DNA from: Stappia sp. MMSF_3263
GTDB lineage: Bacteria > Pseudomonadota > Alphaproteobacteria > Rhizobiales > Stappiaceae
Direction of reading: 5' to 3'
Length of the DNA stretch: 64,000 nucleotides
NCBI RefSeq assembly: GCF_030733745.1
Contig: NZ_JASHIK010000008.1
Coordinates: forward strand, 62,001-126,000
This document shows positions 1-64,000 of the stretch, in pieces (position 1 is the stretch's first letter; every line of letters begins with the position of its first letter). A program made the position numbers and the translations under genes. The notes beneath the pieces were generated by a model. That model did not search any database, had not been told where the DNA came from, and saw nothing but the letters and a program-made list of their open reading frames with translations.

Positions 1-277
1 TCGTACCGCTCAAACCGCCGGGTCTGGTGATCTCCTGCACCAGCCGATCGCGTGCCGCGCTCAGGCGCTGCGCCTCCTCCAGGAACCGGCGCCCGACCGG
101 CGTCAGACGCACCTGGCGCTTACCGCGGTCGAAGAGCTGGATGCCGAGGCGCTTCTCAAGCGCCAGCACGCGGTTCGATATCGCCGATTGCGACAGGCCG
201 TATTTCAGCGCCGCCGCGCGAAACCCGCCGGCCCGGACGATATCCTGCAGGATCTCGACATCCTTCAACTCGAACAT
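1..277 (-). CDS. LysR-family transcriptional regulator, N-terminal part (cut by window edge)
   Basis: The first 92 residues read as a LysR winged helix-turn-helix: start MFELKDVEILQDIV, recognition helix around SQSAISNRVLALEKRL, then LFDRGKRQVRLTPVGRRFL, the usual LysR wing. The effector domain lies outside the window. The gene diverges from the aminotransferase operon beginning at 588 and shares a 310-base intergenic region with it, the classic layout for a LysR protein that controls its divergent neighbour. It is therefore the best candidate regulator of the 588-4480 gene set. Family assignment is firm; target and ligand are inference. Confidence 0.9.
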   Translation of the reverse strand, partial: MFELKDVEILQDIVRAGGFRAAALKYGLSQSAISNRVLALEKRLGIQLFDRGKRQVRLTPVGRRFLEEAQRLSAARDRLVQEITRPGGLSGT

Positions 278-552
278 GCCCGCGCTTCCTCCCAACGGCG
301 CGGTCATCACCGCGACCGGCATCCTCCGGGAACCGGAGCCCGGGTTCAAGAGCCACCCAACAGGCGGAGCGCCTCGCCACACCGGACGCCCATGCACACC
401 CGCCCGGCAGCCGGCTTCGCAAGTCCGTTCGCATGCCGTTTTCGCGATCCGGAAATATTATCCAAAACAGCTACTTGCCATTCGAAAACGATATTGGCCA
501 GCCGTCCTGCTCAACACAAAATTGACACCATCGACAACAATAACTCTTGGTT

Positions 553-568
553 GCATGTACATACATGC
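553..568. promoter_or_regulatory. Perfect inverted repeat (possible operator) in the LysR/aminotransferase intergenic region
   Basis: GCATGTA-CA-TACATGC is a perfect 7-2-7 inverted repeat ending seven bases before the ribosome binding site AGGAGG (575-580) of the aminotransferase gene. The surrounding 440-570 stretch is clearly more AT-rich than the coding DNA, and a TTGACA-like hexamer lies at 522-527, although no convincing -10 sits at the right distance. The position suggests an operator for the divergent LysR protein or another repressor, or a 5' leader hairpin. The remainder of 278-587 shows nothing else I can name. Confidence 0.4.
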
Positions 569-587
569 TCAACCAGGAGGCACATTG

Positions 588-1463
588 ATGAAGTCAGGGC
601 TCGCCTACCAGGATGGACGCTTTGTCGAGCACGGTTCGGCGAACCTCTTGTGGACTCACGCGCTGCACTACGCCACCAGTGTCTTCGAGGGCGTCCGGGT
701 CTATGGCGGGACCCCGTTCCTGCTGCGTGAGCACATCCGGCGCCTGTATCGTTCCTGCGAACTGGTTGGTCTCGACTTTCACATGCCGGTCACCGAATGC
801 ATCGACCTGTGCCGCGAGATCATCGTTCGCAGCCGGCTCGATTACGCCTATCTGCGCCCCCTCGTCTACAACGCCGGTCCTGACCTGGGTGTGCATGCCC
901 CTGCAAACGAGACCCGCCTCGGGTTGCTCATCTGGGAATGGCCGGCCGTTTTCGGTGACAACGCCTCCCAACGCGGGCTTGCCCTCAGCAGCGATGTTCC
1001 ATGGCGGCGACCGTCACCGGAGAGCTTTCCGGTCCAGGCCAAGGCCAGCGCCGGCTATCTGCTTGGCAGCATCAACCGCCGTGCCGCCGAAAAGGCCGGC
1101 TTTGACGACGCTCTGGTCCTCACGCATGACGGCATGGTCGCCGAGGCCACCGGCGCCAACATCTTCATCGTCCGCGAGGGCCGTGTCGCGACGCCGCCCG
1201 CCACGTCCTTTCTGGACGGTCTGACGCGCCGTGCGGTGATCGGCCTGCTCGACGGTGTCGCGCCGCTCGATGTGGTGCCCTTGACGCTTACCGACCTCAA
1301 TCAGGCGGATGAGATCTTCCTGACCGGCACGGCCTACGAGGTGATGCCGGTCAGTCGTCTCGACAGCCGCACATTGCCCTGCGGCCCGCTGACGGCCGGC
1401 TTGCGCGACAAATATCTGCAACTCACCCGATCCGCGTCCACCGTACAGGAGGCCATCGCATGA
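588..1463 (+). CDS. Class IV (branched-chain-type) PLP aminotransferase
   Basis: A 291-residue fold-type IV PLP enzyme of the IlvE/D-amino-acid-aminotransferase superfamily. Seen: VFEGVRVYGG near residues 32-41, the putative PLP lysine K152 in FPVQAKASAGYLLGSIN, and E186 in MVAEATGANIFIV, all characteristic of IlvE-like proteins. Start chosen at ATG 588 because AGGAGG lies seven bases upstream; the frame is open further upstream but without a ribosome site. Its stop overlaps the next start (ATGA at 1460). Housekeeping IlvE could be the role, but linkage to a BacA-like enzyme, an unusual putative metalloprotein, a SnoaL-like protein and an exporter suggests it aminates a keto acid in a specialised pathway. 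Substrate unknown. Confidence 0.87.
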   Translation: MKSGLAYQDGRFVEHGSANLLWTHALHYATSVFEGVRVYGGTPFLLREHIRRLYRSCELVGLDFHMPVTECIDLCREIIVRSRLDYAYLRPLVYNAGPDLGVHAPANETRLGLLIWEWPAVFGDNASQRGLALSSDVPWRRPSPESFPVQAKASAGYLLGSINRRAAEKAGFDDALVLTHDGMVAEATGANIFIVREGRVATPPATSFLDGLTRRAVIGLLDGVAPLDVVPLTLTDLNQADEIFLTGTAYEVMPVSRLDSRTLPCGPLTAGLRDKYLQLTRSASTVQEAIA

Positions 1464-2008
1464 ACATCCATGTTCCCGGCACTGCAACCGAGACCATCAC
1501 CCTGATACGCACCCTGGGTCCGGCCGGCACCAACTGCGAGGCAGCTGCGCATCACTATTGCGATGCCCGCGGCCTCAAAGCGGACATCGCCCTCCACGCC
1601 ACCCTGGAAGATGCGATCGAAAAGGTGATCGTAGAACCGGGTTCCGCGCTTCTGGGCTGCGTCGTCTATCCGGACCTGCACCAGCTCGTCTTCCCCTATC
1701 TCGGGCGCATGGTGCTGGCCGACCTGTTTCTCTTCGACACGTTCAACATGGTTCTGGCCTCTCGCGACGCCGGCATCCCGATCCGCACCGTCGCGACCCA
1801 TCCCGCGCCGCGCTCCCTCGTTCCTGGTGGCGTCGAGGCCCATCTCGCCACAAGCAACTCGGAAGCGGCGCGACTGTGCCGGAGCGGGAAGATGGACGCC
1901 TGCATCACCACGCTGGCCGCCGCGCGACAGGAAGGGCTGACAGTCCTCAAGGATCACGGCGCGGTGCCGATGGGCTTCACCATTCACGTCCCCACTTCCG
2001 GAGCGTGA
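1460..2008 (+). CDS. BacA/prephenate dehydratase-like enzyme (possible prephenate decarboxylase)
   Basis: A 182-residue protein with the prephenate dehydratase/BacA signature TLGPAGTNCEAAAHHY near residues 14-29, ATHPAPRSLV in the middle and a C-terminal half (SNSEAARLCRSGKMDACITT, later ARQEGLTVLKDHGAVPMGF) that follows the plan of Bacillus BacA, the prephenate decarboxylase of bacilysin/anticapsin synthesis. The short length, with no ACT regulatory domain, also fits BacA rather than PheA. In typical catalytic PDT domains a Thr-Arg-Phe motif is expected near the C-terminal end; I do not see it here. Translationally coupled to the aminotransferase by ATGA overlap, so both probably act on the same metabolite. 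The exact reaction is inference. Confidence 0.68.
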   Translation: MNIHVPGTATETITLIRTLGPAGTNCEAAAHHYCDARGLKADIALHATLEDAIEKVIVEPGSALLGCVVYPDLHQLVFPYLGRMVLADLFLFDTFNMVLASRDAGIPIRTVATHPAPRSLVPGGVEAHLATSNSEAARLCRSGKMDACITTLAAARQEGLTVLKDHGAVPMGFTIHVPTSGA

Positions 2009-2011
2009 TGC

Positions 2012-3286
2012 ATGGCCGCCACAGCAACAATCGACCGGGCCGGCAGCATCGACAGCCTGCTAGAACCATCCTTCATCCAGGCGGTCGAGGAGCTCGGCTC
2101 CCTGCAGTCGGCCGACGGCAGCATCACGCCGGACCTGCACGGCAAGGCTGAACACCTGCTGACCGCCATCGCGGCAATCACGAAGGAGATTGCCGGCGTC
2201 TGCGGGCAGCCCGCTTTCGGTGCCGCGTTTTGCGCGGATGCCGAACGCTGGCGTCAGGCAGGTCTTGCCACGGCACCCGATTTCACCACGGCGCGCGATG
2301 CCATTCGTCCGCCCGATGACGGCGAGCCCTTCTTCTTCGCAGGCCCCTTGCGTCTGGCAAATGGCGGTCGCGAGGGTTGGCGTTTCGAGACTTTTCTCTC
2401 GCTGCGCGAGGAACCGGGCGACACCGCCTATGTCGACCTTTATGAGCGCTTTCCCCATCCCGCCAACATATGCCAGTCCTCACATCTGGTTGCCGGCAGC
2501 CGGGGGTTGCTGCAAGGCAACAACATCGTCTTCTTCCCCGAAAACATCCAGGCCGCAACGCCGGTCGACCGGCAACGCTATGCCGTCTTTTTCTTCAACA
2601 AGTTCCACCGCATCTTCAACGAGATCACGCTTCCGGCCGCGCGTCGTGCCACATCCGGTATCGGGATCGCCAACCCGACCCGGCCGGATCCGCGCGCCTG
2701 CTACAAGGCACGATGCGTCTGGGGCTATCTGCACGACTACTTCCATCATCAGGGTCCGCGTCCGTTCAACCGGCATGTCTCCATCAAGACGCGCTGGTTC
2801 ACCGGTCTTCTCGAAGAGATCAAGGTCGACCTGCAATCGCTTCTCGCCTGTCGCGCCGGCGGCATTCCGGACGGCGACGCCGTCGCCGAGTTCATTCTGC
2901 TCGACCGGGCTTTCCGATACCCGCTGGAGCCCGACTGGTATCGCAATTTCGACAGCGGCACCGGTCTGATCCTGCTTGCCGTGCTGGAAGAACAACAGGC
3001 ATTGCGACGGCTCTCCGACGGCCGTCTTGAAATCCACGCCGGCGCACTCGAGAACGCGGCAAGGCACTTCATCGGCGACGTCGAGGCAATCGAGCGGGAA
3101 AACGATACGAACTATCTGGCGCGCGCGAAGGATCTCGTGCGCCGATATCTGCCCGAAGGCGCAAGCGGGCAACGCTTCGCACGACCGTCGGTGGTCGAGG
3201 GCACGGCTCTCGCATCGATCGCCCCGCCGACAGCCTTGAGCTTCACAGCGGCGGAACTTTTTGCAAGCCGAAAGGATGCCGCATGA
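2012..3286 (+). CDS. Conserved protein of unknown function with HDYFHH motif (DUF6421-like)
   Basis: A 424-residue soluble protein without signal peptide or membrane segment. The most striking part is CVWGYLHDYFHHQGPRPF at about 235-252, followed by TRWFTGLLEEIKVDLQSLL (260-278). Clustered histidines plus the EEIKVD acidic patch could form a metal site. The arrangement resembles what I remember of DUF6421 proteins, mostly actinobacterial, but this cannot be confirmed here. It starts three bases after the BacA-like gene and overlaps the next gene by ATGA, so it is a core member of the operon. Function is not known; an oxygenase or hydrolase role is only a guess from the metal-like residues. 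Confidence 0.72.
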   Translation: MAATATIDRAGSIDSLLEPSFIQAVEELGSLQSADGSITPDLHGKAEHLLTAIAAITKEIAGVCGQPAFGAAFCADAERWRQAGLATAPDFTTARDAIRPPDDGEPFFFAGPLRLANGGREGWRFETFLSLREEPGDTAYVDLYERFPHPANICQSSHLVAGSRGLLQGNNIVFFPENIQAATPVDRQRYAVFFFNKFHRIFNEITLPAARRATSGIGIANPTRPDPRACYKARCVWGYLHDYFHHQGPRPFNRHVSIKTRWFTGLLEEIKVDLQSLLACRAGGIPDGDAVAEFILLDRAFRYPLEPDWYRNFDSGTGLILLAVLEEQQALRRLSDGRLEIHAGALENAARHFIGDVEAIERENDTNYLARAKDLVRRYLPEGASGQRFARPSVVEGTALASIAPPTALSFTAAELFASRKDAA

Positions 3287-3753
3287 CGTCTTCGCAAGAC
3301 CACGCCGTCGCTGCCGTACGTGCCTATTTTGACGCTTGCAACTCTGGCGACAGAAGTGCTTTCTTCGCATTGTTCGAGGAGGGGGCCTGCCACTATCTGC
3401 CCAAGGGTATGTTCGGCCCGTTCCGGGATGTGGAAAGCCTGTTCGAGCAATGGCGAAGGGATGCACGGGAAAACGGGTCCTACTGGTTGCTCGACACCGC
3501 CTTTGCCGATGCGCAAGGCCGGTCGGCAATGGCGGAGTGGACGGCGGTAAAGCCCGCTCAGAAGATCTATTTCCGGGGCGTCGACGTGTTCGCCTTCACT
3601 CCGCAGGGACGGATCAACGAGGTGCGGGTCTACTACGCCACCGCGCGCGATCCCTCCGCCGGACCGAATGAACTTGGCGGCTACGATTATGCCGGGGCAG
3701 GCTGGTCAATGGTCGATGAAACCGACTACTCGCGCCCGCCTGCACGGGCGTAG
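3283..3753 (+). CDS. SnoaL/NTF2-like ketosteroid-isomerase-fold protein
   Basis: A 156-residue protein with the NTF2/SnoaL layout: an N-terminal helix AVAAVRAYFDACNSGDRSAFFALF, then CHYLPKGMFGPFRDVESLFEQW, a central strand region and DVFAFTPQGRINEVRVYYA, typical of SnoaL-like polyketide cyclases and related isomerases. These proteins catalyse isomerisation, cyclisation or dehydration, or act as binding proteins. ATGA overlap with the preceding gene puts it in the same translational unit. It may rearrange the product of the BacA-like enzyme, which in bacilysin synthesis also needs isomerisation, but that analogy is inference. Confidence 0.75.
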   Translation: MTSSQDHAVAAVRAYFDACNSGDRSAFFALFEEGACHYLPKGMFGPFRDVESLFEQWRRDARENGSYWLLDTAFADAQGRSAMAEWTAVKPAQKIYFRGVDVFAFTPQGRINEVRVYYATARDPSAGPNELGGYDYAGAGWSMVDETDYSRPPARA

Positions 3754-3850
3754 CACCGCACTGGCTGCCCTGTCGTCAGGTGGGCCGGAGCACGGGTCTT
3801 GTTGGCGGCAATGGCACTGTCTGTCGTCGCCCTTCTGGCGGATTTCCTGA

Positions 3851-4480
3851 ATGGCACCTGAGCAACTGATCGCCTTCGCCACCTTCGCTTTTGTCGCTTC
3901 GGCAACGCCGGGCCCCAACAATGTGCTTCTGACGGCGATCGGCAGCAGCGTCGGCATTCGCCGGGGCATGCCCGCGCTCTGGGGCATCGTCTTCGGCTTC
4001 GCGGCAATGATCTTCGCCCTCGCCATCGGCCTTGGCGGGACGCTATTCACCATTGCCTACGTGATGGATGCGATCCGGATCGTCGGCGTTCTCGTCCTGC
4101 TCTGGCTCGCCTGGAAGATCGCGACCGCACCCGTGGGTCCGCCTGCAAGCAGTGATGAAATGCGCCCGCGCGACATCGGCCGACGGGGCGGCTTCATCGG
4201 GGCTGCCCTGTTCCAGTGGGTCAATCCAAAGGCGTGGATCGTCGCGGCCGGCGCGATCACGGCCTACATGCAGCCAGATGGCGAGAGTGCTCTGTATCAG
4301 GCGGGCACGCTTGCCGGCGTCTTTGTCGTTGCGGCCGCCATCGGATGCCTGCCGTGGCTGGCCTTCGGCGCCGCGGTCGGAACGCTCCTGGAGAACCCGA
4401 AGCTTGCGCGCGGCTTCAACATAGCAATGGCCGTTCTCCTGGTCGCCTCGATGGTGCCCGTCATCCTTGAGCGCGCCTGA
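3851..4480 (+). CDS. LysE/RhtB-family amino acid exporter
   Basis: A 209-residue inner-membrane protein with the LysE family hallmark FVASATPGPNNVLL near residues 14-27, a second conserved region GAALFQWVNPKAWIVAAGAI around 117-136 and about six hydrophobic segments. An in-frame stop immediately precedes the ATG, so the start is at 3851 or later, and the family N-terminus supports 3851. It lies 97 bases after the SnoaL-like gene on the same strand. LysE proteins export amino acids or analogues, so it is a natural efflux route for whatever the upstream four genes make. Confidence 0.88.
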   Translation: MAPEQLIAFATFAFVASATPGPNNVLLTAIGSSVGIRRGMPALWGIVFGFAAMIFALAIGLGGTLFTIAYVMDAIRIVGVLVLLWLAWKIATAPVGPPASSDEMRPRDIGRRGGFIGAALFQWVNPKAWIVAAGAITAYMQPDGESALYQAGTLAGVFVVAAAIGCLPWLAFGAAVGTLLENPKLARGFNIAMAVLLVASMVPVILERA

Positions 4481-4497
4481 ACCGCGACCGTCGGAAC

Positions 4498-4522
4498 CGG
4501 GGTCCCGAAAACCGGGACCCCG
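4498..4522. terminator. Bidirectional hairpin terminator between lysE-type gene and htpG
   Basis: CGGGGTCCCG-aaaac-CGGGACCCCG is a perfect 10-base-pair stem with a five-base loop, placed between the two convergent stop codons at 4480 and 4535. No long T-run follows on either strand, so it may act with Rho. Confidence 0.7.
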
Positions 4523-4534
4523 CGCCTTCCTGCC

Positions 4535-6496
4535 TCAGAACCCCTTGTCCATGACAGCCGAAAGCCGGCGCGCGAATGCGACCGGATCGGCCGGCACCTC
4601 TCCGTCAAGGATCAGGGCCTGGTCGAAGAGCAGCAAGGCCGTGTCGGCCAGGTGCTGCCTGTCGCCCGGACCCGACAGGGCGCCCGAAAGCCGCTTCAGC
4701 AATGTGTGAGACGGATTGAACTCCAGCACCGGCGCAAACGCGCCCCCGCCGGCGCCCTGCTGGCGTGACATCAGCTTTTCAAGCTGCCGGTCAGGACCGT
4801 TTTCCGGCGCGACAAGACAGACCGGGCTTTCCGCAAGCCTTGCGGAAACGCGCACATCGGAGACCCGCTCCCCCAGTGTTTCCTTCAGGAACGCGGCCAC
4901 CAGTCCGATGTCGGCACCCTCGCCTTCCGCCTCCCCGCCCGGCTTCTCGGAAGCCTCGCCAGTCTTCAGCGGAATGCCATCGAGTGCGGCAGCCCCTTGC
5001 GTAACGGACTGGAACGGCTTGCCGTCGAACCCTTGCGCCACCTGAACCCAGAACGCGTCGACCGGATCCGAGAGGTAAAGCACCTCGACGCCGCGGGCGC
5101 GAAAGCCTTCCAGATGCGGGCTCGCCTTGATCGCATCCAAACCGGAACCCGTCGCATAGAAGATCTGCGTCTGGTTCTCCCGCATGTCGGCGACATAATC
5201 GGCCAGCGAACGCCAGCCATTGTCACCCGACCTGTCAGAGCGGAAGCGGGCAAGCCCCAGCAGCTTCTCCCTGCGCTCGAAGTCCTCGTAGAGGCCTTCC
5301 TTCAGCACCGGCCCGAAGGTTTCCCAGAGCTTGCCATAAGCTTCCGCATCGTTTTCCGACAGCTTCTGCAACTCCGACAGGACCCGGTTGGTGACGCCCT
5401 TGCGGATCGACTCAAGCACCGGATTGTGCTGCAGCATTTCACGCGACAGGTTGAGCGGCAGGTCGGCGGAATCGATGATGCCGCGCACGAAGCGCAGCCA
5501 GGCCGGCAGCAACTCGACATCATCGGCGATGAACACCCGCCGCACATAAAGCTTCACCCGCCCCTTCCTGTCCGGGTCGAACAGGTCGAACGGCTTCATC
5601 GACGGCAGGAACAGCAGCACCGAATACTCGTGCCGCCCTTCCGCGCGGTAGTGCAGTGTCAGCGCCGGCGCGTCGAACTGGCCCGAAACATGGCCATAGA
5701 ACTCGCGATACTCGTCCTCGCCGATCTCCGACTTCGGCCGTGTCCACAGCGCCGAACCGTCAGCCAATTGCCGTTCCTTGGGCTCATCCCCACCTTCCGC
5801 GGCATCGCCTTCCGGCGTCGCTTCGGCAAGAAGGATCGGCACCGGCACATGCGCCGAGTAGGCGCGCACGATCCGCTCGATCGTCCCGGCCTGCGCATAT
5901 TCGGCGGCATCCTCTTTCAGATGCAGAACAACCTGTGTCCCGCGCACCGGCAGATCGGGGTCGTCGGCCGCAACCGGCTCGACGGTGAAACTTCCCAGTC
6001 CGTCGGAACGCCAGCGCCAGCCGTCCTGCGCACCCGCGGCCCGGCTTGTCACCTCGACGCGGTCGGCAACCATGAAGGCCGAGTAGAAGCCGACACCGAA
6101 CTGGCCGATCAGCGCCGATCCGTCCCTTGCTTCACCGAGCTTGTCCATGAACGCCCGCGTGCCGGACCGCGCGATGGTGCCGAGGTTCTCGATCATTTCC
6201 TCGCGCGTCATTCCAATGCCATTGTCGGAAACGACGAGACGGCCCGCCGCCTTGTCCGCGGACAGCCGGATGGCGAAATCCGGATTGTCTCTTGTGAGGT
6301 CCGGGTCCGTGAGTGCCGCGTGGCGCAAGCGTTCACACGCGTCGGCCGCGTTGGAGACAAGTTCCCGCAGGAAAATATCCTTGTTGGAATAAACCGAGTG
6401 GACCATCAGATGCAGCAGGCGCGCAACCTCGGCCTGGAAGGCATGGCTCTGCGGAGCGGCGCCTTCGGTTTCGGCGGTCTTCTGCTCAGTGCTCAT
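4535..6496 (-). CDS. htpG: Chaperone protein HtpG (Hsp90 family)
   Basis: A 653-residue cytosolic Hsp90. The N-terminal GHKL ATPase shows FLRELVSNAADACERLR (nucleotide-binding E and N), DNGIGM, GTIARSGT and GQFGVGFYSAFM; the middle domain has the catalytic-loop arginine in LPLNLSREMLQ; the C-terminal dimerisation domain ends with HLADTALLLFDQALI. Slightly longer than the 624-residue E. coli protein because of charged linker inserts. The gene stands alone, convergent with the exporter. I did not find a clear heat-shock promoter in the roughly 100 bases upstream. Confidence 0.98.
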   Translation of the reverse strand: MSTEQKTAETEGAAPQSHAFQAEVARLLHLMVHSVYSNKDIFLRELVSNAADACERLRHAALTDPDLTRDNPDFAIRLSADKAAGRLVVSDNGIGMTREEMIENLGTIARSGTRAFMDKLGEARDGSALIGQFGVGFYSAFMVADRVEVTSRAAGAQDGWRWRSDGLGSFTVEPVAADDPDLPVRGTQVVLHLKEDAAEYAQAGTIERIVRAYSAHVPVPILLAEATPEGDAAEGGDEPKERQLADGSALWTRPKSEIGEDEYREFYGHVSGQFDAPALTLHYRAEGRHEYSVLLFLPSMKPFDLFDPDRKGRVKLYVRRVFIADDVELLPAWLRFVRGIIDSADLPLNLSREMLQHNPVLESIRKGVTNRVLSELQKLSENDAEAYGKLWETFGPVLKEGLYEDFERREKLLGLARFRSDRSGDNGWRSLADYVADMRENQTQIFYATGSGLDAIKASPHLEGFRARGVEVLYLSDPVDAFWVQVAQGFDGKPFQSVTQGAAALDGIPLKTGEASEKPGGEAEGEGADIGLVAAFLKETLGERVSDVRVSARLAESPVCLVAPENGPDRQLEKLMSRQQGAGGGAFAPVLEFNPSHTLLKRLSGALSGPGDRQHLADTALLLFDQALILDGEVPADPVAFARRLSAVMDKGF

Positions 6497-6603
6497 TTTT
6501 ATTTCAAACCCCGTTCACTCGCTGTGCTGATCGTCGTGTCGCCTGGTTTCCCGCAGGTCTGCCTGCATTGGCGGACCAGATATCGGTGACCCGCCGCACG
6601 GAA

Positions 6604-7398
6604 TCAAGCACCCGCGACACCTGACCAGACGCCCTCCTCGATCGCCACCCGGCGCAAGAGGGAAGGCCGGTCGGTCACGATGCCGTTGACCCCCAGCCGG
6701 ATCAGGCGCCGCATTTCGGCCTCCTCGTCTATGGTCCAGACATGGACCGCCACGCCTTTGGCGTTGCAGTGACGCACGAAGCCGGCGGTTGCCAGGGGAA
6801 TGCCATACTGGGCAAGCGGGATCTGCGCACAGGCGACATCGGGCAATGCCACCGGGATGCCCCAGGCACCGAACCGCAAGGCGGCGACACTGCGAGGCCC
6901 GGAACTCAGACACAACGCCTGGCCAAAGCGCCTGCGCGCCGCCGCAAGGCGTGCGTCCGAGAATGATGCGACACAGACACGATCCAGGCAGTTCATCCGC
7001 GCGATCAGGTCGAGTGTCGGCTCGAGGGCATGATCCGTCTTGATGTCGATGTTGAAACGCATGGCCGGAAAACTCTCCAGGGCTTCCGCGAGTGTCACCA
7101 GTGTCTCGCCACCCGCCATCCGCACACCGCCAAGATCCACCCTGGCCTTTTCCGAGAGAACGCCGACGCCGTCCGTCGTCCGCTCCAGCGTGTCGTCATG
7201 GAACACGAAGACCTTCTCGTCACGCGAGGCCTGAACGTCGATCTCGATGTAGCGGTAGCCCATTGCCGCGACGGCGGCGAATGCCTGCCGGCTGTTTTCC
7301 GGGTTCTCCAACCCGCCGCCGCGATGAGCGAAGGCGTGGAACCCGGGTTCGGCAAGATAGGGATGAGAGAATCGCGGCGACGGGTTCGGGCTTTTCAT
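6604..7398 (-). CDS. Glycerophosphodiester phosphodiesterase
   Basis: A 264-residue GDPD TIM-barrel enzyme hydrolysing glycerophosphodiesters to glycerol-3-phosphate and an alcohol. Seen: AHRGGGLENPENS (catalytic His-Arg), YRYIEIDVQASRDEKVFVFHDDTLERTTDG, RFNIDIKTD and a C-terminal VHVWTIDEEAEMRRLIRLGVNGIVTDRP, the standard GDPD order. No signal peptide, so it is cytoplasmic. The ATG at 7398 overlaps the stop of the Gfo/Idh gene (ATGA), so the two are co-translated; the frame is open further upstream but only as antisense-like sequence inside that gene. Confidence 0.93.
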   Translation of the reverse strand: MKSPNPSPRFSHPYLAEPGFHAFAHRGGGLENPENSRQAFAAVAAMGYRYIEIDVQASRDEKVFVFHDDTLERTTDGVGVLSEKARVDLGGVRMAGGETLVTLAEALESFPAMRFNIDIKTDHALEPTLDLIARMNCLDRVCVASFSDARLAAARRRFGQALCLSSGPRSVAALRFGAWGIPVALPDVACAQIPLAQYGIPLATAGFVRHCNAKGVAVHVWTIDEEAEMRRLIRLGVNGIVTDRPSLLRRVAIEEGVWSGVAGA

Positions 7399-8441
7399 TG
7401 CCAGCGCCCCTCGGTGTCGAGCGCGATCCTCCGCCCGTCGCGCGCGGAGGCATGCGCCGCCTCGATGACACCGATCGTCCTGGCCGCCGAGCGCATCGTT
7501 ACGGGCACCTCGCCGCCACTGGCGATTGCCTCTCGCATCGTTTTGTAGAAGGACAGCCAGCTTCCGCGCTCGGGCCGGACGGGGCTGCGCGCCCCCTCCC
7601 CGTCGACGAACTCGCCCCACTGGCCTTCCGGCTCGACACCGAAAGCCGGATCGAGCGGCGAGACACCGGCACGCAGCTGGTCTTCCTGGACGTCGAGCCC
7701 GGTCTTGCGATAGGCGGCATTCAGCCCCTCCAGCCGGAAACGGTCGCGGGGCGTGGCCCCGATCAGCGTCACACCCAGGGAAATGCGCAAGTCGCCCTTC
7801 GCCATGAGAACCTCGAACCCGTCATCGGTGACACCCCCTGGACGCTGCGCGAAGACATCCGCCTGCAGCCAGTCCGGCGTCCCCACGAGAAGGAGCGCCT
7901 GGTCGATCAGGTGCGACCCCAGATCGTAGAGATTGCCGGACGCCACGGCCGGCCGGTCGCGCCAGCGGTCGAGGACCTGCGGACGGAAACGGTCCCAATG
8001 CATGCGAAGCCCGCGCAGTTCCCCCAGGCGCCCTTCGCTCAGCACACGGCGCGCGGTCAGAAAATCGCTGTCCCAGCGACGATTGTGATAGACGGCAAGC
8101 TTCAAGTCCCGCGCTTCGGCGAGGTCGGCAAGCGCCTCACCTTCCGCCCGTGTCGGCGTCGCCGGCTTGTCGACGACCACATGGCGCCCGGCCTCCAGCG
8201 CGGCCTCGACTTGCGGCACATGAAGCGCGTTCGGTGTCACCACGACGATCAGGTCGAGACCGGGAACATCGAGCAGCGCCTCAAAGCCGGAAACAACGCG
8301 CGCGCCGGGATGAAGGCCCGAAACTTCCTCGACACGCGACGTCGCGACCGCTGCAACCTCCATCCCTGCGGCTTTCACCAGCGGAGCATGGAGAAACCGG
8401 CCTGCGGCTCCGAAGCCTGAAAATCCAACACGCAAAGTCAT
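7395..8441 (-). CDS. Gfo/Idh/MocA-family oxidoreductase
   Basis: A 348-residue NAD(P)-dependent oxidoreductase. The N-terminal Rossmann fold begins VGFSGFGAAGRFLHAPLV, followed by VVVTPNALHVPQVEAALEAGRHVVVDKPATPT, where the EKP-like motif is DKP. The C-terminal GFO/IDH domain includes YNRRWDSDFLT-like sequence (H-NRRWD) and YDLGSHLIDQALLL with the usual D..H pair. The start at 8441 gives the family N-terminus MTLRVGFSG. Substrate cannot be deduced; linkage to a glycerophosphodiesterase hints at sugar or polyol head-group turnover. Confidence 0.88.
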   Translation of the reverse strand: MTLRVGFSGFGAAGRFLHAPLVKAAGMEVAAVATSRVEEVSGLHPGARVVSGFEALLDVPGLDLIVVVTPNALHVPQVEAALEAGRHVVVDKPATPTRAEGEALADLAEARDLKLAVYHNRRWDSDFLTARRVLSEGRLGELRGLRMHWDRFRPQVLDRWRDRPAVASGNLYDLGSHLIDQALLLVGTPDWLQADVFAQRPGGVTDDGFEVLMAKGDLRISLGVTLIGATPRDRFRLEGLNAAYRKTGLDVQEDQLRAGVSPLDPAFGVEPEGQWGEFVDGEGARSPVRPERGSWLSFYKTMREAIASGGEVPVTMRSAARTIGVIEAAHASARDGRRIALDTEGRWQ

Positions 8442-8598
8442 GTACGATCCTTGTTCTGGGCGACGTCGCGATCCTGGGAGATCGCCGGCGCCAGGGCAAG
8501 GGGCGGCACTTTCCAAACGCACCGATTGACGCCCGGTGCCGGATCGGCTGGAATCCACCATGACGGGTCGAGCGTAGCAAGAACAAGGACGTGCCAGG

Positions 8599-10791
8599 AT
8601 GAGATCGACGCAACGCCGCCAAATGACAGACCGGAACCGCCTGTCTCTCCTGCTCGCCGCGATCTTCGCCATTCTGGCAATCCTGCTTGCCGGCCAGGTC
8701 CGGGCAGCGGAACGGCTCGCGCTGGTCATCGGCAACGGGGGCTATTCCGGCGATGCCCTGTCGCCGCTCAAGAACCCGACCAATGATGCGGCCCTCATCG
8801 CCGACACGTTGCGTCAGGCGGGGTTCACCGTCGACACGGTGCTGGATGCGGACCTGCGCGGCATGAAGCGCGCCGTGCGCGACTTCACCGACACACTTTC
8901 CAAGGCAGGCGAGGGTTCGATCGCCGCCGTCTACTACTCAGGTCACGGTTTCCAGGCAGGAGGGCGCAACTATCTCGCCCCGATCGGCGCGGACCTGCGT
9001 GACGAGGTCGATGCGGAATTCGAGGCTCTGGCGGTCGACTGGGTCCTGTCCGCCGTGGAGAAGGCCCACAAGGGGGCAAACGTCGTCATTCTCGATGCCT
9101 GTCGCAACACAGCACTCAGCCGCTCCGCCGGAACCGGTGGCAACGGCCTGGCACTCCTGCAAAGCACGCCACGCGGAAGCTTCATCTCGTTTGCCACCGC
9201 ACCGGGCAGCACGGCCGCTGACGGAACGGGGCTGAACAGCCCCTATACCTCGGCCATCGCTGCCGAGCTTCTGGTGCCCGGCCGCAGCATCGAAGCCGTC
9301 TTCAAGGCCGTTCGCCGGCGCGTTGTTGAGGAAACCGGCGGCGAGCAGGTCCCCTGGGACCATTCATCGCTGACTGCCGAGATCACGTTCCTCCCCGATG
9401 CCTCCGCGATCCCCAGCGCCTCCGCCACGGCCGGCACGTCGACGGTGCAGCTCGAACTCCAGCTCTGGAACGACGTCAAGGACAGCGGCTCCAAGGACCA
9501 GATCCGGACCTATCTCGACCGATATCCGGACGGCGCCTTCGCCGCCCTCGCCAAGGCACGGCTCGAGGAGGCCGGCACAGGTGCGGGAGGTGCCGACGTC
9601 GAACGCCTCTTCGCCCAACTTGCAAGCCGTTCGCTGATCGTCGAGAACCCGACCCAGCCGCACGAATTCTACTCCAATGCCCGGCTGCGCGAGATCCGGG
9701 GCGACTATCCCGGTGCCCGCCAGGACTACCTGAAATATTTCGCCTTCGGCATGCCACAGGTCGACCCGCACCTGCGCTTCCAGGCTGTCCTCAAGATCCA
9801 GGAAGGGCGTGGCGGCGCCCAGGAGATCTACCGCGCCCTGTCGCAGGGGCGCAGCGATCCGACCACCCTCTTCGCCGAGATCCTGCTGGAGGAACGCGGC
9901 GAGCGCGTTCGCCGCCTTTCCGCGTTTCTTGATGCCAATCCCGATTTTTCGCCCGCGCTTTATGCCTTGTCCCAGGACTACGGCATCGCGCGCCTCGGCC
10001 AGCAGTCGGCATCCGACAAGACACGCGAACACGACCTGCTGAGCCGTTTTATGGAAGAGGTGGAGACCGGCCGCTTCCTGCGCTTCTATCTCGACCAGCA
10101 GGTGGCGGCGGAGCAGATCGAGGACGCCAAGACGCGCCTCGCCGCCTTGTCTTTCATCAACCCGTCCGCAATGGCCAATCCGGTGCGCCTCAACGCCATG
10201 CGCTCCAACCAGGGCTGGATGCTGACACTGGCCATCGCCGACAGGACGCAGGAAATTTTCGTACGCCTTCCAGGCGAAGACGAGCGCTCCACCGGTTTCG
10301 TCAACGGCGCGGTCGATCCGACCACTGGCCGGCCGATCCCTTATCCGGCCTTCGAGCTTCCGGGCAACGCGGGCGACACGGAAATCGAAGTGAGCTACCG
10401 AGATATTCGCGGCGAGAAGCAGGGCCCCTTCAAGGTGAACTTTGCCCCAGGCGATGCACTCGTTTCCGGCCAGAAGGACATTCTGGAACGGCTCTCCACC
10501 GGCTGGCTCAGTTTCCGTGACTGGGACGGCAAGCTGCTTGTCTACTTCACCCACCTGATCAGCTACCGCTGCGCCATCGAGGAAGTGCGCTATGGCCTCG
10601 ACACGGAAACGCCGGATCAGGTCTTCGAAACAGGCCCCTGTGATCCGGACAATCCGCATGCGGTTCCCTCTTCCGGTCCGGGCTCGACGGTCCATACCGA
10701 CATACCCGCGTCGACCCGATTTGTGACGGTGGAACTGACCTATCGCGACGGCACGCGTTCAGGCGTGAAGCGGTTCGACGCCCCGCAATGA
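8599..10791 (+). CDS. Exported caspase-family (peptidase C14-like) protein
   Basis: A 730-residue protein with an N-terminal hydrophobic export segment (about residues 14-37), then a caspase-fold domain beginning RLALVIGNGGYSGDALSPLKN. The catalytic pair is visible: H116 in VYYSGHGF and C168 in VVILDACRN. The C-terminal 450 residues hold alpha-helical, repeat-like stretches and a beta-rich end without a family I can name. Stop and next start overlap (ATGA at 10788), coupling it to a CHASE2 adenylate cyclase. Such bacterial caspase-like proteins are often attached to signalling genes; proteolytic target unknown. A downstream ATG at 8623 is an alternative start. Confidence 0.9.
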   Translation: MRSTQRRQMTDRNRLSLLLAAIFAILAILLAGQVRAAERLALVIGNGGYSGDALSPLKNPTNDAALIADTLRQAGFTVDTVLDADLRGMKRAVRDFTDTLSKAGEGSIAAVYYSGHGFQAGGRNYLAPIGADLRDEVDAEFEALAVDWVLSAVEKAHKGANVVILDACRNTALSRSAGTGGNGLALLQSTPRGSFISFATAPGSTAADGTGLNSPYTSAIAAELLVPGRSIEAVFKAVRRRVVEETGGEQVPWDHSSLTAEITFLPDASAIPSASATAGTSTVQLELQLWNDVKDSGSKDQIRTYLDRYPDGAFAALAKARLEEAGTGAGGADVERLFAQLASRSLIVENPTQPHEFYSNARLREIRGDYPGARQDYLKYFAFGMPQVDPHLRFQAVLKIQEGRGGAQEIYRALSQGRSDPTTLFAEILLEERGERVRRLSAFLDANPDFSPALYALSQDYGIARLGQQSASDKTREHDLLSRFMEEVETGRFLRFYLDQQVAAEQIEDAKTRLAALSFINPSAMANPVRLNAMRSNQGWMLTLAIADRTQEIFVRLPGEDERSTGFVNGAVDPTTGRPIPYPAFELPGNAGDTEIEVSYRDIRGEKQGPFKVNFAPGDALVSGQKDILERLSTGWLSFRDWDGKLLVYFTHLISYRCAIEEVRYGLDTETPDQVFETGPCDPDNPHAVPSSGPGSTVHTDIPASTRFVTVELTYRDGTRSGVKRFDAPQ

Positions 10792-12776
10792 CCGCCACGT
10801 CCGCCGGACCTTCCGCCAGCGCGCCGCAGTCCCGCCGCCGCTGGCAACTGGCCCTGTTCGTCGCCGTGGTCGCCTCAGCCATCGCCTTGCTGGCCGCGGC
10901 GCGGCTGGAACCTCTTGCCGGCGACCTTGCCCTCGGTCTGGCGCCTGCCCCGACGGGAGACGTCACATCGCGTGTCGCGGTCGTGGTGGTGACCGAGGAC
11001 ACGCTTGCCGCCTTTCCCTATCGCTCTCCCATCGATCGGGGTTTTCTTGCCGCACTCATCGACCGGCTTGACGCCGCCGGTGCCCGTGCGGTGGGCATCG
11101 ATATTCTCGTCGACCAGCCGAGCGACCCGGCCAAGGATGCCGCTTTCTTCGCCGCCATCGACCGCGCCCGCATACCGGTCACGCTGGCGCTTGCAACCGA
11201 AGCGGACGGGCTGACCGAACGCCAGAACGCGTATATCGAACAGCACGTCCTGCCGCGCCGACACGGATTGATTGCACTGGGGCGTGACGAGATCGACGGT
11301 GTGGTCCGCCATCTACCCAAACCGAGGGGCGACGGCCGCACACGGCTACCGACCTTCGCCGCAAGTATCGCCGGTGCCCCCGTTGCGATGCCTGACGAGA
11401 CGACGGGGTCCAGCCGCATCCTCTACTCCGCAAAGCGAGCAGCGGAACCGGATGCCCCGTCCGCCCCGTTTCCCATCTATCCTGCCCATGTCGTTTCGCT
11501 GCTGCCGAACGACTGGCTTTCTGGAAAATACATTCTGGTCGGCACCGACCTGCCGACCATCGACCGGCACCCGACGCCTTTCGTCACGGGACAGGGCAGT
11601 GAGGCCGGGACAATACCCGGGGTCGTCATCCATGCGCATATTCTTGCCCAGAGACTGGCAGGCCTGTCCCTTCCCGTGGCACCGCCCGCGATGCGCGTCG
11701 CGATGACGGGGAGCGCGGCGCTGCTTGCCGCCTTTCTCTTCCTGTTGCCCTGGCCGCCGCGGTGGCTGATCCTTTGTCTCGCGCTTGCCCTCGTCGCCTG
11801 GACCGGAGCCAGCCTTTGGCTTGTCGGCACAGGTTCTCTTCTTCCTCCACTGGTGGCCCCACCGCTAGCAGCGCTCGCCGCCGCCGCCCTCATGTCCCTG
11901 TCGCGCTGGCAGGCCGAACGCTCCGAGCGCACGTTCCTGCGGCTGGCGTTTTCCCGCTATGTCAGCCCGTCCATCGTTGCCCGCATCGCAAGTGGTCGTC
12001 TGGCGCTGGCGCTCGGCGGCGAGAAGCGGCGCGTAACCTACATCTTCACCGACCTGGAAGGCTTCACCAGCCTGTCGGAAAAACTACCCCCTGGCGATCT
12101 GGCGGACATTCTCAACCCCTATCTCGACGAGATGTGCCGGTTGATGACGGAACACGGTGCGACAATCGACAAGATCATCGGCGATGCCGTCGTCGGTTTT
12201 TTCGGAGCCCCTGACGATGACCCCGAGCAGGAAACCCGGGCAGTTGCCCTGGCCCTCGCACTTGACGGCTTCGCCCAGGGCTACCGGCAACGGCTGGAAG
12301 CGCGCGGGATCTCGCTCGGCGCGACCCGGATAGGCCTGCATTGCGGGGAGGCCGTGATCGGAAATTTCGGCGGCAGCCGTTTCTTCGACTACACCGGTAT
12401 CGGCGATACGGTGAACACCGCAGCCAGGCTGGAAGGCGCCAACCGTTTTCTCGGCACGCGCATCCTGATGAGTGAAACGGTCGCCGCCGGCAGCAGCGGC
12501 TGTCCTGTCCGGCCGGCGGCGGAACTCGTGCTCAAGGGCCGTTCGACCCCCTTGCCCTGCCACGTGCCCCTTTCTCCGGACGAATGTGAAGAAGGCGGTG
12601 CCTGGGTTGAAAGCTACCGAAACGCCTACCAATTGATGACTGCAGGGGATCCGGCCGCCGCAGCTGCCTTCGAGGCCGTGCTGCGTCAGCGCCCCGACGA
12701 CCCGCTCGCACGCCTTCACGTGAAGCGCTTGCAGGATGGCGAGCACGGGGCGACACTGGTGCTTGAGGGCAAATAG
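10788..12776 (+). CDS. CHASE2-domain adenylate/guanylate cyclase
   Basis: A 662-residue membrane signalling enzyme. Order: one N-terminal transmembrane helix (about 20-40), an extracytoplasmic CHASE2 sensor (about 45-290, with RGFLAALIDRLDAAGARAVGIDI), three closely spaced membrane helices (about 300-370), then a cytosolic class III cyclase domain starting near 415. Metal-binding aspartates are D422 in FTDLEGFTSLSE and D466 in IGDAVVGFFGAP; FDYTGIGDTVNTAARLEGAN follows. All catalytic elements look intact, so it should make cAMP or cGMP in response to a periplasmic cue, possibly involving the caspase-like partner encoded immediately upstream. Confidence 0.94.
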   Translation: MTATSAGPSASAPQSRRRWQLALFVAVVASAIALLAAARLEPLAGDLALGLAPAPTGDVTSRVAVVVVTEDTLAAFPYRSPIDRGFLAALIDRLDAAGARAVGIDILVDQPSDPAKDAAFFAAIDRARIPVTLALATEADGLTERQNAYIEQHVLPRRHGLIALGRDEIDGVVRHLPKPRGDGRTRLPTFAASIAGAPVAMPDETTGSSRILYSAKRAAEPDAPSAPFPIYPAHVVSLLPNDWLSGKYILVGTDLPTIDRHPTPFVTGQGSEAGTIPGVVIHAHILAQRLAGLSLPVAPPAMRVAMTGSAALLAAFLFLLPWPPRWLILCLALALVAWTGASLWLVGTGSLLPPLVAPPLAALAAAALMSLSRWQAERSERTFLRLAFSRYVSPSIVARIASGRLALALGGEKRRVTYIFTDLEGFTSLSEKLPPGDLADILNPYLDEMCRLMTEHGATIDKIIGDAVVGFFGAPDDDPEQETRAVALALALDGFAQGYRQRLEARGISLGATRIGLHCGEAVIGNFGGSRFFDYTGIGDTVNTAARLEGANRFLGTRILMSETVAAGSSGCPVRPAAELVLKGRSTPLPCHVPLSPDECEEGGAWVESYRNAYQLMTAGDPAAAAAFEAVLRQRPDDPLARLHVKRLQDGEHGATLVLEGK

Positions 12777-12827
12777 ACACCACCTGTGGCAGGAGGGTGA
12801 GCGACACGGGAACGGGACAAGACCGCC

Positions 12828-13559
12828 ATGCGAGCCACGTACCTCCTCATTGCCGCAGCGATCGCGGCCTCCCCGGCATCGGCACTCGCCGACTATGTCG
12901 TCATTGCCGCGACACAGGCACCCGCCCTCTACGCCCCTGGAACAGAAATATCGGCCGACGAAAGCCTCTCACTCCCGGACGGCGCAAGACTGACCCTGAT
13001 CGAGCGCAGTGGCCGCATGACGAATCTCGACGGAGCCCATGAAGGCCCCGTCCCTCCTGCGGACACCGCCGCGTCCGGTGGTGACGACACCGACTGGAAC
13101 GTGCTGAAGCGGCTGATCGGCTCGCCGGAAGCAAGTTCGACCGTCCTCGGCGCGGCCCGCACCGGCGCCAGCGATATTCCTCCCCCTCCCGGGGTCTGGG
13201 ATGTGAGCGCCGACAGTTCAGGCCCGCGCTGCGTGCGCACCGGCAAGCTGACCCTGTGGCGCCGCAACGCCGACGGCGCCACCTCCGTTACGCTGCGCAG
13301 CGCTGCCGGTCGCCACGAAGGGATCGCATGGCCGGCCGGAGAGCATCGGCTCGCTGTGCCTGAGCAAATGGCACGTGAAGACGGCCGGCTGATCGTCTCG
13401 CTTGGAAGCGAATTGCGGGACTTCGATTTGTCGGTTCTGCCCGACGGGCTGGGCGATGCGCCGGCCGGACGGGTTCTCGCCTGGCTGGCCGAGAAGGATT
13501 GCAGGCGGCAGGCGCTGGCACTGATCGAGCGTCTCCATGCCGGAGCACCCGTCGAGTAG
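12828..13559 (+). CDS. Small exported protein of the caspase/CHASE2 operon (possibly FecR-like)
   Basis: A 243-residue protein with a clear signal peptide (MRATYLLIAAAIAASPASALA, cleavage near 22). After it, ISADESLSLPDGARLTLIERSGRMTNLDG is reminiscent of a FecR-type beta module, and two cysteines (PRCVRTG and EKDCRRQ) could form a disulfide. It follows the cyclase by 51 bases on the same strand, so it likely belongs to the same operon and acts in the periplasm, perhaps as a ligand-sensing partner for CHASE2. The family match is weak. Confidence 0.72.
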   Translation: MRATYLLIAAAIAASPASALADYVVIAATQAPALYAPGTEISADESLSLPDGARLTLIERSGRMTNLDGAHEGPVPPADTAASGGDDTDWNVLKRLIGSPEASSTVLGAARTGASDIPPPPGVWDVSADSSGPRCVRTGKLTLWRRNADGATSVTLRSAAGRHEGIAWPAGEHRLAVPEQMAREDGRLIVSLGSELRDFDLSVLPDGLGDAPAGRVLAWLAEKDCRRQALALIERLHAGAPVE

Positions 13560-13570
13560 CGCCGCCAGGA

Positions 13571-14815
13571 TCAGGCCGTGACGGCTGTCCCCCTGGGACG
13601 GCCGCTCTTCAACAGGATCAGCACGATCATTGCGATATTGAGCAGGTTCCAGGCGATACCGTTCAGGAACGCGGCCTGATAGGACGCGGTAAGATCGTAG
13701 ATCCAGCCCGACATCCAGCCGCCGATGGCCATGCCGACAATCGTCGCCGTGATCACCGCGCCGACCCGGCGGCCTGCCTCGCGCGCTGGAAGATACTCCC
13801 TCACCACGATGGCATAGCTCGATACGATGCCGCCTTGCGACAGGCCGAAGATCAGCGACACGAGATAGAGAGACGCAAGGCCGTCGTAGGGAATGTAGAG
13901 CAGCAGGGCGAGGCACTGCAGTACGGCCCCGATCAGCAGCGTCGGCAGCCCGCCGATACGGTCGGCCAGAACGCCCGAGGCAAGCCGGCTGACAATGCCA
14001 CCGGCAAGCATCAACGACAGCATCTCCGCGCCGCGTGCCACGCCATAGCCCAGATCGACGCAATAGGCGACGATATGCACCTGCGGCATCGACATGGCAA
14101 CGCAGCAACCAAGCCCCGCGATGATCAGCAGGAACTGCAGCATTCCCGGAGAGAGCGACGTCGACCTCTTGGGCGGTGGCGGGGCCTTGGGAACCGGAGC
14201 CCCCTTGCGCGCCATATGGGGTGGCGGGCGACGGAGCAGGAAGGCGAGTGGCACCAGCACCGCGAGACAGACCGTGCCGGCCAGCACATAGGCGCCGCGC
14301 CAGCCGTGTTCGGCCATCGCCGCCTGCAGCACCAGTGGCCAGATGGCGCCCGCGAGGTAGTTTCCGGACGCCGTCGCGGCCATCGCCAGGCCGCGCCGCT
14401 TGTCGAACCAGTGGGAGACATCTGCAAGCAGCGGCCCGAACGTCGCCGCCGAACCGAAGCCGATCAACGCACCTTGCAACGCGGTAAAAACCCAGATCGA
14501 ACCGGCCTGGGAGGCCAGCAGAAATCCAGATCCCAGCGCGAGCGATGCGATAGCCAGCGGTCCTGTCACCCCGAAACGGTCGACGAACCTGCCGATCAGA
14601 AGATTGCCGAGCGCGAAACCGACCATCGTCGCGGTATAGGGCAGCGAGGCGTCGGCGCGGTCGACGCCGAACTCGCGTTCCACGGCGGGCAAGACGACGA
14701 TGACCGACCACATGCCGGCGCCGCCGATCGTTGCGAGCAGCATCGACAGGCCGAGGCGCAGCCACGCATACGCACTGTCGACGCCGCCGGCGTCGTGGAT
14801 CTCGCGAGCCTGCAT
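13571..14815 (-). CDS. MFS transporter (monocarboxylate/OFA-like)
   Basis: A 414-residue inner-membrane protein with 12 hydrophobic segments and a central cytoplasmic loop rich in Pro/Lys (about 200-220). Features of the OFA/MCT-type MFS carriers: GGAGMWSVIVVLPAVEREFG at the N-terminus, GFALGNLLIGRFVDRFG, WFDKRRGLAMAATASGNYL and REYLPAREAGRRVG. These carry organic acids such as oxalate or monocarboxylates. Convergent with the preceding operon (12-base gap). Substrate not assignable from sequence. Confidence 0.9.
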   Translation of the reverse strand: MQAREIHDAGGVDSAYAWLRLGLSMLLATIGGAGMWSVIVVLPAVEREFGVDRADASLPYTATMVGFALGNLLIGRFVDRFGVTGPLAIASLALGSGFLLASQAGSIWVFTALQGALIGFGSAATFGPLLADVSHWFDKRRGLAMAATASGNYLAGAIWPLVLQAAMAEHGWRGAYVLAGTVCLAVLVPLAFLLRRPPPHMARKGAPVPKAPPPPKRSTSLSPGMLQFLLIIAGLGCCVAMSMPQVHIVAYCVDLGYGVARGAEMLSLMLAGGIVSRLASGVLADRIGGLPTLLIGAVLQCLALLLYIPYDGLASLYLVSLIFGLSQGGIVSSYAIVVREYLPAREAGRRVGAVITATIVGMAIGGWMSGWIYDLTASYQAAFLNGIAWNLLNIAMIVLILLKSGRPRGTAVTA

Positions 14816-14956
14816 GGTCTGGGCGTCCTTCCCGGGAGCGAACCGCGTCTCGACCGGGCGCGGTTTCTTGTGATCCTACCCGGTTACATCCGCCACAGCG
14901 CCGTTTCAACGGCAAAACCCGGCAACCGACTTGCTGCCGTAGCGGCAAAATGCAAT

Positions 14957-16027
14957 TCAGCAGGCACGACCCGCAGGCACGACGGGCGACGCCCCCGCTG
15001 CATCCGCTTCAGCGTGACGAAGCGACGGCTGTCCGCCAACTCGCGCCAGCAGCCAGTCGGCATCGCCCTCGCTCGTTCGCCGGTAGGTCATGTCGCGTTC
15101 CGGCACGATCGGCTCGAAACCGGCGCCGTTGCGTTTCGCGATGGCGAAGCGGAACGCATAGGCCGGCGTCAGTCCCATGCGCAGGTCCGACACGACGATG
15201 CGATCACCCACATGTTCGGCGCGAAAGTAGCCGCGGCTGAACCAGTCGAGCTTGGCGAAAGCCAGATTCCCCTCAAGGCATCCCAGCATGTCGCCGCCCC
15301 TGTCATGCGTGTAGACCACAGGGGGAGCATCACCATCCAGAAGCGACAGATAGAGATTGTGATAGCGGCCGTTCTCCAGTCCGATCACCTTCCAAAGGAC
15401 CGTGTTCAGGGGAGCCGCGATCGCAAAGACACGCTCCGGTGCCAACCCCGCTCCCGCGAAGATCGTCCGTGCCCTGCTCTCCATATGCGCCTGCAGGAGA
15501 ACGGAGAGGCCGAGATAACCGGTACTTACAACGAGTGCGGCGACAGTGGCCCGGGCAAGGCCTGGCGTCCAGGTGCTCCGAAACAGCGCCCAGACGGAGG
15601 CAACCAGCAGCGGCAGCGTATAGAGCGGATCGATGATGAACACCGAACCGACACCGACGGGGTCCGGCGACAACGGCCAGAACAGGCGCGTGCCATAGAC
15701 CGTCATTGCATCGATTAACGCATGCGTGGCGAAGCACAGATAAACGGTTAGCCAGACCAGCAAGCGCTTGTCCCGCAGTGTTTTGAACAGACGCAAAAGC
15801 GCCTCGCCGAAAACGGGAGCGGCAAATGCCTGAATGAACAGCGAATGGGTCGCGCCGCGATGCAGGACGAAACTGTCGACCGGATCGTCGAAGGGAAGGA
15901 AGACATCGAGATCCGGAAGGGTGCCCAGGACGCCGCCGACGAGCGCAGCCTTGCGCGGGCCGAGCGTCTTGCCAAGCAGGGCCGTCGAGACCGCCGCGCC
16001 GAGAACGAACTGGGTGAGTGAATCCAT
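14957..16027 (-). CDS. Membrane-bound metal-dependent hydrolase (YbcI/DUF457 family)
   Basis: A 356-residue protein beginning MDSLTQFVLGAAVSTALLG, with GTLPDLDVFLPF, HRGATHSLFIQAF and CFATHALIDAMTVYGTRLFWPLS, the conserved His/Asp pattern of the YbcI/YdjM membrane-bound hydrolase family (related to LexA-regulated YdjM). About four to five transmembrane helices lie in the first 190 residues; the rest is a soluble domain. Start at 16027 rather than the longer in-frame extension because it restores the family N-terminus. Function of the family is poorly defined. Confidence 0.85.
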   Translation of the reverse strand: MDSLTQFVLGAAVSTALLGKTLGPRKAALVGGVLGTLPDLDVFLPFDDPVDSFVLHRGATHSLFIQAFAAPVFGEALLRLFKTLRDKRLLVWLTVYLCFATHALIDAMTVYGTRLFWPLSPDPVGVGSVFIIDPLYTLPLLVASVWALFRSTWTPGLARATVAALVVSTGYLGLSVLLQAHMESRARTIFAGAGLAPERVFAIAAPLNTVLWKVIGLENGRYHNLYLSLLDGDAPPVVYTHDRGGDMLGCLEGNLAFAKLDWFSRGYFRAEHVGDRIVVSDLRMGLTPAYAFRFAIAKRNGAGFEPIVPERDMTYRRTSEGDADWLLARVGGQPSLRHAEADAAGASPVVPAGRAC

Positions 16028-16111
16028 GGGCGGGTGTTGCGATCCATACGGGTGGCGGGTCGGGCGCACGGCCGCACGACCTTGCAGCGTCCCAAATAGG
16101 ACGGCTGCACG

Positions 16112-16141
16112 GGAAAAGCCAGCGCCGGCGGAACGCCGGCG
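16112..16141 (-). terminator. Hairpin terminator of the minus-strand ABC/dha operon
   Basis: CGCCGGCG-gaa-CGCCGGCG forms a perfect eight-pair stem just beyond the stop codon of the last gene at 16150; on the minus strand it is followed by CTGGCTTTTCC. The T-run is short, so strength is uncertain. Confidence 0.55.
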
Positions 16142-16149
16142 TCACTCAC

Positions 16150-17322
16150 TCAAAGCCTTACCCACTGTCCGTTGCGTGTCGAGGACCGCACACAAGCGTC
16201 AATGAATCCCATGCCCGCGAGCCCGTCCGAGATCGTCGGGTAGACCACGTCTGCGGACGGCTTGCCGCCGTCGCGCGCGGCGCGGATCGCACGGGCCGCC
16301 TCCTGGTAGATATTGGCAAAGCCTTCCAGGTAGCCTTCCGGATGGCCGGCCGGAATGCGACTGACCCGAGCGGCGGCGGCACCCGCGCCTGCACCACCCC
16401 GGGTGATCAGCCGCTTTTCCTCGCCAAAAGGCGTGTACCAGAGGTGATTGGGCTGTTCCTGCTCCCACTCGAGCCCGCCCTTCTCGCCATAGACCCTGAG
16501 GCGCAGTCCGTTTTCGTTCCCCGGTGCGACCTGGCTCGCCCACAGCATGCCACGCGCCCCGCCCGAAAATCGCAGCATGACGTGAACGTTGTCGTCGAGC
16601 TTGCGGCCATCGACGAAGGTGGTCAGATCGGCGGCCAGTTCCTCAGCGGCAAGACCCGTGACGAAACAGGCGAGATTGTAGGCGTGGGTACCTATGTCGC
16701 CGACGCAGCCACCGGCACCGGAACGAGCCGGATCAGTGCGCCAGTCCGCCTGTTTCTGCCCGCTTGCCTCGAGCCGCTCGGTAAGCCAGTCCTGCGGGTA
16801 TTCCGCCTGCACCACGCGCAGGGCGCCGAGCATGCCGGAGGCGATCATCTCGCGCGCCTGGCGGACCATCGGATAGCCGGTGTAATTGTGGGTCAGCACA
16901 AAGAGCGCGCCGGACTTTTCCGCCAGTCCGGCAAGCTTCCGGGCATCCGCCAGGGTCGAGGTCAGCGGCTTGTCGCAGATCACATGGATGCCGCGTTTCA
17001 GGAACTCCCGCGCCGCCGGGTAATGCATGTGGTTGGGCGTGACGATGGCGACCGCCTCGATGCCGTTCTTGAGGCGCGCCTCGCGTTTCGCCATCTCGGC
17101 GAAGGAAGCGTAGCTGCGCTCCGGCGCAAGGCCCAGCGCGGCGCCCGAAGCACGTGCCCTGTCAGGGTCCGACGACAAGGCGCCGGCAACGAGGTCAAAC
17201 TCCCCGTCGAGCCGCGCGGCAATGCGATGCACGCCGCCGATGAAGGCGCCCTCGCCGCCCCCGACCATGCCGAGCCGGATGCGGCCGCCGGCCGCGTCGT
17301 CCTTTCCACCTTCAATCGCCAT
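16150..17322 (-). CDS. Gfo/Idh/MocA-family dehydrogenase of the ABC/dha operon
   Basis: A 390-residue oxidoreductase with Rossmann motif LGMVGGGEGAFIGGVHR, VAIVTPNHMHYPAAREFL, HVICDKPLTSTLADA (the EKP-type motif) and CVGDIGTHAYNLACFV (Asp/His pair of the catalytic domain). ATG 17322 is chosen because GGGAGG lies about eight bases upstream. It is the last gene of the long operon, 39 bases behind the TIM-barrel isomerase. The pairing of this dehydrogenase family with a xylose-isomerase-like protein is common in sugar and polyol (including inositol and 3-keto-glycoside) degradation; the actual substrate is unknown. Confidence 0.9.
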   Translation of the reverse strand: MAIEGGKDDAAGGRIRLGMVGGGEGAFIGGVHRIAARLDGEFDLVAGALSSDPDRARASGAALGLAPERSYASFAEMAKREARLKNGIEAVAIVTPNHMHYPAAREFLKRGIHVICDKPLTSTLADARKLAGLAEKSGALFVLTHNYTGYPMVRQAREMIASGMLGALRVVQAEYPQDWLTERLEASGQKQADWRTDPARSGAGGCVGDIGTHAYNLACFVTGLAAEELAADLTTFVDGRKLDDNVHVMLRFSGGARGMLWASQVAPGNENGLRLRVYGEKGGLEWEQEQPNHLWYTPFGEEKRLITRGGAGAGAAAARVSRIPAGHPEGYLEGFANIYQEAARAIRAARDGGKPSADVVYPTISDGLAGMGFIDACVRSSTRNGQWVRL

Positions 17323-17360
17323 CTCGTGATCCTCCCGGTGCCTGTCTCCTGTCGGAAACC

Positions 17361-18416
17361 TCATTCAATGCCGAGCATCCGGCGGTTGGCTGCCTCGTCC
17401 GCGCCGGTTCCGGCAAAATCGTCGAAGGCCTTTTCCGTCACACGGATGATGTGCTGCGCGATGAAGGGGGCTCCCTCCGCCGCCCCGTCCTCTGGATGCT
17501 TTAGGCAGCATTCCCATTCCAGCACCGCCCAGGAGCCGTAGTCATGCGCGGCGAGCTTGGAGAAGATACTGGCAAAATCGACCTGCCCGTCGCCCAGCGA
17601 ACGGAACCGCGCGGCGCGGCTGACCCAGGGCTGGTAGCCGGAATAGACGCCCTGCCGCCCGTCGGGATTGAATTCCGCGTCCTTGACGTGAAACGCCTTG
17701 ATGCGCTCGTGATAGATGTCGATGAAGGCCAGATAATCGAGCTGCTGCAGCACAAAATGCGAAGGATCGTAATTGATGCAGCAGCGGGGGTGATTTCCGA
17801 CCTTCTCAAGGAACATCTCGAAGGTCGCGCCGTCGAAAATGTCCTCGCCCGGATGGATCTCGTAGCAGACATCGACGCCCACCTCGTCATAGGCGTCAAG
17901 GATCGGGCGCCAGCGCCTTGCGAGCTCGTCAAAGGCCGTGTCGATGAGCCCGGCCGGCCGCTGCGGCCAGGGATAGACATAGGGCCAGGCAAGCGCGCCC
18001 GGGAAGGAGACGCTGGCGTCGAGCCCGAACCGGCGCGAGGCCTTCGCGGCCTTCATCATCTGGTCGACGGCCCATTCCTGCCGCGCCTGCGGGTTGCCGC
18101 GCACATGCGGGGCGGCAAACCCGTCGAAGGCTGCGTCATAGGCCGGATTGACGGCGACGAGCTGGCCTTGCAGGTGGGTTGAGAGTTCCGTGATCTCGAC
18201 CCCCGCCTCCCGGCAGATACCGGTGACCTCGTCGCAATAGTCCTGGCTGTCCGCCGCCTTGTCGAGGTCAAACAGCCGCCCGTCCCAGGTCGGGATCTGA
18301 ACACCGGCGTAACCGAGCGACGCCGCCCAGGCGGCAATCGATGGCAGCGAATTGAACGGCGCGGCATCGTCCGCGAACTGAGCGAGGAAAATCCCCGGTC
18401 CCTTCATCGTCTTCAT
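17361..18416 (-). CDS. Sugar phosphate isomerase/epimerase (xylose isomerase-like TIM barrel)
   Basis: A 351-residue protein with the TIM-barrel pattern of the IolE/xylose-isomerase-like family: QIPTWDGRLFDLDKAADS near the start, CYEIHPGEDIFDGATFEMFL, CCINYDPSHFVLQQLDYL and KAFHVKDAEFNPDG, providing the Glu, Asp, His and His/Asp metal ligands. GGGAGGAG precedes ATG 18416. It lies between dhaK and the Gfo/Idh gene in the same operon, so it probably isomerises or epimerises an intermediate before or after kinase action. The assignment to a specific sugar is not possible here. Confidence 0.88.
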   Translation of the reverse strand: MKTMKGPGIFLAQFADDAAPFNSLPSIAAWAASLGYAGVQIPTWDGRLFDLDKAADSQDYCDEVTGICREAGVEITELSTHLQGQLVAVNPAYDAAFDGFAAPHVRGNPQARQEWAVDQMMKAAKASRRFGLDASVSFPGALAWPYVYPWPQRPAGLIDTAFDELARRWRPILDAYDEVGVDVCYEIHPGEDIFDGATFEMFLEKVGNHPRCCINYDPSHFVLQQLDYLAFIDIYHERIKAFHVKDAEFNPDGRQGVYSGYQPWVSRAARFRSLGDGQVDFASIFSKLAAHDYGSWAVLEWECCLKHPEDGAAEGAPFIAQHIIRVTEKAFDDFAGTGADEAANRRMLGIE

Positions 18417-18471
18417 GATTGTCTCCTCCCTGTCGCTGCCGGAAACTCCTTCCGGTCAGATGCCTCCTGCC

Positions 18472-19461
18472 CTACATCCCCCACCGCAGCGCCGCAGTGT
18501 GGACCGGCGAATCCCAGAACCGCTTCATCTCGTCGTCGAGCACCGTCACGGTGATCGAGCATCCCGCCATGTCGAGCGCCGTCACATAGTTGCCGACCAG
18601 AGAACGTGCGATCGAGAGCCCGGCCGTCTCAACGCATTCTGCCGCTTCCCCGTACATCAGATAAAGCTCCATTGCCGGTGTCGCGCCAAAGCCGTTGACG
18701 AAGAGAAGCACCTCGCCGGAGGCCGTGTTCCCCAAATCCCGCAGGATCGCACCGGTCATCTCGGCGGCGACTTCCCCGGCCGTCGCAAGCTTCACGCGGC
18801 GTCGTCCAGGTTCGCCGTGTATGCCGACGCCCATCTCCATCTCGCCATCGCCGATCTCGAACATCGGCTTGCCGGCGGCCGGGACAGTGCAGCTGGTCAA
18901 TGCGACACCCATCGAGCGGGTGCGTGCGTTGACCTTGTCTCCCAGCGCCTTGAGGCTTGCGAGGTCACCACCGGCCTCGGCGGCGGCGCCGACGATCTTC
19001 TCGACGACAAGCGTCCCCGCCACCCCCCGCCGGCCGGTTGTGTAGAGGGAGTCTTCCACCGCGACATCGTCATTGGTCAGAACCGTGGCAACCTCGCCGA
19101 CCGCCATCTCGGCCGCCATCTCGAAATTCATCACGTCGCCCTCATAGTTCTTGACGATGAAGAGGGCCCCCGCGCCGGTGTCCACCGCCTCGACAGCGGC
19201 AATCATCTGGTCCGGCGTCGGCGATGTGAAAACCTGGCCAGGACACGCGGCATCGAGCATTCCGTGACCGACAAGACCGCCATGCAGCGGCTCGTGACCG
19301 GAACCTCCTCCGGAAATCAGCCCCACTTTGCCCTGCTTGAGTTCCTTGCGCCGGATGAACTTCAGGTCTTCCCCCGCGACGAGAATGTCCCCGTTCGCGC
19401 GGCAAAACCCGCGCAGACTGTCGCTCAGGACGGTGTCGACGGAATTGATCAGCTTTTTCAT
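18472..19461 (-). CDS. dhaK: Dihydroxyacetone-type kinase subunit DhaK
   Basis: A 329-residue DhaK: it holds the ketone substrate by a covalent hemiaminal to histidine while DhaL donates phosphate. Seen: LISGGGSGHEPLHGGLVGHGML (substrate-loop glycines and histidine), GQVFTSPTPDQM, KNYEGDVMNFEMA and the covalent histidine in GVGIHGEPGRR. Unlike the order dhaKLM, dhaK is placed at the far end, after EI and the HTH gene. Homologous kinases act on erythrulose or apulose instead of dihydroxyacetone, so substrate remains open. Confidence 0.93.
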   Translation of the reverse strand: MKKLINSVDTVLSDSLRGFCRANGDILVAGEDLKFIRRKELKQGKVGLISGGGSGHEPLHGGLVGHGMLDAACPGQVFTSPTPDQMIAAVEAVDTGAGALFIVKNYEGDVMNFEMAAEMAVGEVATVLTNDDVAVEDSLYTTGRRGVAGTLVVEKIVGAAAEAGGDLASLKALGDKVNARTRSMGVALTSCTVPAAGKPMFEIGDGEMEMGVGIHGEPGRRRVKLATAGEVAAEMTGAILRDLGNTASGEVLLFVNGFGATPAMELYLMYGEAAECVETAGLSIARSLVGNYVTALDMAGCSITVTVLDDEMKRFWDSPVHTAALRWGM

Positions 19462-19491
19462 TCAGTCCTCCCAAACCGGAAAAGAGTGCCG

Positions 19492-19923
19492 CTATCCGCT
19501 CCCGTCATCGACAAGATCGGACAGGTTTCGGATGAAGTCGTCGATGAGGGCGTCGAGCTTTCGATTGCGCTCCATGTCGCCAAGATCGGGCAGGAACAGC
19601 GTCCGCGCGCGCACCTTCGGCCCCTTGTCGACCAGGCCCTGGTGCCTGGGATGGGCAAGCGCATAAGCCTCGATAAAGGCTTCCCGTTCCTTTGGCGAAA
19701 AGTGGCAGATCTCCATTATCTGCTCAACATGCGCGGCAGGGATCGGCGTGGAGTAGGCCGGGTTGGAGATCTGGGAAACAAAGCTCCGGTTCTTGCCAAG
19801 GGCGGCGGCAACCCGTTGCCGCGTACCGGACGGGCGCTTGTCCAGAACCTTCTGGAGGACACTCTTGTAGAGCGCCACCATCTGGGCGCTGTCGGGCGTC
19901 TCCTTGACGGGATCCCTAGCCAT
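19492..19923 (-). CDS. Small helix-turn-helix protein, probable operon regulator
   Basis: A 143-residue acidic/basic helical protein. TRQRVAAALGKNRSFVSQIS (about 34-53) reads as a Cro/XRE-like helix-turn-helix, followed by HVEQIMEICHFSPKEREAFIEAY and a C-terminal helix ERNRKLDALIDDFIRNLSDLV. It begins inside the end of the EI gene (8-base overlap; an alternative ATG is two codons upstream) and sits directly before dhaK. No named family is recognised. Such small HTH proteins within sugar operons are often autoregulators; the TGTTTAG repeat at 28843-28870 is a candidate site for this or another regulator. Confidence 0.75.
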   Translation of the reverse strand: MARDPVKETPDSAQMVALYKSVLQKVLDKRPSGTRQRVAAALGKNRSFVSQISNPAYSTPIPAAHVEQIMEICHFSPKEREAFIEAYALAHPRHQGLVDKGPKVRARTLFLPDLGDMERNRKLDALIDDFIRNLSDLVDDGSG

Positions 19924-21556
19924 CTGCATCGAGCCGCATCGCCGCGATCGAAGCTTTCACCCGGGCCAGTGCGGCCGGCGCGATCGACACCCGCCGCAGC
20001 CCCCGGGCGAGCAGCTTCGGCAAGACGGCAAGGTCGCTGCCGGCATCACCGCACAGGCTGACCGGCCGCTTCGCCGCCTCTCCCGCGCGCACCGTCGCCT
20101 CGACAAGCGCCAGCACGGCCGGATCGTCCGCCCGCCCGATATCCGCCACCTCGGCGGAGTCCCGCCCCGCCGCCATCACATACTGTGTCAGGTCGTTCGA
20201 CCCGATAGAGAAGAAGTCCGCAGCAAGAAACCTCTCCGGCGTGATTGCCACGCACGGCACTTCGACCATGATGCCGAGCGGCGGACGCCTCACCGCCTCA
20301 ATACCTTCCGCGCGCAGCTCCTCGATACAGGCATCGAACAGGCCTCCGGCACGTTCGATCTCGTCCGGCTGACTGACCATCGGCAACATGACCTGGAGGT
20401 TTCCGTGCACCGCAGCTCTTGCAAGCGCCCGCAACTGGATCCGAAAGATTCCGGGCCTCAGCAATGACAGGCGAATGCCGCGGCACCCCAGAAACGGGTT
20501 GGCCTCGGCAATGGTCAGTCCCGGCACCGGCTTGTCGCCACCGGCGTCCAGCGTGCGAATCGTGACACTGCGCCCTGCCGCCCACTCCAGAACCTTGCGA
20601 TAGGCCCGGTACTGCGTCTCCTCGTCCGGCAGGCCTCCGGGTCCGTGGAACAGGAACTCGGTTCGCATCAGGCCGACACCGTCGCAATGCGCGGGATCGA
20701 TCCCGTCCACCTCGTCGGGCTCGGCGATGTTCACCATTACCGACACAGGTTCACCGCAGGCGGTGCGCGCCGGTTTGTCGAGATAGGCCCGCGCGGCACC
20801 GGCTTCGCGCGCGCGCCGGGTTCTCAAAGCCTCGTGCTGGGCCTGCATCGCCGCGTCCGGGTCGAACCAGACGGTTCCCGTCTCGCCATCGACAATCGCC
20901 GTCACACGCTTGGCGGCATCCAGTGCCCCGAGGCCCGTGACCATCGGCACGCCGCGGGCGCGCGCCAGCATCGCGACATGGCTCGAGGGGCTTCCTTCTG
21001 CAAGCGCGATGCCGCCCCCCTCGCTCCAGTCGGTTTCCAGAAACCGGCTCGGCGTGATGTCGACGCCCGCGAGAATGGCGCCTTTCGGGTCCTGCGAACC
21101 TTCAGCGGCACCGGGCGCCGAAAGCAGGCGGAGCACCCGGTTGCGGATGTCGACAAGATCCGCGGATCGCGCGCGGAAATAGTCGTCGTCCGATGCAAGA
21201 TATCCGGCAATGGCGGCATCCAGCGCGGCCTCGAAGGCCACCGGCGCTGCGGTTCCGCCCGTGATCGCCGCGACCGCCGGAGCGGACAATTCCTCGTCCT
21301 CGATCATCGCCAACTGGAACTCGAGCATTTCGGCCGCGTCCTCATCGACACGTTCGATCAGGACGCTCAGTTGCACGGAGGCATCCTCAAGCGCCTGTGC
21401 CAGCCGGGCAAGCTCTGCGGCCGGGTCGGCCGGACGAACCGTCGTCGCCTCGGCCCGGATAGCAGTCGCTTCAAGCGCGACGACAGGTCCGCTGGCCAGT
21501 CCCGGCGAGGCGGCCCGTCCCTTTCGCATCTCAGCTTGTCGCCCGACCTGCGCCAT
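19916..21556 (-). CDS. Phosphoenolpyruvate-protein phosphotransferase (PTS enzyme I)
   Basis: A 546-residue enzyme I, first step of the PTS relay. Seen: the phosphohistidine swivel motif SPSSHVAMLARARGVPMVTG; PEP-binding TIM-barrel motifs LMRTEFLFHG, RTLDAGGDKP, NPFLGCRGIRL, GIMVEVPCVAI, FFSIGSNDLTQY and SLCGDAGSD. No GAF domain, unlike the nitrogen-type EI usual in alphaproteobacteria. It lies with its own HPr and DhaM, so it probably feeds only the kinase encoded here. The start is uncertain: ATG 21556 was chosen, with a TTG overlapping the HPr stop as alternative. Confidence 0.93.
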   Translation of the reverse strand: MAQVGRQAEMRKGRAASPGLASGPVVALEATAIRAEATTVRPADPAAELARLAQALEDASVQLSVLIERVDEDAAEMLEFQLAMIEDEELSAPAVAAITGGTAAPVAFEAALDAAIAGYLASDDDYFRARSADLVDIRNRVLRLLSAPGAAEGSQDPKGAILAGVDITPSRFLETDWSEGGGIALAEGSPSSHVAMLARARGVPMVTGLGALDAAKRVTAIVDGETGTVWFDPDAAMQAQHEALRTRRAREAGAARAYLDKPARTACGEPVSVMVNIAEPDEVDGIDPAHCDGVGLMRTEFLFHGPGGLPDEETQYRAYRKVLEWAAGRSVTIRTLDAGGDKPVPGLTIAEANPFLGCRGIRLSLLRPGIFRIQLRALARAAVHGNLQVMLPMVSQPDEIERAGGLFDACIEELRAEGIEAVRRPPLGIMVEVPCVAITPERFLAADFFSIGSNDLTQYVMAAGRDSAEVADIGRADDPAVLALVEATVRAGEAAKRPVSLCGDAGSDLAVLPKLLARGLRRVSIAPAALARVKASIAAMRLDADG

Positions 21557-21561
21557 TGCCG

Positions 21562-21861
21562 TCAATCCGTATCGCCCGTGCCCGTCTCGAAATCATCCTC
21601 GACCAACTTCACCAGCGCATCGAGGGCGGCTTGCGCCGTCTCTCCACTTGCGCGGAAATGCAGGATCGTGCCCTTCGGTGCACGTGTGGCCATCACCTTG
21701 ACGATGCTCTTGGCATCCACCCAGGGACCATCCGGGCCAGGACTGACCTCAACCGCCGCGCTGAAGGTCTTGGCAAGCTTGGTCAGCTTCACCGATGGCC
21801 GGGCGTGCAGGCCCACCTCGTGCTCCAGCAGCACATTGGCCGTCAGCACCACGTCACTCAT
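21562..21861 (-). CDS. HPr-type phosphocarrier protein
   Basis: A 99-residue HPr. The active-site histidine is in HEVGLHARPSVKLTKLA and the second signature is VDAKSIVKVMATRAPKGTIL; no regulatory Ser46 motif of the Gram-positive type is evident. ATG 21861 is preferred because a GAGGA ribosome-like stretch sits six to seven bases upstream; an in-frame ATG at 21876 overlapping the DhaM stop would add five residues. Shuttles phosphate from the EI encoded immediately downstream to DhaM encoded immediately upstream. Confidence 0.9.
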   Translation of the reverse strand: MSDVVLTANVLLEHEVGLHARPSVKLTKLAKTFSAAVEVSPGPDGPWVDAKSIVKVMATRAPKGTILHFRASGETAQAALDALVKLVEDDFETGTGDTD

Positions 21862-21872
21862 GTCATTCGTCC

Positions 21873-22262
21873 TCATAGACCCGAAAGTTCCTCGGCAGTG
21901 CGCCGCACCTCTTCAAGCGAGGCACCGCCCGAAGCTTCAGTGGCGGCGATCACTGCTCCCTCGACGATCGGAGCGTTGCACACGACAACCTTGCCCGACC
22001 GTTCGGCCGGCAGCATTTCGACGGCCATTTCCGAATTCGTCTCCGCCCCCCCGAGATCAACGAGAAGTGCGACACCCGCGTCCGACCAGGCCGCGTCGAT
22101 GGCCTTCAGGATCGCCTCGACACTGGTGCCAAGCCCTCCGTCCGGATCTCCGCCACACCAGGCGAGCGGAACTTCGTCGCCGACCATCTGCCGGACCATG
22201 TCCGCAGTTCCTTCCGCGACCAGCGGCGAATGCGACACGATCGCGATGCCGACATTGCTCAT
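21873..22262 (-). CDS. dhaM: DhaM, EIIA-Man-like phosphoryl carrier for the kinase
   Basis: A 129-residue protein with the EIIA-mannose fold seen in DhaM: VGIAIVSHSPLVAEGTADMV (phosphorylated histidine H10) and LLVDLGGAETNSEMAVEML. It is only the EIIA domain, unlike E. coli DhaM in which EIIA, HPr and part of EI are fused; here HPr and EI are separate neighbouring genes. It transfers phosphate from HPr to the ADP bound by DhaL. ATGA overlap with dhaL. Confidence 0.93.
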   Translation of the reverse strand: MSNVGIAIVSHSPLVAEGTADMVRQMVGDEVPLAWCGGDPDGGLGTSVEAILKAIDAAWSDAGVALLVDLGGAETNSEMAVEMLPAERSGKVVVCNAPIVEGAVIAATEASGGASLEEVRRTAEELSGL

Positions 22263-22867
22263 TTCACATCTCCAGAACGGGCGGCTATCGCCTCGATGAT
22301 GATCTGGCTCGAACGGGCGCCCGGATCGATATGACCGATCGACCGTTCGCCGAGAAAGGACGCCCGCCCCTTGGTTGCCAGCATGTCGCGGGTCTGCGCG
22401 CAGGCAGTTGCGGCAACCGCGGCGATTTCCGCAGGCCCCTTGCCCTCCTTCAGGGCGGCGGCGGCCGGCACCAGAACGTCGAGCATCGTCTTCTGCCCGG
22501 CATGCGCCTTGCCCCGTGCCATCAACGCCTCGATGGCCGCCTCGAAGGCTGCGGCGAGGCCGGCCCGTGTCGGCGGCGTGTCGAGCGTCTTGCCGAGCGT
22601 CATGAAAAGCGTCCCGTAAAGCGGACCAGAAGCGCCGCCAACCTTCATCACCAGCTGCATTCCGGCCGCCTTCAACGCCTCGTCCCAGGGTTTGGCCGCG
22701 AGCGCATCGAGATCGTCGAGCACGGCCTGCATTCCGCGCTTCATGTTGTGCCCGTGATCGCCGTCGCCGATCGCCGAATCCAGTTCGGTGAGTTCGTCCG
22801 CATGGGCGATAATTGCCTGCGCCACGGCTTCGACGGTTGACCCGACGTCCTTGTCGATATCGCTCAT
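22259..22867 (-). CDS. dhaL: DhaL, ADP-binding subunit of the PTS-dependent kinase
   Basis: A 202-residue DhaL: LTELDSAIGDGDHGHNMKRG (Mg-ADP-binding aspartates) at about 28-47, VGGASGPLYGTLFMTLGK and the C-terminal ATKGRASFLGERSIGHIDPGARSS. In PTS-type kinases ADP stays bound as a cofactor and is re-phosphorylated by DhaM. The start codon directly follows the stop of the ABC ATPase gene, evidence of one transcript with the transporter. Confidence 0.93.
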   Translation of the reverse strand: MSDIDKDVGSTVEAVAQAIIAHADELTELDSAIGDGDHGHNMKRGMQAVLDDLDALAAKPWDEALKAAGMQLVMKVGGASGPLYGTLFMTLGKTLDTPPTRAGLAAAFEAAIEALMARGKAHAGQKTMLDVLVPAAAALKEGKGPAEIAAVAATACAQTRDMLATKGRASFLGERSIGHIDPGARSSQIIIEAIAARSGDVK

Positions 22868-23881
22868 CTATCTGATCCGCTTTCCGTCTTCGTCAAAATA
22901 AAGCGCGGCAGCCGCTTCCACCCGGATCGCTTCGCCGGAGGCAAGGTCGCTTGCCGGATCGGCCAGCGTCGTCAGCCGGAAATCGCCGATGCGGATATGC
23001 AGGTGGTTCTGGTCGCCGAGATGCTCGATCCAGTCGAGCCGCGCATTGGCGCTTGTGGCATCCGCCTGCGCGATGCGCAAATGTTCCGTGCGCGCACCGA
23101 TCGAAAACGCGTTGGCCGGCACGTCCGGTGCCGGAAGGACCCCCACCGGCAGAACATTGATCGAAGGCTGGCCGAGCCGAGCCGCGACATAGACATTGTC
23201 CGGGTCCGCATAGATCTCCCGGGGCGTACCGATCTGCACCAGTCGCCCCTCCGACAGGATGCCGATACGGTCCGCCATCGTCATCGCCTCGATCTGGTCA
23301 TGCGTGACGTAAAGGATGGTGGCATCCAGCTCGCGCTGGATCCGCTTCAGTTCCAGGCGCAGGTCCGCACGCAGCTTTGCATCGAGCGACGACAGCGGCT
23401 CGTCCATCAGATAGATCGATGGCTGTCGCACCAGCGCCCGGCCTATGGCAACGCGCTGCATCTCGCCGCCGGAGAGCTGGGTCGAGCGGTTCATAAGCTT
23501 GTGACCGATGCGAAGCATTCCGGCGACCTGCTCGACCGTCCGGCGGATTTCGTCCTCGGGCACCCTGCGTGCCGGCGAGCGCAGCGGGAAAGCCAGATTG
23601 TCGAAGACGCTCAGATGCGGATAGAGCGAATACTGCTGAAAGACAAAAGCGACATCGCGCCCCGCCGGAGGCGTCGCCGTCACGTCGGCCCCGTCTATCG
23701 TCACCCGCCCGTCATCCGGCGTTTCAAGCCCGGCAATCAGCCGCAATGTGGTTGTCTTGCCCGCGCCCGTGGGACCGAGCAGCACCACAAACTCCCCGGA
23801 GGCGATACTGAGTGACAGGTCATCGACCGCCCGTGTCCGGCCAAACTGCTTGCTGATGCCCGACAGGGTCACTGTAGCCAT
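22868..23881 (-). CDS. ABC transporter ATP-binding protein (GlpT/UgpC-like)
   Basis: A 337-residue ATPase of the carbohydrate CUT1 group: Walker A GPTGAGKTTTLR, signature LSGGEMQRVAIGRAL, Walker B SIYLMDEPLSSLDAKLR, switch HDQIEAM, and a C-terminal TOBE/MalK-like domain of about 100 residues. GGGAGG stands before ATG 23881. It is the second of two different ATPases in the operon, as in the rhizobial glpST pair for glycerol uptake, which likely form a heterodimer. Confidence 0.92.
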   Translation of the reverse strand: MATVTLSGISKQFGRTRAVDDLSLSIASGEFVVLLGPTGAGKTTTLRLIAGLETPDDGRVTIDGADVTATPPAGRDVAFVFQQYSLYPHLSVFDNLAFPLRSPARRVPEDEIRRTVEQVAGMLRIGHKLMNRSTQLSGGEMQRVAIGRALVRQPSIYLMDEPLSSLDAKLRADLRLELKRIQRELDATILYVTHDQIEAMTMADRIGILSEGRLVQIGTPREIYADPDNVYVAARLGQPSINVLPVGVLPAPDVPANAFSIGARTEHLRIAQADATSANARLDWIEHLGDQNHLHIRIGDFRLTTLADPASDLASGEAIRVEAAAALYFDEDGKRIR

Positions 23882-23882
23882 G

Positions 23883-24998
23883 TCAGCCTCCCGTTCCCGT
23901 GCGCGGGGCGTGCACCGCATCGTCTCGGGCGCTCGCCAGCGCCCGCCCGCTGGCCGCGTCGAAGAGCGACAGCCGGGCAGTATCGAGTGACAGTCCGACG
24001 GTTTCGCCTTCGCGCAGCCTGACATCCGCCGCCAGGCGCGCCTTGAGCTGCGTGTCGTCAACATTGAGCGTGACGATCTGCGTGGTGCCCAGATACTCGG
24101 TGCCGAAGACCTCGCCGCGCAACGGGCCCGCATCGTCAAGGCGGATATGTTCCGGGCGCAGACCGAGCATGAGCGTTTCCGCCGGTGCCGCCTCGCGCAG
24201 TTCCGGCACCTCGATGCGCGCCTCCTTCAGGCCCACATCACGCGCGCCGGGCGCAAGGCCTCCCGCGACGGTCAGGAAATTCATCGGCGGCGAACCGATG
24301 AAATCGGCGACGAACATCGTCGCCGGCCGGTCGTAGATCTCCTGGGGATGGCCGAACTGTTCGATGACGCCGTGGTTCATCACCGCGATCTTGTCGGCCA
24401 TGGCCATCGCCTCGAGCTGATCGTGGGTGACGTAGACCGTCGTCGCCCCGATCGAGTTGTGCAACTCGCGCAACTCCCGGACCATCAGGTCGCGAAATTC
24501 GCTGTCGAGCGTGCCCAGTGGCTCGTCCATCATGAAGGCCATCGGCCGGCGCACGATGGCGCGCCCAAGTGCAACCCGCTGCCGATCGCCGCCGGCAAGG
24601 CCGGAGACAGGCTTGTCCAGAATGTGGTCGATCCGCAGCAAACGCGCCGTTTCCTCCACCCGCTGGCGGATCTCGGCACGCGGCATGCCCTGGCAGACCA
24701 GCGGGAAACCCATGTTCTTGCGCACGTTCATGTGCGGATAGAGCGCGAAGAGCTGGAACACGAAGGCAATGTCGCGATGCGAGGCGCGGTTGAAGGTGAC
24801 ATCCTCCCCACCCAGGAAGATCCGCCCGGACGTCGGCAGTTCCAGTCCCGCGATCATCCTGAGCGTCGTCGTCTTGCCGCAGCCGGACGGGCCGAGCATG
24901 ACGAAGAACTCGCCATCGGCGACGGTGAAATTGGAATCCTTCACCGCGGTGAACTCGCCGAAATTCTTTTTGAGGGCTTCGACCCTGATCTCCGCCAT
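23883..24998 (-). CDS. ABC transporter ATP-binding protein (GlpS-like)
   Basis: A 371-residue CUT1 ATPase with Walker A GPSGCGKTTTLR, Walker B AFMMDEPLGTLDSEFR and switch HDQLEAM, plus a TOBE-type C-terminus (LMLGLRPEHIRLDDAG). The C-loop reads SGLAGGDRQRVALGRAI instead of LSGGQ, a variant that may make the two ATPase sites of the heterodimer unequal. Ends two bases before the start of its partner gene. Confidence 0.92.
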   Translation of the reverse strand: MAEIRVEALKKNFGEFTAVKDSNFTVADGEFFVMLGPSGCGKTTTLRMIAGLELPTSGRIFLGGEDVTFNRASHRDIAFVFQLFALYPHMNVRKNMGFPLVCQGMPRAEIRQRVEETARLLRIDHILDKPVSGLAGGDRQRVALGRAIVRRPMAFMMDEPLGTLDSEFRDLMVRELRELHNSIGATTVYVTHDQLEAMAMADKIAVMNHGVIEQFGHPQEIYDRPATMFVADFIGSPPMNFLTVAGGLAPGARDVGLKEARIEVPELREAAPAETLMLGLRPEHIRLDDAGPLRGEVFGTEYLGTTQIVTLNVDDTQLKARLAADVRLREGETVGLSLDTARLSLFDAASGRALASARDDAVHAPRTGTGG

Positions 24999-25004
24999 GG
25001 CGTC

Positions 25005-25313
25005 CTATTCCGGAAAGTGGCTGACGATGATGAACATCACGGTGCCGGTCAGGATCGTGATGAAGGAATAGGTGAAGAGGGTCATGGCGAATGGCTGCAT
25101 GAGCATGACAACGCCAAGCCCGATCAGCACCGTCGCGAGCAGCTCCCACGGCCCCCGCCGCAGGAGGCGGCGACGTCCCGCCCCTGTTGCCCCGGCAGCC
25201 AGGCGCGCGGCATGACCCGGCGGATGCGTCCGCTGTGCGGCGATCCTGTCGCGCGCGTTCTGAAGATCGCCGCCGGCCACTGCCGGCCTGGCCTTGTCTG
25301 CTGACCCGGTCAT
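25005..25313 (-). CDS. DUF2160 small membrane protein of the ABC operon
   Basis: A 102-residue protein with a basic N-terminal half and two transmembrane segments (about 54-72 and 77-97), ending FIIVSHFPE. Its place between ATPase and permease genes, with ATGA overlap to the permease, matches the DUF2160 proteins regularly encoded in glp-type ABC operons of alphaproteobacteria. Role unknown; probably an accessory of the permease complex. Confidence 0.82.
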   Translation of the reverse strand: MTGSADKARPAVAGGDLQNARDRIAAQRTHPPGHAARLAAGATGAGRRRLLRRGPWELLATVLIGLGVVMLMQPFAMTLFTYSFITILTGTVMFIIVSHFPE

Positions 25314-26260
25314 TTGCGAACCGCTCCGAAGGTGATGCCCCGCAACAGGTGCTTGCGCAGCAGGATGGTGAAGACGAGCACCGGCAACAGGAACAGCGTC
25401 ACGCCCGCGCCGATGGCCGGCCAGTCGAGACCGCCCTCGCCAATGATGGTGGGAATGAAGGGAGGGGCCGTCTGCGCCGTCCCGGAGGTCAGCAGCAGTG
25501 CAAAGGCGTATTCGTTCCAGGCGAAGATCAGGCAGAAGATCGCCGTCGCCGCGATGCCCGTCGCCATCTGGGGCAGCACCACCTTCACGAACGCCTGCAG
25601 CCGCGTGTAGCCGTCGATCAGCGCCGCTTCCTCGTACTCTCTCGGGATCTCGTCGACGAACCCCTTCAGCAACCAGACGGAGAGCGACACGTTGACCGCC
25701 GTATAGAGAATGATCATGCCCAGATGCGTGTCGGAAAGTCCGACCGTGCGGTACATCAGGAAGATCGGGATCGCCACGGCGATCGGCGGCATCATCCTGG
25801 TCGACAGGATGAAAAACAGCAGATCGTCGGCCAGTGGAACCTTGAACCTGGAAAACGCGTAGGCAGCCAGCGTCCCGAGGAAGACCGACAGGAAGGTCGA
25901 CCCGAAACCGATGATCACGGAGTTGAGGAAACGCTCGCCGAATTTCGACGGACCGGCGATGACCATGTGCCGCGAGCGAACCAGCTCCTCATACCAGGTC
26001 TGGGGCGGTGGCAGGCTTTCCATGTATTCCGGCGTCTGCCGCGAACGCGTCGTGAAGAGGTTCACGTAACCCTCGAGCGAGGGCTCGAACACCACCTTCG
26101 GCGGGTAGGAGATGGAATCGGGCGGCGTCTTGAAGCCCGTCAGGAAGATCCACGCCAGCGGCACCATGGTGACGAGTGCGTAGATGACCACCAGCAGGCC
26201 GGCGACAAATCGTGTCCGGCGCCCCGGAGCGACGACGGAGTGGGCGGTTGTCGTGCTCAT
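25310..26260 (-). CDS. ABC transporter permease (MalG/GlpQ-like)
   Basis: A 316-residue inner-membrane permease with six hydrophobic segments and the EAA loop EIPREYEEAALIDGYTRLQAFVKVVLP that contacts the ATPase. A long periplasmic loop (about 60-110, with tyrosine and proline) resembles GlpQ-type permeases. The start at 26260 overlaps the previous stop (ATGA); longer reading upstream would run inside that gene. Confidence 0.93.
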   Translation of the reverse strand: MSTTTAHSVVAPGRRTRFVAGLLVVIYALVTMVPLAWIFLTGFKTPPDSISYPPKVVFEPSLEGYVNLFTTRSRQTPEYMESLPPPQTWYEELVRSRHMVIAGPSKFGERFLNSVIIGFGSTFLSVFLGTLAAYAFSRFKVPLADDLLFFILSTRMMPPIAVAIPIFLMYRTVGLSDTHLGMIILYTAVNVSLSVWLLKGFVDEIPREYEEAALIDGYTRLQAFVKVVLPQMATGIAATAIFCLIFAWNEYAFALLLTSGTAQTAPPFIPTIIGEGGLDWPAIGAGVTLFLLPVLVFTILLRKHLLRGITFGAVRK

Positions 26261-27219
26261 CTGCTCTTCACCGTGTTGAGCGCCTTGACGTAGATGTTGG
26301 CCGCGCCGAACACCGTCACGAACAGGATGATGGCGAAGGCCGAGGACAGGCCCGTACGCCATTTCTCGAAGGCCTCGCGCTTCAGGTTGATCGAGGCCAG
26401 TTCCGTCACTGATCCGGGACCGCCCGATGTCAACTCAACGACGAGATCGAACATCTTGAAGTTCTCGATGGCGCGAAACAGCACCGCCAGCATCAGGAAC
26501 GGCATCACCATCGGCAGCGTGATCGACCAGAAGGTGCGGAAAGGTCCGGCCCGGTCGACCTCAGCCGCCTCGTAGATATAGTCGGGAATTGAGCGCAGCC
26601 CCGCGAGACAGATCAACATCGTGTAGGGCGTCCACATCCACGTATCGACGATGACGATCGCCCAGGGCGCCAGGTCGACGCTGCCGATCATCTGGAACGA
26701 GGAGGGATCGGCGCCGGTGAAGAAGCTCACCACATAGTTGAAGAGGCCGATCTGCGGCTGGTAGAGGAAGGTCCAGAAATTGCCGACGACGGCAGGCGAC
26801 AGCATCATCGGCAGCAGGATGATCGTCGTCCAGACCCCATGTCCGCGAAAGTTCTTGTTGATCAGCCATGCAAGGCCAAAGCCGATCAGCACCTGGAAGA
26901 ACATCGTCCAGAACAGGAAATGCGACGTCACCAGCATGTTGTGCCAGATGTCGCTGTCGGTCAGCACGCGCTCGTAGTTGCGCAGGCCCACCCATTCGAC
27001 ATCCCGGTTGGGCCTGTTGGCGCGAAAATTCGTGAAGGACAGATAGACCGTCCAGATCAGCGGGAACACGTTGATCGCGAGCAGAAGCACGATCGTGGGC
27101 GCGATGAAGATCCAGGCGATCGCCCGGTCCGACAGGCCGCGCACTTTCCGCGCAACGCCGGCCGGCGTCCGGCCGGCCACCTGCTCGGCGACGCTGCTGC
27201 TGATCTCTTGCTGTGACAT
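26257..27219 (-). CDS. ABC transporter permease (MalF/GlpP-like)
   Basis: A 320-residue permease with six membrane segments, first one IAWIFIAPTIVLLLAINVFPLIW without the large MalF insert, and the EAA loop IPDYIYEAAEVDRAGPFRTFWSITLP. Pairs with the permease encoded downstream to form the heterodimeric channel of the carbohydrate/polyol importer. Separated from the binding-protein gene by 188 bases containing a strong hairpin, consistent with lower expression than the binding protein. Confidence 0.93.
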   Translation of the reverse strand: MSQQEISSSVAEQVAGRTPAGVARKVRGLSDRAIAWIFIAPTIVLLLAINVFPLIWTVYLSFTNFRANRPNRDVEWVGLRNYERVLTDSDIWHNMLVTSHFLFWTMFFQVLIGFGLAWLINKNFRGHGVWTTIILLPMMLSPAVVGNFWTFLYQPQIGLFNYVVSFFTGADPSSFQMIGSVDLAPWAIVIVDTWMWTPYTMLICLAGLRSIPDYIYEAAEVDRAGPFRTFWSITLPMVMPFLMLAVLFRAIENFKMFDLVVELTSGGPGSVTELASINLKREAFEKWRTGLSSAFAIILFVTVFGAANIYVKALNTVKSR

Positions 27220-27358
27220 GACGAGGTTCCGATTGGGCGACGGTCGGGCGGCAGGCAGGATTCAGGCGAAGTGCGCAGGACGCGGACCGGCCGGATCTCC
27301 CGGAGGTTCGCGAACCGTACCCTTGCGCGGGATGTCCGCACCCGGTTCACTCCGGCAT

Positions 27359-27389
27359 CTCCCCCGCCGCCGATTGCACGGCGGGGGAG
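27359..27389 (-). promoter_or_regulatory. Intercistronic hairpin after the binding-protein gene
   Basis: CTCCCCCGCCG and CGGCGGGGGAG form a perfect 11-pair stem with a nine-base loop, 18 bases beyond the stop of the solute-binding-protein gene. No T-run follows on the minus strand. Likely a processing/stability or attenuation element that keeps the binding-protein message in excess over the permeases. Confidence 0.6.
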
Positions 27390-27407
27390 CGTCACTGGGG
27401 ATGCGTT

Positions 27408-28733
27408 TCAGAGTTTGCCTTCGTCCTCGAAGGTCTCCGTCCAGTCCTCGATCAGTTTGTCGAGGGCCTCCTGGGCGGTGCCCTGGTCGGCCACAACGTA
27501 GTCGTGCAGCCGCTTCTGCATGGCCAGAAGCAGTTCGGCATAGGCCGGCTCCTGCCAGAAGTCCTGCACGCCCCCCATTGCCACGAGGAAGTCGGCCGCA
27601 AACGGCTGGCTGTCCTTGAAGCCCGGGTCGTTCAGGACCGAGTTGTGGGCCGAGTAGCCACCAAGCGACCACCACTTGGCCTGCACCTCGGGCTGGGCGA
27701 ACCACTTGATGTACTTGAGCGCCTGTTCCTTCTTGTCGGAATAGGAAATGACGGAGATGCCCTGTCCGCCAAGCGTCGAGGCTTCGACGTTCTGCCCGGG
27801 ATTGACGAAGAAGCCGATCTTGTCGCCGCCGACCTGCTCGTCCTTGTAAAGGCCCGGGAAGAAAGCGAACCAGTTCATCGCCATCGCCACCTGGCCGGAC
27901 TTGAAGCTGTCGAGGCTCTCCTGCATGTAGCTGTCGGTGTAGCCCGGCGCCGTGCAGCACTTGTAGAGTTCCTTGTAGAACTCCAGCGCCTCCACCGCCT
28001 CGGGCGAGTTCACCGCGCCTTCCATGTCGTATTTACCCGGCGTGTTCTCGTACTTGAACCCCCACGCATAGAGCGCGCCGGTCGCACCCATGGTGATGCC
28101 CTCGGAACCGCGTTCGGTGAAGATGTTGATGCCGTAGCGGGTCTTGCCGTCGATCTCCCGGCCCTGGAAGAACCTGGCGATCTCCATCAGTTCCTTCTGG
28201 GTCTTGGGCGGCACCAGGTCGCGACCGTACTCGGCCTTGAAGGCTTCCTGTATCTCGGGCTTGGAGAACCAGTCCTTGCGATAGAACCAGGCGTTGGCAT
28301 CGCCCATCGCCGGAAGTGCCCAGTAGTTGGGTGTTCCCTTCGGCCAGGTGGAATAGGCATAGACAGTCGCCGGGGCGAAATCGTCCATGCTGATCTTCTC
28401 GGCTTCGAAGAAGTCGTTGAGCTTGACGTAATGCCCGTTCTCCGCACCACCGCCGATCCACTGGCTGTCGCCGATCAGCAGGTCACAGAGCTTTCCGCCG
28501 GAGTTCAGCTCATTGAGCATGCGGTCGGCGAAATTCGGCCACGGCACGAATTCGAACTTCATGCCGATGCCGGTTTCGGCGGTGAAATCCTTCGACAGCT
28601 CAACAAGCGCGTTGGCCGGGTCCCAGGCAGCCCAGCACAAGGTGATGTCTTCCGCCTGTGCCGACGTGACGGCCAACCCGCTCATCATCGTACCGCACAG
28701 GGCTGCAGCCCATGTCTTCCGATATCTGTTCAC
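27408..28733 (-). CDS. ABC transporter periplasmic solute-binding protein (family 1)
   Basis: A 441-residue exported protein. GTG 28733 is taken as start since GGGAGG lies five to six bases upstream and it exposes a signal peptide (MNRYRKTWAAALCGTMMSGLAV..AQA, cleavage near 27). The mature part starts EDITLCWAAWDPANALVELS and has the SBP_bac_1 pattern with AMNWFAFFPGLY and tryptophan/tyrosine-rich segments typical of sugar or polyol binding. First gene of the operon running to 16150; it delivers the substrate to the two permeases. Substrate class inferred from downstream dhaKLM. Confidence 0.92.
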   Translation of the reverse strand: MNRYRKTWAAALCGTMMSGLAVTSAQAEDITLCWAAWDPANALVELSKDFTAETGIGMKFEFVPWPNFADRMLNELNSGGKLCDLLIGDSQWIGGGAENGHYVKLNDFFEAEKISMDDFAPATVYAYSTWPKGTPNYWALPAMGDANAWFYRKDWFSKPEIQEAFKAEYGRDLVPPKTQKELMEIARFFQGREIDGKTRYGINIFTERGSEGITMGATGALYAWGFKYENTPGKYDMEGAVNSPEAVEALEFYKELYKCCTAPGYTDSYMQESLDSFKSGQVAMAMNWFAFFPGLYKDEQVGGDKIGFFVNPGQNVEASTLGGQGISVISYSDKKEQALKYIKWFAQPEVQAKWWSLGGYSAHNSVLNDPGFKDSQPFAADFLVAMGGVQDFWQEPAYAELLLAMQKRLHDYVVADQGTAQEALDKLIEDWTETFEDEGKL

Positions 28734-28842
28734 GTGATCCTCCCACAGTCTCGCGGCTGTTGTGTCGGGCCCGCAATGTGCAGTCACCGGCCGCGCCCCC
28801 GCCTCCCGCGTGGACTCCACCCGTTTCGGATGTTTACCGCGA

Positions 28843-28870
28843 TGTTTAGTTGGATAGTGAATGCTAAACA
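28843..28870. promoter_or_regulatory. TGTTTAG-N14-CTAAACA inverted repeat upstream of the ABC/dha operon
   Basis: Seven-base arms separated by 14 bases (28843-28849 and 28864-28870), about 110 bases before the start of the binding-protein gene; a further TGTTTACC half-site lies just beside it at 28830-28837. The whole 28734-29155 gap has no gene, is AT-rich between 28830 and 29066, and should contain the promoter. A repressor operator is the likely role; the binding protein is unknown. Confidence 0.5.
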
Positions 28871-29059
28871 AATCAAGCGATTTCGTTGCTGCAAAGCCGC
28901 ATATTTCTTCCGCAGCGCAACAACCATTGCGTGTCAAAAGCGGAAAAATAATGAATTAATTTCGATATGAAACGGGTCAAGGTAACATCATTACGCGGCT
29001 GCCCGAAAAAATGAAAACGCTGATTATAAACATTTTCCGTTCGATTTTCTTCGCATGCC

Positions 29060-29093
29060 AAAAAAAGCACCGGAAGCTTCTGGCTCCCGGTGC
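29060..29093 (-). terminator. Rho-independent terminator of the FadJ-type gene
   Basis: On the minus strand GCACCGGGAG-N7-CTTCCGGTGC forms a ten-pair stem with one G-U pair, followed directly by seven T. It lies 60 bases after the stop codon at 29156. Confidence 0.88.
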
Positions 29094-29155
29094 CTGTAGA
29101 AAAGGGGTCGTCTGGCAGCGCAACAGGGCCCCAGATAAAAAATTCGGAGTGGGGT

Positions 29156-31255
29156 TCAACCCTGCCCGTTCAGCGAAGCAAAATCCTCGCCGGCTTCGGC
29201 CAACCGGGCAAGCAAGAGAGCCGGTTCCCAGAAGAACGGATCTTCCGCATGAAGCTGCCGAAGATCGGCAAGCACGGATGCAAGACCGGTCCGGTCCGCG
29301 TGATGCATCGGGCCGCCGCGCCAGCGCGGAAAACCGTAACCGGCAATCATCGTCACATCGACATCGAGCGGACGCAGGGCAATACCTTCTTCGACGATTT
29401 TCGAGGCCTCGTTTATCATCGCGGCCATATAGCGTTTGACGATCTCCTCGGTGGAGAAGCTGCGGGGCGTGATTCCCTTTGCCTTACGCTCGGCAGCGAT
29501 GATGGCCTCCACCTCGGGGTCCGGAGTTCCCCGCCGCGCACCGTCCTCATAAAGATAGAAACCGCGCCCGGTCTTCTGGCCGAACCAGCCCCGCTCGCAC
29601 AGCCGATCTGCAAAACCCACGACCCTTTCACGGGGATCGCGTGTCGCCGTACGACGCTTGCGTCCTGCCCAGGCGATATCCAGCCCGGCAAGATCGCCCA
29701 CCGCGAATGGGCCCATGGGAAAACCGAAGCCGACCAGGGCGGCATCGATCTCGTAGGGACTGGCGCCATCCTCGACCATGTAGTCGGCGGCCTTCCGGTA
29801 GGTGTTGAGCAAGCGGTTTCCGATGAAGCCGTCACAAACGCCCGCCCTGACGGCGACCTTCTTCAATCGCTTGGCCAGCGCAAACCCGGTCGCCACGACA
29901 TCCGCGCCCGTCCCCTTGGCGACAACCACCTCCAGAAGCCGCATCACATGGGCAGGAGAAAAGAAGTGAAAACCGATGACGTCCTGGGGCCGCGCGGTGA
30001 CGGCAGCGATCTCGTCGACGTCGAGGTAGGAGGTGTTCGTTGCCAGGATCGCACCCGGACGTGCCACCGCATCGAGCTTGGTGAAAACGTCCTTCTTCAC
30101 GTCCATGTCCTCGAAGACCGCCTCGACCACGAGATCGGTCTCGGCAAGCGCAGCGTAGTCGGTTGCCGTGCTGAAATCGCGCCCGAGGATCTGTTCGCGG
30201 CGCGCCTGGGACAGCTTGCCACGACGAACGCCGTCGTCGAGCAGCTTCGTCACGATACCGCGCGCCCGGTTCGCGCTTGCCTCATCGCGTTCGACCAGGG
30301 TAACCGGCAATCCCGCGTTGAGAGCCGCGACCGCGATGCCGGAACCCATCGTGCCGCCACCGATCACAGCGACAGAGGCAATGTCTCGCGGCGTTGTTCC
30401 CTGCGCCTCCGGGATCTTCGCCACGGCGCGTTCCGCGAAGAAGGCATGGATCAGACCGGCCCTCTGGTCGGAATTCATCAGTTCGGTGAAAAGCGCCCGC
30501 TCGCGCGCCAGCCCCTCGGCGAAAGGCAGGTCGAAGGCCGCCTCGACTGCATCGATCGCGACCATCGGCGACAGCTGCCCGCGCGCCGACTTCTTCGTGC
30601 TTGCCCGCCAGTCGGCAAACAGAGCCGGGTCTTTCTCGCCCGGATCCAGTTCACAGCTGCGCCGCCCCTTGTTCCCGTCCGTGATCATGGTGCGGGCAAA
30701 CGCCTTGCCCGCTTCCAGCGGGTCGTCTCCGTCCACCACCGCGTCGACAACGCCCAGCTTGAGTGCTTCTACCGCTCCGACATGGCGGCCGCTGGTGATC
30801 ATGTCGAGCGCGGCGGGCGCTCCGGCCAGACGCGGCAGCCGCTGCGTGCCGCCGGCGCCGGGGAGAATGCCGAGGGTCACTTCCGGCAACCCGACCCTGG
30901 TCGAGGTGAGAGCAACGCGCACATGACACCCCAGAGCAACCTCCAGCCCGCCGCCAAGCGCCGTCCCGTGCAGGGCGGCGACGACCGGTTTGGCACAGGC
31001 CTCGACCATGTTGATCACGTCGGGCAGGAACGGTTCGGCCATCGGTTTGCCGAACTCGCGAATGTCCGCACCGGCAATGAAAGTGCGCCCGGCGCCGGCA
31101 ATCACCGCGACCTTTGCCTCTCCATCCGTGGTAAACCGCCCGATGGCGGCGGCCAGGCCCGCACGCACGGCCTGGGAGAGCGCGTTGACCGGCGGATTGT
31201 CGATGACGATCAGCGCGATGCCGTCCTCGACAGAGTAGCGAACGGGTTCGATCAC
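29156..31255 (-). CDS. Fatty-acid oxidation multifunctional enzyme: enoyl-CoA hydratase / 3-hydroxyacyl-CoA dehydrogenase
   Basis: A 699-residue FadJ/FadB-like protein. The N-terminal crotonase domain (1 to about 200) shows IDNPPVNALSQAVR, AGRTFIAGADIREFG, HGTALGGGLEVALGCH and PEVTLGILPGAGGTQRLPR (both catalytic glutamates). The NAD-binding dehydrogenase domain starts near 295 with VAVIGGGTMGSGIAVAALNAG, then GFHFFSPAHVMRLLEVV and VCDGFIGNRLL; a C-terminal dehydrogenase domain has DVTMIAGYGFPRWRGGPM. GTG start chosen for AAGGAGA seven bases upstream. No thiolase gene is adjacent. Catalyses steps two and three of beta-oxidation. Confidence 0.95.
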   Translation of the reverse strand: MIEPVRYSVEDGIALIVIDNPPVNALSQAVRAGLAAAIGRFTTDGEAKVAVIAGAGRTFIAGADIREFGKPMAEPFLPDVINMVEACAKPVVAALHGTALGGGLEVALGCHVRVALTSTRVGLPEVTLGILPGAGGTQRLPRLAGAPAALDMITSGRHVGAVEALKLGVVDAVVDGDDPLEAGKAFARTMITDGNKGRRSCELDPGEKDPALFADWRASTKKSARGQLSPMVAIDAVEAAFDLPFAEGLARERALFTELMNSDQRAGLIHAFFAERAVAKIPEAQGTTPRDIASVAVIGGGTMGSGIAVAALNAGLPVTLVERDEASANRARGIVTKLLDDGVRRGKLSQARREQILGRDFSTATDYAALAETDLVVEAVFEDMDVKKDVFTKLDAVARPGAILATNTSYLDVDEIAAVTARPQDVIGFHFFSPAHVMRLLEVVVAKGTGADVVATGFALAKRLKKVAVRAGVCDGFIGNRLLNTYRKAADYMVEDGASPYEIDAALVGFGFPMGPFAVGDLAGLDIAWAGRKRRTATRDPRERVVGFADRLCERGWFGQKTGRGFYLYEDGARRGTPDPEVEAIIAAERKAKGITPRSFSTEEIVKRYMAAMINEASKIVEEGIALRPLDVDVTMIAGYGFPRWRGGPMHHADRTGLASVLADLRQLHAEDPFFWEPALLLARLAEAGEDFASLNGQG

Positions 31256-31379
31256 GAAGGCGTCTCCTTGCAAATGGCTATACGGCGGCTCCTGACCGCC
31301 GGGCGGGCGCAGTTTAGGGGCCAAGTCAGGTGTTTCAATCTTAAAATATCGGAGGTGCCGGACGTCTCGTGCACCGAGG

Positions 31380-32198
31380 TCACGTCAGCGCAAGGGTAAT
31401 GTCATCGAGCGGCAACCCGGCGATCCGCGTGCTCCATGTCTCGCCGGGTGCCACGGGAAAGGCGCGGGTCAGCGTCCCTGTCGTGACCACGGCACCCGCC
31501 CCTATCCCCGTCGCGAGCGCGGTATCGGGCAAGCCGTCGACCATCGCCTTCAACGCACTCAAGGGCCCGCCGAGAACGTTTTCCGAATGTCCGGAATCGG
31601 CATGCTGTCCGTTCTTGAAGAGGTCGAGCGTGAAGTCGCCAAGGCGCGCCAGCCAGGCATCCCGGTTCTCGCGCGTGACCGGCGCGAAGGCCCTGTGCCT
31701 CAGCAATCCGTGCAAGGCAAACGCCGCAACGGTGTCGGCCGCCTGGAACCGCCATCCGGGAAACGGCGATTGCACGAGTTCAAATCCCAGCGCCACCCCG
31801 TCAATACAGGCGAGCAACTCCCCCTCTCCGGCGCCGGGCCGCAACGGGGCGGCGATACGAAACACGATTTCCGGCTCGATCCGAGGCTCCATCAACCCCG
31901 AGATGTCGCAGGTGGAAACGTCCGGCCCTGCCACCTCGGCGACCGTCGTGTCGTAAACAGGTCCCCAGATCGGGGCATGAACGTCGTACTCGTCCCAGAT
32001 CGTTCGGTTGGTGAAACCGATCTTCCATCCGGCAGGGCGCTCGCTCCGCGCTCGTCTTTGCTTGATGATGGCCGCCGACACCTCGTAGGCCCGCACCAGC
32101 CCGAAGGTCGCGTCGTCATCCGTTATCGGCGGGCAGGACCCCGCATGCCCGGCAAGGTCCAGCAGCCGGCTGGCTAGTTCCGCGTCGTCATCTCTCAT
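31380..32198 (-). CDS. 2-keto-4-pentenoate hydratase (MhpD)/fumarylacetoacetate hydrolase family protein
   Basis: A 272-residue protein with the MhpD-like pattern: [20 protein letters not shown] near 43-62, [11 protein letters not shown], then [13 protein letters not shown] (metal-binding glutamates) and [19 protein letters not shown]. Family members hydrate 2-hydroxy-dienoates in aromatic meta-cleavage or decarboxylate oxalocrotonate. No other aromatic-degradation gene is nearby, so pathway is unknown. Divergent from the FKBP-rhodanese gene. Confidence 0.87.
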
Positions 32199-32370
32199 GG
32201 GTTATGGTCCTGTTCTCGCGCGCTCTTTCGATGCCGTGGCACGATGGCCGGGCTTCCCGGACCTGGCAAGCTCGGCGCCACGCCCGTCCCTTCCGACGGT
32301 CCGCTTTCCGATAGCCGGGCTCCGCGCTATCTTCCGCCAGACCCATTGTCCGATCCCGGAGATCATCTCG

Positions 32371-33129
32371 ATGCTGAGACTTCTTATCGCGCTTTGCGCC
32401 CTTTTGCCCCTGTCGCTGGGCGCAGTCGCCGCCGAACTCGAAATCCGCGACATCGTCATCGGCACCGGAGAGGAAGCCGTTCCCGGGTCGACCGTGACAG
32501 TGCACTACACGGGCTGGCTCGCCAATGGCACGAAGTTCGACTCAAGCCTCGATCGAGGCGAGCCCTTCTCCTTTCCGCTCGGGGCAAGCCGCGTGATCCG
32601 AGGCTGGGATCAGGGGGTCGAGGGGATGCGGGTCGGCGGCAAGCGCGAACTCGTCATCCCTCCCGAACTGGGCTATGGCGCGCGTGGTGCGGGCGGCGTC
32701 ATCCCGCCCAACGCGATACTGCGCTTCGAGGTCGAGCTGCTCGCCGTCTCGAAGGCCAATTTCGGCAGTCTCGACAATGATGCGCTGAAACGGAAACTCG
32801 CCGACGGCGCTGTTCTGGTCGACATTCGCCGACCCGAGGAATGGAAGGAAACGGGTGTTATCGAGGGCGCCCGTCTCCTCACCTTCTTCGATGGAAGCGG
32901 CAAGGTGAATCCCGGCTTTCTCGCAGACTTCACGGCTCTGGCCGACAGGAACGATCCCGTCGTGCTGATCTGCCGAACCGGCAGTCGTTCCTCCGTTGTC
33001 GCCCGCTATTTGGCGGAGCGCGCCGGCTACAGCAAGATCGACAGCGTCGAGAAGGGCGTCATGAACTGGATCGCGGAGGGCAACCAGGTCACGACCGCGT
33101 CCCTGCCGGAAAATTGCTGGCTTTGCTGA
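32371..33129 (+). CDS. Periplasmic FKBP-type prolyl isomerase fused to a rhodanese domain
   Basis: A 252-residue protein: signal peptide [20 protein letters not shown] (cleavage near 21), an FKBP domain (about 23-118) with [37 protein letters not shown] and [20 protein letters not shown], then a rhodanese-like domain (about 125-240) with [14 protein letters not shown] and the active-site loop [18 protein letters not shown] containing the catalytic cysteine. ATG 32371 was chosen because it begins the signal peptide. The fusion suggests combined folding and sulfur/thiol handling in the periplasm. Its end overlaps the convergent CDP-alcohol transferase gene by 41 bases. Confidence 0.93.
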
Positions 33130-33778
33130 CGCCGTCGTCCGGCCCCCACTCATCCTTCTGCGCCATGTCGGCGGCGCGCAACAATGAGACCGCGCGCCGG
33201 ATGCGCTGCACCGACGTTGCATGCGCAAGAAGCGCATAGATCGCCAGGCCGGCGGCGATGGTCGTCCCGGCAGGCAGACCGACAAGCGACAGCCCTCCCG
33301 CTGCAAGCAGCATCGCGCAAAGAAAAATGATCCGTTCGAGCCGCTCGAAAAAGTCCGGCCAGGCCTCGTTGCTGATCGGGATCTCGATCGCCGTGCGTGC
33401 TTTCGCATAGCTGGTCATGACCCCGCCGGAAAAGGCGATCAGGGCAAGCGCCCATTGATCGTTGACCGCCGCGATCCCCGCGAGCACCACCAGTTCCTGA
33501 TAGCGGTCGACCATCGCATCGAAATAACCGCCGGACTTGGTGCACATGTCGCGCCGCCGTGCCACGGCACCGTCCAGCGCATCGAAGGCGAAGGCAAAGG
33601 CGAGCATAAGACCGAACAGCGCTGGCTTTTCATGCCAAAGGTAGAGCGCCGAGCTCAGCGCCACGAGCGCAAGCCCTGTTGCCGTCACCTGGTTGGGGCT
33701 CATGCCGGCCTTGATGAGGGGGCTCGCCATGCGTTCCCACAGCGGGTCGATATGGCGCTTGAACAATCCGTCGATCAT
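33089..33778 (-). CDS. CDP-alcohol phosphatidyltransferase, PI-phosphate-synthase-like
   Basis: A 229-residue membrane enzyme with the full CDP-alcohol transferase motif [27 protein letters not shown] (D-x2-D-G-x2-A-R-x8-G-x3-D-x3-D) at about 66-92 and six hydrophobic segments. [12 protein letters not shown] followed by [10 protein letters not shown] resembles archaetidyl-/phosphatidylinositol-phosphate synthases, in which SY-x-RAR and R-x-ER are conserved; this family joins inositol-1-phosphate to CDP-diacylglycerol. An inositol-1-phosphate synthase is encoded at 44061-45173. Ends inside the convergent FKBP gene and follows the FGGY kinase by 29 bases. Substrate is inference. Confidence 0.8.
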
Positions 33779-33807
33779 GGCGTTGTCCTTGAGGCCGAAA
33801 GGCCGGT

Positions 33808-35418
33808 TCAGCGATAAAGCGCAATGAGGCGCGAACGGTGCCGTTCGAGCATGGCGGAGCGGGCATCGCTCAAGGCCATGCCCTCGTGCTGCGGATCGTA
33901 GGTCTCGGCCGGCCCCGCCGCCAGCGCCGGCGCCGCGGCCTCCACGCTGTCAAACCAGCCCAGGCCCGTACCGGCGATTGCCGCCGCTCCGCGAACGCCC
34001 GCATGCCGGGGTGCGCGAACCACGACACGCCGTTTGAGAGCATCGGCAAGCCCCTGCGCAAAAAGCGGGTTCACCGCAGCCCCGCCGACGAGCGGCAGGG
34101 GCGCGTCCTGAAGCACGCTCTTCTGTTTCGACACCTTGGAGAGAGCCCAGCGCATGTTGAGCGCGACACCTTCCAGCACCGAGCGCAACAGAGCGCTCCG
34201 GTCATGTTGCATGCCCAGCCCGTAGAACACGCCGCGCAGGCGGTCGTCATCGACGGGAACCCGTTCGCCCGCCAGCCACGGCACGAACAGCGGGTCATCG
34301 GCCCGCGCCGGACCGATCCCTTCATAGGCACGGGCAAGTGCGCTATCGGCATCGCCTTCCGCCTCGCCGGTCAGGCGTGCGGCCCAGGCAAAGGCCGTGC
34401 CCGCGCTTTCCTGAGTCGCAATCAGCAAGGGCCTGTAGCCGACGCTTGAGGAAATTGTCGCGAAGGAATGAAAGATGTCGATTCGCCGGGAGGGGAAGAA
34501 CCCGCTGAGCCAGGCACTGGTGCCGGCATAGGCGTGCAATTCGCCATCGGCCATCGCGCCGGAGCCAATGGCCGTCGCCGCCACGTCGCCGGCACCGGCA
34601 ATCACCGGCAATCCCGGCTCCAACCCGAGTTCGGTGGCCGCATCCGTCAGCAGACCACCAACCGTTTCGGTGCCGTCGACGATCTCCGGCAACTTGTCGA
34701 GCGGAATACCCAGCCGTCCGGCAAGATAGGCGGACCAGCCTTCCCGCCCCTTCCTGGTGTCCATCATCCATGTGAGGTTGGCGCTGTCGGCAGTCGTCAC
34801 GAAGCGCCCCGTCGCCCTGTTCAACAACCAGTCCTTGACGTCGAGAAGCTTGTGCGCACTGGCGAAGACGTCCGGCTCGAACTGTTTCAGCCACAGCATC
34901 TTGGCCGGCGGATCCATGCCGTTGTGCGATGGCGCGCCATTGGCGATGCGGGTCCATGCAAGGAGCTTGTCGAGCCGATAGCCGGCGAGCGAGGGAAAAC
35001 CGCCATTCATCTGCCGCGACATCGTGCCGGCCCGCTTGTCGAGCCAGACGATCGCCGGACGCAAGGGCGTGCCCGACGCGTCGCTCGCGACAACACCGCA
35101 CATCTGTGCGCAGAACACCAATGCGGCGGCGCGTTCGGCAAGATCGGGTATCAGCCCGCGCAGGTCCGCGATGCCTTCGGCGAGGGCCTTCCACCAGTCG
35201 GCCGGAGCCTGCTCCGCCTGGCCGGACGCGGGAAGCGACAATGGATAGGCCCGCATCGCGACCGCCTTCAGTGCCAGCGACCTGTCGAGCGCGGCAAGCT
35301 TGACGCCGGATGTCCCGAAATCGGCGGCAATCACGAGGTCGCGCGACAACCGGCCGGCACCGGCAATCCCGGCATCGCGCACATCCGAGTCCTGAGAACC
35401 GTTTTCGCCCACTTGCAT
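33808..35418 (-). CDS. FGGY-family carbohydrate kinase
   Basis: A 536-residue sugar/polyol kinase with N-terminal IAADFGTSGVKLAALD (phosphate-1 motif), VWLDKRAGTMSRQM, GAGDVAATAIGSGAMADGELHAYAGTSAWLSGFFP in the C-terminal ATPase half and PLPLVGGAAVNPLFAQGLAD, HAGVRGAAAIAG near the end. Closest in style to xylulokinase-like members. Start chosen at 35418; upstream in-frame ATGs at 35448 and 35466 have no better ribosome site. It shares a strand and 29-base spacing with the PI-phosphate-synthase-like gene, so it may phosphorylate a polyol head group, but this is not proven by sequence. Confidence 0.88.
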   Translation of the reverse strand: MQVGENGSQDSDVRDAGIAGAGRLSRDLVIAADFGTSGVKLAALDRSLALKAVAMRAYPLSLPASGQAEQAPADWWKALAEGIADLRGLIPDLAERAAALVFCAQMCGVVASDASGTPLRPAIVWLDKRAGTMSRQMNGGFPSLAGYRLDKLLAWTRIANGAPSHNGMDPPAKMLWLKQFEPDVFASAHKLLDVKDWLLNRATGRFVTTADSANLTWMMDTRKGREGWSAYLAGRLGIPLDKLPEIVDGTETVGGLLTDAATELGLEPGLPVIAGAGDVAATAIGSGAMADGELHAYAGTSAWLSGFFPSRRIDIFHSFATISSSVGYRPLLIATQESAGTAFAWAARLTGEAEGDADSALARAYEGIGPARADDPLFVPWLAGERVPVDDDRLRGVFYGLGMQHDRSALLRSVLEGVALNMRWALSKVSKQKSVLQDAPLPLVGGAAVNPLFAQGLADALKRRVVVRAPRHAGVRGAAAIAGTGLGWFDSVEAAAPALAAGPAETYDPQHEGMALSDARSAMLERHRSRLIALYR

Positions 35419-35577
35419 TGCCCCCGCCTGCTGGCATCTCCAGAGCATTTGCTCCTTCGCCGGCATCGGGTTTATAGATTTCGGCGCCCCTTGAGAACCG
35501 GGGAAACAGGCCGGGGCCGCATCGGCACCACGGACGGCAACGTCCGCACATGACTTCCGGAGACTGGTGACATACCG

Positions 35578-36585
35578 ATGCCAACCGATCGAGCCGACGC
35601 TCTTCAGCCCAATTGCGTCGACGTCGTCTACACATGGGTCGACGACAGCTTCCCCGGCTATGCGCAAACGTTGCGCGCTCACGCGACCGACCGACGCGAC
35701 ACCAATCCCAATCGCACACGCGACAATCTCGATCTTCTGCGCTATTCGCTGCGCTCGCTCGAAGCCTACATGCCCTTCGTGCGCCGGGTTCACATCGTAA
35801 GCTGCCGGCCGCAGGTGCCGGCATGGCTCGACACCGGCCATCCGGACATCCGCGTCGTGCATCACGACCGGATCATGGCGCCGGAGGTCCTGCCGACATT
35901 CAACTCCTTTGCCATCGTCAGCCATCTGGCGAGGATCCCGGACCTGTCTCCCCAATTTCTCTATTTCGAGGACGACATGCTGGCATTCCGGCCGCTGAAG
36001 CCAGAAGACTTCAAGGCGGCGGACGGGCGGTCGAAGGTCTTTCTGGAAGACCGGCCGTCGCCCGTGATGTCAGCGCTCGACCCGGCCAGTTCGAGCCCCT
36101 GGAACCTTGCGCTCGCCAGGGCCAACGAGGTGCTGGCGGTGGCATTCGGCGCAAAACCCTTTTCCTATCTTGCCCACGGACCGCAAATCATCGACCGGGA
36201 TCTCTTCGCACGGATGTGCGAGCATTTTGCCGACGAGATCGCCGCCACGCGCCAGAGCCGTTTCCGGGCCCACGGCAATGTCCCTCCGGAATATCTCTAT
36301 CCGCATTTCGCGCTGGAAACCGATGCGGCCGCCCGGGCCGACCGCGCGGACGTCCGGCAGATGGCCGGCTATGCGTCGCTGGAGAACTGGTACGCCTGGA
36401 CCTGGCTGCAACTGCGCCGGCTGGAGTGGCGCAAACCCGCCACGATCACATTGAACGACAGCTTCGAAGACGCCCCCAATCCGCGCGTCGTCGCCCATGT
36501 GCGCCACACTCTCGAACGCTGGTACCCGCGTCCCTCGCGTTTCGAGAAAGCCGTTCAGCCAGGCAACGCCAGCGCCTCTCGGTAG
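35578..36585 (+). CDS. Stealth-family sugar-phosphate transferase
   Basis: A 335-residue protein with the four Stealth regions: CR1 CVDVVYTWVDDSFPGY (residues 13-28), CR2 NLDLLRYSLRSLEAYMPFVRRVHIVSCRP and VLPTFNSFAIVSHLARIPDLSPQFLYFEDD, and later CR3/CR4 segments with SYLAHGPQIIDRDLF and LENWYAWTWLQLRRLEW. Stealth proteins move hexose-1-phosphate from nucleotide sugars onto glycans (capsule polymers, GlcNAc-1-phosphotransferase). No membrane segment, so probably cytosolic. Diverges from the kinase and overlaps the convergent glycosyltransferase by 31 bases. Acceptor unknown; a glycolipid is plausible. Confidence 0.9.
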   Translation: MPTDRADALQPNCVDVVYTWVDDSFPGYAQTLRAHATDRRDTNPNRTRDNLDLLRYSLRSLEAYMPFVRRVHIVSCRPQVPAWLDTGHPDIRVVHHDRIMAPEVLPTFNSFAIVSHLARIPDLSPQFLYFEDDMLAFRPLKPEDFKAADGRSKVFLEDRPSPVMSALDPASSSPWNLALARANEVLAVAFGAKPFSYLAHGPQIIDRDLFARMCEHFADEIAATRQSRFRAHGNVPPEYLYPHFALETDAAARADRADVRQMAGYASLENWYAWTWLQLRRLEWRKPATITLNDSFEDAPNPRVVAHVRHTLERWYPRPSRFEKAVQPGNASASR

Positions 36586-37688
36586 ATCTCCACAAGCCGC
36601 CTGCCCGTCGCCGGCAGATCAAGGTCCCGGGCACGCGCCGCCGACCAGCGGCTCAGCGCGGCCCGCTGGTCCGGCGTTGCAGCCAGTTCGGCAATGCGCC
36701 TGGCCAACGCCTCTGCATCTTCAGGCGGGACCAGCAGGCTGGCGCCCTCTTCGTGCCCCAAGACACCGGTGTAGCCGGCATTGGCCGCCGCAACCGGCAG
36801 CGCGCCGGCGGCCATTGCCTCGACGAGCACAAGACCGAAACTCTCGCCATAGGGTGCGGGAGCAACGAAGATATCCCAGCCGGCCACCAGTTGCCGCGCC
36901 GTTGCATCATCGGGTGTGTCGACCAGTCGTATGCGATCGCCATGGATACCCGCCATCGCTTCGCGGACAGACGGCAGAAGCGGTCCGCCTCCCGCTATCG
37001 TCAGATATGCGTTCGGAACCTGCGCGGCGATCAACGGCCAGGCTTTGAGAAGAACATGCAGGCCCTTGCGGGCCTCGAACCGGCCCAGAAAGCCGACCTC
37101 CAGCCGCCCGGGCATACGTTGCCCTTGCCCGGAACCGGCCTCCCGCCAGGGAGCCAGGTTCACGGCCGGCGGCAGAACATGCGCCGTGATGCCTCGCTCT
37201 TGCGGGCGCAGATGTGCCAGCGGCGCCTCCGACGGCACCACGACAGCCTGCGAGCGCTTCATGAAATAGCCGGCGACAGCGTGCAGCGCACGTCCGGACA
37301 ATCCACCGGCATTGGCCGCGGGCAGGGTTGCGTGGAACGTTGTCACCGTCGGGAGATGCAGCCTCCGCCAGATCTGCCAGGCCATCAGCGGGGTCCACGG
37401 CGTATGCAGATGGACGACCTCCGCGCCCCATCCGTGAAGATCCGCCGCCAGGTCCCTCAATTCGCGCCGCCCGGCAAGGCTGACTTCGAACCGGGTGCCG
37501 AACATGGAAACCATGCGCGCCCGACCGCAACAGGTTGCCTCTCCGCCGGCAACGCCGGTAGGCGGATACGGCGTGACGACACGTACCGCGTGCCCCTCTT
37601 CTCTCAGCCAGCGGGACAGGTCGCGGACATGCGACTGCACCCCGCCGGGCCGGGTCATGTCATAAGGACAGATCTGGACGATCTTCAT
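36555..37688 (-). CDS. GT4 glycosyltransferase, PimA-like
   Basis: A 377-residue GT-B enzyme. The N-terminus MKIVQICPYDMTRPGGVQSHVRDLSRWLREEGH has the same plan as mycobacterial PimA, which mannosylates phosphatidylinositol; further VVHLHTPWTPLMAWQI, VTTFHATLP, VGFLGRFEARKGLHVLLKAW (start of donor domain) and PYGESFGLVLVEAMAAGALPVAA (EX7E motif). Overlaps the CDP-alcohol transferase gene by ATGA, so both likely act on one lipid. GT4 membership is sure; the PI-glycosylation role rests on the PimA resemblance and neighbours. Confidence 0.87.
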   Translation of the reverse strand: MKIVQICPYDMTRPGGVQSHVRDLSRWLREEGHAVRVVTPYPPTGVAGGEATCCGRARMVSMFGTRFEVSLAGRRELRDLAADLHGWGAEVVHLHTPWTPLMAWQIWRRLHLPTVTTFHATLPAANAGGLSGRALHAVAGYFMKRSQAVVVPSEAPLAHLRPQERGITAHVLPPAVNLAPWREAGSGQGQRMPGRLEVGFLGRFEARKGLHVLLKAWPLIAAQVPNAYLTIAGGGPLLPSVREAMAGIHGDRIRLVDTPDDATARQLVAGWDIFVAPAPYGESFGLVLVEAMAAGALPVAAANAGYTGVLGHEEGASLLVPPEDAEALARRIAELAATPDQRAALSRWSAARARDLDLPATGRRLVEIYREALALPG

Positions 37689-38419
37689 CGCGGCCCGCTG
37701 TCCCGCCCCTTGGCGAGAACCCCGCTCAGCCCCTCGGCGATATCCGAAAGCCCGTAGACCAGCAGGAACAGCGTCAGAATTGCGAGATGGCCGGTTGCCA
37801 GCGCAAACGCGAGCAGCACCGGTATCAGCCCGCTCAGTCCCGCCAGGAGCGCAAGGATCAGGCCCGTGAAGGTCACCTGTTCCTGCTTCGCCTCAACCGC
37901 TGGAGCCGGCGTGCATGTTTCGGCACGCTCGCCTGCATCGCGCACGACACGCGCGAAAAGCCGGCTCCAGCCGGCGGCCAGCCCGATCGCGCTCCAGAAC
38001 GCGCCTCCCTCCCCTGCACGGTCCGCAAGTATTCCGATGCTGGCGTAGAGCACTCCCCACTGGACCATGTCGACGAGAAAATCGAACGTCGCTCCCCGGA
38101 CACTCGTGCCGCCTGTCGCCCGCGCCAGCCCCCCATCCACGCAGTCGAGCACCTGAAACGCGATGGCGAGACAGACGACGGTCGTGCCGGCCAACGGCAC
38201 CGACGGCAGGAACGCTGCAGGGAGCATCGCAAGCGCCACGACCAACGCCGCAACAGTCACCGCAACGGGCGCAACGCCAAGTCGCGCCAGGGGCACGATC
38301 AGAAGCATGCTCGGCAACCGGTAGAAAACAGCCACCGCCCAGTCGCCTCGCAATTCCGCCTTTAGCTTCCCCCGCCGATATTCGGACCAGAGGCCCTTTA
38401 CGGTTATCGACGGCTGCAT
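37685..38419 (-). CDS. CDP-alcohol phosphatidyltransferase-family protein (second copy)
   Basis: A 244-residue membrane protein with motif DCVDGGLARATGGTSVRGATFDFLVDM, fully conserved in the catalytic D/G/AR/G/D/D positions, and about six hydrophobic segments. The basic N-terminal region GLWSEYRRGKLKAELRGDWAV precedes the first helix. ATG 38419 is preferred; a GTG 21 codons upstream is in frame but its GGGGAGG touches the codon. Coupled to the PimA-like gene and divergent (105-base gap) from a LicC-like nucleotidyltransferase that could make its CDP-activated donor. Possible donors: CDP-inositol, CMP-aminoethylphosphonate or another CDP-alcohol. Confidence 0.82.
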   Translation of the reverse strand: MQPSITVKGLWSEYRRGKLKAELRGDWAVAVFYRLPSMLLIVPLARLGVAPVAVTVAALVVALAMLPAAFLPSVPLAGTTVVCLAIAFQVLDCVDGGLARATGGTSVRGATFDFLVDMVQWGVLYASIGILADRAGEGGAFWSAIGLAAGWSRLFARVVRDAGERAETCTPAPAVEAKQEQVTFTGLILALLAGLSGLIPVLLAFALATGHLAILTLFLLVYGLSDIAEGLSGVLAKGRDSGPR

Positions 38420-38524
38420 CCCCGTTCGCCCGTTCACGCTTGCTTTCAGCAGTGCCAACCGGCTATTGCCCCGGCCGGACACCTCCCCTATTACTGGACT
38501 GCCTTACCACACTCCGACGGTTTC

Positions 38525-39277
38525 ATGCTCGATATCAAAGCGATTTTTCTGGCCGCCGGTCGCGGCGTGCGGATGGGTGAACGCGGGCGCATGACGCCCA
38601 AGGGCCTTATCTCGATCGGCGAGCGGACCTTCCTCGAGGAGGCGGTAACGACCCTGGCCGACAATGGAATGGGCAACGCTCGCGTCGTCACGGGCCATCT
38701 TGCCGAGCAGTATCGCGATCTGGCTGCAATCCGTTGCCCCGATCTCGACCTGCGGCACAATCCCGATTTCGAGGTGAAGGGTTCGCTTCAAAGCCTGCTC
38801 GTCGGGCTTGAGGGAGAGGACGGTCCCTGCCTGCTGCTCGAATCGGATCTCATTTTCGAACCGCGTGCTGTCGCCACCGTCATCGCGCGACCGGATCGCT
38901 CCGCCTTGCTTGTGTCAGGTGCGACCGGAGCGGGCGACGAGGTTCATGTCTGGGCCGACAAAACAGAGGGCGACCACTGTCTTCGCGATATGTCGAAGCT
39001 TGTCGATCGCTGGCCCGATGTTCCTCATGGCGAGCTTGTCGGCCTCACCTATCTCACCGGGGACGCGGTCCGTTACCTGAAGCGCATCGGTCCCGATCTC
39101 GTGCTCGACAACGCCATGGAAGACTATGAAAACGGTCTTGTGGAGCTTGCCCGCTCACATCCCGTGACCTGTCCGAAAGTGACTGATCTTGCCTGGGCCG
39201 AGGTCGACAACGAGGCGATGCTGGCCCGCGCCGCCGAGCAGGTGTATCCGCGCATTCTCGCCGCCCGGGCGCGCTGA
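38525..39277 (+). CDS. LicC/PntC-like nucleotidyltransferase
   Basis: A 250-residue nucleotidyltransferase: KAIFLAAGRGVRMGERGRMTPKGL (P-loop-like with catalytic lysine, residues 5-28), VVTGHLAEQYRDLA, GPCLLLESDLIFEP (metal-binding Asp) and LAWAEVDNEAMLARA, the second Asp. It belongs with sugar-phosphate, phosphocholine (LicC) and phosphonate (PntC) cytidylyltransferases; inositol-1-phosphate cytidylyltransferases have the same fold and are similarly paired with CDP-alcohol transferases in DIPP synthesis. No clear ribosome site before the ATG. Substrate undecided. Confidence 0.85.
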   Translation: MLDIKAIFLAAGRGVRMGERGRMTPKGLISIGERTFLEEAVTTLADNGMGNARVVTGHLAEQYRDLAAIRCPDLDLRHNPDFEVKGSLQSLLVGLEGEDGPCLLLESDLIFEPRAVATVIARPDRSALLVSGATGAGDEVHVWADKTEGDHCLRDMSKLVDRWPDVPHGELVGLTYLTGDAVRYLKRIGPDLVLDNAMEDYENGLVELARSHPVTCPKVTDLAWAEVDNEAMLARAAEQVYPRILAARAR

Positions 39278-39324
39278 CGACCGCACGTTGTGCCGGACAC
39301 TCCGGGAGCGGCCGGTTCCCTTCA

Positions 39325-40560
39325 TCAGTGCGGGCGTGACAGCACCGCCTGGGCAGCCAGCGTCCCGAGCAGTGCCAGAACGATCGAAAGCCAGCTGCTG
39401 GTGAACCCCGACAGCACACCGATCTCTCCCATCGCCCACGACACTTTCGTCGCCACCAGCGCCAGATAGCCGCAAAGGGCCAGCATCACGATCCTGAAAG
39501 GCGAGACGATCCGCCCTGTCCCTGCCACCGGCGCAAGGCTCGCGCCGAGCAATGCATAGGCTCCCGGCAGGAAGAATGCCGCCCAGCGTCGCCACAAGGC
39601 AGCGTCGACATCCGGCCCCTTCAGCGGGTTGTCGTCATCAGCCAGCCGTTCAAGAGGCCGCTGGGGCAGGTAGAACGCCGGAATGTCGTAATAGGTCAGC
39701 GTTTCCGGCAGGAGATCCAGCCGCAATTCCAGGACCGGATACTGACTGATCAGGTAGAGCGACGTCTGGGCAAAGGCGGGGGGTTGCCCCTCGGTGCCGG
39801 TCTCCTCTCCCGGCAGGCGCGCCCACAGGTCGACCCCGTGGAACCGCCAGAACCCCGGCCGGCTCGACGGTTCGCCGCGTCGGGCAACGATCACGTCCCT
39901 CAGGTCGCCCGCCACGACACCCCGGTAGAACTCAACATCCGTCAACTCCGGTTCCCCGGACCTCAGGACCCTGGCCTTGAGCGCACCGCCATTGACGACA
40001 AACCAGCTCGGCTCACCGAAATCGCCGGCGGCAAACCGCCGCCCGTAGCCGCCAAGCTCCAGTTCGGCCTGGACGAAAACGGCAGCGGGCCGCAACCAGC
40101 GTTCCAGCGCGAACTGAAAGCCGCCCGTCACCAGCGCGAACAGGCACACGACGGCAAGCGTCTGTCGCGGAGACCAGCCGGCCGCCCCCATCACAGTCGT
40201 CTCGCGGTTGAAGAGGCGGATCAGTTCGGCCGCAAAGACCCCGATGAAACAGGCGACAGGGAACAACCGGGTCGCGATGTCGACAGCCCGCAAGCCGAGA
40301 TAAGTCGCCAGCAGCAGAGCGGGATTGCGATCGAGTTTCCCGGCCTGCTCCAGCACCTGGTCCAGCGTCTGGGCCAGATCGATGGCCCACGCAACAATCA
40401 GGAACATGGCCATGACCAGAATGGCCGCGCCCAGATGTTGCGTGAAACCACGTCTTGCCAAAAGACCGAGGATCGGCATGCGCGGGCGCGCTCCGGTCCG
40501 TTGCAAGGGAACCGGCTGGCCGTGCCGTACAGGATATGGCGTGCCTGGTGTGATCGTCAT
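39325..40560 (-). CDS. LptG/LptF-like lipid-export permease (YjgP/YjgQ family), second of pair
   Basis: A 411-residue inner-membrane protein with the LptF/G topology: about three membrane helices at the start (GAAILVMAMFLIVAWAIDL, then VACFIGVFAAELIRLFNRETTVMGAAGWSPRQT), a large periplasmic beta-jellyroll-like region (about 135-300) and three helices at the end. The RETTVMGAAGWS coupling-helix segment corresponds to the E-x-x-A-x-x-x-G-x-S motif of LptF/G. It begins four bases after the stop of its partner. No LptA/B/C/D genes are nearby, so it is probably a specialised pair distinct from the LPS machine. Confidence 0.82.
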   Translation of the reverse strand: MTITPGTPYPVRHGQPVPLQRTGARPRMPILGLLARRGFTQHLGAAILVMAMFLIVAWAIDLAQTLDQVLEQAGKLDRNPALLLATYLGLRAVDIATRLFPVACFIGVFAAELIRLFNRETTVMGAAGWSPRQTLAVVCLFALVTGGFQFALERWLRPAAVFVQAELELGGYGRRFAAGDFGEPSWFVVNGGALKARVLRSGEPELTDVEFYRGVVAGDLRDVIVARRGEPSSRPGFWRFHGVDLWARLPGEETGTEGQPPAFAQTSLYLISQYPVLELRLDLLPETLTYYDIPAFYLPQRPLERLADDDNPLKGPDVDAALWRRWAAFFLPGAYALLGASLAPVAGTGRIVSPFRIVMLALCGYLALVATKVSWAMGEIGVLSGFTSSWLSIVLALLGTLAAQAVLSRPH

Positions 40561-40564
40561 CGCT

Positions 40565-41878
40565 TCAAGCCCGCTCGCGCACGGGCCGCAAAAGCGCCGC
40601 TGCCCTGTCCCGAACAGCCATGGTCGCCGCCAGGGACGCGGCCACGCCCACGCCCATCGCCGCAAGCAGCGCCATTCGAGGCTCAACCGCCGACAAGCCG
40701 CCGAGAAGGTTGCGCAAGAGAATATCGAAGACAAGAAGCGTCGCACATGCCAGCGGCATCGCCAGCATTCCGGCAACGCCGCGCCCGGCGAAGGCACAGG
40801 CAATCAGCGCCAGAAGTGGCGCCACCAGCACCGCGACGGCCCGCGCCAACCTCTCGCCTGCAATCCGCCGCGCCTCGCGCGCCGTCTCGCCGCCCGCCGC
40901 GTCAGGCCCCAGTGCCTCGAACACCGTCCACTCGCTCGCCACATCCTGGCGCAGCGCATGGTTTAGGATATTGTCGAGACTGACCGGCAGGGAGACGTTC
41001 TCCACCTTCACCTGCGGAAGGGACGGGACGTTCGCCATGTCGGTCTGCCCGAGCGCCAGCAGGTTGGGGCCGCGTCCCCGGCGGAGCACTCCGGCACCCT
41101 CGCGATGTTCCACCCGGACAAAATCATAGGCGATGACGCGTCCCAGGCCGAGATTGTAGTCCCCCTTCAAGTCGGGGCCGATCAGCTTCCAGTCGCCGGC
41201 CTGCGTCACCCGCCAACGCCCTGCCTCGCCGGGCTGGTGAACGAAAAGACTCTCATGCGGTGGATCAACACTCGTATCGGAGAGCGCAGCGAAGGTCTTG
41301 CCCCGGATCGTCTCGATCAGGGTACCCTCGCTCGGACCGGTAATGCGGTCGAACAGGAGTTCGCTCTTCAACTTGAAGATAACCGTGCGCGTCGCATTGC
41401 GTGCCAGCGGATCGATCACGCCGGAAACGGCAAGGCTTGCAAGGAAGGCAAGTCCGCCGAGCGACAGAGCCACGCGAACCGGCAGGGTCCACGCAACCCC
41501 CGCTGCCGACAGCGCCACCATCTCGCGCTCCTCACGGGCGGCGGAGAAAGCGAAGTAACCGCCGATGACACAGGCAAGCGCCAGGGCGAAGTCGAATATC
41601 TCGGGCGAGGTGAGCAACAGCACGGAAACCGCGGAAGCAAGGTCACCGCCATTGCCCAGCACCTCCTCCAGGATGCCCGTGAGCTTTTCCGCCAGGAATA
41701 CGATCTCGATCGTCACGACGACGATCGCGACCCTGCCCAAGGCACGCAGGAAGAGAGATCGCGCGGCAAGCGACATCAACGGTCTCACCGACCGGTTGCC
41801 TCGTTCGATGCGAGCGGCTCCGTCCCCGCCAGGCATTCCCGTCCCGGATTGTCCTTCCGTCTCATCGCTCCCCGTCAT
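40565..41878 (-). CDS. LptF-like lipid-export permease (YjgP/YjgQ family), first of pair
   Basis: A 437-residue protein with AREEREMVALSAAGVAWTLPV at the coupling helix, three N-terminal and three C-terminal membrane segments and a periplasmic domain between. A charged 34-residue N-terminal extension precedes SLAARSLFLRALGRVAIV; the true start could be ATG 41776 or 41836. Together with the following gene it should form the LptFG-type channel that lifts a lipid from the inner membrane. Flanked by sphingoid- and inositol-lipid genes. Confidence 0.82.
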   Translation of the reverse strand: MTGSDETEGQSGTGMPGGDGAARIERGNRSVRPLMSLAARSLFLRALGRVAIVVVTIEIVFLAEKLTGILEEVLGNGGDLASAVSVLLLTSPEIFDFALALACVIGGYFAFSAAREEREMVALSAAGVAWTLPVRVALSLGGLAFLASLAVSGVIDPLARNATRTVIFKLKSELLFDRITGPSEGTLIETIRGKTFAALSDTSVDPPHESLFVHQPGEAGRWRVTQAGDWKLIGPDLKGDYNLGLGRVIAYDFVRVEHREGAGVLRRGRGPNLLALGQTDMANVPSLPQVKVENVSLPVSLDNILNHALRQDVASEWTVFEALGPDAAGGETAREARRIAGERLARAVAVLVAPLLALIACAFAGRGVAGMLAMPLACATLLVFDILLRNLLGGLSAVEPRMALLAAMGVGVAASLAATMAVRDRAAALLRPVRERA

Positions 41879-41961
41879 GTTTCATGCTATTGCGGCACCG
41901 GCATCGGTCCCGTGCTCGCGGGTGCGCCGCGATTCCGTCACGACATCATAGGGCCGTCGCC

Positions 41962-42441
41962 ATGTCCCGTCTTGTTCATAGAGTGAAGCAGGGCCTCGCG
42001 CATACGCTCGCCCTTTCCTTTGGCGCCGGCCTGTCTCCGGTCTGGCCGGGAACGGTGGGCGCGGCGGTGGGTCTCCTTTGCGCCGTCCTCCTCCGCACTG
42101 TCCCGCCAGCCGGCCAGGTCGCCGGACTGGTTCTGATGTTGATGATCGGCATATGGGCATCCGCGATTGTCGCCAGGGCATGCCGGGAAGACGATCCGCA
42201 ATGCGTCGTCATCGATGAAAGCTTCGGCGCGGCCGCCACCGTCCTGGCCCTCCCGCCGGAACCGCTGTGGTGGGCCTTGGGCTTCGTTGCCTTCCGCTTC
42301 TTCGATATCGTCAAGCCATTCCCGGTCAACTGGGTGCAGGACCATGTGAAAGGCGGCACCGGCATCATGCTCGATGACGCCGCCGCCGCCCTCTATGCCA
42401 TCGCCGTACTCTGGCCCGTGTCCCGATTGCTTGCTGTGTAA
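41962..42441 (+). CDS. PgpA-like phosphatidylglycerophosphatase family protein
   Basis: A 159-residue membrane phosphatase: GAGLSPVWPGTVGAAVG near 20-36, CVVIDESFGAAATVL (active-site Asp-Glu), FRFFDIVKPFPVNWVQ and GGTGIMLDDAAAALYAI, all PgpA hallmarks. PgpA normally dephosphorylates phosphatidylglycerophosphate, but in the neighbourhood of a PI-phosphate-synthase-like enzyme it could dephosphorylate PI-phosphate or a ceramide analogue. Divergent from the LptF-like gene, convergent with CdsA. Confidence 0.9.
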   Translation: MSRLVHRVKQGLAHTLALSFGAGLSPVWPGTVGAAVGLLCAVLLRTVPPAGQVAGLVLMLMIGIWASAIVARACREDDPQCVVIDESFGAAATVLALPPEPLWWALGFVAFRFFDIVKPFPVNWVQDHVKGGTGIMLDDAAAALYAIAVLWPVSRLLAV

Positions 42442-42460
42442 GGACGGAACAATCCCGGTC

Positions 42461-43228
42461 TCACCAAAGACCCGCCAGCCACACAAGGGCGGGCGCCGCG
42501 ATCAGCCAGGCATCCGTGATATCGAGAAGCCCCCCTTGCCGCGGCAGCACCTGCGGATAGTCCTTTACACTGGAGGCCCTCTTCAAGCGCGAGCCGGCAA
42601 GGTCCCCGGCAATCGCCGTCACCGCAATCAGGATCGCGGCGGACAGCGACGCGCCGATGCTCCAGTCGACAACGAGCGGACCGGCCAGCGCGGCCGTCAG
42701 CCCCAGCATGACGGCGCCCGCGACAAGCCCCTCGACGGTTTTTCGGGGACTTAGCCTGGGAAAGGCCGGCCGGCGCCCGAACAGCTTTCCGCCAAGCAAT
42801 GCATAGCTGTCATAGGTTTCGACGAGAAGAAACGAGACGAGCACCAGTCCCGAGTTTTCGGGTTCACGCGCCACCATGACGAACAGCAGCACGGGAAAGC
42901 CCGGAAAGACGGCGACCTCGACGGCAAGCCGCATGCGCTGGGTCGCCGTTGCACCCGGCCAGCGCAGGCCCGCGACGCACAAGGCCTCGTAGGCGATCCG
43001 GACGGCCAGCAGGCCGAGCAGCGCGTCCAGCCAGGGCGATCCGAGCGCGAAAGGCAGCAGGGCGCCGGCAACGATTGCACATTCGGTGGCAAAGACCGGC
43101 CAGAGAGGACGCGCGCGCGGTGCCGTCGCCGGCAGCAGGCTGCCGACACCCAGCAGCACCGCGCCAATGACCAGGCAGGCGAGAACAGCAACGGCGGCGA
43201 GTTCGAAGGAGAGTGTCTGGGTCGACAT
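42461..43228 (-). CDS. Phosphatidate cytidylyltransferase (CdsA-family)
   Basis: A 255-residue, seven-to-eight-helix membrane protein. CTP-transferase signatures: RLSPRKTVEGLVAG and GDLAGSRLKRASSVKDYPQV with LPRQGGLLDITDAWL (the S-x-x-K-R-x(3)-K-D and GG-x-LD-x-x-D motif). Makes CDP-diacylglycerol, or a CDP-activated analogue, from CTP. This is very probably a second, specialised copy, since it lies five bases behind the reductase gene in the lipid operon and not in the usual housekeeping context with uppS and dxr. ATG 43228 chosen from the family N-terminus. Confidence 0.88.
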   Translation of the reverse strand: MSTQTLSFELAAVAVLACLVIGAVLLGVGSLLPATAPRARPLWPVFATECAIVAGALLPFALGSPWLDALLGLLAVRIAYEALCVAGLRWPGATATQRMRLAVEVAVFPGFPVLLFVMVAREPENSGLVLVSFLLVETYDSYALLGGKLFGRRPAFPRLSPRKTVEGLVAGAVMLGLTAALAGPLVVDWSIGASLSAAILIAVTAIAGDLAGSRLKRASSVKDYPQVLPRQGGLLDITDAWLIAAPALVWLAGLW

Positions 43229-43233
43229 CGCGC

Positions 43234-44064
43234 CTATCCGCGACGGGTGCGCGCTACCCGCGTCTGCCAGATCCGCAGAGCCGGCGCCAGCAGGCTGTGC
43301 GCGTGGGCAAGCAATGTCATCTGTGCGCCCGGCGCAACGATGAAGCGCCCGTTCTCCACCCCCTTGACGATACGTTCCGCCACCGCCTCGGCCGACCACA
43401 ACCCGCCACCGGCTGTGATTTCCCGGGTCGCTTGCGGCTTTGTCTCGTTTTCGGCGGCGAGTTGCGGCGTGTCGGTGTCCGGCGGGTAAGCCAGCGTTAC
43501 GCCGATGCCATGCGGGGCAAGCTCAACGCGCAACACTTCTGCAAGACCGCGCATGGCGAATTTCGAAGGTGCGTAGGCCGAATAACCGTAGATGCCGAAG
43601 AAGGCCGCGCCAGACGAAACGAAGACCATGCGTCCGCCGCCCGCCGCCGCCATCCGCGGCGCCAGCGCGTGAGCAACATTCAGCGCGCCCATGTAATTGG
43701 TGCGCATCTGGGCGGCATGATCGTCAAGCGGTTGATCGAGAAAGTGCCCCGGGCGGGCAATACCCGCATTCATCACGGCCCAGCGAGGCACGCCCAGCAC
43801 ATCGACAAGGTCGACCAATGCGGCACTGACGGCCACCGGATCGCCGACATCGGCGGAGCGGCACTCGACACGCGCGTGCGGAACCTCGGCGACAACGGCA
43901 TCCCGGACCTCGGCAAGACGCTCCGTCCCTCGGGCCACCAGCGCAAGGTTGTATCCACGCTGGGCGAGCAGCAATGCCAGCGCCCTGCCAATACCACTGC
44001 TGCCGCCGGTGATCAGAGCCACGGGGCGCATTGCGTCGCCGCCGGACGAGGTCGCCGTGCTCAC
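43234..44064 (-). CDS. 3-ketosphinganine (3-ketodihydrosphingosine) reductase-like SDR
   Basis: A 276-residue short-chain dehydrogenase: ITGGSSGIGRALALLLA (nucleotide binding, 18-34), NAGIARPGHFL, catalytic S150/S151, Y164 and K168 in GIYGYSAYAPSKFAMRGLAE. The stretch LAYPPDTDTPQLAAENETKP (191-210) is the diagnostic element of eukaryotic KDSR/Tsc10-type reductases. It reduces 3-ketosphinganine to sphinganine with NADPH. ATGA overlap with the MIPS gene. Presence of a serine palmitoyltransferase-like gene two genes upstream makes the sphingoid assignment strong. Confidence 0.88.
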   Translation of the reverse strand: MSTATSSGGDAMRPVALITGGSSGIGRALALLLAQRGYNLALVARGTERLAEVRDAVVAEVPHARVECRSADVGDPVAVSAALVDLVDVLGVPRWAVMNAGIARPGHFLDQPLDDHAAQMRTNYMGALNVAHALAPRMAAAGGGRMVFVSSGAAFFGIYGYSAYAPSKFAMRGLAEVLRVELAPHGIGVTLAYPPDTDTPQLAAENETKPQATREITAGGGLWSAEAVAERIVKGVENGRFIVAPGAQMTLLAHAHSLLAPALRIWQTRVARTRRG

Positions 44065-45173
44065 GCGGCCCGTTCCCCGGCGAAAGCAAGAAGGCGGTCA
44101 TATCCTTCCGCATCCTCGATCTGAACCGGAGGATGCTTGAAAAGAAATGCGCTCGCATCCTCGACCGGACCGGAAAGCCCCTTGTCGCGGGCGATTGCCG
44201 CGCAACGAATGGCGATCAGCGCCATCGCCGCCGCATTGGGCGAATCCTCGACCTCGAGCCGCATCTCGACATGGGTGCGCACCCCGCCGAAAAGCCTGCC
44301 CTCGAGCCGCACATAGGCAACCTTGCGATCCTCCAGCCAGGGCACGTAGTCGGACGGGCCGATGCGGATCTCGTTTTCGGTGAGACGCGCGTTCATCGCG
44401 GTCTGCACCGCCTCGGTCTTGGACTCGCGCTTCATCGCCAGGCGGTCGCCGTCCATCATGTTGAGAAAATCCGTATTGCCGCCGACATTGAGCTGATAGG
44501 TGCGGTCGACCTTGACCCCGCGCATGTCGGCAAGCCGCGCCAGTGCCCGGTGGGTGATGGTCGCGCCGAACTGCGCCTTGAAGTCGTCACCGAGGATCGG
44601 CAGACCGGCGCTGGTGAAGCGGGCAGCCCACACCGGGTCGGAGGCTATGAAGACCGGAATCCCGTTGACGAAGGCGCATCCCGCCTCCAGCGCGCATTCG
44701 GCATAGAACTGCGTCGCCTCGATCGAACCGACCGGCAGGAAATTGATCATCACCTCCGCCTCGGCCGCGCGCAGCGCCGCGACAATGCCGGCCTTGTCGA
44801 GCGCCGGTGCGCTCGAGACGACGAAGCTGCGATCCGGCGCCTGGTTGCGCATGAAAGCCGAGACCCCGTCAAGATCGGGACCTCGCAGCACCGGCGCCGT
44901 CATTTCCGAGAGGTCCCGATGGAAGATCTCGGTGCAGTTGGGAAGCGCCACCGCCGCCTCCCCGACAGTCCGACCGACCTTGCGCGCATCAACATCAAGC
45001 GCCAGCACAATCTCGACATCCTGCGGGCGATATCCGGCAAGAACGGGAAACGGAACGCCGACGGCGGCCTCGCCAAGCGCGCGACAATAGGCGACGCCCT
45101 GGACAAGCGAACTGGCGCAATTGCCGGCACCCACAACGGCAGTGCGGATCGTTCTGGCGGAAGAAGCGGTCAT
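44061..45173 (-). CDS. Inositol-1-phosphate synthase
   Basis: A 370-residue myo-inositol-1-phosphate synthase of the short prokaryotic type: RTAVVGAGNCASSLVQGV (NAD-binding, about 8-25), DVDARKVGR, NFLPVGSIEATQFYAE, FVNGIPVFIASDP, ILGDDFKAQFGATITHR (catalytic lysine), and LNVGGNTDFLNMM. Makes inositol-1-phosphate from glucose-6-phosphate. ATG 45173 is chosen; the longer frame upstream has no family similarity. Genes for PI-phosphate-synthase-like, CdsA and PimA-like enzymes are in the region, so inositol is probably destined for lipid. Confidence 0.95.
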   Translation of the reverse strand: MTASSARTIRTAVVGAGNCASSLVQGVAYCRALGEAAVGVPFPVLAGYRPQDVEIVLALDVDARKVGRTVGEAAVALPNCTEIFHRDLSEMTAPVLRGPDLDGVSAFMRNQAPDRSFVVSSAPALDKAGIVAALRAAEAEVMINFLPVGSIEATQFYAECALEAGCAFVNGIPVFIASDPVWAARFTSAGLPILGDDFKAQFGATITHRALARLADMRGVKVDRTYQLNVGGNTDFLNMMDGDRLAMKRESKTEAVQTAMNARLTENEIRIGPSDYVPWLEDRKVAYVRLEGRLFGGVRTHVEMRLEVEDSPNAAAMALIAIRCAAIARDKGLSGPVEDASAFLFKHPPVQIEDAEGYDRLLAFAGERAA

Positions 45174-45308
45174 GATCGTGTTGTTACCCCCGAACCCGGC
45201 CCGGCTGCATGGTCCGCGCGCCGTCCGGGCATCCTTTGCCCACACCCGGAAACCCTGTTCCGGGTGGAAATCTCCTGCCCGCCGGCCTGGTCGCCGGCGG
45301 AGCAAGGG

Positions 45309-45995
45309 TTACTCTATCTGGATGCGTTCGACCAGCGCACGGCCGGTCTGCGTATCGTGGCCGGTGACCACAACTTCCCGGACACTCGGCATGAGGCCGC
45401 TTTCATCCACATCGACATAGGCGTAGCGCATTCGCATCTGGCGCCCGTCCACCGGAAGCAGCAGTTCCGCCCGCCCCGGTTCGACCAAGCGCAAGGTCGC
45501 CCTGCGCTCCGGGTAGGAAACCACATAAAGGGAGAAGACATCCGGATCGTCGGTGGCGCGGGCGCGCACGCCAAAAGCGAAACTGTCCTCGATCATCTTC
45601 AGCGCAAGCCGCTCGCCCGTCGTGTTGAAGCGCCGCCAGTAGGCCACGATCGGCTGGCGCGGATCGAGCTTGCCATCGTCGAGAAACCGCGCGGCATAGA
45701 CGACCGTGTTCGAGTTGGTGGACCGCTGCAGGTAGAACACCATGCCCGGATCGTCGGGCACCGGGAAGTCCGGACGGACAACCGGCAGGCTGTCGACCTC
45801 TTCGACGACAGACCCGCTGGCGCGCTGCTGCGCGCTCCCATGGGTGATCACGGTGCCTTCCTGGGCGAACGCGGAAACGGCAGGAGCCGCAATCGCGATG
45901 CCCGCGGCCAGCACGCAAGGGACAGGCGAAGGGAGCAGCCGCCATGGCAAGGCCGCAAGCGAGGCGCGCCAGAAGCTCCGTCGGTGCGGTTTCAT
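45309..45995 (-). CDS. DUF4833-like exported protein
   Basis: A 228-residue protein with a long signal peptide (basic MKPHRRSFWRASLAALPWR, hydrophobic core, cleavage near AFAQ-EG at about 44-46). The mature part PDDPGMVFYLQRSTNSNTVV, YAARFLDDGKLDPRQPIVAYWRRF and LKMIEDSFAFGVRAR matches DUF4833 as I remember it. The ATG at 45995 is chosen; a GTG four codons upstream is possible. Between the SPT-like and MIPS genes in the operon, so it belongs to the lipid pathway, perhaps as periplasmic lipid-binding or remodelling protein. Confidence 0.78.
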   Translation of the reverse strand: MKPHRRSFWRASLAALPWRLLPSPVPCVLAAGIAIAAPAVSAFAQEGTVITHGSAQQRASGSVVEEVDSLPVVRPDFPVPDDPGMVFYLQRSTNSNTVVYAARFLDDGKLDPRQPIVAYWRRFNTTGERLALKMIEDSFAFGVRARATDDPDVFSLYVVSYPERRATLRLVEPGRAELLLPVDGRQMRMRYAYVDVDESGLMPSVREVVVTGHDTQTGRALVERIQIE

Positions 45996-46035
45996 CGCAA
46001 GACCCACTCTGCCCGATCCTGCCCCGCGTCCGCCC

Positions 46036-47274
46036 TCAGGCGCCCATCACCGCCGTCTGCAGCTCGCCGCCGGCGCCCGCGTTTCCCGCGACCACTCCGG
46101 CGACAATCCCGATTGCCTTGTCCATCTGCTCGTACGTGTGATCCGCCGAGATGAAGAAGCGGATGCGCGGCTGGTCCTTGGGTACTCCCATCTGGACAAT
46201 CGGCGGTGCATAGACGCCCTGCTCCAATAGCACCTGCGATGCGATCATCGTCTGCATCGAGGTGGCGAAGAGGACGGGCACGACGCCGCATCCGATGGCC
46301 GCACCCGTGTCGAGACCGGCCTCGCGGGCACGATCCCGGAAGTAGAGGGAATTATCGTGGAGACGCGTCACCCGCTGCGGATCGGCCTGCAACTGGTCTA
46401 GCGCTCCATGGGCGCTTCCCAGGGCCGCCGGCGAAAGGCCCACGCTGTAGACGAAACCGGGCAGCGTGAAACGCAGCCATTCGATCACGCCTTGTTCGGC
46501 ACAGATGAACCCGCCCGACGACACAAAGGACTTGGACAAGGTTCCAACGGTCAGCTCTATCCGTTTCGGATCGACGTCGAAATGTTCGCAAAGCCCACGA
46601 CCGGTGGCCCCGAGAACGCCATAGGAATGAGCTTCATCGACAAGCAGCCATGCATCATGCGCTTCCTTCAGCGCCACGAGCCTGGGAAGGTCGGGTATAT
46701 CGCCGTCCATCGAGTACAGCCCCTCGACGACAACAAGGACGTTCCGATACTGGCCCCTGAGCTCGTCAAGCTGACGCTCGAGGTCGTCGAGGTCGTTATG
46801 GGCAAAGACCCGATGATCGTAGCGACCGTTCTTGGCCCCGACGAAAATCGAATTGTGGGCCAGTTCGTCGATCAGCACCAGATCGCGCGGCCCCATCAGG
46901 TAGTTGATAAGGGAGACATTGACGAGATAGCCGCTGACCAGCGACATCGCGTCCCCCACGCCCAGGAAATCGGCCAGCTTGCGCTCAAATACACGGTGAC
47001 CGGCCCGCTCGCCGCCAACGAGGCGCGACGCGCCCACGCCGGTGCCCTGGCGGTGCAGTTCCTCGCTCGCCGCCGCGACCACGTCAGGATGCTTGCTGAG
47101 GCCGAGATAGTCGTAGTGGGCGAAGCTGATGAACGGGATGCCGTTCCGCTCGCAAAGCTCACGTTGCTGGTCGACCGGGAGAAAATAGGGGTTGTGCTGT
47201 TCGATGATTGCCTTGCCGGCAAGGCGAAAACGCCGTTCAGCGACTACGGCAAAGCTCGGCCGATCAGGCTTCAT
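46036..47274 (-). CDS. spt: Serine palmitoyltransferase-like alpha-oxoamine synthase
   Basis: A 412-residue PLP fold-type I alpha-oxoamine synthase. FISFAHYDYLGLSKHPDV (49-66), GVGASRLVGGERAGHRVFE, VVEGLYSMDGDIPDLPRL, VDEAHSYGVLGATGRG (D213, H216) and the PLP lysine K248 in LTVGTLSKSFVSSGG. Could be KBL, AONS or SPT; the KDSR-like reductase in the same operon and absence of tdh or bio genes favour SPT, the first sphingolipid step (serine plus acyl-CoA/ACP). The long Gly-Ala-rich C-terminus is odd. Weak ribosome site before ATG. Confidence 0.85.
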   Translation of the reverse strand: MKPDRPSFAVVAERRFRLAGKAIIEQHNPYFLPVDQQRELCERNGIPFISFAHYDYLGLSKHPDVVAAASEELHRQGTGVGASRLVGGERAGHRVFERKLADFLGVGDAMSLVSGYLVNVSLINYLMGPRDLVLIDELAHNSIFVGAKNGRYDHRVFAHNDLDDLERQLDELRGQYRNVLVVVEGLYSMDGDIPDLPRLVALKEAHDAWLLVDEAHSYGVLGATGRGLCEHFDVDPKRIELTVGTLSKSFVSSGGFICAEQGVIEWLRFTLPGFVYSVGLSPAALGSAHGALDQLQADPQRVTRLHDNSLYFRDRAREAGLDTGAAIGCGVVPVLFATSMQTMIASQVLLEQGVYAPPIVQMGVPKDQPRIRFFISADHTYEQMDKAIGIVAGVVAGNAGAGGELQTAVMGA

Positions 47275-47416
47275 TCTTGTTTACCCCCAGAACCCGATCA
47301 ACTGTCGAAAACAATTCGGGCCTTGTCAATTTCTTCAGTTGCGATATTTGCTTCGGCGACGCCCACAGCAGGAACCTCGCAAGGGGGTTCTGCTGTCCTG
47401 CATGCACCGATGTCAT
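47264..47416 (-). CDS. Possible small protein coupled to the SPT-like gene
   Basis: A 50-codon frame ending 11 bases inside the start of the SPT-like gene, so its stop and the SPT start would be translationally coupled. It would read MTSVHAGQQNPLARFLLWAS then PKQISQLKKLTRPELFSTVD, with an amphipathic helix near the end. GGAAG precedes the ATG by nine bases. No family recognised; codon bias is weak evidence. It might be an uncoupled leader peptide or not translated at all. Confidence 0.33.
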   Translation of the reverse strand: MTSVHAGQQNPLARFLLWASPKQISQLKKLTRPELFSTVDRVLGVNKNEA

Positions 47417-48007
47417 CCATCGGTCTTCCGGCGGTCTGGAAGCCGCAACCTGTCTCGACGACAGGAACGGCAAGATGATCGTAACCGGCGCATCTCCCGC
47501 CAGAGAGCTCCCCAACCCGAAGGTCCGACGCCAGCCGCCGCTATTGAATTCTGTTCAGGCTGATTTCGCTAAATAGCCGAAAGGCGTGGTACTGTCGAGT
47601 AAGCCAACGAAACGCTCACCGCCATCAGACGACCCAACAGCCCCGCAGTCCCTCTGCGCGCCGGACAGGTGCCTGTTCCGTGGCCTGCGCTGCGAAAGGC
47701 GTCACCAAGGATCGCATCCGGCCTGCAACAGGCGGAAATTGCTAGGTTTTGAAACCATCCGATTGGGTCACAAGACAGGCCCTTTGCCGATACGCAACAA
47801 CACCGAGATATGGGGAGGACTGCGACAAGCTGCCTCCGCTTCTCGCACTTTCCTTCTTGGCTGACGTTTTCCACGGCCTCCGGCACGCCTGGGCAGGTGA
47901 ACTTACCCTTGGGAAACTCCGCAAGCCAATGTTTTAATTGATTTTTTTGTAACCGACTCCGCTTTGGCCGATATCATCGGGACGGAGCTCGTTCCAGACC
48001 GGCAAGG
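47417..48007. other. Long gap between the SPT-like and phosphonate genes without a supported gene
   Basis: About 590 bases of lower GC and no convincing reading frame; short open frames on both strands lack ribosome sites and family similarity. It includes an AT-rich segment at 47930-47950 (TTTTAATTGATTTTTTT). It should hold the promoter of the SPT operon and the 3' end of the phosphonate operon. No tRNA cloverleaf seen. Could be the scar of a lost gene. Confidence 0.6.
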
Positions 48008-49129
48008 CTAGCGGATCAATTTCTGTTTCATTTCTGTCACAACGGCTTCTGCCGCCGCCAGAAACCGTTCGATGACCCCGGTATCGATCGCCCCGATGGT
48101 CCCCACCCGAAATGTGCCGAGTTCCCGCATCTTGCCGGCATAGATCGCAAAGCCCCGGCGAGCGAGCGCGTCATAGAACGGATCGAACCGGTACCACTCC
48201 GCCTTCGGCTCGACAAAGGACACGATCACCGGTGCCTGCAGCTCGGGTTCCAGTGCCGGGCGAAAACCCAGCCTGCGCATGCCATCGACCAGTGCGTCGC
48301 GGTTTCCCCGGTAGCGGGCGAGGCGTGCTGCCGGACCGCCCTCGTCCTCCAGTTCCGCCAATGCCTCGACAAGAGCCGCCACGACATGCGTCGGTGGCGT
48401 GAAACGCCATTGCCCGTCGCCTGACAGAGCCCTTGCCTGATCGTGAAGGTCAAGCACGAGCGAAGGAGCCACTCCGGCACGCGCCTCGAGCTCATCGTGC
48501 CGGGCGATCACGAAACCAAGTCCGGGCACCCCCTGAAGGCACTTGTTGGACGAGGCCGCAACTGCCGAAATGCCGAGCGCGGCCATATCGAGCGGCAGCG
48601 CTCCAAAGCCGCTCATGCTGTCGACAAGGAGGCGACGGCCGGCGGCGCGTGTGACCGTCGCGATGTCCTCCAGCGGATTGAGAAGCCCCGAGGTCGTCTC
48701 GCAATGAACCGCGGCGACAACCGAAAGGCCCTGATCGCCGGCAAGTCTGCGCCCCAGTTCCTGGGGATCGTGGGTCGCAGTCTCCTCAACCTCGTAAACA
48801 TCGAAATCCCGGCCGATCCGTCGACAGATCTCTGCCATGCGCCGGCCATAAGCCCCGTTGACGAGCAGAAGCACCCGCTCCTGAGGCGCCACGAGGCTGC
48901 CCAGCATTGCCTCCACGGCAAACGTGCCGCTGCCCTGAAGCGGCACGCAGACATGCTCCGCGTCTCCGCCGGCGAGCACCCGAAGCCTGTCAAGCATCGC
49001 TGCGCTGAGCCGCACGAATTCCGGATCGCGCGACCCCCAGTCGCGCTGCATCGCCGCCTTGACCCTTGCGCTGGTGGTCAACGGGCCGGGCGTCAGCAGC
49101 ACCGTCCCGACCCGGACATCCCCCGTCAT
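48008..49129 (-). CDS. phnW: 2-aminoethylphosphonate:pyruvate aminotransferase (biosynthetic direction)
   Basis: A 373-residue class V aminotransferase with LLTPGPLTTSARVKAAMQRDW at the N-terminus, FVRLSAAMLDRLRVLA, CETTSGLLNPLEDIA, VDSMSGFGALPLDM and the PLP lysine in AASSNKCLQGVPGLGFVIA, the signature of PhnW. Here it would make 2-aminoethylphosphonate from phosphonoacetaldehyde, the third step after PepM and Ppd encoded directly upstream. The PhnW degradative partner phnX is absent. ATGA overlap with ppd. Confidence 0.93.
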   Translation of the reverse strand: MTGDVRVGTVLLTPGPLTTSARVKAAMQRDWGSRDPEFVRLSAAMLDRLRVLAGGDAEHVCVPLQGSGTFAVEAMLGSLVAPQERVLLLVNGAYGRRMAEICRRIGRDFDVYEVEETATHDPQELGRRLAGDQGLSVVAAVHCETTSGLLNPLEDIATVTRAAGRRLLVDSMSGFGALPLDMAALGISAVAASSNKCLQGVPGLGFVIARHDELEARAGVAPSLVLDLHDQARALSGDGQWRFTPPTHVVAALVEALAELEDEGGPAARLARYRGNRDALVDGMRRLGFRPALEPELQAPVIVSFVEPKAEWYRFDPFYDALARRGFAIYAGKMRELGTFRVGTIGAIDTGVIERFLAAAEAVVTEMKQKLIR

Positions 49130-50271
49130 CGCGCGCTGCTCTCGTCAAGATGCGTCCGGAACCGGCGCGCGACCTCTGCCGGAGTGATGCCCGGTCGACC
49201 GAGACCGGCGACCTGTTCGGCCGCGACCTTCAGATGCAGCAGGCGCGGCCCCGGAGCGCCAAGCGCTTCCCTCACTGCCGCAAGGCCCGCTTCCAACCCG
49301 CTGGCGCGCGCGGCAAAGCGATAGCCACAGGCGCTGGCGATCGCGGCAAAGTCTACACCCGGCGAAACCGTCGCCTGACCGCCTGTCGACAAGTGACGTT
49401 CATTGTCGAGGATGACGTGGGTGAGGTTGTCGGGCTGTTGCGCTCCGATCGTTGCCATGTTGCCCAGCTTCATCAGCGCGGCACCGTCTCCGTCGAGCAC
49501 CACGATCTGGCGCCCTGTGTTCAGTGCCGCCCCGAGCCCGATGGCACTGGCACCCCCCATCGAGCCGACGCAGTAGAGATGGCCGGGATGGTCCTGCAAC
49601 GTGTAAAGCTCACGCCCCGTATGCCCCGTGGTCGCAACGATCCCCGCGCTTTGCGGAACGATATCGCGGATCGCCGCAAGCAGATCCATCCGCCGCGCCG
49701 GGGCGGCGCCGCCGAAGTCACCGACCTCGACCCTGGGAAGCGGCTCCGGGCGCATTTCGTCAAGCGAGCGTGATGCAATCGCCCCCTTGGGCTGGATCAT
49801 CGCCACCGGCTGTCCGGTTGCCCGCATATGCGTGACCGCGACGGCAAGGGCCGGCTCGATCTCCCCGGCCGAGGTCGGAAACCCGACACGATGCGTTCCC
49901 ACCAGATCGAGCAGCGGCGCGGTAATCTCGCCCATCAACGCGTGCTGCGGCTCGTCCGCCAAACCCGGCTCGCCGCGCCAGGTGGCGATGACAAGCGTCG
50001 GTATCCGAAACGGGTGGTTGAGCGAGGTCAGCGGATTGACCGCATTGCCAAGCCCTGAATTCTGGAACATCACGACAGTCTCTCGACCGGCGAGCCAGGC
50101 GCCTGCCGCGATCGCCACGGCCTCTCCCTCGCTGGTGGCTCCGACATAACGGGCGCCCGGGTCGGAGATCACCGCGTTCATCAGCGGCGTCAGGAAGCTG
50201 CAGGGAACACCAGTGAAGAAATCGATGCCCTGCCGCTTGGCACCGGCGAGAAAGTCGTCTGCCTCGATCAT
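49126..50271 (-). CDS. ppd: Phosphonopyruvate decarboxylase (ThDP enzyme)
   Basis: A 381-residue thiamine-diphosphate enzyme: DFFTGVPCSFLTPLMNAV, SEGEAVAIAAGAWLAGRE (catalytic Glu), FQNSGLGNAVNPLTSLNHPF at the N-terminal pyrimidine half and LDGDGAALMKLGNMATIGA ... VILDNE (the ThDP-binding GDG..N motif) in the C-terminal half. It decarboxylates phosphonopyruvate to phosphonoacetaldehyde, pulling the unfavourable PEP mutase step. Starts four bases after the PepM-fusion stop. Confidence 0.95.
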   Translation of the reverse strand: MIEADDFLAGAKRQGIDFFTGVPCSFLTPLMNAVISDPGARYVGATSEGEAVAIAAGAWLAGRETVVMFQNSGLGNAVNPLTSLNHPFRIPTLVIATWRGEPGLADEPQHALMGEITAPLLDLVGTHRVGFPTSAGEIEPALAVAVTHMRATGQPVAMIQPKGAIASRSLDEMRPEPLPRVEVGDFGGAAPARRMDLLAAIRDIVPQSAGIVATTGHTGRELYTLQDHPGHLYCVGSMGGASAIGLGAALNTGRQIVVLDGDGAALMKLGNMATIGAQQPDNLTHVILDNERHLSTGGQATVSPGVDFAAIASACGYRFAARASGLEAGLAAVREALGAPGPRLLHLKVAAEQVAGLGRPGITPAEVARRFRTHLDESSAR

Positions 50272-50274
50272 CGG

Positions 50275-51912
50275 TTACACCGCGTCCCGCGCCTGGGCGA
50301 GGTCCATCAGGTCGTTCACGTTGCGCCAGAAACCGCGCACATAGACAACGCCGATCGCCTCTCCCTCACCCGCCATCACCGTCAGCACGCGGCCGAGATC
50401 CGCCTCATCCAGTTCACCGCTAGCCTCCATCCGTCGGAGTGTCTCCTGAAGCCGCGCCGTGCCCGCCACACTGGCTCTCAACAGGCCGACCCATTCACCG
50501 TCTCCTTCGCCGGTCACAAAACCGCTCAGGCGCGGCGCGTCGCCCTCGAGACCCGGATCGTCGGTAAACGGTGCGGTGCATGCGACGGAATCGCGACCGC
50601 TACGCGTCCCCTCGGCACGCGGGTCGACCAGCAGGACGATGTCTTCCTGCCGATCCTCCATCAACGCGAGGAAAAACGGCCGGTAGAGAATATCGCCATA
50701 GGACACGATCGTGCCGGCGGCTTCCGAGCCGAGACCGAGCGCCAGAGAACGCGCCTCGCCGGTCGTCTGGTGATCGGGATTGTCGATCTTGGAGATACCG
50801 GCAACGGCCACCGCATCGCCGCGATAACCGACCACAACGCGAATCTCCTCCACCCCGTGACGCTTCAACGCGTCGACCTGCCGGCCGAGCAACGACTTGC
50901 CGCGCACCGGCAGCATGCATTTCGGTCGTTCTGCCGTCAGTGCGCCAAGCTCCTCGCCGCGCGTCGCGGCGAGAATGACGGCCCGCGCCGGACTGGACGC
51001 CGCCAGGTAGCGCTTTTCCGCTTGCTCCAGTTCCTGGGCACCTGCAAGCGAGAAGACGTCGCCGAGCGGGGCGACATCGCTTTCCACCTCGAGCAGCGTT
51101 TCCTGCGCCCGCAGGGTCGCACAGGTCTCCCGCATCGCCTTGATCGAACTGCGCAGATTGTGATTGGCCCAGATGATCATCGAGGCTCCGGCCTCGCGCA
51201 ACCGCTCGGTCGGCGTACGGTAGTACTTGGTCGGGATCAGAACCACCGGCACGCGGTTCTCCCATTGCCGGCAGAAATCGAGGATCTCGTCAGCCGAACT
51301 CTTCTTCGAGTGAATGACGATCGCATCTGCACCCGCATCGGCATAGGCATGCGCGCGCCGCAGCGCTTCATCCACGCCGCGTCCCGCGATCAGCGCCTCG
51401 ACGCGGGCCACCACCTGGAAGTCGGGATGACTCTGCGTGTCCTTGCCGGCCTTGATCTTGCCGCAGAACTCCTCGATGTCGGCCAGCGGCTGGTTCTCTC
51501 CCAGGAACGAGTTCGTCTTCGGAAAGATCTTGTCCTCGATGCAGACGCCTGCGATGCCCCGCGCGCACAGCTTGCCGACGAAGCGGCGGAAATTGTTGAA
51601 ATTGCCATAGCCCGTGTCGCCATCGACCAGGATCGGCAGACTGGAGGCGTCCGACATGTATTCGAGCATGTCGAGCACCTGCGTCCAGGACAGCTCGTTG
51701 TTGTCGCGCACGCCCAGCGACGCGGACATCGACAAGCCCGACGCCCAGATGCCCTCGAAGCCGGCCTCTTCCACGATCTTGGCGGAAAGCCCGCTATGCG
51801 CCTCCATCAGGAAGGCAAGTTCCGGACGGGCCAGCAACCGCCGAAGCCGTGTGAATTTCGATGCGCCTGCCGTTGCGGCGTGACTGCCGGGCGCTCCGGT
51901 GTTCGCGTCCAT
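50275..51912 (-). CDS. Bifunctional phosphoenolpyruvate mutase / nucleotidyltransferase (PepM-PntC fusion)
   Basis: A 545-residue fusion. Residues 20-300: isocitrate-lyase-fold PEP mutase with LVDGDTGYGNFNNFRRF and CIEDKIFPKTNSFLGENQ (EDK-x(3)-K-x-NS, which distinguishes PepM from lyases). Residues 309-545: PntC/LicC-type nucleotidyltransferase with AVILAATRGEELGALTAERP, K331 and VRGFWRNVNDLMDL. Such fusions activate 2-aminoethylphosphonate as CMP-AEP (known in Treponema and others). Start at ATG 51912 because AGGG lies before it; the longer frame to 52068 starts without ribosome site. First gene of the operon. Confidence 0.93.
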   Translation of the reverse strand: MDANTGAPGSHAATAGASKFTRLRRLLARPELAFLMEAHSGLSAKIVEEAGFEGIWASGLSMSASLGVRDNNELSWTQVLDMLEYMSDASSLPILVDGDTGYGNFNNFRRFVGKLCARGIAGVCIEDKIFPKTNSFLGENQPLADIEEFCGKIKAGKDTQSHPDFQVVARVEALIAGRGVDEALRRAHAYADAGADAIVIHSKKSSADEILDFCRQWENRVPVVLIPTKYYRTPTERLREAGASMIIWANHNLRSSIKAMRETCATLRAQETLLEVESDVAPLGDVFSLAGAQELEQAEKRYLAASSPARAVILAATRGEELGALTAERPKCMLPVRGKSLLGRQVDALKRHGVEEIRVVVGYRGDAVAVAGISKIDNPDHQTTGEARSLALGLGSEAAGTIVSYGDILYRPFFLALMEDRQEDIVLLVDPRAEGTRSGRDSVACTAPFTDDPGLEGDAPRLSGFVTGEGDGEWVGLLRASVAGTARLQETLRRMEASGELDEADLGRVLTVMAGEGEAIGVVYVRGFWRNVNDLMDLAQARDAV

Positions 51913-52106
51913 TGGCACCCTGTCCCCTTCTGTCCCCCCGGGCGACCCCAAACGTCCCGGCACCTCATCCCTGAGGCGGCTCATTGGTAACGAAGCCCCG
52001 TGTGAAAGGGAAGACGGCCGCGGCGGACGGAGAACTTCAAATCGCGATGGCAGGATGGTACACTGCAACCTTTAGGGGAATTCGCATGTGACGAGGGGAC
52101 CCGAAA

Positions 52107-52316
52107 ATGAGTTTCGCAAACTGGGGAAAGACCAAAAAGCAGATTGAAGCAGAAAGGGCGGAGACCGAGAAATTCCATCGGGAAATCCGCGAAGATCTCG
52201 ACGCTCATTCGCGCAAGCTGCATGAAGAGAACATGGAGCGAATGCGCAAGAGCAGCGAGAAGCAGTTGAAGCAGTGGCGGCTTGCGCAAAAGGGTATCTA
52301 TTACGAGGAACTCTAG
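52107..52316 (+). CDS. Small charged coiled-coil protein
   Basis: 69 residues, almost all helix-forming and highly charged: MSFANWGKTKKQIEAERAET followed by EKFHREIREDLDAH and RMRKSSEKQLKQW, predicted as a long coiled coil, ending KGIYYEEL. GAGGGGA lies about eight bases before ATG 52107. No family recognised. Divergent from the PepM-fusion gene. Likely a real small protein because its codon bias follows the neighbouring genes. Confidence 0.55.
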   Translation: MSFANWGKTKKQIEAERAETEKFHREIREDLDAHSRKLHEENMERMRKSSEKQLKQWRLAQKGIYYEEL

Positions 52317-52398
52317 ACAAGCCGAACGGCGGTGTTCCGGAGCCGACCCGCGACCGGGCGGCCTGCGGGATCGCGGGCAAGGCTGGCGCCCGCACCGG

Positions 52399-52420
52399 CC
52401 CGGGCACAATCGCGCCCGGG
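52399..52420. terminator. Hairpin between the small coiled-coil gene and the AcuI-type gene
   Basis: CCCGGGC-N8-GCCCGGG forms a seven-pair GC stem between convergent stops at 52316 and 52446, followed by TTCAAATTTG on the plus strand. A modest bidirectional terminator candidate. Confidence 0.45.
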
Positions 52421-52445
52421 TTCAAATTTGCATCGCTGCCCTTGT

Positions 52446-53438
52446 TCAGGCGTTGACGTCGACGACGACGCGCCCGCGCACCTCGCCGGCAAGGATCGCC
52501 CGGCCTAGCTCCGGCAGGTCGGCAAGGCGCGCCGGCACCACCATCCCGTTAAGCGCGTCCATCGGCAGGTCCGACGCGATCCGCGACCAGGCCCGCACCC
52601 GGTCCTCATACGGGCGCATGACGGAATCGATGCCGAGCAGGTTGACCGCGCGCAGCAGGAAAGGAACCACGGTCGCCGGCAGGCCCGCCCCGCCTGCAAG
52701 ACCTACAGCCGCGACCGAGGCGCCGTATTTCATCTGCCCGAGCACCCGCGCCAGCATCGCCCCGCCGACCGCATCGACGCAGCCCGCCCAGGTCTCGCTC
52801 TCCAGCGGCCGCTTGACCGTTTCCGCGATCTCCTCGCGCGCAACGATACGCGAGGCGCCCAGCCTCTTGAGATAGGCTTCCGTCTCCGGCCGGCCGGTCA
52901 CCGCCGCGACCTCGTGGCCGAGTTTCGCAAGGATCGCGGTCGCGACAGAACCGACGCCGCCGGCAGCCCCCGTGACCAGAACCGGGCCATTGCCGACCTT
53001 CAGCCCGTGATCCTCCAGCGCCATCACCGCCAGCATGGCGGTGAAGCCGGCCGTGCCGACCGCCATGGCATCGCGGGTGCTGAGGCCCTGCGGCAAGGGC
53101 ACCAGCCAGTCGGCCATCACCCGCGCCTTTTGCGCATAGCCACCCCAGCGCACCTCACCGACGCGCCAGCCGGTCAGCACCACCTTGTCGCCGGGCGCAT
53201 AGCGCGGATCGGAGGAGGTCTCGACCGTGCCGGCAAAATCGATGCCCGGCACATGCGGCCAGGCGCGCACGAGCCCGCCGCCGGAACCAAGGCACAGCCC
53301 GTCCTTGTAATTCAGCGTCGAATACTCGACCGCCACGGTGACGTCGCCCTCAGGCAGACGGTCTTCCGTGATCGCCTCGACCTTGGCCGACACGACCCCC
53401 GCCTCGTCCTTGTCGACGACCAGCGCGTTGAAGCTCAT
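52446..53438 (-). CDS. acuI: YhdH/AcuI-family acrylyl-CoA reductase (MDR superfamily)
   Basis: A 330-residue NADPH-dependent medium-chain reductase: MSFNALVVDKDEAGVVSAKV, VEYSTLNYKDGLCLGSGGG, VPGIDFAGTVE, GNGPVLVTGAAGGVGSVATAIL (cofactor loop) and LGIDSVMRPYEDRVRAWSRI characterise YhdH/AcuI. These enzymes turn acrylyl-CoA into propionyl-CoA, protecting from toxic acryloyl-CoA in DMSP or 3-hydroxypropionate metabolism. GGAAGGAAAGCC precedes ATG 53438. Divergent from a class III CoA-transferase which might provide the acyl-CoA. Confidence 0.88.
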   Translation of the reverse strand: MSFNALVVDKDEAGVVSAKVEAITEDRLPEGDVTVAVEYSTLNYKDGLCLGSGGGLVRAWPHVPGIDFAGTVETSSDPRYAPGDKVVLTGWRVGEVRWGGYAQKARVMADWLVPLPQGLSTRDAMAVGTAGFTAMLAVMALEDHGLKVGNGPVLVTGAAGGVGSVATAILAKLGHEVAAVTGRPETEAYLKRLGASRIVAREEIAETVKRPLESETWAGCVDAVGGAMLARVLGQMKYGASVAAVGLAGGAGLPATVVPFLLRAVNLLGIDSVMRPYEDRVRAWSRIASDLPMDALNGMVVPARLADLPELGRAILAGEVRGRVVVDVNA

Positions 53439-53680
53439 GGCTTTCCTTCCCTTGAACCTGTCCTGGACCTGTCCTGGGACCTGCCCTTCATCTCTCCGCC
53501 CATTGGTACCGGCCAGCAAGGGCGATGAAAAGCGGCACGGCAATGAAGGGAGGTTTCGACCGCTCCCCACGCTCCGGAATGATGTTCTCACGCCAAGTCA
53601 TTGGACGCATGGCGATGCCGGGGCTATGACCGGGGGAAGCTTGCCCCTCCTTTGTTCAGGAAAGAAGGCGTTTCCCGATC

Positions 53681-54910
53681 ATGACCGCCCCGCTGTCGCA
53701 TCTGCGCGTGCTCGATCTCTCCCGCGTCCTGGCCGGCCCCTGGTCGACCCAGGTACTGGCCGACATGGGCGCCGATGTCATCAAGATCGAGCGACCCGGC
53801 AGCGGCGACGACACGCGCGGCTGGGGCCCGCCCTTCGTCGCGGACGGGGCGGCGGCCGGCGAGAGCGCCTATTTCATGGCCGCCAACAGGGGCAAGAAGT
53901 CGCTCGCCGTCGATATCGCCAGCGAGAAGGGCCGCGCGCTGATCGTCGAGCTGGCGAAGAAGTCCGACATTCTGGTCGAGAACTACAAGGTCGGCGGCCT
54001 GAAGAAATACGGCCTAGACTATGACAGCCTCGCCGCCGTCAATCCGGGCCTGATCTACTGCTCGATCACCGGCTTCGGCCAGACCGGACCTTATGCCCAG
54101 CGCGCCGGATACGATTTCATGATCCAGGGCATGGGCGGGCTGATGTCGGTGACCGGCGAGCGCGACGCGCTGCCGGGCGGCGGACCGCAGAAGGCGGGCG
54201 TGGCGCTCGCCGACATCCTGACCGGGCTGAACGCCACCATCGCCATTCTTGGTGCCCTCGCCCATCGCGAGCGCAGCGGCGAGGGCCAGCATCTCGACAT
54301 CGCCCTGTTCGACGTGCAGGTCGCCTCTCTGGCCAACCAGGCGCTGAGCTACCTCGTCTCCGGAAACTCGCCCGTGCGCATGGGCAACGCCCACACGGCC
54401 ATCGTGCCTTACGAGGTCTTCGCCAGCTCCGACGGCCACCTGATCCTCGCCGTCGGCAATGACGGCCAGTTCGTCCGCTTCTGCGAGGTCGCCGGCCGGC
54501 CGGAGCTTGCGGCCGACCCGCGCTTTGCCGTCAACCGCGACCGGGTCGCCCACCGGGAGATCCTGGCGCCGATGGTCGCCGAGATCATCGCCACCCGCAC
54601 CACCCGCGAGTGGATCGAGGCACTCGAGGCCGCTGCCGTGCCCTGCGGCCCGATCAACACCATAGCCGAAGTATTCGAGGAACCGCAGGCCAAGGCCCGC
54701 GGGCTGATGAACCCGGCCCTGCCGCATGGCAGCGGCGGCACGGTACCGGGCGTCGCCAGCCCCTTGCGGTTTTCCAAGACGCCGGTCAACGACAGGATCG
54801 CCCCGCCCGTGCTCGGCGAGCACACGCGAAGCGTGCTGGCCAACGTCCTTGGCCTGTCCGACGACGAGATCGCAGGGCTGGAGGCGGACGGGATCGTCGA
54901 GGCAAAGTAG
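53681..54910 (+). CDS. Class III CoA-transferase (CaiB/BaiF/Frc family)
   Basis: A 409-residue family III CoA-transferase: LRVLDLSRVLAGPWSTQVLA, IKIERPGSGDDTR, KKSLAVDIASEKGR, ILVENYKVGGLKKYGLDY (active region), GFGQTGPYAQRAGYDFMIQG and a conserved Asp in RERSGEGQHLDIALFDVQV, which carries the acyl-anhydride intermediate in this family. Moves CoA between a carboxylic acid and an acyl-CoA. Substrate unknown. Shares a 242-base divergent region with acuI. Confidence 0.93.
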   Translation: MTAPLSHLRVLDLSRVLAGPWSTQVLADMGADVIKIERPGSGDDTRGWGPPFVADGAAAGESAYFMAANRGKKSLAVDIASEKGRALIVELAKKSDILVENYKVGGLKKYGLDYDSLAAVNPGLIYCSITGFGQTGPYAQRAGYDFMIQGMGGLMSVTGERDALPGGGPQKAGVALADILTGLNATIAILGALAHRERSGEGQHLDIALFDVQVASLANQALSYLVSGNSPVRMGNAHTAIVPYEVFASSDGHLILAVGNDGQFVRFCEVAGRPELAADPRFAVNRDRVAHREILAPMVAEIIATRTTREWIEALEAAAVPCGPINTIAEVFEEPQAKARGLMNPALPHGSGGTVPGVASPLRFSKTPVNDRIAPPVLGEHTRSVLANVLGLSDDEIAGLEADGIVEAK

Positions 54911-54964
54911 CGCAATCTGCCGCTGCGGCAGGCATGCCGAAAAATTGTGCACTTTTTCATTGCA

Positions 54965-54980
54965 CTGCACAATTGTGCAG
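54965..54980. promoter_or_regulatory. Perfect 16-base palindrome upstream of urtA (enhancer-like, NtrC-type GCAC/GTGC)
   Basis: CTGCACAATTGTGCAG is a perfect palindrome containing GCAC and GTGC halves; a second AATTGTGCAC copy of the half lies at 54943-54952. It is about 110 bases upstream of the sigma-54-like promoter element, the expected distance of a nitrogen regulator enhancer, though the four-base spacing between GCAC and GTGC is shorter than in classical NtrC sites. Confidence 0.5.
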
Positions 54981-55091
54981 ACATCCCCTGAGCCAGCCTT
55001 TTTGCCGGGCTGGGGTCCCCTGCCGGCGATCCTGCCGGCAAAGCGAAGCGAATCCAGCCTGTTAAGGTTTCGGTAACATCTGCGGGCGAGT

Positions 55092-55106
55092 TGGCACGCA
55101 TCTTGA
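55092..55106 (+). promoter_or_regulatory. Sigma-54-like promoter element for the urea transporter operon
   Basis: TGGCACGCATCTTGA matches TGGCAC-N5-TTGC except for A in place of C at the -12 GC. It lies about 50 bases before the urtA ATG. Sigma-54 dependence would agree with nitrogen control of urea uptake. Confidence 0.6.
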
Positions 55107-55158
55107 TCCTCTGTGTCGCGGCTCTTCCTCCCAGGGAGACGCGACAGAGGGGAAACAA

Positions 55159-56457
55159 ATGAAAAACCATCGTTCAGGTTCAATCGCCGCACTCGCGCTC
55201 GGCGCGCTCATGGCCTCGACCGCCTTCACCGGTGCCTTCGCCCAGGAGGAAACCATCAAGGTCGGCATCCTGCACTCGCTCTCCGGCACCATGGCCATTT
55301 CGGAGACGACGCTGAAGGACGCCATGCTGATGCTCATCGAGGAGCAGAACAAGAAGGGCGGCCTGCTCGGCAAGAAGCTCGAGGCGGTCGTCGTCGATCC
55401 GGCTTCCGACTGGCCGCTCTTCGCCGAAAAGGCCCGCGAACTGGTTCAGGTCAACGGCGTCTCGGCCGTGTTCGGCTGCTGGACCTCCGTGTCGCGCAAG
55501 TCCGTGCTGCCGGTTTTCGAGGAGCTCAACTCGCTGCTTTTCTACCCGGTCCAGTATGAGGGCGAGGAGAGCCAGCGCAACGTCTTCTACACGGGCGCCG
55601 CCCCCAACCAGCAGGCGGTTCCCGCCGTCGATTACCTGATGAACGAGGAAGGCGTCGAGCGCTGGGTTCTGGCCGGCACCGACTATGTCTATCCGCGCAC
55701 GACCAACAAGATCCTCGAAGCCTACCTGAAGTCGAAGGGTGTGGCCGAGGAAGACATCATGATCAACTACACGCCGTTCGGGCATTCCGACTGGCAGACG
55801 ATCGTCTCCGACATCAAGGCCTTCGGCTCTGCCGGCAAGAAGACCGCCGTCGTATCCACCATCAACGGCGATGCCAATGTTCCCTTCTACAAGGAGCTGG
55901 GCAATGCCGGCATCAAGGCCGAGGACATCCCGGTCGTCGCCTTCTCGGTCGGCGAGGAAGAGCTTGCCGGCCTGGACACGGGCCCGCTGGTCGGCCACCT
56001 CGCCGCCTGGAACTACTTCCAGTCCGTCGACACGCCGGCCAATGCCGAATTCATCTCCGCCTGGAAGGCCTATATCGGCGACGACAAGCGCGTCACCAAC
56101 GATCCGATGGAAGCCCACTACATCGGCTTCAACATGTGGGTGAAGGCGGTGGAGAAGGCCGGCAGCACGGATCCGGATGCGGTCATCGACGCGATCGTCG
56201 GCGTTTCCGTGCCGAACCTCACCGGCGGTTACTCCGCGATGATGCCGAACCACCACATCACCAAGCCGGTGCTGATCGGCGAGATCCAGGACGACGGTCA
56301 GTTCGAGACCGTCTGGGAAACGTCCGGCCTCGTCGTCGGCGACGCATGGTCCGACTATCTCGACGGCTCGAAGGACCTGATCGCCGATTGGCGCAAGCCG
56401 CTCTCCTGCGGCAACTTCAACACCGTCACGGGCAAGTGCGGCGGTTCCGGCAGCTAG
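55159..56457 (+). CDS. urtA: Urea ABC transporter, periplasmic binding protein
   Basis: A 432-residue periplasmic protein; signal peptide to about residue 29 (ALGALMASTAFTGAFAQ), then KVGILHSLSGTMAISETTLKD, VFGCWTSVSRKSVLPVFEEL, LFYPVQYEGEESQRNVFYTG and WKAYIGDD, the Amt/urea-type binding family. AGAGGGG precedes ATG 55159. High-affinity urea capture for UrtBCDE. Confidence 0.97.
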   Translation: MKNHRSGSIAALALGALMASTAFTGAFAQEETIKVGILHSLSGTMAISETTLKDAMLMLIEEQNKKGGLLGKKLEAVVVDPASDWPLFAEKARELVQVNGVSAVFGCWTSVSRKSVLPVFEELNSLLFYPVQYEGEESQRNVFYTGAAPNQQAVPAVDYLMNEEGVERWVLAGTDYVYPRTTNKILEAYLKSKGVAEEDIMINYTPFGHSDWQTIVSDIKAFGSAGKKTAVVSTINGDANVPFYKELGNAGIKAEDIPVVAFSVGEEELAGLDTGPLVGHLAAWNYFQSVDTPANAEFISAWKAYIGDDKRVTNDPMEAHYIGFNMWVKAVEKAGSTDPDAVIDAIVGVSVPNLTGGYSAMMPNHHITKPVLIGEIQDDGQFETVWETSGLVVGDAWSDYLDGSKDLIADWRKPLSCGNFNTVTGKCGGSGS

Positions 56458-56483
56458 GCCGACCTGTCGCATCCAGAGGGGAG

Positions 56484-56508
56484 GGAGGCGGGCGACAGAT
56501 CCGCCTCC
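56484..56508 (+). promoter_or_regulatory. Intercistronic hairpin after urtA
   Basis: GGAGGCGG-N9-CCGCCTCC is a perfect eight-pair stem 27 bases after the urtA stop, with no T-run. Same placement as the hairpin after the other binding-protein gene at 27359-27389; probably sets an excess of urtA message. Confidence 0.5.
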
Positions 56509-56567
56509 TCCTTGCCCTCGCCTCCCCCGTCCATGCCCGGACAGGCTCCGTGACAGGTTCAATCCTC

Positions 56568-58262
56568 ATGATGCTGATCCCCCCTCGTTTCCGGAGATCG
56601 CCCGCGCGATCCAGGCTCACGCAACACGTCCCCCGGGTCGCCGCCGCGTGGTCCGCAGTTCTCTTCCTTCTTCTCGCAGCCCTCGTCGCACCCGCCGGCC
56701 CGGCTTTCTCCCAGGCCGCCGATCCGGCCACTCGCGAACTGGTCAACGCGCTGGGCAAGGGCTCCTTCAGCGACACGGAGAAGCAGATCGGCAGGCTCGC
56801 CGAGACAGGAAATCCGGCGGTCGTCATGGCGCTTGAAGCCCTCTCCGAGGGGGATCTCTATGTTCGCAAGTCCGACGCGCTGGTCGTTATCGGCAAACGC
56901 GCCGGCGGCGCCTATGCACTCACCGATCCGCTCACCGGGGAGAACCTTGGGACGCAGTCCGGCGGAGCCCTCGACAAGATCCGCGTCAACAACCGATTGC
57001 GCCGGACGATCCGCGCAGCGCTCGGCGGGCTGACCCTGCGCGCCGCCGATGCGACCACCCGCCGGCAGGCGGCCGAAGCCATCTTCAAGGCTCGTGACGC
57101 CGACGCCGTTCCCGCGCTCGACGCCGCCATTGCCGCGGAGACAGACACGTCTGTCGCCAGGCTGATGCGCGAGGCACGCGCCGCCGCCGTGCTCGCCTCC
57201 GACAGTCCGACCGAGGAAAAGATCGCCGCCATCGACACACTGGCCGAGCGCGGCGACCGTGACGCGCTGTCGCTACTCACCGCCGTCACGAACGGCGCGC
57301 AGGCCGAGCTGCACGAAGCGGCGAGTGCCGCGACTGCCCGGATCCAGAAGCTGCAGGCGGCCTGGGACACGGCCCGCAACATCTGGTTCGGCCTGTCGCT
57401 GGGTTCCGTCCTGCTTCTCGCCGCCATCGGTCTTGCCATCACCTTCGGCGTGATGGGTGTCATCAACATGGCGCATGGCGAGATGGTGATGCTGGGCGCC
57501 TATACCACCTTCGTCATCCAGAACCTGTTCCGCACGCTGGCGCCGGAGTTCTTCGACTATTCGCTGCTGGTCGCCCTGCCGGCAGCCTTCCTCGTCGCCG
57601 GCCTCGTCGGGGTCGGTATCGAACGCGGCATCATCCGCTTCCTGCACAACCGGCCACTGGAAACCCTGCTCGCCACCTGGGGCGTGTCGCTGGTCCTTCA
57701 GCAGGCGGTGCGCTCGATCTTCGGCCCCACCAACCAGGAGGTCGGCAACCCGGCCTTCATGTCCGGCGCCTTCGAGATCGGCCAGCTGACGATCACCTAC
57801 AACCGGCTGTGGATTCTCGTCTTCGCGCTCGTCGTCTTCGCCACCCTTCTGATCGCGATGAAGTTCACCCGCTTCGGCCTCAATGTCCGGGCCGTCACCC
57901 AGAACCGCCGGATGGCGGCATCCATGGGCATTCGCACGCCATGGGTCGACGCGCTCACCTTCGGCCTGGGATCCGGCATCGCGGGAATTGCCGGGGTGGC
58001 GCTGTCGCAGATCGACAATGTCTCTCCCAATCTCGGCCAGTCCTACATCATCGACAGTTTCATGGTCGTCGTCTTCGGCGGCGTCGGCAATCTCTGGGGC
58101 ACTTTGCTCGGCGCCATGACACTCGGCATCGCCAACAAGTTCCTGGAACCCTTCGCCGGCGCGGTGCTGGCGAAGATACTGGTCCTCGTCTTCATCATCC
58201 TGTTCATCCAGAAGCGCCCGCGCGGCCTGTTCGCGCAAAAGGGCCGGGCGGTGGAATCATGA
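56568..58262 (+). CDS. urtB: Urea ABC transporter permease UrtB
   Basis: A 564-residue protein with a signal-like N-terminal hydrophobic segment and a roughly 240-residue alpha-helical periplasmic extension, normal in UrtB, before the LivH-type permease (from about 270): GLAITFGVMGVINMAHGEMVM, TWGVSLVLQQAVRSIFGPTNQEVG, TRFGLNVRAVTQNRRMA, GVGNLWGTLLGAMTLGIANK. Start uncertain: ATG 56568, ATG 56571 or GTG 56550 are all in frame with weak ribosome sites. Confidence 0.95.
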   Translation: MMLIPPRFRRSPARSRLTQHVPRVAAAWSAVLFLLLAALVAPAGPAFSQAADPATRELVNALGKGSFSDTEKQIGRLAETGNPAVVMALEALSEGDLYVRKSDALVVIGKRAGGAYALTDPLTGENLGTQSGGALDKIRVNNRLRRTIRAALGGLTLRAADATTRRQAAEAIFKARDADAVPALDAAIAAETDTSVARLMREARAAAVLASDSPTEEKIAAIDTLAERGDRDALSLLTAVTNGAQAELHEAASAATARIQKLQAAWDTARNIWFGLSLGSVLLLAAIGLAITFGVMGVINMAHGEMVMLGAYTTFVIQNLFRTLAPEFFDYSLLVALPAAFLVAGLVGVGIERGIIRFLHNRPLETLLATWGVSLVLQQAVRSIFGPTNQEVGNPAFMSGAFEIGQLTITYNRLWILVFALVVFATLLIAMKFTRFGLNVRAVTQNRRMAASMGIRTPWVDALTFGLGSGIAGIAGVALSQIDNVSPNLGQSYIIDSFMVVVFGGVGNLWGTLLGAMTLGIANKFLEPFAGAVLAKILVLVFIILFIQKRPRGLFAQKGRAVES

Positions 58263-58299
58263 GGCCCATGCATGTCAACCGAAGCCGGAGCCCCCGCCC

Positions 58300-59487
58300 A
58301 TGATCTCGCGACACCTCTCCGGCGGACTGAGCGGCGGTCGCCTCGTGCTGCTCCTGGCACTGGTTGCGGCCGCAGCCCTTGTGCCGATCCTCAATCTGCT
58401 CCTGCCAGCGGGCCACCCGCTGCACGTGCCGACCTATGCAGTCACGCTGATGGGCAAGTATCTCACCTATGCCCTGCTGGCACTGGCCCTCGATCTCGTC
58501 TGGGGCTATTGCGGCATCCTCTCGCTGGGGCACGCTGCCTTCTTCGCGCTCGGGGGTTATGCCATGGGCATGTACCTGATGCGACAGATCGGCAGCCGGG
58601 GCGTCTATGGCGATCCGCTGCTGCCGGACTTCATGGTTTTTCTCAACTGGCAGGAGCTGCCCTGGTATTGGACCGGTTTCGACGCCTTCCCCTTTGCAAT
58701 GCTGATGGCGCTGGCCGTACCGGGACTGCTTGCCTTCGTCTTCGGCTGGTTCGCCTTCCGCTCGCGGGTGACAGGCGTCTACCTGTCGATCATCACCCAG
58801 GCGATGACCTACGCCCTGCTGCTTGCCTTCTTCCGCAACGACATGGGCTTCGGCGGCAACAACGGATTGACCGACTTCAAGGATATTCTCGGTTTTCCCG
58901 TGCAGTCGGACGCAACGCGCGCCGGCCTCTTTTCGGCGTCCGCCCTGGCGCTCGCGGCCGGTCTCGTCCTGGCCATCGCCATAACCGGCTCGAAACTCGG
59001 CAAGGTGCTGATCGCACTGCGTGACGCGGAAAGCCGTACCCGCTTCCTCGGCTACCGCGTCGAGCATTACAAGCTGTTCGTCTGGACCGTCTCGGCGATG
59101 ATGGCCGGGCTTGCCGGAGCGCTCTACGTTCCCCAGGTCGGTATCATCAACCCGGGCGAGTTCGCCCCGGCCAATTCCATCGAGGCGGTGATCTGGGTCG
59201 CCGTCGGCGGCCGCGGAACACTGGTCGGGCCGGTCATCGGCGCGGTGCTGGTCAATTTCGCCAAGAGCTGGTTCACCGCCGCCCTTCCCGAGATCTGGCT
59301 CTTCGCACTCGGCGCCCTCTTCGTCGCCGTCACGTTGTTCCTGCCGAGAGGCATCGTCGGTCTCTACAACACGCTGAAGTCCCGCCTTCCCGCCCGAAAC
59401 GCACGCAAGTCTCCATCGAACGAGGACCGCGGAAATTCGTCCCAGGTGCCGGATAACGGCACCGCGCAAGGCCAGGCGGCGGAGTGA
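58300..59487 (+). CDS. urtC: Urea ABC transporter permease UrtC
   Basis: A 395-residue LivM-type permease: ALALDLVWGYCGILSLGHAA, FVFGWFAFRSRVTGVYLS, ALRDAESRTRFLGYRVEHYK and GRGTLVGPVIGAVLVN, with about eight membrane segments and a charged 40-residue C-terminal tail. Forms the inner-membrane channel with UrtB. Its stop lies just upstream of urtD. Confidence 0.96.
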   Translation: MISRHLSGGLSGGRLVLLLALVAAAALVPILNLLLPAGHPLHVPTYAVTLMGKYLTYALLALALDLVWGYCGILSLGHAAFFALGGYAMGMYLMRQIGSRGVYGDPLLPDFMVFLNWQELPWYWTGFDAFPFAMLMALAVPGLLAFVFGWFAFRSRVTGVYLSIITQAMTYALLLAFFRNDMGFGGNNGLTDFKDILGFPVQSDATRAGLFSASALALAAGLVLAIAITGSKLGKVLIALRDAESRTRFLGYRVEHYKLFVWTVSAMMAGLAGALYVPQVGIINPGEFAPANSIEAVIWVAVGGRGTLVGPVIGAVLVNFAKSWFTAALPEIWLFALGALFVAVTLFLPRGIVGLYNTLKSRLPARNARKSPSNEDRGNSSQVPDNGTAQGQAAE

Positions 59488-59492
59488 ACAGC

Positions 59493-60254
59493 ATGAGCAC
59501 GCAAACCCCGACCATTCATTCCTCGCTTCTGTATCTCGACGGCGTCAGCGTCTCCTTCGACGGGTTCAAGGCGCTCAACAATCTTTCCTTCCTTATCGGC
59601 CGCAACGAGATGCGGGCGATCATCGGGCCGAACGGGGCCGGCAAGACGACGATGATGGACGTCATCACCGGCAAGACCCGGCCCGATACCGGCACATTGC
59701 GGTTCGACAAGGACATCGACCTCACACGTCACGACGAGGCGGAAATCGCCGGCTTCGGCATCGGTCGCAAGTTCCAGAAACCCACCGTCTTCGAAAGCCA
59801 TACGGTGGAGGACAACATCGCGCTCGCCCTGAAGGCGCCGCGCGGACCGTTCACGACCCTGTTCCACCGCCAGCAACCGGCCGAGCAGGACCGCATCGAT
59901 GCCCTGCTCGACCTGGTGCGCCTGACCTCGCGCCGCGACGACCTTGCCGGAGACCTCAGCCACGGACAGAAGCAGTGGCTGGAGATCGGCATGCTGCTCG
60001 CCCAGGACCCGCAATTGCTGCTGATCGATGAGCCGGCGGCCGGCATGACGGACGCCGAAACGGCGGCAACCGCCGATCTCCTGCGCGACATCGCGCAAAC
60101 CCACTCCGTTGTCGTCGTCGAGCACGACATGACCTTTGTCCGCGCGCTTGGCGTCAAGGTGACGGTTCTGCACGAGGGTTCGGTTCTCGCCGAAGGCTCG
60201 CTCGACCATGTGTCCTCCGACCAGAAGGTGATCGATGTCTATCTGGGGAGGTAA
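59493..60254 (+). CDS. urtD: Urea ABC transporter ATP-binding protein UrtD
   Basis: A 253-residue branched-chain/urea-type ATPase: Walker A IGPNGAGKTTMMDVITG, KFQKPTVFESHTVEDNI, signature LSHGQKQWLEIGMLL and Walker B LLLIDEPAAGMTDAE with switch VVEHDMTFVR. LSHGQ instead of LSGGQ is normal in UrtD. ATG 59493 has GGAG eight bases upstream; GTG 59484, overlapping the urtC stop, is an alternative. Confidence 0.95.
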   Translation: MSTQTPTIHSSLLYLDGVSVSFDGFKALNNLSFLIGRNEMRAIIGPNGAGKTTMMDVITGKTRPDTGTLRFDKDIDLTRHDEAEIAGFGIGRKFQKPTVFESHTVEDNIALALKAPRGPFTTLFHRQQPAEQDRIDALLDLVRLTSRRDDLAGDLSHGQKQWLEIGMLLAQDPQLLLIDEPAAGMTDAETAATADLLRDIAQTHSVVVVEHDMTFVRALGVKVTVLHEGSVLAEGSLDHVSSDQKVIDVYLGR

Positions 60255-60340
60255 CCACGGAACATGCAATCAGCTCTGGAACAAGGCCGCTGTTGCCATC
60301 TATGTATCTTTCGTCGAGGCAAACCGACAGGAGATACACG

Positions 60341-60859
60341 ATGCCATTCTTGGCCCTTCTTGCGACGATCGTCGTCGGCGCAGCGATCTGGTACTGGCGC
60401 TTGAAAATGCTCCGCGAAGCGGGAAGCGAGGTGATCGATTCCGTGGAGCGGATGCGCGGAGCCTACAAGCGCAAGCAGTTCCGCCGGAAGGTCGAGGATG
60501 CCCCCCTGGCGTCCATCGAGGACCCGGTGATCGCCGCGGTGACCTTCTACTTCTGCCTGGCGAAGGAAAAGCCCGCCCACAAGGACGAGGCGAAGGCCGT
60601 CATCCGCGAGGGGATGCAGGGGATCGTCCCGACCGGCGACATGGAGGAGATGCTGATCTTCTGCGACTGGATCGCACAGAACGTCATCAATGCCGACGAC
60701 CCGGTCCAGCGTTTCCAGAAACTCTGGAGAAGCCGTCTCGACCAGGGCGAACTGCACCAGTTGATCAGCATCGCCAGAGCTGTCTGCGACGTTGGCGGCG
60801 GGCCGGACGAGGAGCAGGAGCGGGTGCTGCAGGCTCTGAACCGCAAGCTGCTGAACTGA
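60341..60859 (+). CDS. Membrane-anchored TerB-like protein inside the urt operon
   Basis: A 172-residue protein with one N-terminal membrane helix (FLALLATIVVGAAIWYWRL), a basic linker and an all-helical C-terminal domain (SIEDPVIAAVTFYFCLAKEK, MEEMLIFCDWIAQNVINADD, LISIARAVCDVGGG) resembling the TerB/DUF-type helical fold. ATG 60341 is preceded by AGGAG. Lies between urtD and urtE with 87- and 26-base gaps, an unusual position for an extra gene; role in urea uptake unproven. Confidence 0.78.
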   Translation: MPFLALLATIVVGAAIWYWRLKMLREAGSEVIDSVERMRGAYKRKQFRRKVEDAPLASIEDPVIAAVTFYFCLAKEKPAHKDEAKAVIREGMQGIVPTGDMEEMLIFCDWIAQNVINADDPVQRFQKLWRSRLDQGELHQLISIARAVCDVGGGPDEEQERVLQALNRKLLN

Positions 60860-60884
60860 CGAGCAAACCCGAAATGGAGGTTGC

Positions 60885-61580
60885 ATGCTGAACGTTGAGT
60901 CCATCGACCTCCACTACGGCGCGGCCCAAGCCCTGAAGAGCGTCTCACTCACTGCCGAAACCGGCAAGGTCACCTGCGTGATGGGCCGCAACGGCGTCGG
61001 CAAGACCTCCACCTTGCGTGCGATTGCCGGACAGCAGCCGATCACCGGCGGCGCCATCCGTTGGAACGGCGAGGACATTTCACGCCTGACGCCCTACCAG
61101 CGGGCCCGCAAGGGCATAGCCCTGGTGCCGCAGGGGCGCGATATCTTTCCCCTGCTCAGCGTTCGCGAGAATCTCGAGACCGGCTATTCCGTCCTTCCCC
61201 GCACCGAACGCCGGGTACCGGACACGGTCTTCGAGCTGTTTCCCGTGCTGAAGGACATGCTGTCGCGGCGCGGCGGCGACCTGTCCGGCGGGCAGCAGCA
61301 GCAACTCGCCATCGGCCGGGCCATCGTCATGAAACCGCGCCTGCTCATTCTCGACGAACCGACGGAAGGCATCCAGCCGTCGATCATCAAGGATATCGGC
61401 CGGGCGATTTCGTTTCTGCGCGACACCGGCGAGATGGCCATCATCCTGGTCGAACAATATTTCGAGTTCGCCCGCGATCTCGCCGACCGTTTCGCCGTGA
61501 TGGATCGCGGCGAGGTGGTGCTGGCCGGAGCCCGCGACGAACTGGAGGAAAGCGCCGTACGCGCTCACCTCACCGTCTGA
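60885..61580 (+). CDS. urtE: Urea ABC transporter ATP-binding protein UrtE
   Basis: A 231-residue LivF-type ATPase: Walker A MGRNGVGKTSTLRAIAG, RKGIALVPQGRDIFPLLSV, signature LSGGQQQQLAIGRAIV and Walker B LLILDEPTEGIQPSI, switch LVEQYF. GGAGG precedes ATG 60885. Completes the ABC transporter with UrtABCD. Confidence 0.97.
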   Translation: MLNVESIDLHYGAAQALKSVSLTAETGKVTCVMGRNGVGKTSTLRAIAGQQPITGGAIRWNGEDISRLTPYQRARKGIALVPQGRDIFPLLSVRENLETGYSVLPRTERRVPDTVFELFPVLKDMLSRRGGDLSGGQQQQLAIGRAIVMKPRLLILDEPTEGIQPSIIKDIGRAISFLRDTGEMAIILVEQYFEFARDLADRFAVMDRGEVVLAGARDELEESAVRAHLTV

Positions 61581-61590
61581 CGTCGGTCGC

Positions 61591-61650
61591 GCGTCAGCCG
61601 CGACCGATATAGGGCCCCCGGTCGTGCGTCAGCCGCGACCGATATAGGGC
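61591..61650. repeat. Tandem-like 25-base direct repeat at the urtE/SDR junction
   Basis: GCGTCAGCCGCGACCGATATAGGGC occurs at 61591-61615 and again at 61626-61650 (period 35). The second copy encodes the C-terminal end and stop of the SDR; the first lies beyond that stop, and with 61583-61590 forms an eight-pair hairpin (TCGGTCGC/GCGACCGA) just after urtE. Confidence 0.85.
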
Positions 61651-62387
61651 ATCGTCGTCGCCATCACCGTCATGAACTGCACATTGGCCTCCAGCGGCAG
61701 GCTGGCCATGTGCAGGACCGACACCGCGACATTGTCGACCGGCATCACGGGCTCCGCCCGCACCGTCCCGTCCGGCTGCGGCACGCCCTCGCTCATGCGC
61801 ACGGTCATGTCCGAGGCGGCATTGCCGATGTCGATCTGGCCGCAGGCGATGTTGCAAGCCCGACCGTCCAGCGAGATCGACCGCGTCAACCCGGTGATCG
61901 CATGCTTCGACGCCGTGTAGGCGACGGATCCGGGGCGCGGTACATAGGCCGAAATCGATCCGTTGTTGATGATCCGCCCCCCTTGCGGATCCTGCGCCCG
62001 CATCGCCCGAAAAGCGCCGCGCGCGATCAGGAATGCGCCGTCTAGGTTGACCGACATCACCTTGCGCCAATCCTCAAAGGACAGATCCCCTACCGGCGTA
62101 CCCAGTACCGTCGTGCCGGCATTGTTGAAGACCACATCGAGCCGACCGAACCGGTCCTGGATCGCGCCGAACAGATCGTCGACCGCGGTCGGCTCGCTGA
62201 CGTCGCAGGCAACGGCAAGCGCGTTGGCCGGGTCGGCACCGGATTCTTCGATGGCACTGTCGAGAAGCGCCGCGCGCCGCCCGGCAAGAACCGTCCGGTA
62301 TCCCGCCCGCAGGAAGGCAAGTGCGCAGGCCTTGCCCACGCCCGCCGTTGCTCCTGTCACCAGCGCCACATCGCCCGCACCCGCCAT
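61629..62387 (-). CDS. Short-chain dehydrogenase/reductase
   Basis: A 252-residue classical [61 protein letters not shown] (catalytic S, Y, K), and a C-terminal tail ending PYIGRG. ATG 62387 is chosen for GGAGG eight bases upstream. Substrate unknown. Its 3' end includes the second copy of a 25-base repeat. Confidence 0.9.
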
Positions 62388-62523
62388 GCCGTTTCCTCCG
62401 CTTTGCGTATCCCGGCGCCGCTGACCATCGGGCACCCTTCATGGCCGCTACAATGAACGCGGAGGATCGGAAAACGCAAGTCGTGACGGCAGCTTGAAGG
62501 CGTCTGCTCCCTCGGCCAACCTG

Positions 62524-62922
62524 TCAGGCGAAGCTGCGGGCAACAAGAAAGGCGGATGTTGCCGAGACCCCCGTCACGAAGGTTCCCCAGGCAACGTCGA
62601 TTATGGTCACGTCGAGCGGCCAGTTCCGCAGGGTCGCGAGATTGGTGAAATCATAGGTCGCGTAGGCGAAGAACCCGAACAGGCATCCGTAAAGAAGGGC
62701 GTCTTGCCACTGCCCTGAACGCAATGCCGGAGCGACCGCGAAGATCACGATCCCGACCACATAGACGGCATAGAACGCACCCGCGACCGCGAAATTCACC
62801 TCATCCGCCATCAGCGTCCCGAGTCGCTCGCGGTAGAAGGGGCCGGCGATCCGGGCAAGCCACAGATAGTCGAGCGCGAAAAAGACAATGGCTGTGCCGA
62901 GGAAGGCGATCGCATGCGACAT
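62524..62922 (-). CDS. DUF2177-family membrane protein
   Basis: A 132-residue protein with four membrane segments: AIAFLGTAIVFFALDYLWLA, FAVAGAFYAVYVVGIVIFAV, YGCLFGFFAYATYDFTNLATL and VAWGTFVTGVSATSAFLVAR. The YDFTNLATLRNWPLD motif is typical of DUF2177. Function unknown. Confidence 0.86.
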   Translation of the reverse strand: MSHAIAFLGTAIVFFALDYLWLARIAGPFYRERLGTLMADEVNFAVAGAFYAVYVVGIVIFAVAPALRSGQWQDALLYGCLFGFFAYATYDFTNLATLRNWPLDVTIIDVAWGTFVTGVSATSAFLVARSFA

Positions 62923-63110
62923 GGGAGGTTCCTTGCGTGACGTCTGCTACGTTTAACGCAATCCGAAGCCCAGCGGTTCACCAGGCGCCGCAATCGGGAG
63001 GCCCGTCGCGAACCCTGCCGCCGGACAGTCTTTTGCCCGCTCGGACCTGTTCATGCACCGGAAAATGTCGATCCGCATGCGCTTTTCTCGCGTATCCCCT
63101 TCACTCTCGA

Positions 63111-63126
63111 TTGGAATGATTCTAAA
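63111..63126. promoter_or_regulatory. ICE-box-like Irr site upstream of bfr
   Basis: TTGGAATGATTCTAAA reads on the other strand as TTTAGAATCATTCCAA, close to the Irr/ICE consensus TTTAGAA-N3-TTCTAAA. It is 68 bases before the bacterioferritin start, where Irr repression of bfr/iron-storage genes in low iron is established in rhizobia. Confidence 0.6.
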
Positions 63127-63193
63127 TTAACACCCAAGCGCGGCCCCCTCGCACACTCTGCGTGGCCTGCGAAACACGAAAGGAGAGCATCGC

Positions 63194-63679
63194 ATGAAAG
63201 GCAGTAGCAAGGTTATCGAAAGGCTGAACGAGGCCCTCTTTCTGGAGCTCGGCGCCGTCAACCAGTACTGGCTGCACTATCGCATGCTTGACGACTGGGG
63301 CCTCACCAAGCTTGCCAAGAAGGAGCGGGCAGAGTCCATCGAGGAGATGCAGCACGCCGACAAGATCATCGAGCGCATCCTGTTCCTAGAGGGTCATCCG
63401 AACCTGCAGAAAGTCGCTCCGCTGCGCATCGGCCAGGACGTCAAGGAAGTCCTGGAATCCGATCTTGCCGGCGAGCAGGATGCCCGCGCCTCCTATTCCA
63501 AGTCGCGCGACATCTGTCACGACGAAGGCGATTACGTCTCCATGAAGCTGTTCGAGGAGCTTCTGGCCGACGAGGAAGGCCATATCGACTTCCTCGAGAC
63601 CCAACTCGACCTGCTCGACAAGATCGGTGTGGAGCGTTACTCGCTGCTCAACTCCGCATCCGCCGACGAGGCCGAATAG
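63194..63679 (+). CDS. bfr: Bacterioferritin
   Basis: A 161-residue ferritin-like protein: [20 protein letters not shown] (E18 ligand), [21 protein letters not shown] (E51, heme Met52, H54), [14 protein letters not shown] (E94) and [13 protein letters not shown] (E127, H130). All ferroxidase ligands and the heme methionine are kept. Forms a 24-mer iron store. Upstream ICE-like box and downstream terminator support a single-gene, iron-regulated unit. Confidence 0.97.
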
Positions 63680-63708
63680 GCCTTCGCTCACATCCCGCCC
63701 CGCATTCA

Positions 63709-63739
63709 GCCGCCGCGCAACTCGCGTGGCGGCTTTTTT
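63709..63739 (+). terminator. Rho-independent terminator of bfr
   Basis: GCCGCCGCGC-AACTC-GCGTGGCGGC forms a ten-pair stem with one G-U pair followed by six T, 29 bases after the stop codon. Confidence 0.9.
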
Positions 63740-63866
63740 CATGTACACGTTTGCATCTGCACGTGAGAAATCCCGCATAAGACGCAATCTTAAAATATAC
63801 AACCATAAACCCGGTTCCCCGGTCTATGCTGTGGCAACATCCACGTATGCAGAAGGAACCGGTAGC

Positions 63867-64000
63867 ATGGCACTCCAGCCGGGTTTCGATTTCACTGAGG
63901 CAACCGCGATGATCGCCCTGTCGCAGGCGATCTACGGCGTTCCTGCGATCCCCGTCCCCACACCGGATCCCGACAAGCTCGGCTGGTCGAAGGTCGACAG
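63867..64000 (+). CDS. Start of an unidentified gene (cut by window edge)
   Basis: The first 44 residues are MALQPGFDFTEATAMIALSQ then AIYGVPAIPVPTPDPDKLGW. AAGGAA lies ten bases before the ATG. The start resembles class 3 lipase-like or similar hydrolases (AMIALSQAIYG), but too little is present to decide. The 63740-63866 gap has AT-rich, promoter-like sequence (TCTTAAAATATACAA). Confidence 0.45.
   Translation, partial: MALQPGFDFTEATAMIALSQAIYGVPAIPVPTPDPDKLGWSKVD

Follow-up and report, generated by a model that had tools for sequence, protein, structure and literature searches.

A conserved 17-gene locus in a marine Stappia relative, proposed to make and export an inositol-phosphate lipid bearing 2-aminoethylphosphonate

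The Bacteroides BT_1522-1526 inositol-lipid cluster (PMC9246714, PMC8791184) brings together a myo-inositol-phosphate synthase (MIPS), a PI-phosphate-synthase-type CDP-alcohol transferase and a PgpA-like phosphatase. In the Caulobacter phosphosphingolipid region CC_1152-1168, sphingoid synthesis adjoins second copies of LptF and LptG (PMC11324152). The carbon-phosphorus compound 2-aminoethylphosphonate (AEP) is made and activated by the Pnt pathways (Ppm, Ppd, AEPT and PntC), for which LicD-like phosphotransferases and glycosyltransferases are named as neighbours, in a 2019 paper stating that almost nothing was known of how phosphonylated glycans and lipids are made (PMC6697681). Sphingophosphonolipids have been described chemically in a bacterium, Bacteriovorax stolpii (work cited by PMC4642753 and PMC5648825), and an inositol-like sphingolipid with no homology to known clusters has been reported in Novosphingobium acidiphilum (PMC9246714). 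In Trypanosoma cruzi both ceramide and GPI anchors carry AEP, and the same organism makes inositol phosphoceramide (PMC5648825); it is a eukaryote, and its likeness to the system described here is one of chemistry only.

Here we describe a conserved gene block of ~19 kb and 17 genes (33089-52068 of the window, the whole stretch of 64,000 nucleotides analysed) in a marine relative of Stappia; the literature searched, from which most subscription journals were out of reach, yielded no account of it. A sequence-only reading had outlined a region from 33089 to 47274 for a sphingolipid or PI-type lipid with a decorated head group. The genes which it listed are present near their assigned positions, with Pfam domain calls that agree, but its end was set too early: past a 733-bp gap upstream of the SPT-like gene the conserved block resumes with three AEP genes on the same strand (48008-52068). 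Its gene list had also left out an FGGY kinase on the minus strand (33808-35418), opposite which a plus-strand ORF (34468-35553) has no Pfam domain match. We think it rather probable that the 17 genes constitute one locus for lipid biosynthesis and export, with the flow proposed below. Its product would be a lipid that bears inositol phosphate and AEP, probably on a sphingoid backbone, and that has an LptFG pair dedicated to its export. The features are:

33089..33778, minus strand: CDP-alcohol transferase A, PI-phosphate-synthase-like (PF01066; NF040950, 122 bits; PDB relatives; motif)
33808..35418, minus strand: FGGY-family kinase (PF00370, PF02782; frame with an ATG start)
35578..36585, plus strand: Stealth-family transferase (PF11380, PF17102)
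36555..37688, minus strand: GT4 glycosyltransferase (PF13692, PF00534, PF13439)
37685..38482, minus strand: CDP-alcohol transferase B, candidate AEP transferase (CDP-OH_P_transf, PF01066)
38525..39277, plus strand: PntC-like AEP cytidylyltransferase (NTP_transf_3, PF12804; 6pd1, 109 bits; contact residues kept)
39325..40803, minus strand: LptF/LptG-like permease (PF03739; start codon uncertain)
40565..41878, minus strand: LptF/LptG-like permease (PF03739)
41884..42441, plus strand: PgpA-like phosphatase (PF04608)
42461..43399, minus strand: CdsA-like cytidylyltransferase with altered signature (PF01148; start codon uncertain)
43234..44064, minus strand: KDSR-like reductase (SDR; best solved relative TSC10)
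44061..45305, minus strand: MIPS (PF01658; TIGR03450, 383 bits, below the cut-off of 638; start codon uncertain)
45309..46007, minus strand: DUF4833 protein (PF16117; all-beta model)
46036..47274, minus strand: SPT-like alpha-oxoamine synthase, AOS (PF00155; tree)
47555..47611, minus strand: conserved 57-bp element in the intergenic gap preceding the SPT gene (blastn matches in four of the nine ortholog gaps compared)
48008..49129, minus strand: AEP transaminase (NF010006, 469 bits, cut-off 296)
49126..50271, minus strand: phosphonopyruvate decarboxylase, Ppd (TIGR03297, 399 bits, cut-off 312)
50275..52068, minus strand: PEP mutase with a fused NTP_transf_3 domain (TIGR02320, 385 bits, cut-off 320; EDKxxxxxNS)

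The genes for SPT, DUF4833, MIPS, KDSR and CdsA form a minus-strand operon, as read earlier, in which the first two junctions are gaps of 28 and 3 bp and the later ones overlap (taking the longest start codons); the 57-bp element upstream is a possible promoter. All 17 genes recur in identical order in all 15 other ortholog regions. Because this order is kept throughout, and because none of the nine flanking genes is present in the sister-genus flanks examined, the block is conserved beyond chance; inside the genus, where the flanks are conserved too, gene order is weak evidence. In another alphaproteobacterial order a ten-gene core lacking the AEP genes is found at 6 of 7 loci, the genes found keeping the same order; at all seven, the PntC-like gene and transferase B are gained or lost jointly, apart from the core, and PgpA is missing from the locus. 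The PgpA-like gene is the sole PgpA copy found in the source genome, and within the family PgpA occurs solely inside the block in the three block genomes tested and is absent from the three genomes without it. LptF/LptG copies number four in every tested genome with the block (6/6) and two in every tested genome without it (3/3).

The SPT-like protein, aligned with 3a2b, has K248 (in GTLSKSF), H140, D213 and H216, which we take to be the PLP lysine, the stacking histidine and the Asp/His pair. It had been asked whether this protein belongs with KBL/AONS; in a 48-row AOS tree, in which the branch of E. coli BioF is long, it falls outside six KBL/BioF/ALAS-side rows (split support 91/84, not starred), three of which (L129, L131 and L133) are presumably ALAS by likeness. 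Its sister clade is a polyketide-linked, SgaB-type AOS group, which connects it with the SgaAB sphinganine pair (PMC12134224); unlike that polyketide-derived system, no polyketide synthase was found beside the block's AOS among Pfam matches to the block's genes. The source genome does carry, on contig C14, an SgaAB-like pair, an AOS paralog with a polyketide synthase adjacent. The SPT-like protein lies below the NCBIfam SPT equivalog cut-offs (280 bits against 500 and 640; 200 against 670), its top-scoring model being BioF, also below cut-off; though outside those equivalogs, it would work like an SPT. The reductase had been read as KDSR-like on the strength of a diagnostic element, and YPPDTDTP...AEN is indeed found in this SDR, whose nearest solved relative is the KDSR TSC10 (98.2 bits; next solved chain 84.2). 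In the alignment the AEN-TKP stretch is common to both proteins and the PPDTDTP part, which we assume to be linked to KDSR, is absent from TSC10. With Caulobacter CC_1152-1168 (PMC11324152) the block shares sphingoid genes next to an additional LptF and LptG; compared with that region, it has this KDSR-like reductase in place of CerR, inositol and AEP in place of phosphoglycerate and, on comparison by domains, no AcpR, AasR or CerS match; the SPT lineage also differs, if that of Caulobacter, absent from our tree, is of the classical alphaproteobacterial type.

Transferase A keeps the CDP-alcohol transferase motif in 22 of 22 rows, and its nearest solved relatives act on inositol phosphate (4o6m is in the list without a stated substrate); its scores are below the NCBIfam cut-offs (NF040950, 122 against 180; NF045883, 74 against 170; NF052561, 67 against 350). 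Indeed the SPT-like, MIPS, PgpA-like and CdsA-like proteins and transferase A are all below every NCBIfam equivalog cut-off that they matched. The CdsA-like protein matches PF01148 and lacks the canonical HGGxxDRxD element (HGGxLDRID in T. maritima and E. coli CdsA), having QGG..D[I/S/T] instead in 23 of 23 rows. The joint presence of MIPS, PI-phosphate-synthase-like and PgpA-like genes is a feature that the block shares with the Bacteroides cluster (PMC9246714, PMC8791184); relative to that cluster, the block has no PAP2/Aur1-type or GtrA match in Pfam, and adds SPT, KDSR, CdsA-like, LptFG, FGGY kinase, GT4, Stealth and AEP genes. The DUF4833 protein, apparently secreted to judge by eye from an N-terminal hydrophobic stretch, provides a further parallel, as two Bacteroidota (Cytophagales) clusters that resemble the Bacteroides one in composition have DUF4833 alongside PgpA, PAP2 and a CDP-alcohol transferase; in two of four plasmid matches it lies outside any inositol cluster, which counts against such an association.

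The AEP trio of PEP mutase, Ppd and AEP transaminase each exceed the curated NCBIfam cut-offs, and the EDKxxxxxNS motif of the PEP mutase is kept in 16 of 16 rows. The nucleotidyltransferase previously called LicC-like proved to be PntC-like: it scores 109 bits against Treponema PntC (6pd1) and 29 against LicC, the signature Arg and Lys of PntC are present in the alignment, and Glu occupies both AEP amine-contact positions in 18 of 18 rows. Because the AEP genes are present and the cytidylyltransferase is PntC-like, the head-group decoration is more likely AEP than phosphocholine. The predicted sphingolipid or PI-type lipid with a decorated head group is in part supported, by protein families, tree and comparative genomics, although the AEP genes had been missed and the cytidylyltransferase misnamed. 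PEP mutase passes its cut-off in all seven block-bearing genomes tested from the Stappia clade and in none of four tested family genomes that lack the block. AEP transaminase does so in all five genomes tested that carry both transferase B and the PntC-like gene, and in none of the three core-only genomes tested; it is also present in one of three tested family genomes without the block, which counts against the linkage, and the PEP mutase of one genome (G692) sits in a hydroxyethylphosphonate-type rather than an AEP locus, which counts against the AEP reading. The block resembles the Pnt pathways (PMC6697681) in its AEP synthesis, in a PntC with AEP-contact residues, and in a PEP mutase-PF12804 fusion with a second nucleotidyltransferase nearby, and differs from them in tying AEP genes to a CDP-alcohol transferase within a sphingoid/inositol lipid locus.

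No ceramide synthase had been seen in the region, and none is among the block's Pfam domain calls, nor are acyl-carrier, acyl-ACP-synthetase or N-acyltransferase domains (Caulobacter being compared by domains only). PF04339, to which we take Caulobacter CerS to belong, does not track the block, occurring in nine of nine genomes with or without it. Likewise no Aur1-type enzyme tracks it (Aur1-like PF14378 is matched in 6 of the 11 genomes that have the block and in all 6 that lack it), and no PAP2 match is found among its genes by Pfam, hence no Aur1-type IPC synthase in the cluster.

Gene content, protein families, gene order, conserved motifs and the co-occurrence of the block with the extra LptFG pair and, within the family, with PgpA are observed; we infer every reaction in the following scheme, the reaction order and the AEP acceptor. 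Serine and an acyl thioester would be condensed by the SPT-like enzyme, whose product the KDSR-like enzyme would reduce to a sphinganine-type base. MIPS would supply inositol phosphate, which transferase A would couple to a lipid that the block's own CdsA-like enzyme had activated, and sphingoid and inositol would end in one molecule; removal of the extra phosphate would, in the Stappia clade, fall to the PgpA-like phosphatase. The GT4 enzyme would add a sugar, and Stealth may add a phospho-sugar. AEP made by PEP mutase, Ppd and transaminase would be converted to CMP-AEP by the PntC-like enzyme and passed by transferase B to the lipid or its glycan, and the second LptFG pair, perhaps with DUF4833, would carry the lipid to the outer membrane.

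It is unlikely, though deserving of weight, that the locus instead makes at least two separate lipids, a glycosylated PI on ordinary diacylglycerol and an AEP-bearing sphingoid lipid, or the two with their decorations exchanged, which share one exporter with no all-in-one molecule. One Bacteroides inositol cluster does yield both PI-DAG and inositol dihydroceramide (PMC9246714), no Aur1-type enzyme tracks the block, and the PntC-like gene and transferase B vary apart from the core at 7 of 7 loci in the other order; the 17 genes nevertheless stay together in one order in 15 of 15 regions, with a single dedicated LptFG pair. There is a small chance that the PntC-like enzyme and transferase B use phosphoethanolamine, phosphocholine or inositol phosphate, with AEP destined for another surface polymer. 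This would suit one genome (G753) which carries that pair and in which a profile search found no PEP mutase above cut-off; yet both contact glutamates are kept there too, and the PntC and LicC scores speak against it. Transferase B has as close folds IPCT-DIPPS, PI-phosphate synthases and choline/ethanolamine phosphotransferases, which agrees with such substrates, although fold does not tell the substrate. The PEP mutase has an NTP_transf_3 domain of its own, a further point for this reading, but the nucleotide loop of this fused domain is altered in 16 of 16 rows.

We also regard as improbable that the AOS takes another amino acid or acyl donor to give a lipid that is not strictly a sphingolipid, such as one with a 1-deoxy base or derived from an alpha-aminoketone. 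The unreached SPT cut-offs, the BioF top model and the polyketide-linked sister clade would fit this; against it, a KDSR-like reductase follows in the operon, and polyketide-linked SgaB, its own sequence outside our tree, yields sphinganines (PMC12134224).

A CDP-sphingolipid route is put forward with little confidence. A kinase (perhaps the FGGY protein) would phosphorylate ceramide or the sphingoid base, which the CdsA-like enzyme with its altered signature would convert to a CDP-activated sphingolipid, and transferase A would join it to inositol phosphate with no Aur1-type transferase, the Stappia version afterwards receiving AEP from CMP-AEP. Such a route puts the core enzymes in a single line. 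If true, inositol sphingolipids would have one more biosynthetic route, and the AEP-bearing inositol lipids of T. cruzi a counterpart in bacteria.

For inositol lipids of Alphaproteobacteria the locus provides candidate genes. In named marine strains it also provides a candidate set that would make AEP, activate and transfer it, and export the product; natural variants with and without the AEP module exist.

Every gene listed by the sequence-only reading, which placed a combined sphingoid-base and inositol-lipid region at 33089-47274, is present by gene and domain calls. The extent it gave was too short, however: genes for PEP mutase, phosphonopyruvate decarboxylase and 2-aminoethylphosphonate (AEP) transaminase, each exceeding its curated cut-off, continue the region 5′ of the SPT-like gene, on that gene's strand and upstream of it across a 733-bp gap. 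The features referred to below are:

33089-33778, CDP-alcohol transferase, PI-phosphate-synthase-like (transferase A)
33808-35418, minus strand, FGGY-family kinase, absent from the earlier list
37685-38482, CDP-alcohol transferase, candidate AEP transferase (transferase B)
48008-52068, minus strand, PEP mutase, phosphonopyruvate decarboxylase and AEP transaminase (AEP trio)
33089-52068, the block of 17 genes, with a ten-gene core of SPT, DUF4833, MIPS, KDSR, CdsA, two Lpt, GT4, FGGY and transferase A

The locus is real and conserved. In a survey of 61 genomes (that of Stappia sp. MMSF_3263, 5.0 Mb, included), SPT orthologs, found at at least 74% identity, occur in 13/14 genomes of its genus and 3/3 of sister genus g7, and in none of the 20 remaining Stappiaceae genomes or the 24 from the order's other families; the one genome of the genus without an ortholog is 89% complete with 7% contamination. 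Twenty regions were fetched, 15 with other SPT orthologs and five with paralogs or paralog kin, and a co-conserved set, which the sequence-only reading proposed to look for, does recur: all 17 genes of the enlarged block stand in identical order in 15/15 ortholog regions. Within the genus gene order is weak evidence, because the flanks are conserved there too (9/9 flanking genes adjoin the block in genome G002, 8/9 in G007); in the sister genus the block is intact with 0/9 flanking genes in the flanks fetched (G024 both sides, G029 one side). In one scan of 11 loci, from which the own genome was possibly excluded, the closest named relatives were Stappia species, Hongsoonwoonella zoysiae and one Rhodobacteraceae MAG. 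Beside the block, at 52446-54910, an AcuI-type acrylyl-CoA reductase and a class III CoA-transferase, adjoined by a branched-chain-amino-acid-type ABC transporter, possibly serve acrylate or DMSP metabolism.

DUF4833 is rare in Alphaproteobacteria: it exceeds its cut-off in 2/289 genomes sampled across the class, the own genome among them (a third match is weak and contains two stops), and in 3/299 of a phylum sample, namely the own genome, G019 and G082, all Alphaproteobacteria. The order of G082 has it in 7/195 genomes, G082 included, and 6/7 of these loci keep the ten-gene core in the same order; the seventh, in genome G692, has no SPT, FGGY or transferase A within the 34.7 kb fetched. Two of the seven loci have both the PntC-like gene and transferase B, and the other five have neither; one locus has Stealth, and none has the AEP trio or PgpA. 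As the PntC-like gene and transferase B co-occur, separately from the core, they look like a module added onto the lipid core.

The nucleotidyltransferase called LicC-like by the sequence-only reading is better matched by PntC of Treponema denticola (109 bits, vs 29 for LicC). Glu104 and Glu196 of Tde-PntC are reported to contact the AEP amine (PMC6697681), and by an alignment read by eye their counterparts here are E106 and E202; both glutamates are conserved in 18/18 rows, as are the Arg and Lys of the signature. PEP mutase exceeds its cut-off in 8/18 genomes tested, these being 7/7 Stappia-clade block genomes and G692, and in 0/4 Stappiaceae genomes without the block and 0/6 genomes of the other order besides G692. 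G753 carries the PntC-like/transferase B pair, yet no PEP mutase above cut-off. The G692 arrangement is of hydroxyethylphosphonate type: its PEP mutase carries a fused PF01467 cytidylyltransferase domain, a TPP decarboxylase and an Fe-ADH lie alongside (contig C16, fetched locus L107, 8944-12955), and a sulfotransferase and a glycosyltransferase are nearby. AEP transaminase exceeds its cut-off in 5/5 tested genomes having the PntC-like/transferase B pair; three of them encode it within the block, G753 and G692 at another site. The corresponding counts are 0/3 for the core-only genomes tested and 1/3 for the tested Stappiaceae genomes without the block. External AEP uptake would account for G753 and G692, an explanation drawn from few genomes. 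The block's PEP mutase (50275-52068) is itself fused to an NTP_transf_3 domain, which may differ in role from the PntC-like enzyme because its nucleotide loop (residues about 363-385) is altered, AA[TS]RG...PKCM, in 16/16 rows. The predicted structure of transferase B is of good quality (mean pLDDT 82), but its closest folds span several substrate classes.

For the inositol branch, the top models for transferase A are archaetidylinositol-phosphate and PI-phosphate synthase, at scores below their cut-offs; its PDB relatives include IPCT-DIPPS and PI-phosphate synthases, and its catalytic motif is kept in 22/22 rows. PgpA is confined to the block in 3/3 tested Stappiaceae genomes with it and found in 0/3 without it; in three genomes of the other order there is one copy each, outside the locus. 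Since PgpA thus tracks the block within the family, a role as dedicated PI-phosphate phosphatase would fit, by analogy with that reported for BT_1525 (PMC9246714). DUF4833 adjoins a CDP-alcohol transferase on a Hymenobacter plasmid, and on a Spirosoma oryzicola plasmid (L073, 7140-8429) one annotated gene of an inositol-lipid-like cluster holds both; PgpA, GtrA and PAP2 genes lie near in each, as in BT_1522-1526. DUF4833 of Parabacteroides and Emticicia lacks such a setting, and the domain has no confident structural relatives. In the CdsA-like protein QGG..D[I/S/T] replaces the canonical HGG..DR (checked in T. maritima and E. coli CdsA) in 23/23 rows, a departure compatible with an unusual lipid substrate. 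Across the genomes tested, no Aur1-type enzyme follows the distribution of the block.

A tree of 48 rows unites the SPT-like protein and its orthologs with the proteins of the other order and one from an Acidisoma plasmid in a single clade (support 100/99). Joined to this clade at 100/100 is a sister group made up of the own-genome paralog, which adjoins a 2536-aa polyketide synthase, two plasmid-encoded proteins with type I polyketide synthases annotated next to them, and nine further rows; neighbour-gene annotation covers the paralog and the two plasmid proteins. Proteins of classical SPT type come next outward, and KBL/BioF/ALAS-side rows split off (91/84, with E. coli BioF on a long branch), in keeping with the SPT-like assignment first made. 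The polyketide-linked SgaB, whose sequence lies outside this tree, is reported to yield sphinganines (PMC12134224). The SPT-like protein falls below the NCBIfam SPT cut-offs, and "works like SPT" is therefore better founded than membership in the named SPT equivalogs. The reductase read as KDSR-like matches KDSR TSC10 best among solved structures (98 bits; next 84), sharing an AEN-TKP stretch. A ceramide synthase was looked for without success, and the single N-acyltransferase family screened occurs in all genomes tested, with or without the block.

The paralog locus (L046, contig C14 20500-40400, at 8107-18878) is SgaAB-like: a second alpha-oxoamine synthase (AOS), 46-48% identical, adjoins the reducing polyketide synthase and a capsule-synthesis gene. 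Plasmid AOS relatives in Pseudomonas and Caballeronia adjoin capsule or polysaccharide-export and LTA-synthase genes. This proximity of AOS/polyketide synthase loci to capsule genes hints that polyketide-derived sphingoids may serve as capsule anchors. The Acidisoma plasmid locus (L070, 19127-24378; AOS 54% identical to the block's), with an SDR, a sterol-desaturase-family protein, glycosyltransferases and capsule genes alongside, possibly makes another sphingoid-type product. Upstream of the SPT gene, two short DNA blocks (47555-47611 and 47275-47332), each with blastn matches in 4/9 ortholog gaps compared, are a possible promoter and leader.

Genomes with the block encode four LptF/LptG proteins (6/6 tested) and those without it two (3/3); in Caulobacter, too, the sphingolipid region contains an additional LptF and LptG, which are reported as presumed sphingolipid carriers (PMC11324152).

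By our approximate judgement, the block is highly likely to be one functional unit and very likely makes CMP-AEP, quite likely an inositol phospholipid and likely a sphingoid base. A CDP-sphingolipid reading, bolder than our main one, has a small probability. Known enzyme kinds are joined here in a combination for which we found no description in the literature searched, and its product is probably a sphingoid/inositol (glyco)lipid decorated with AEP and served by a dedicated exporter.
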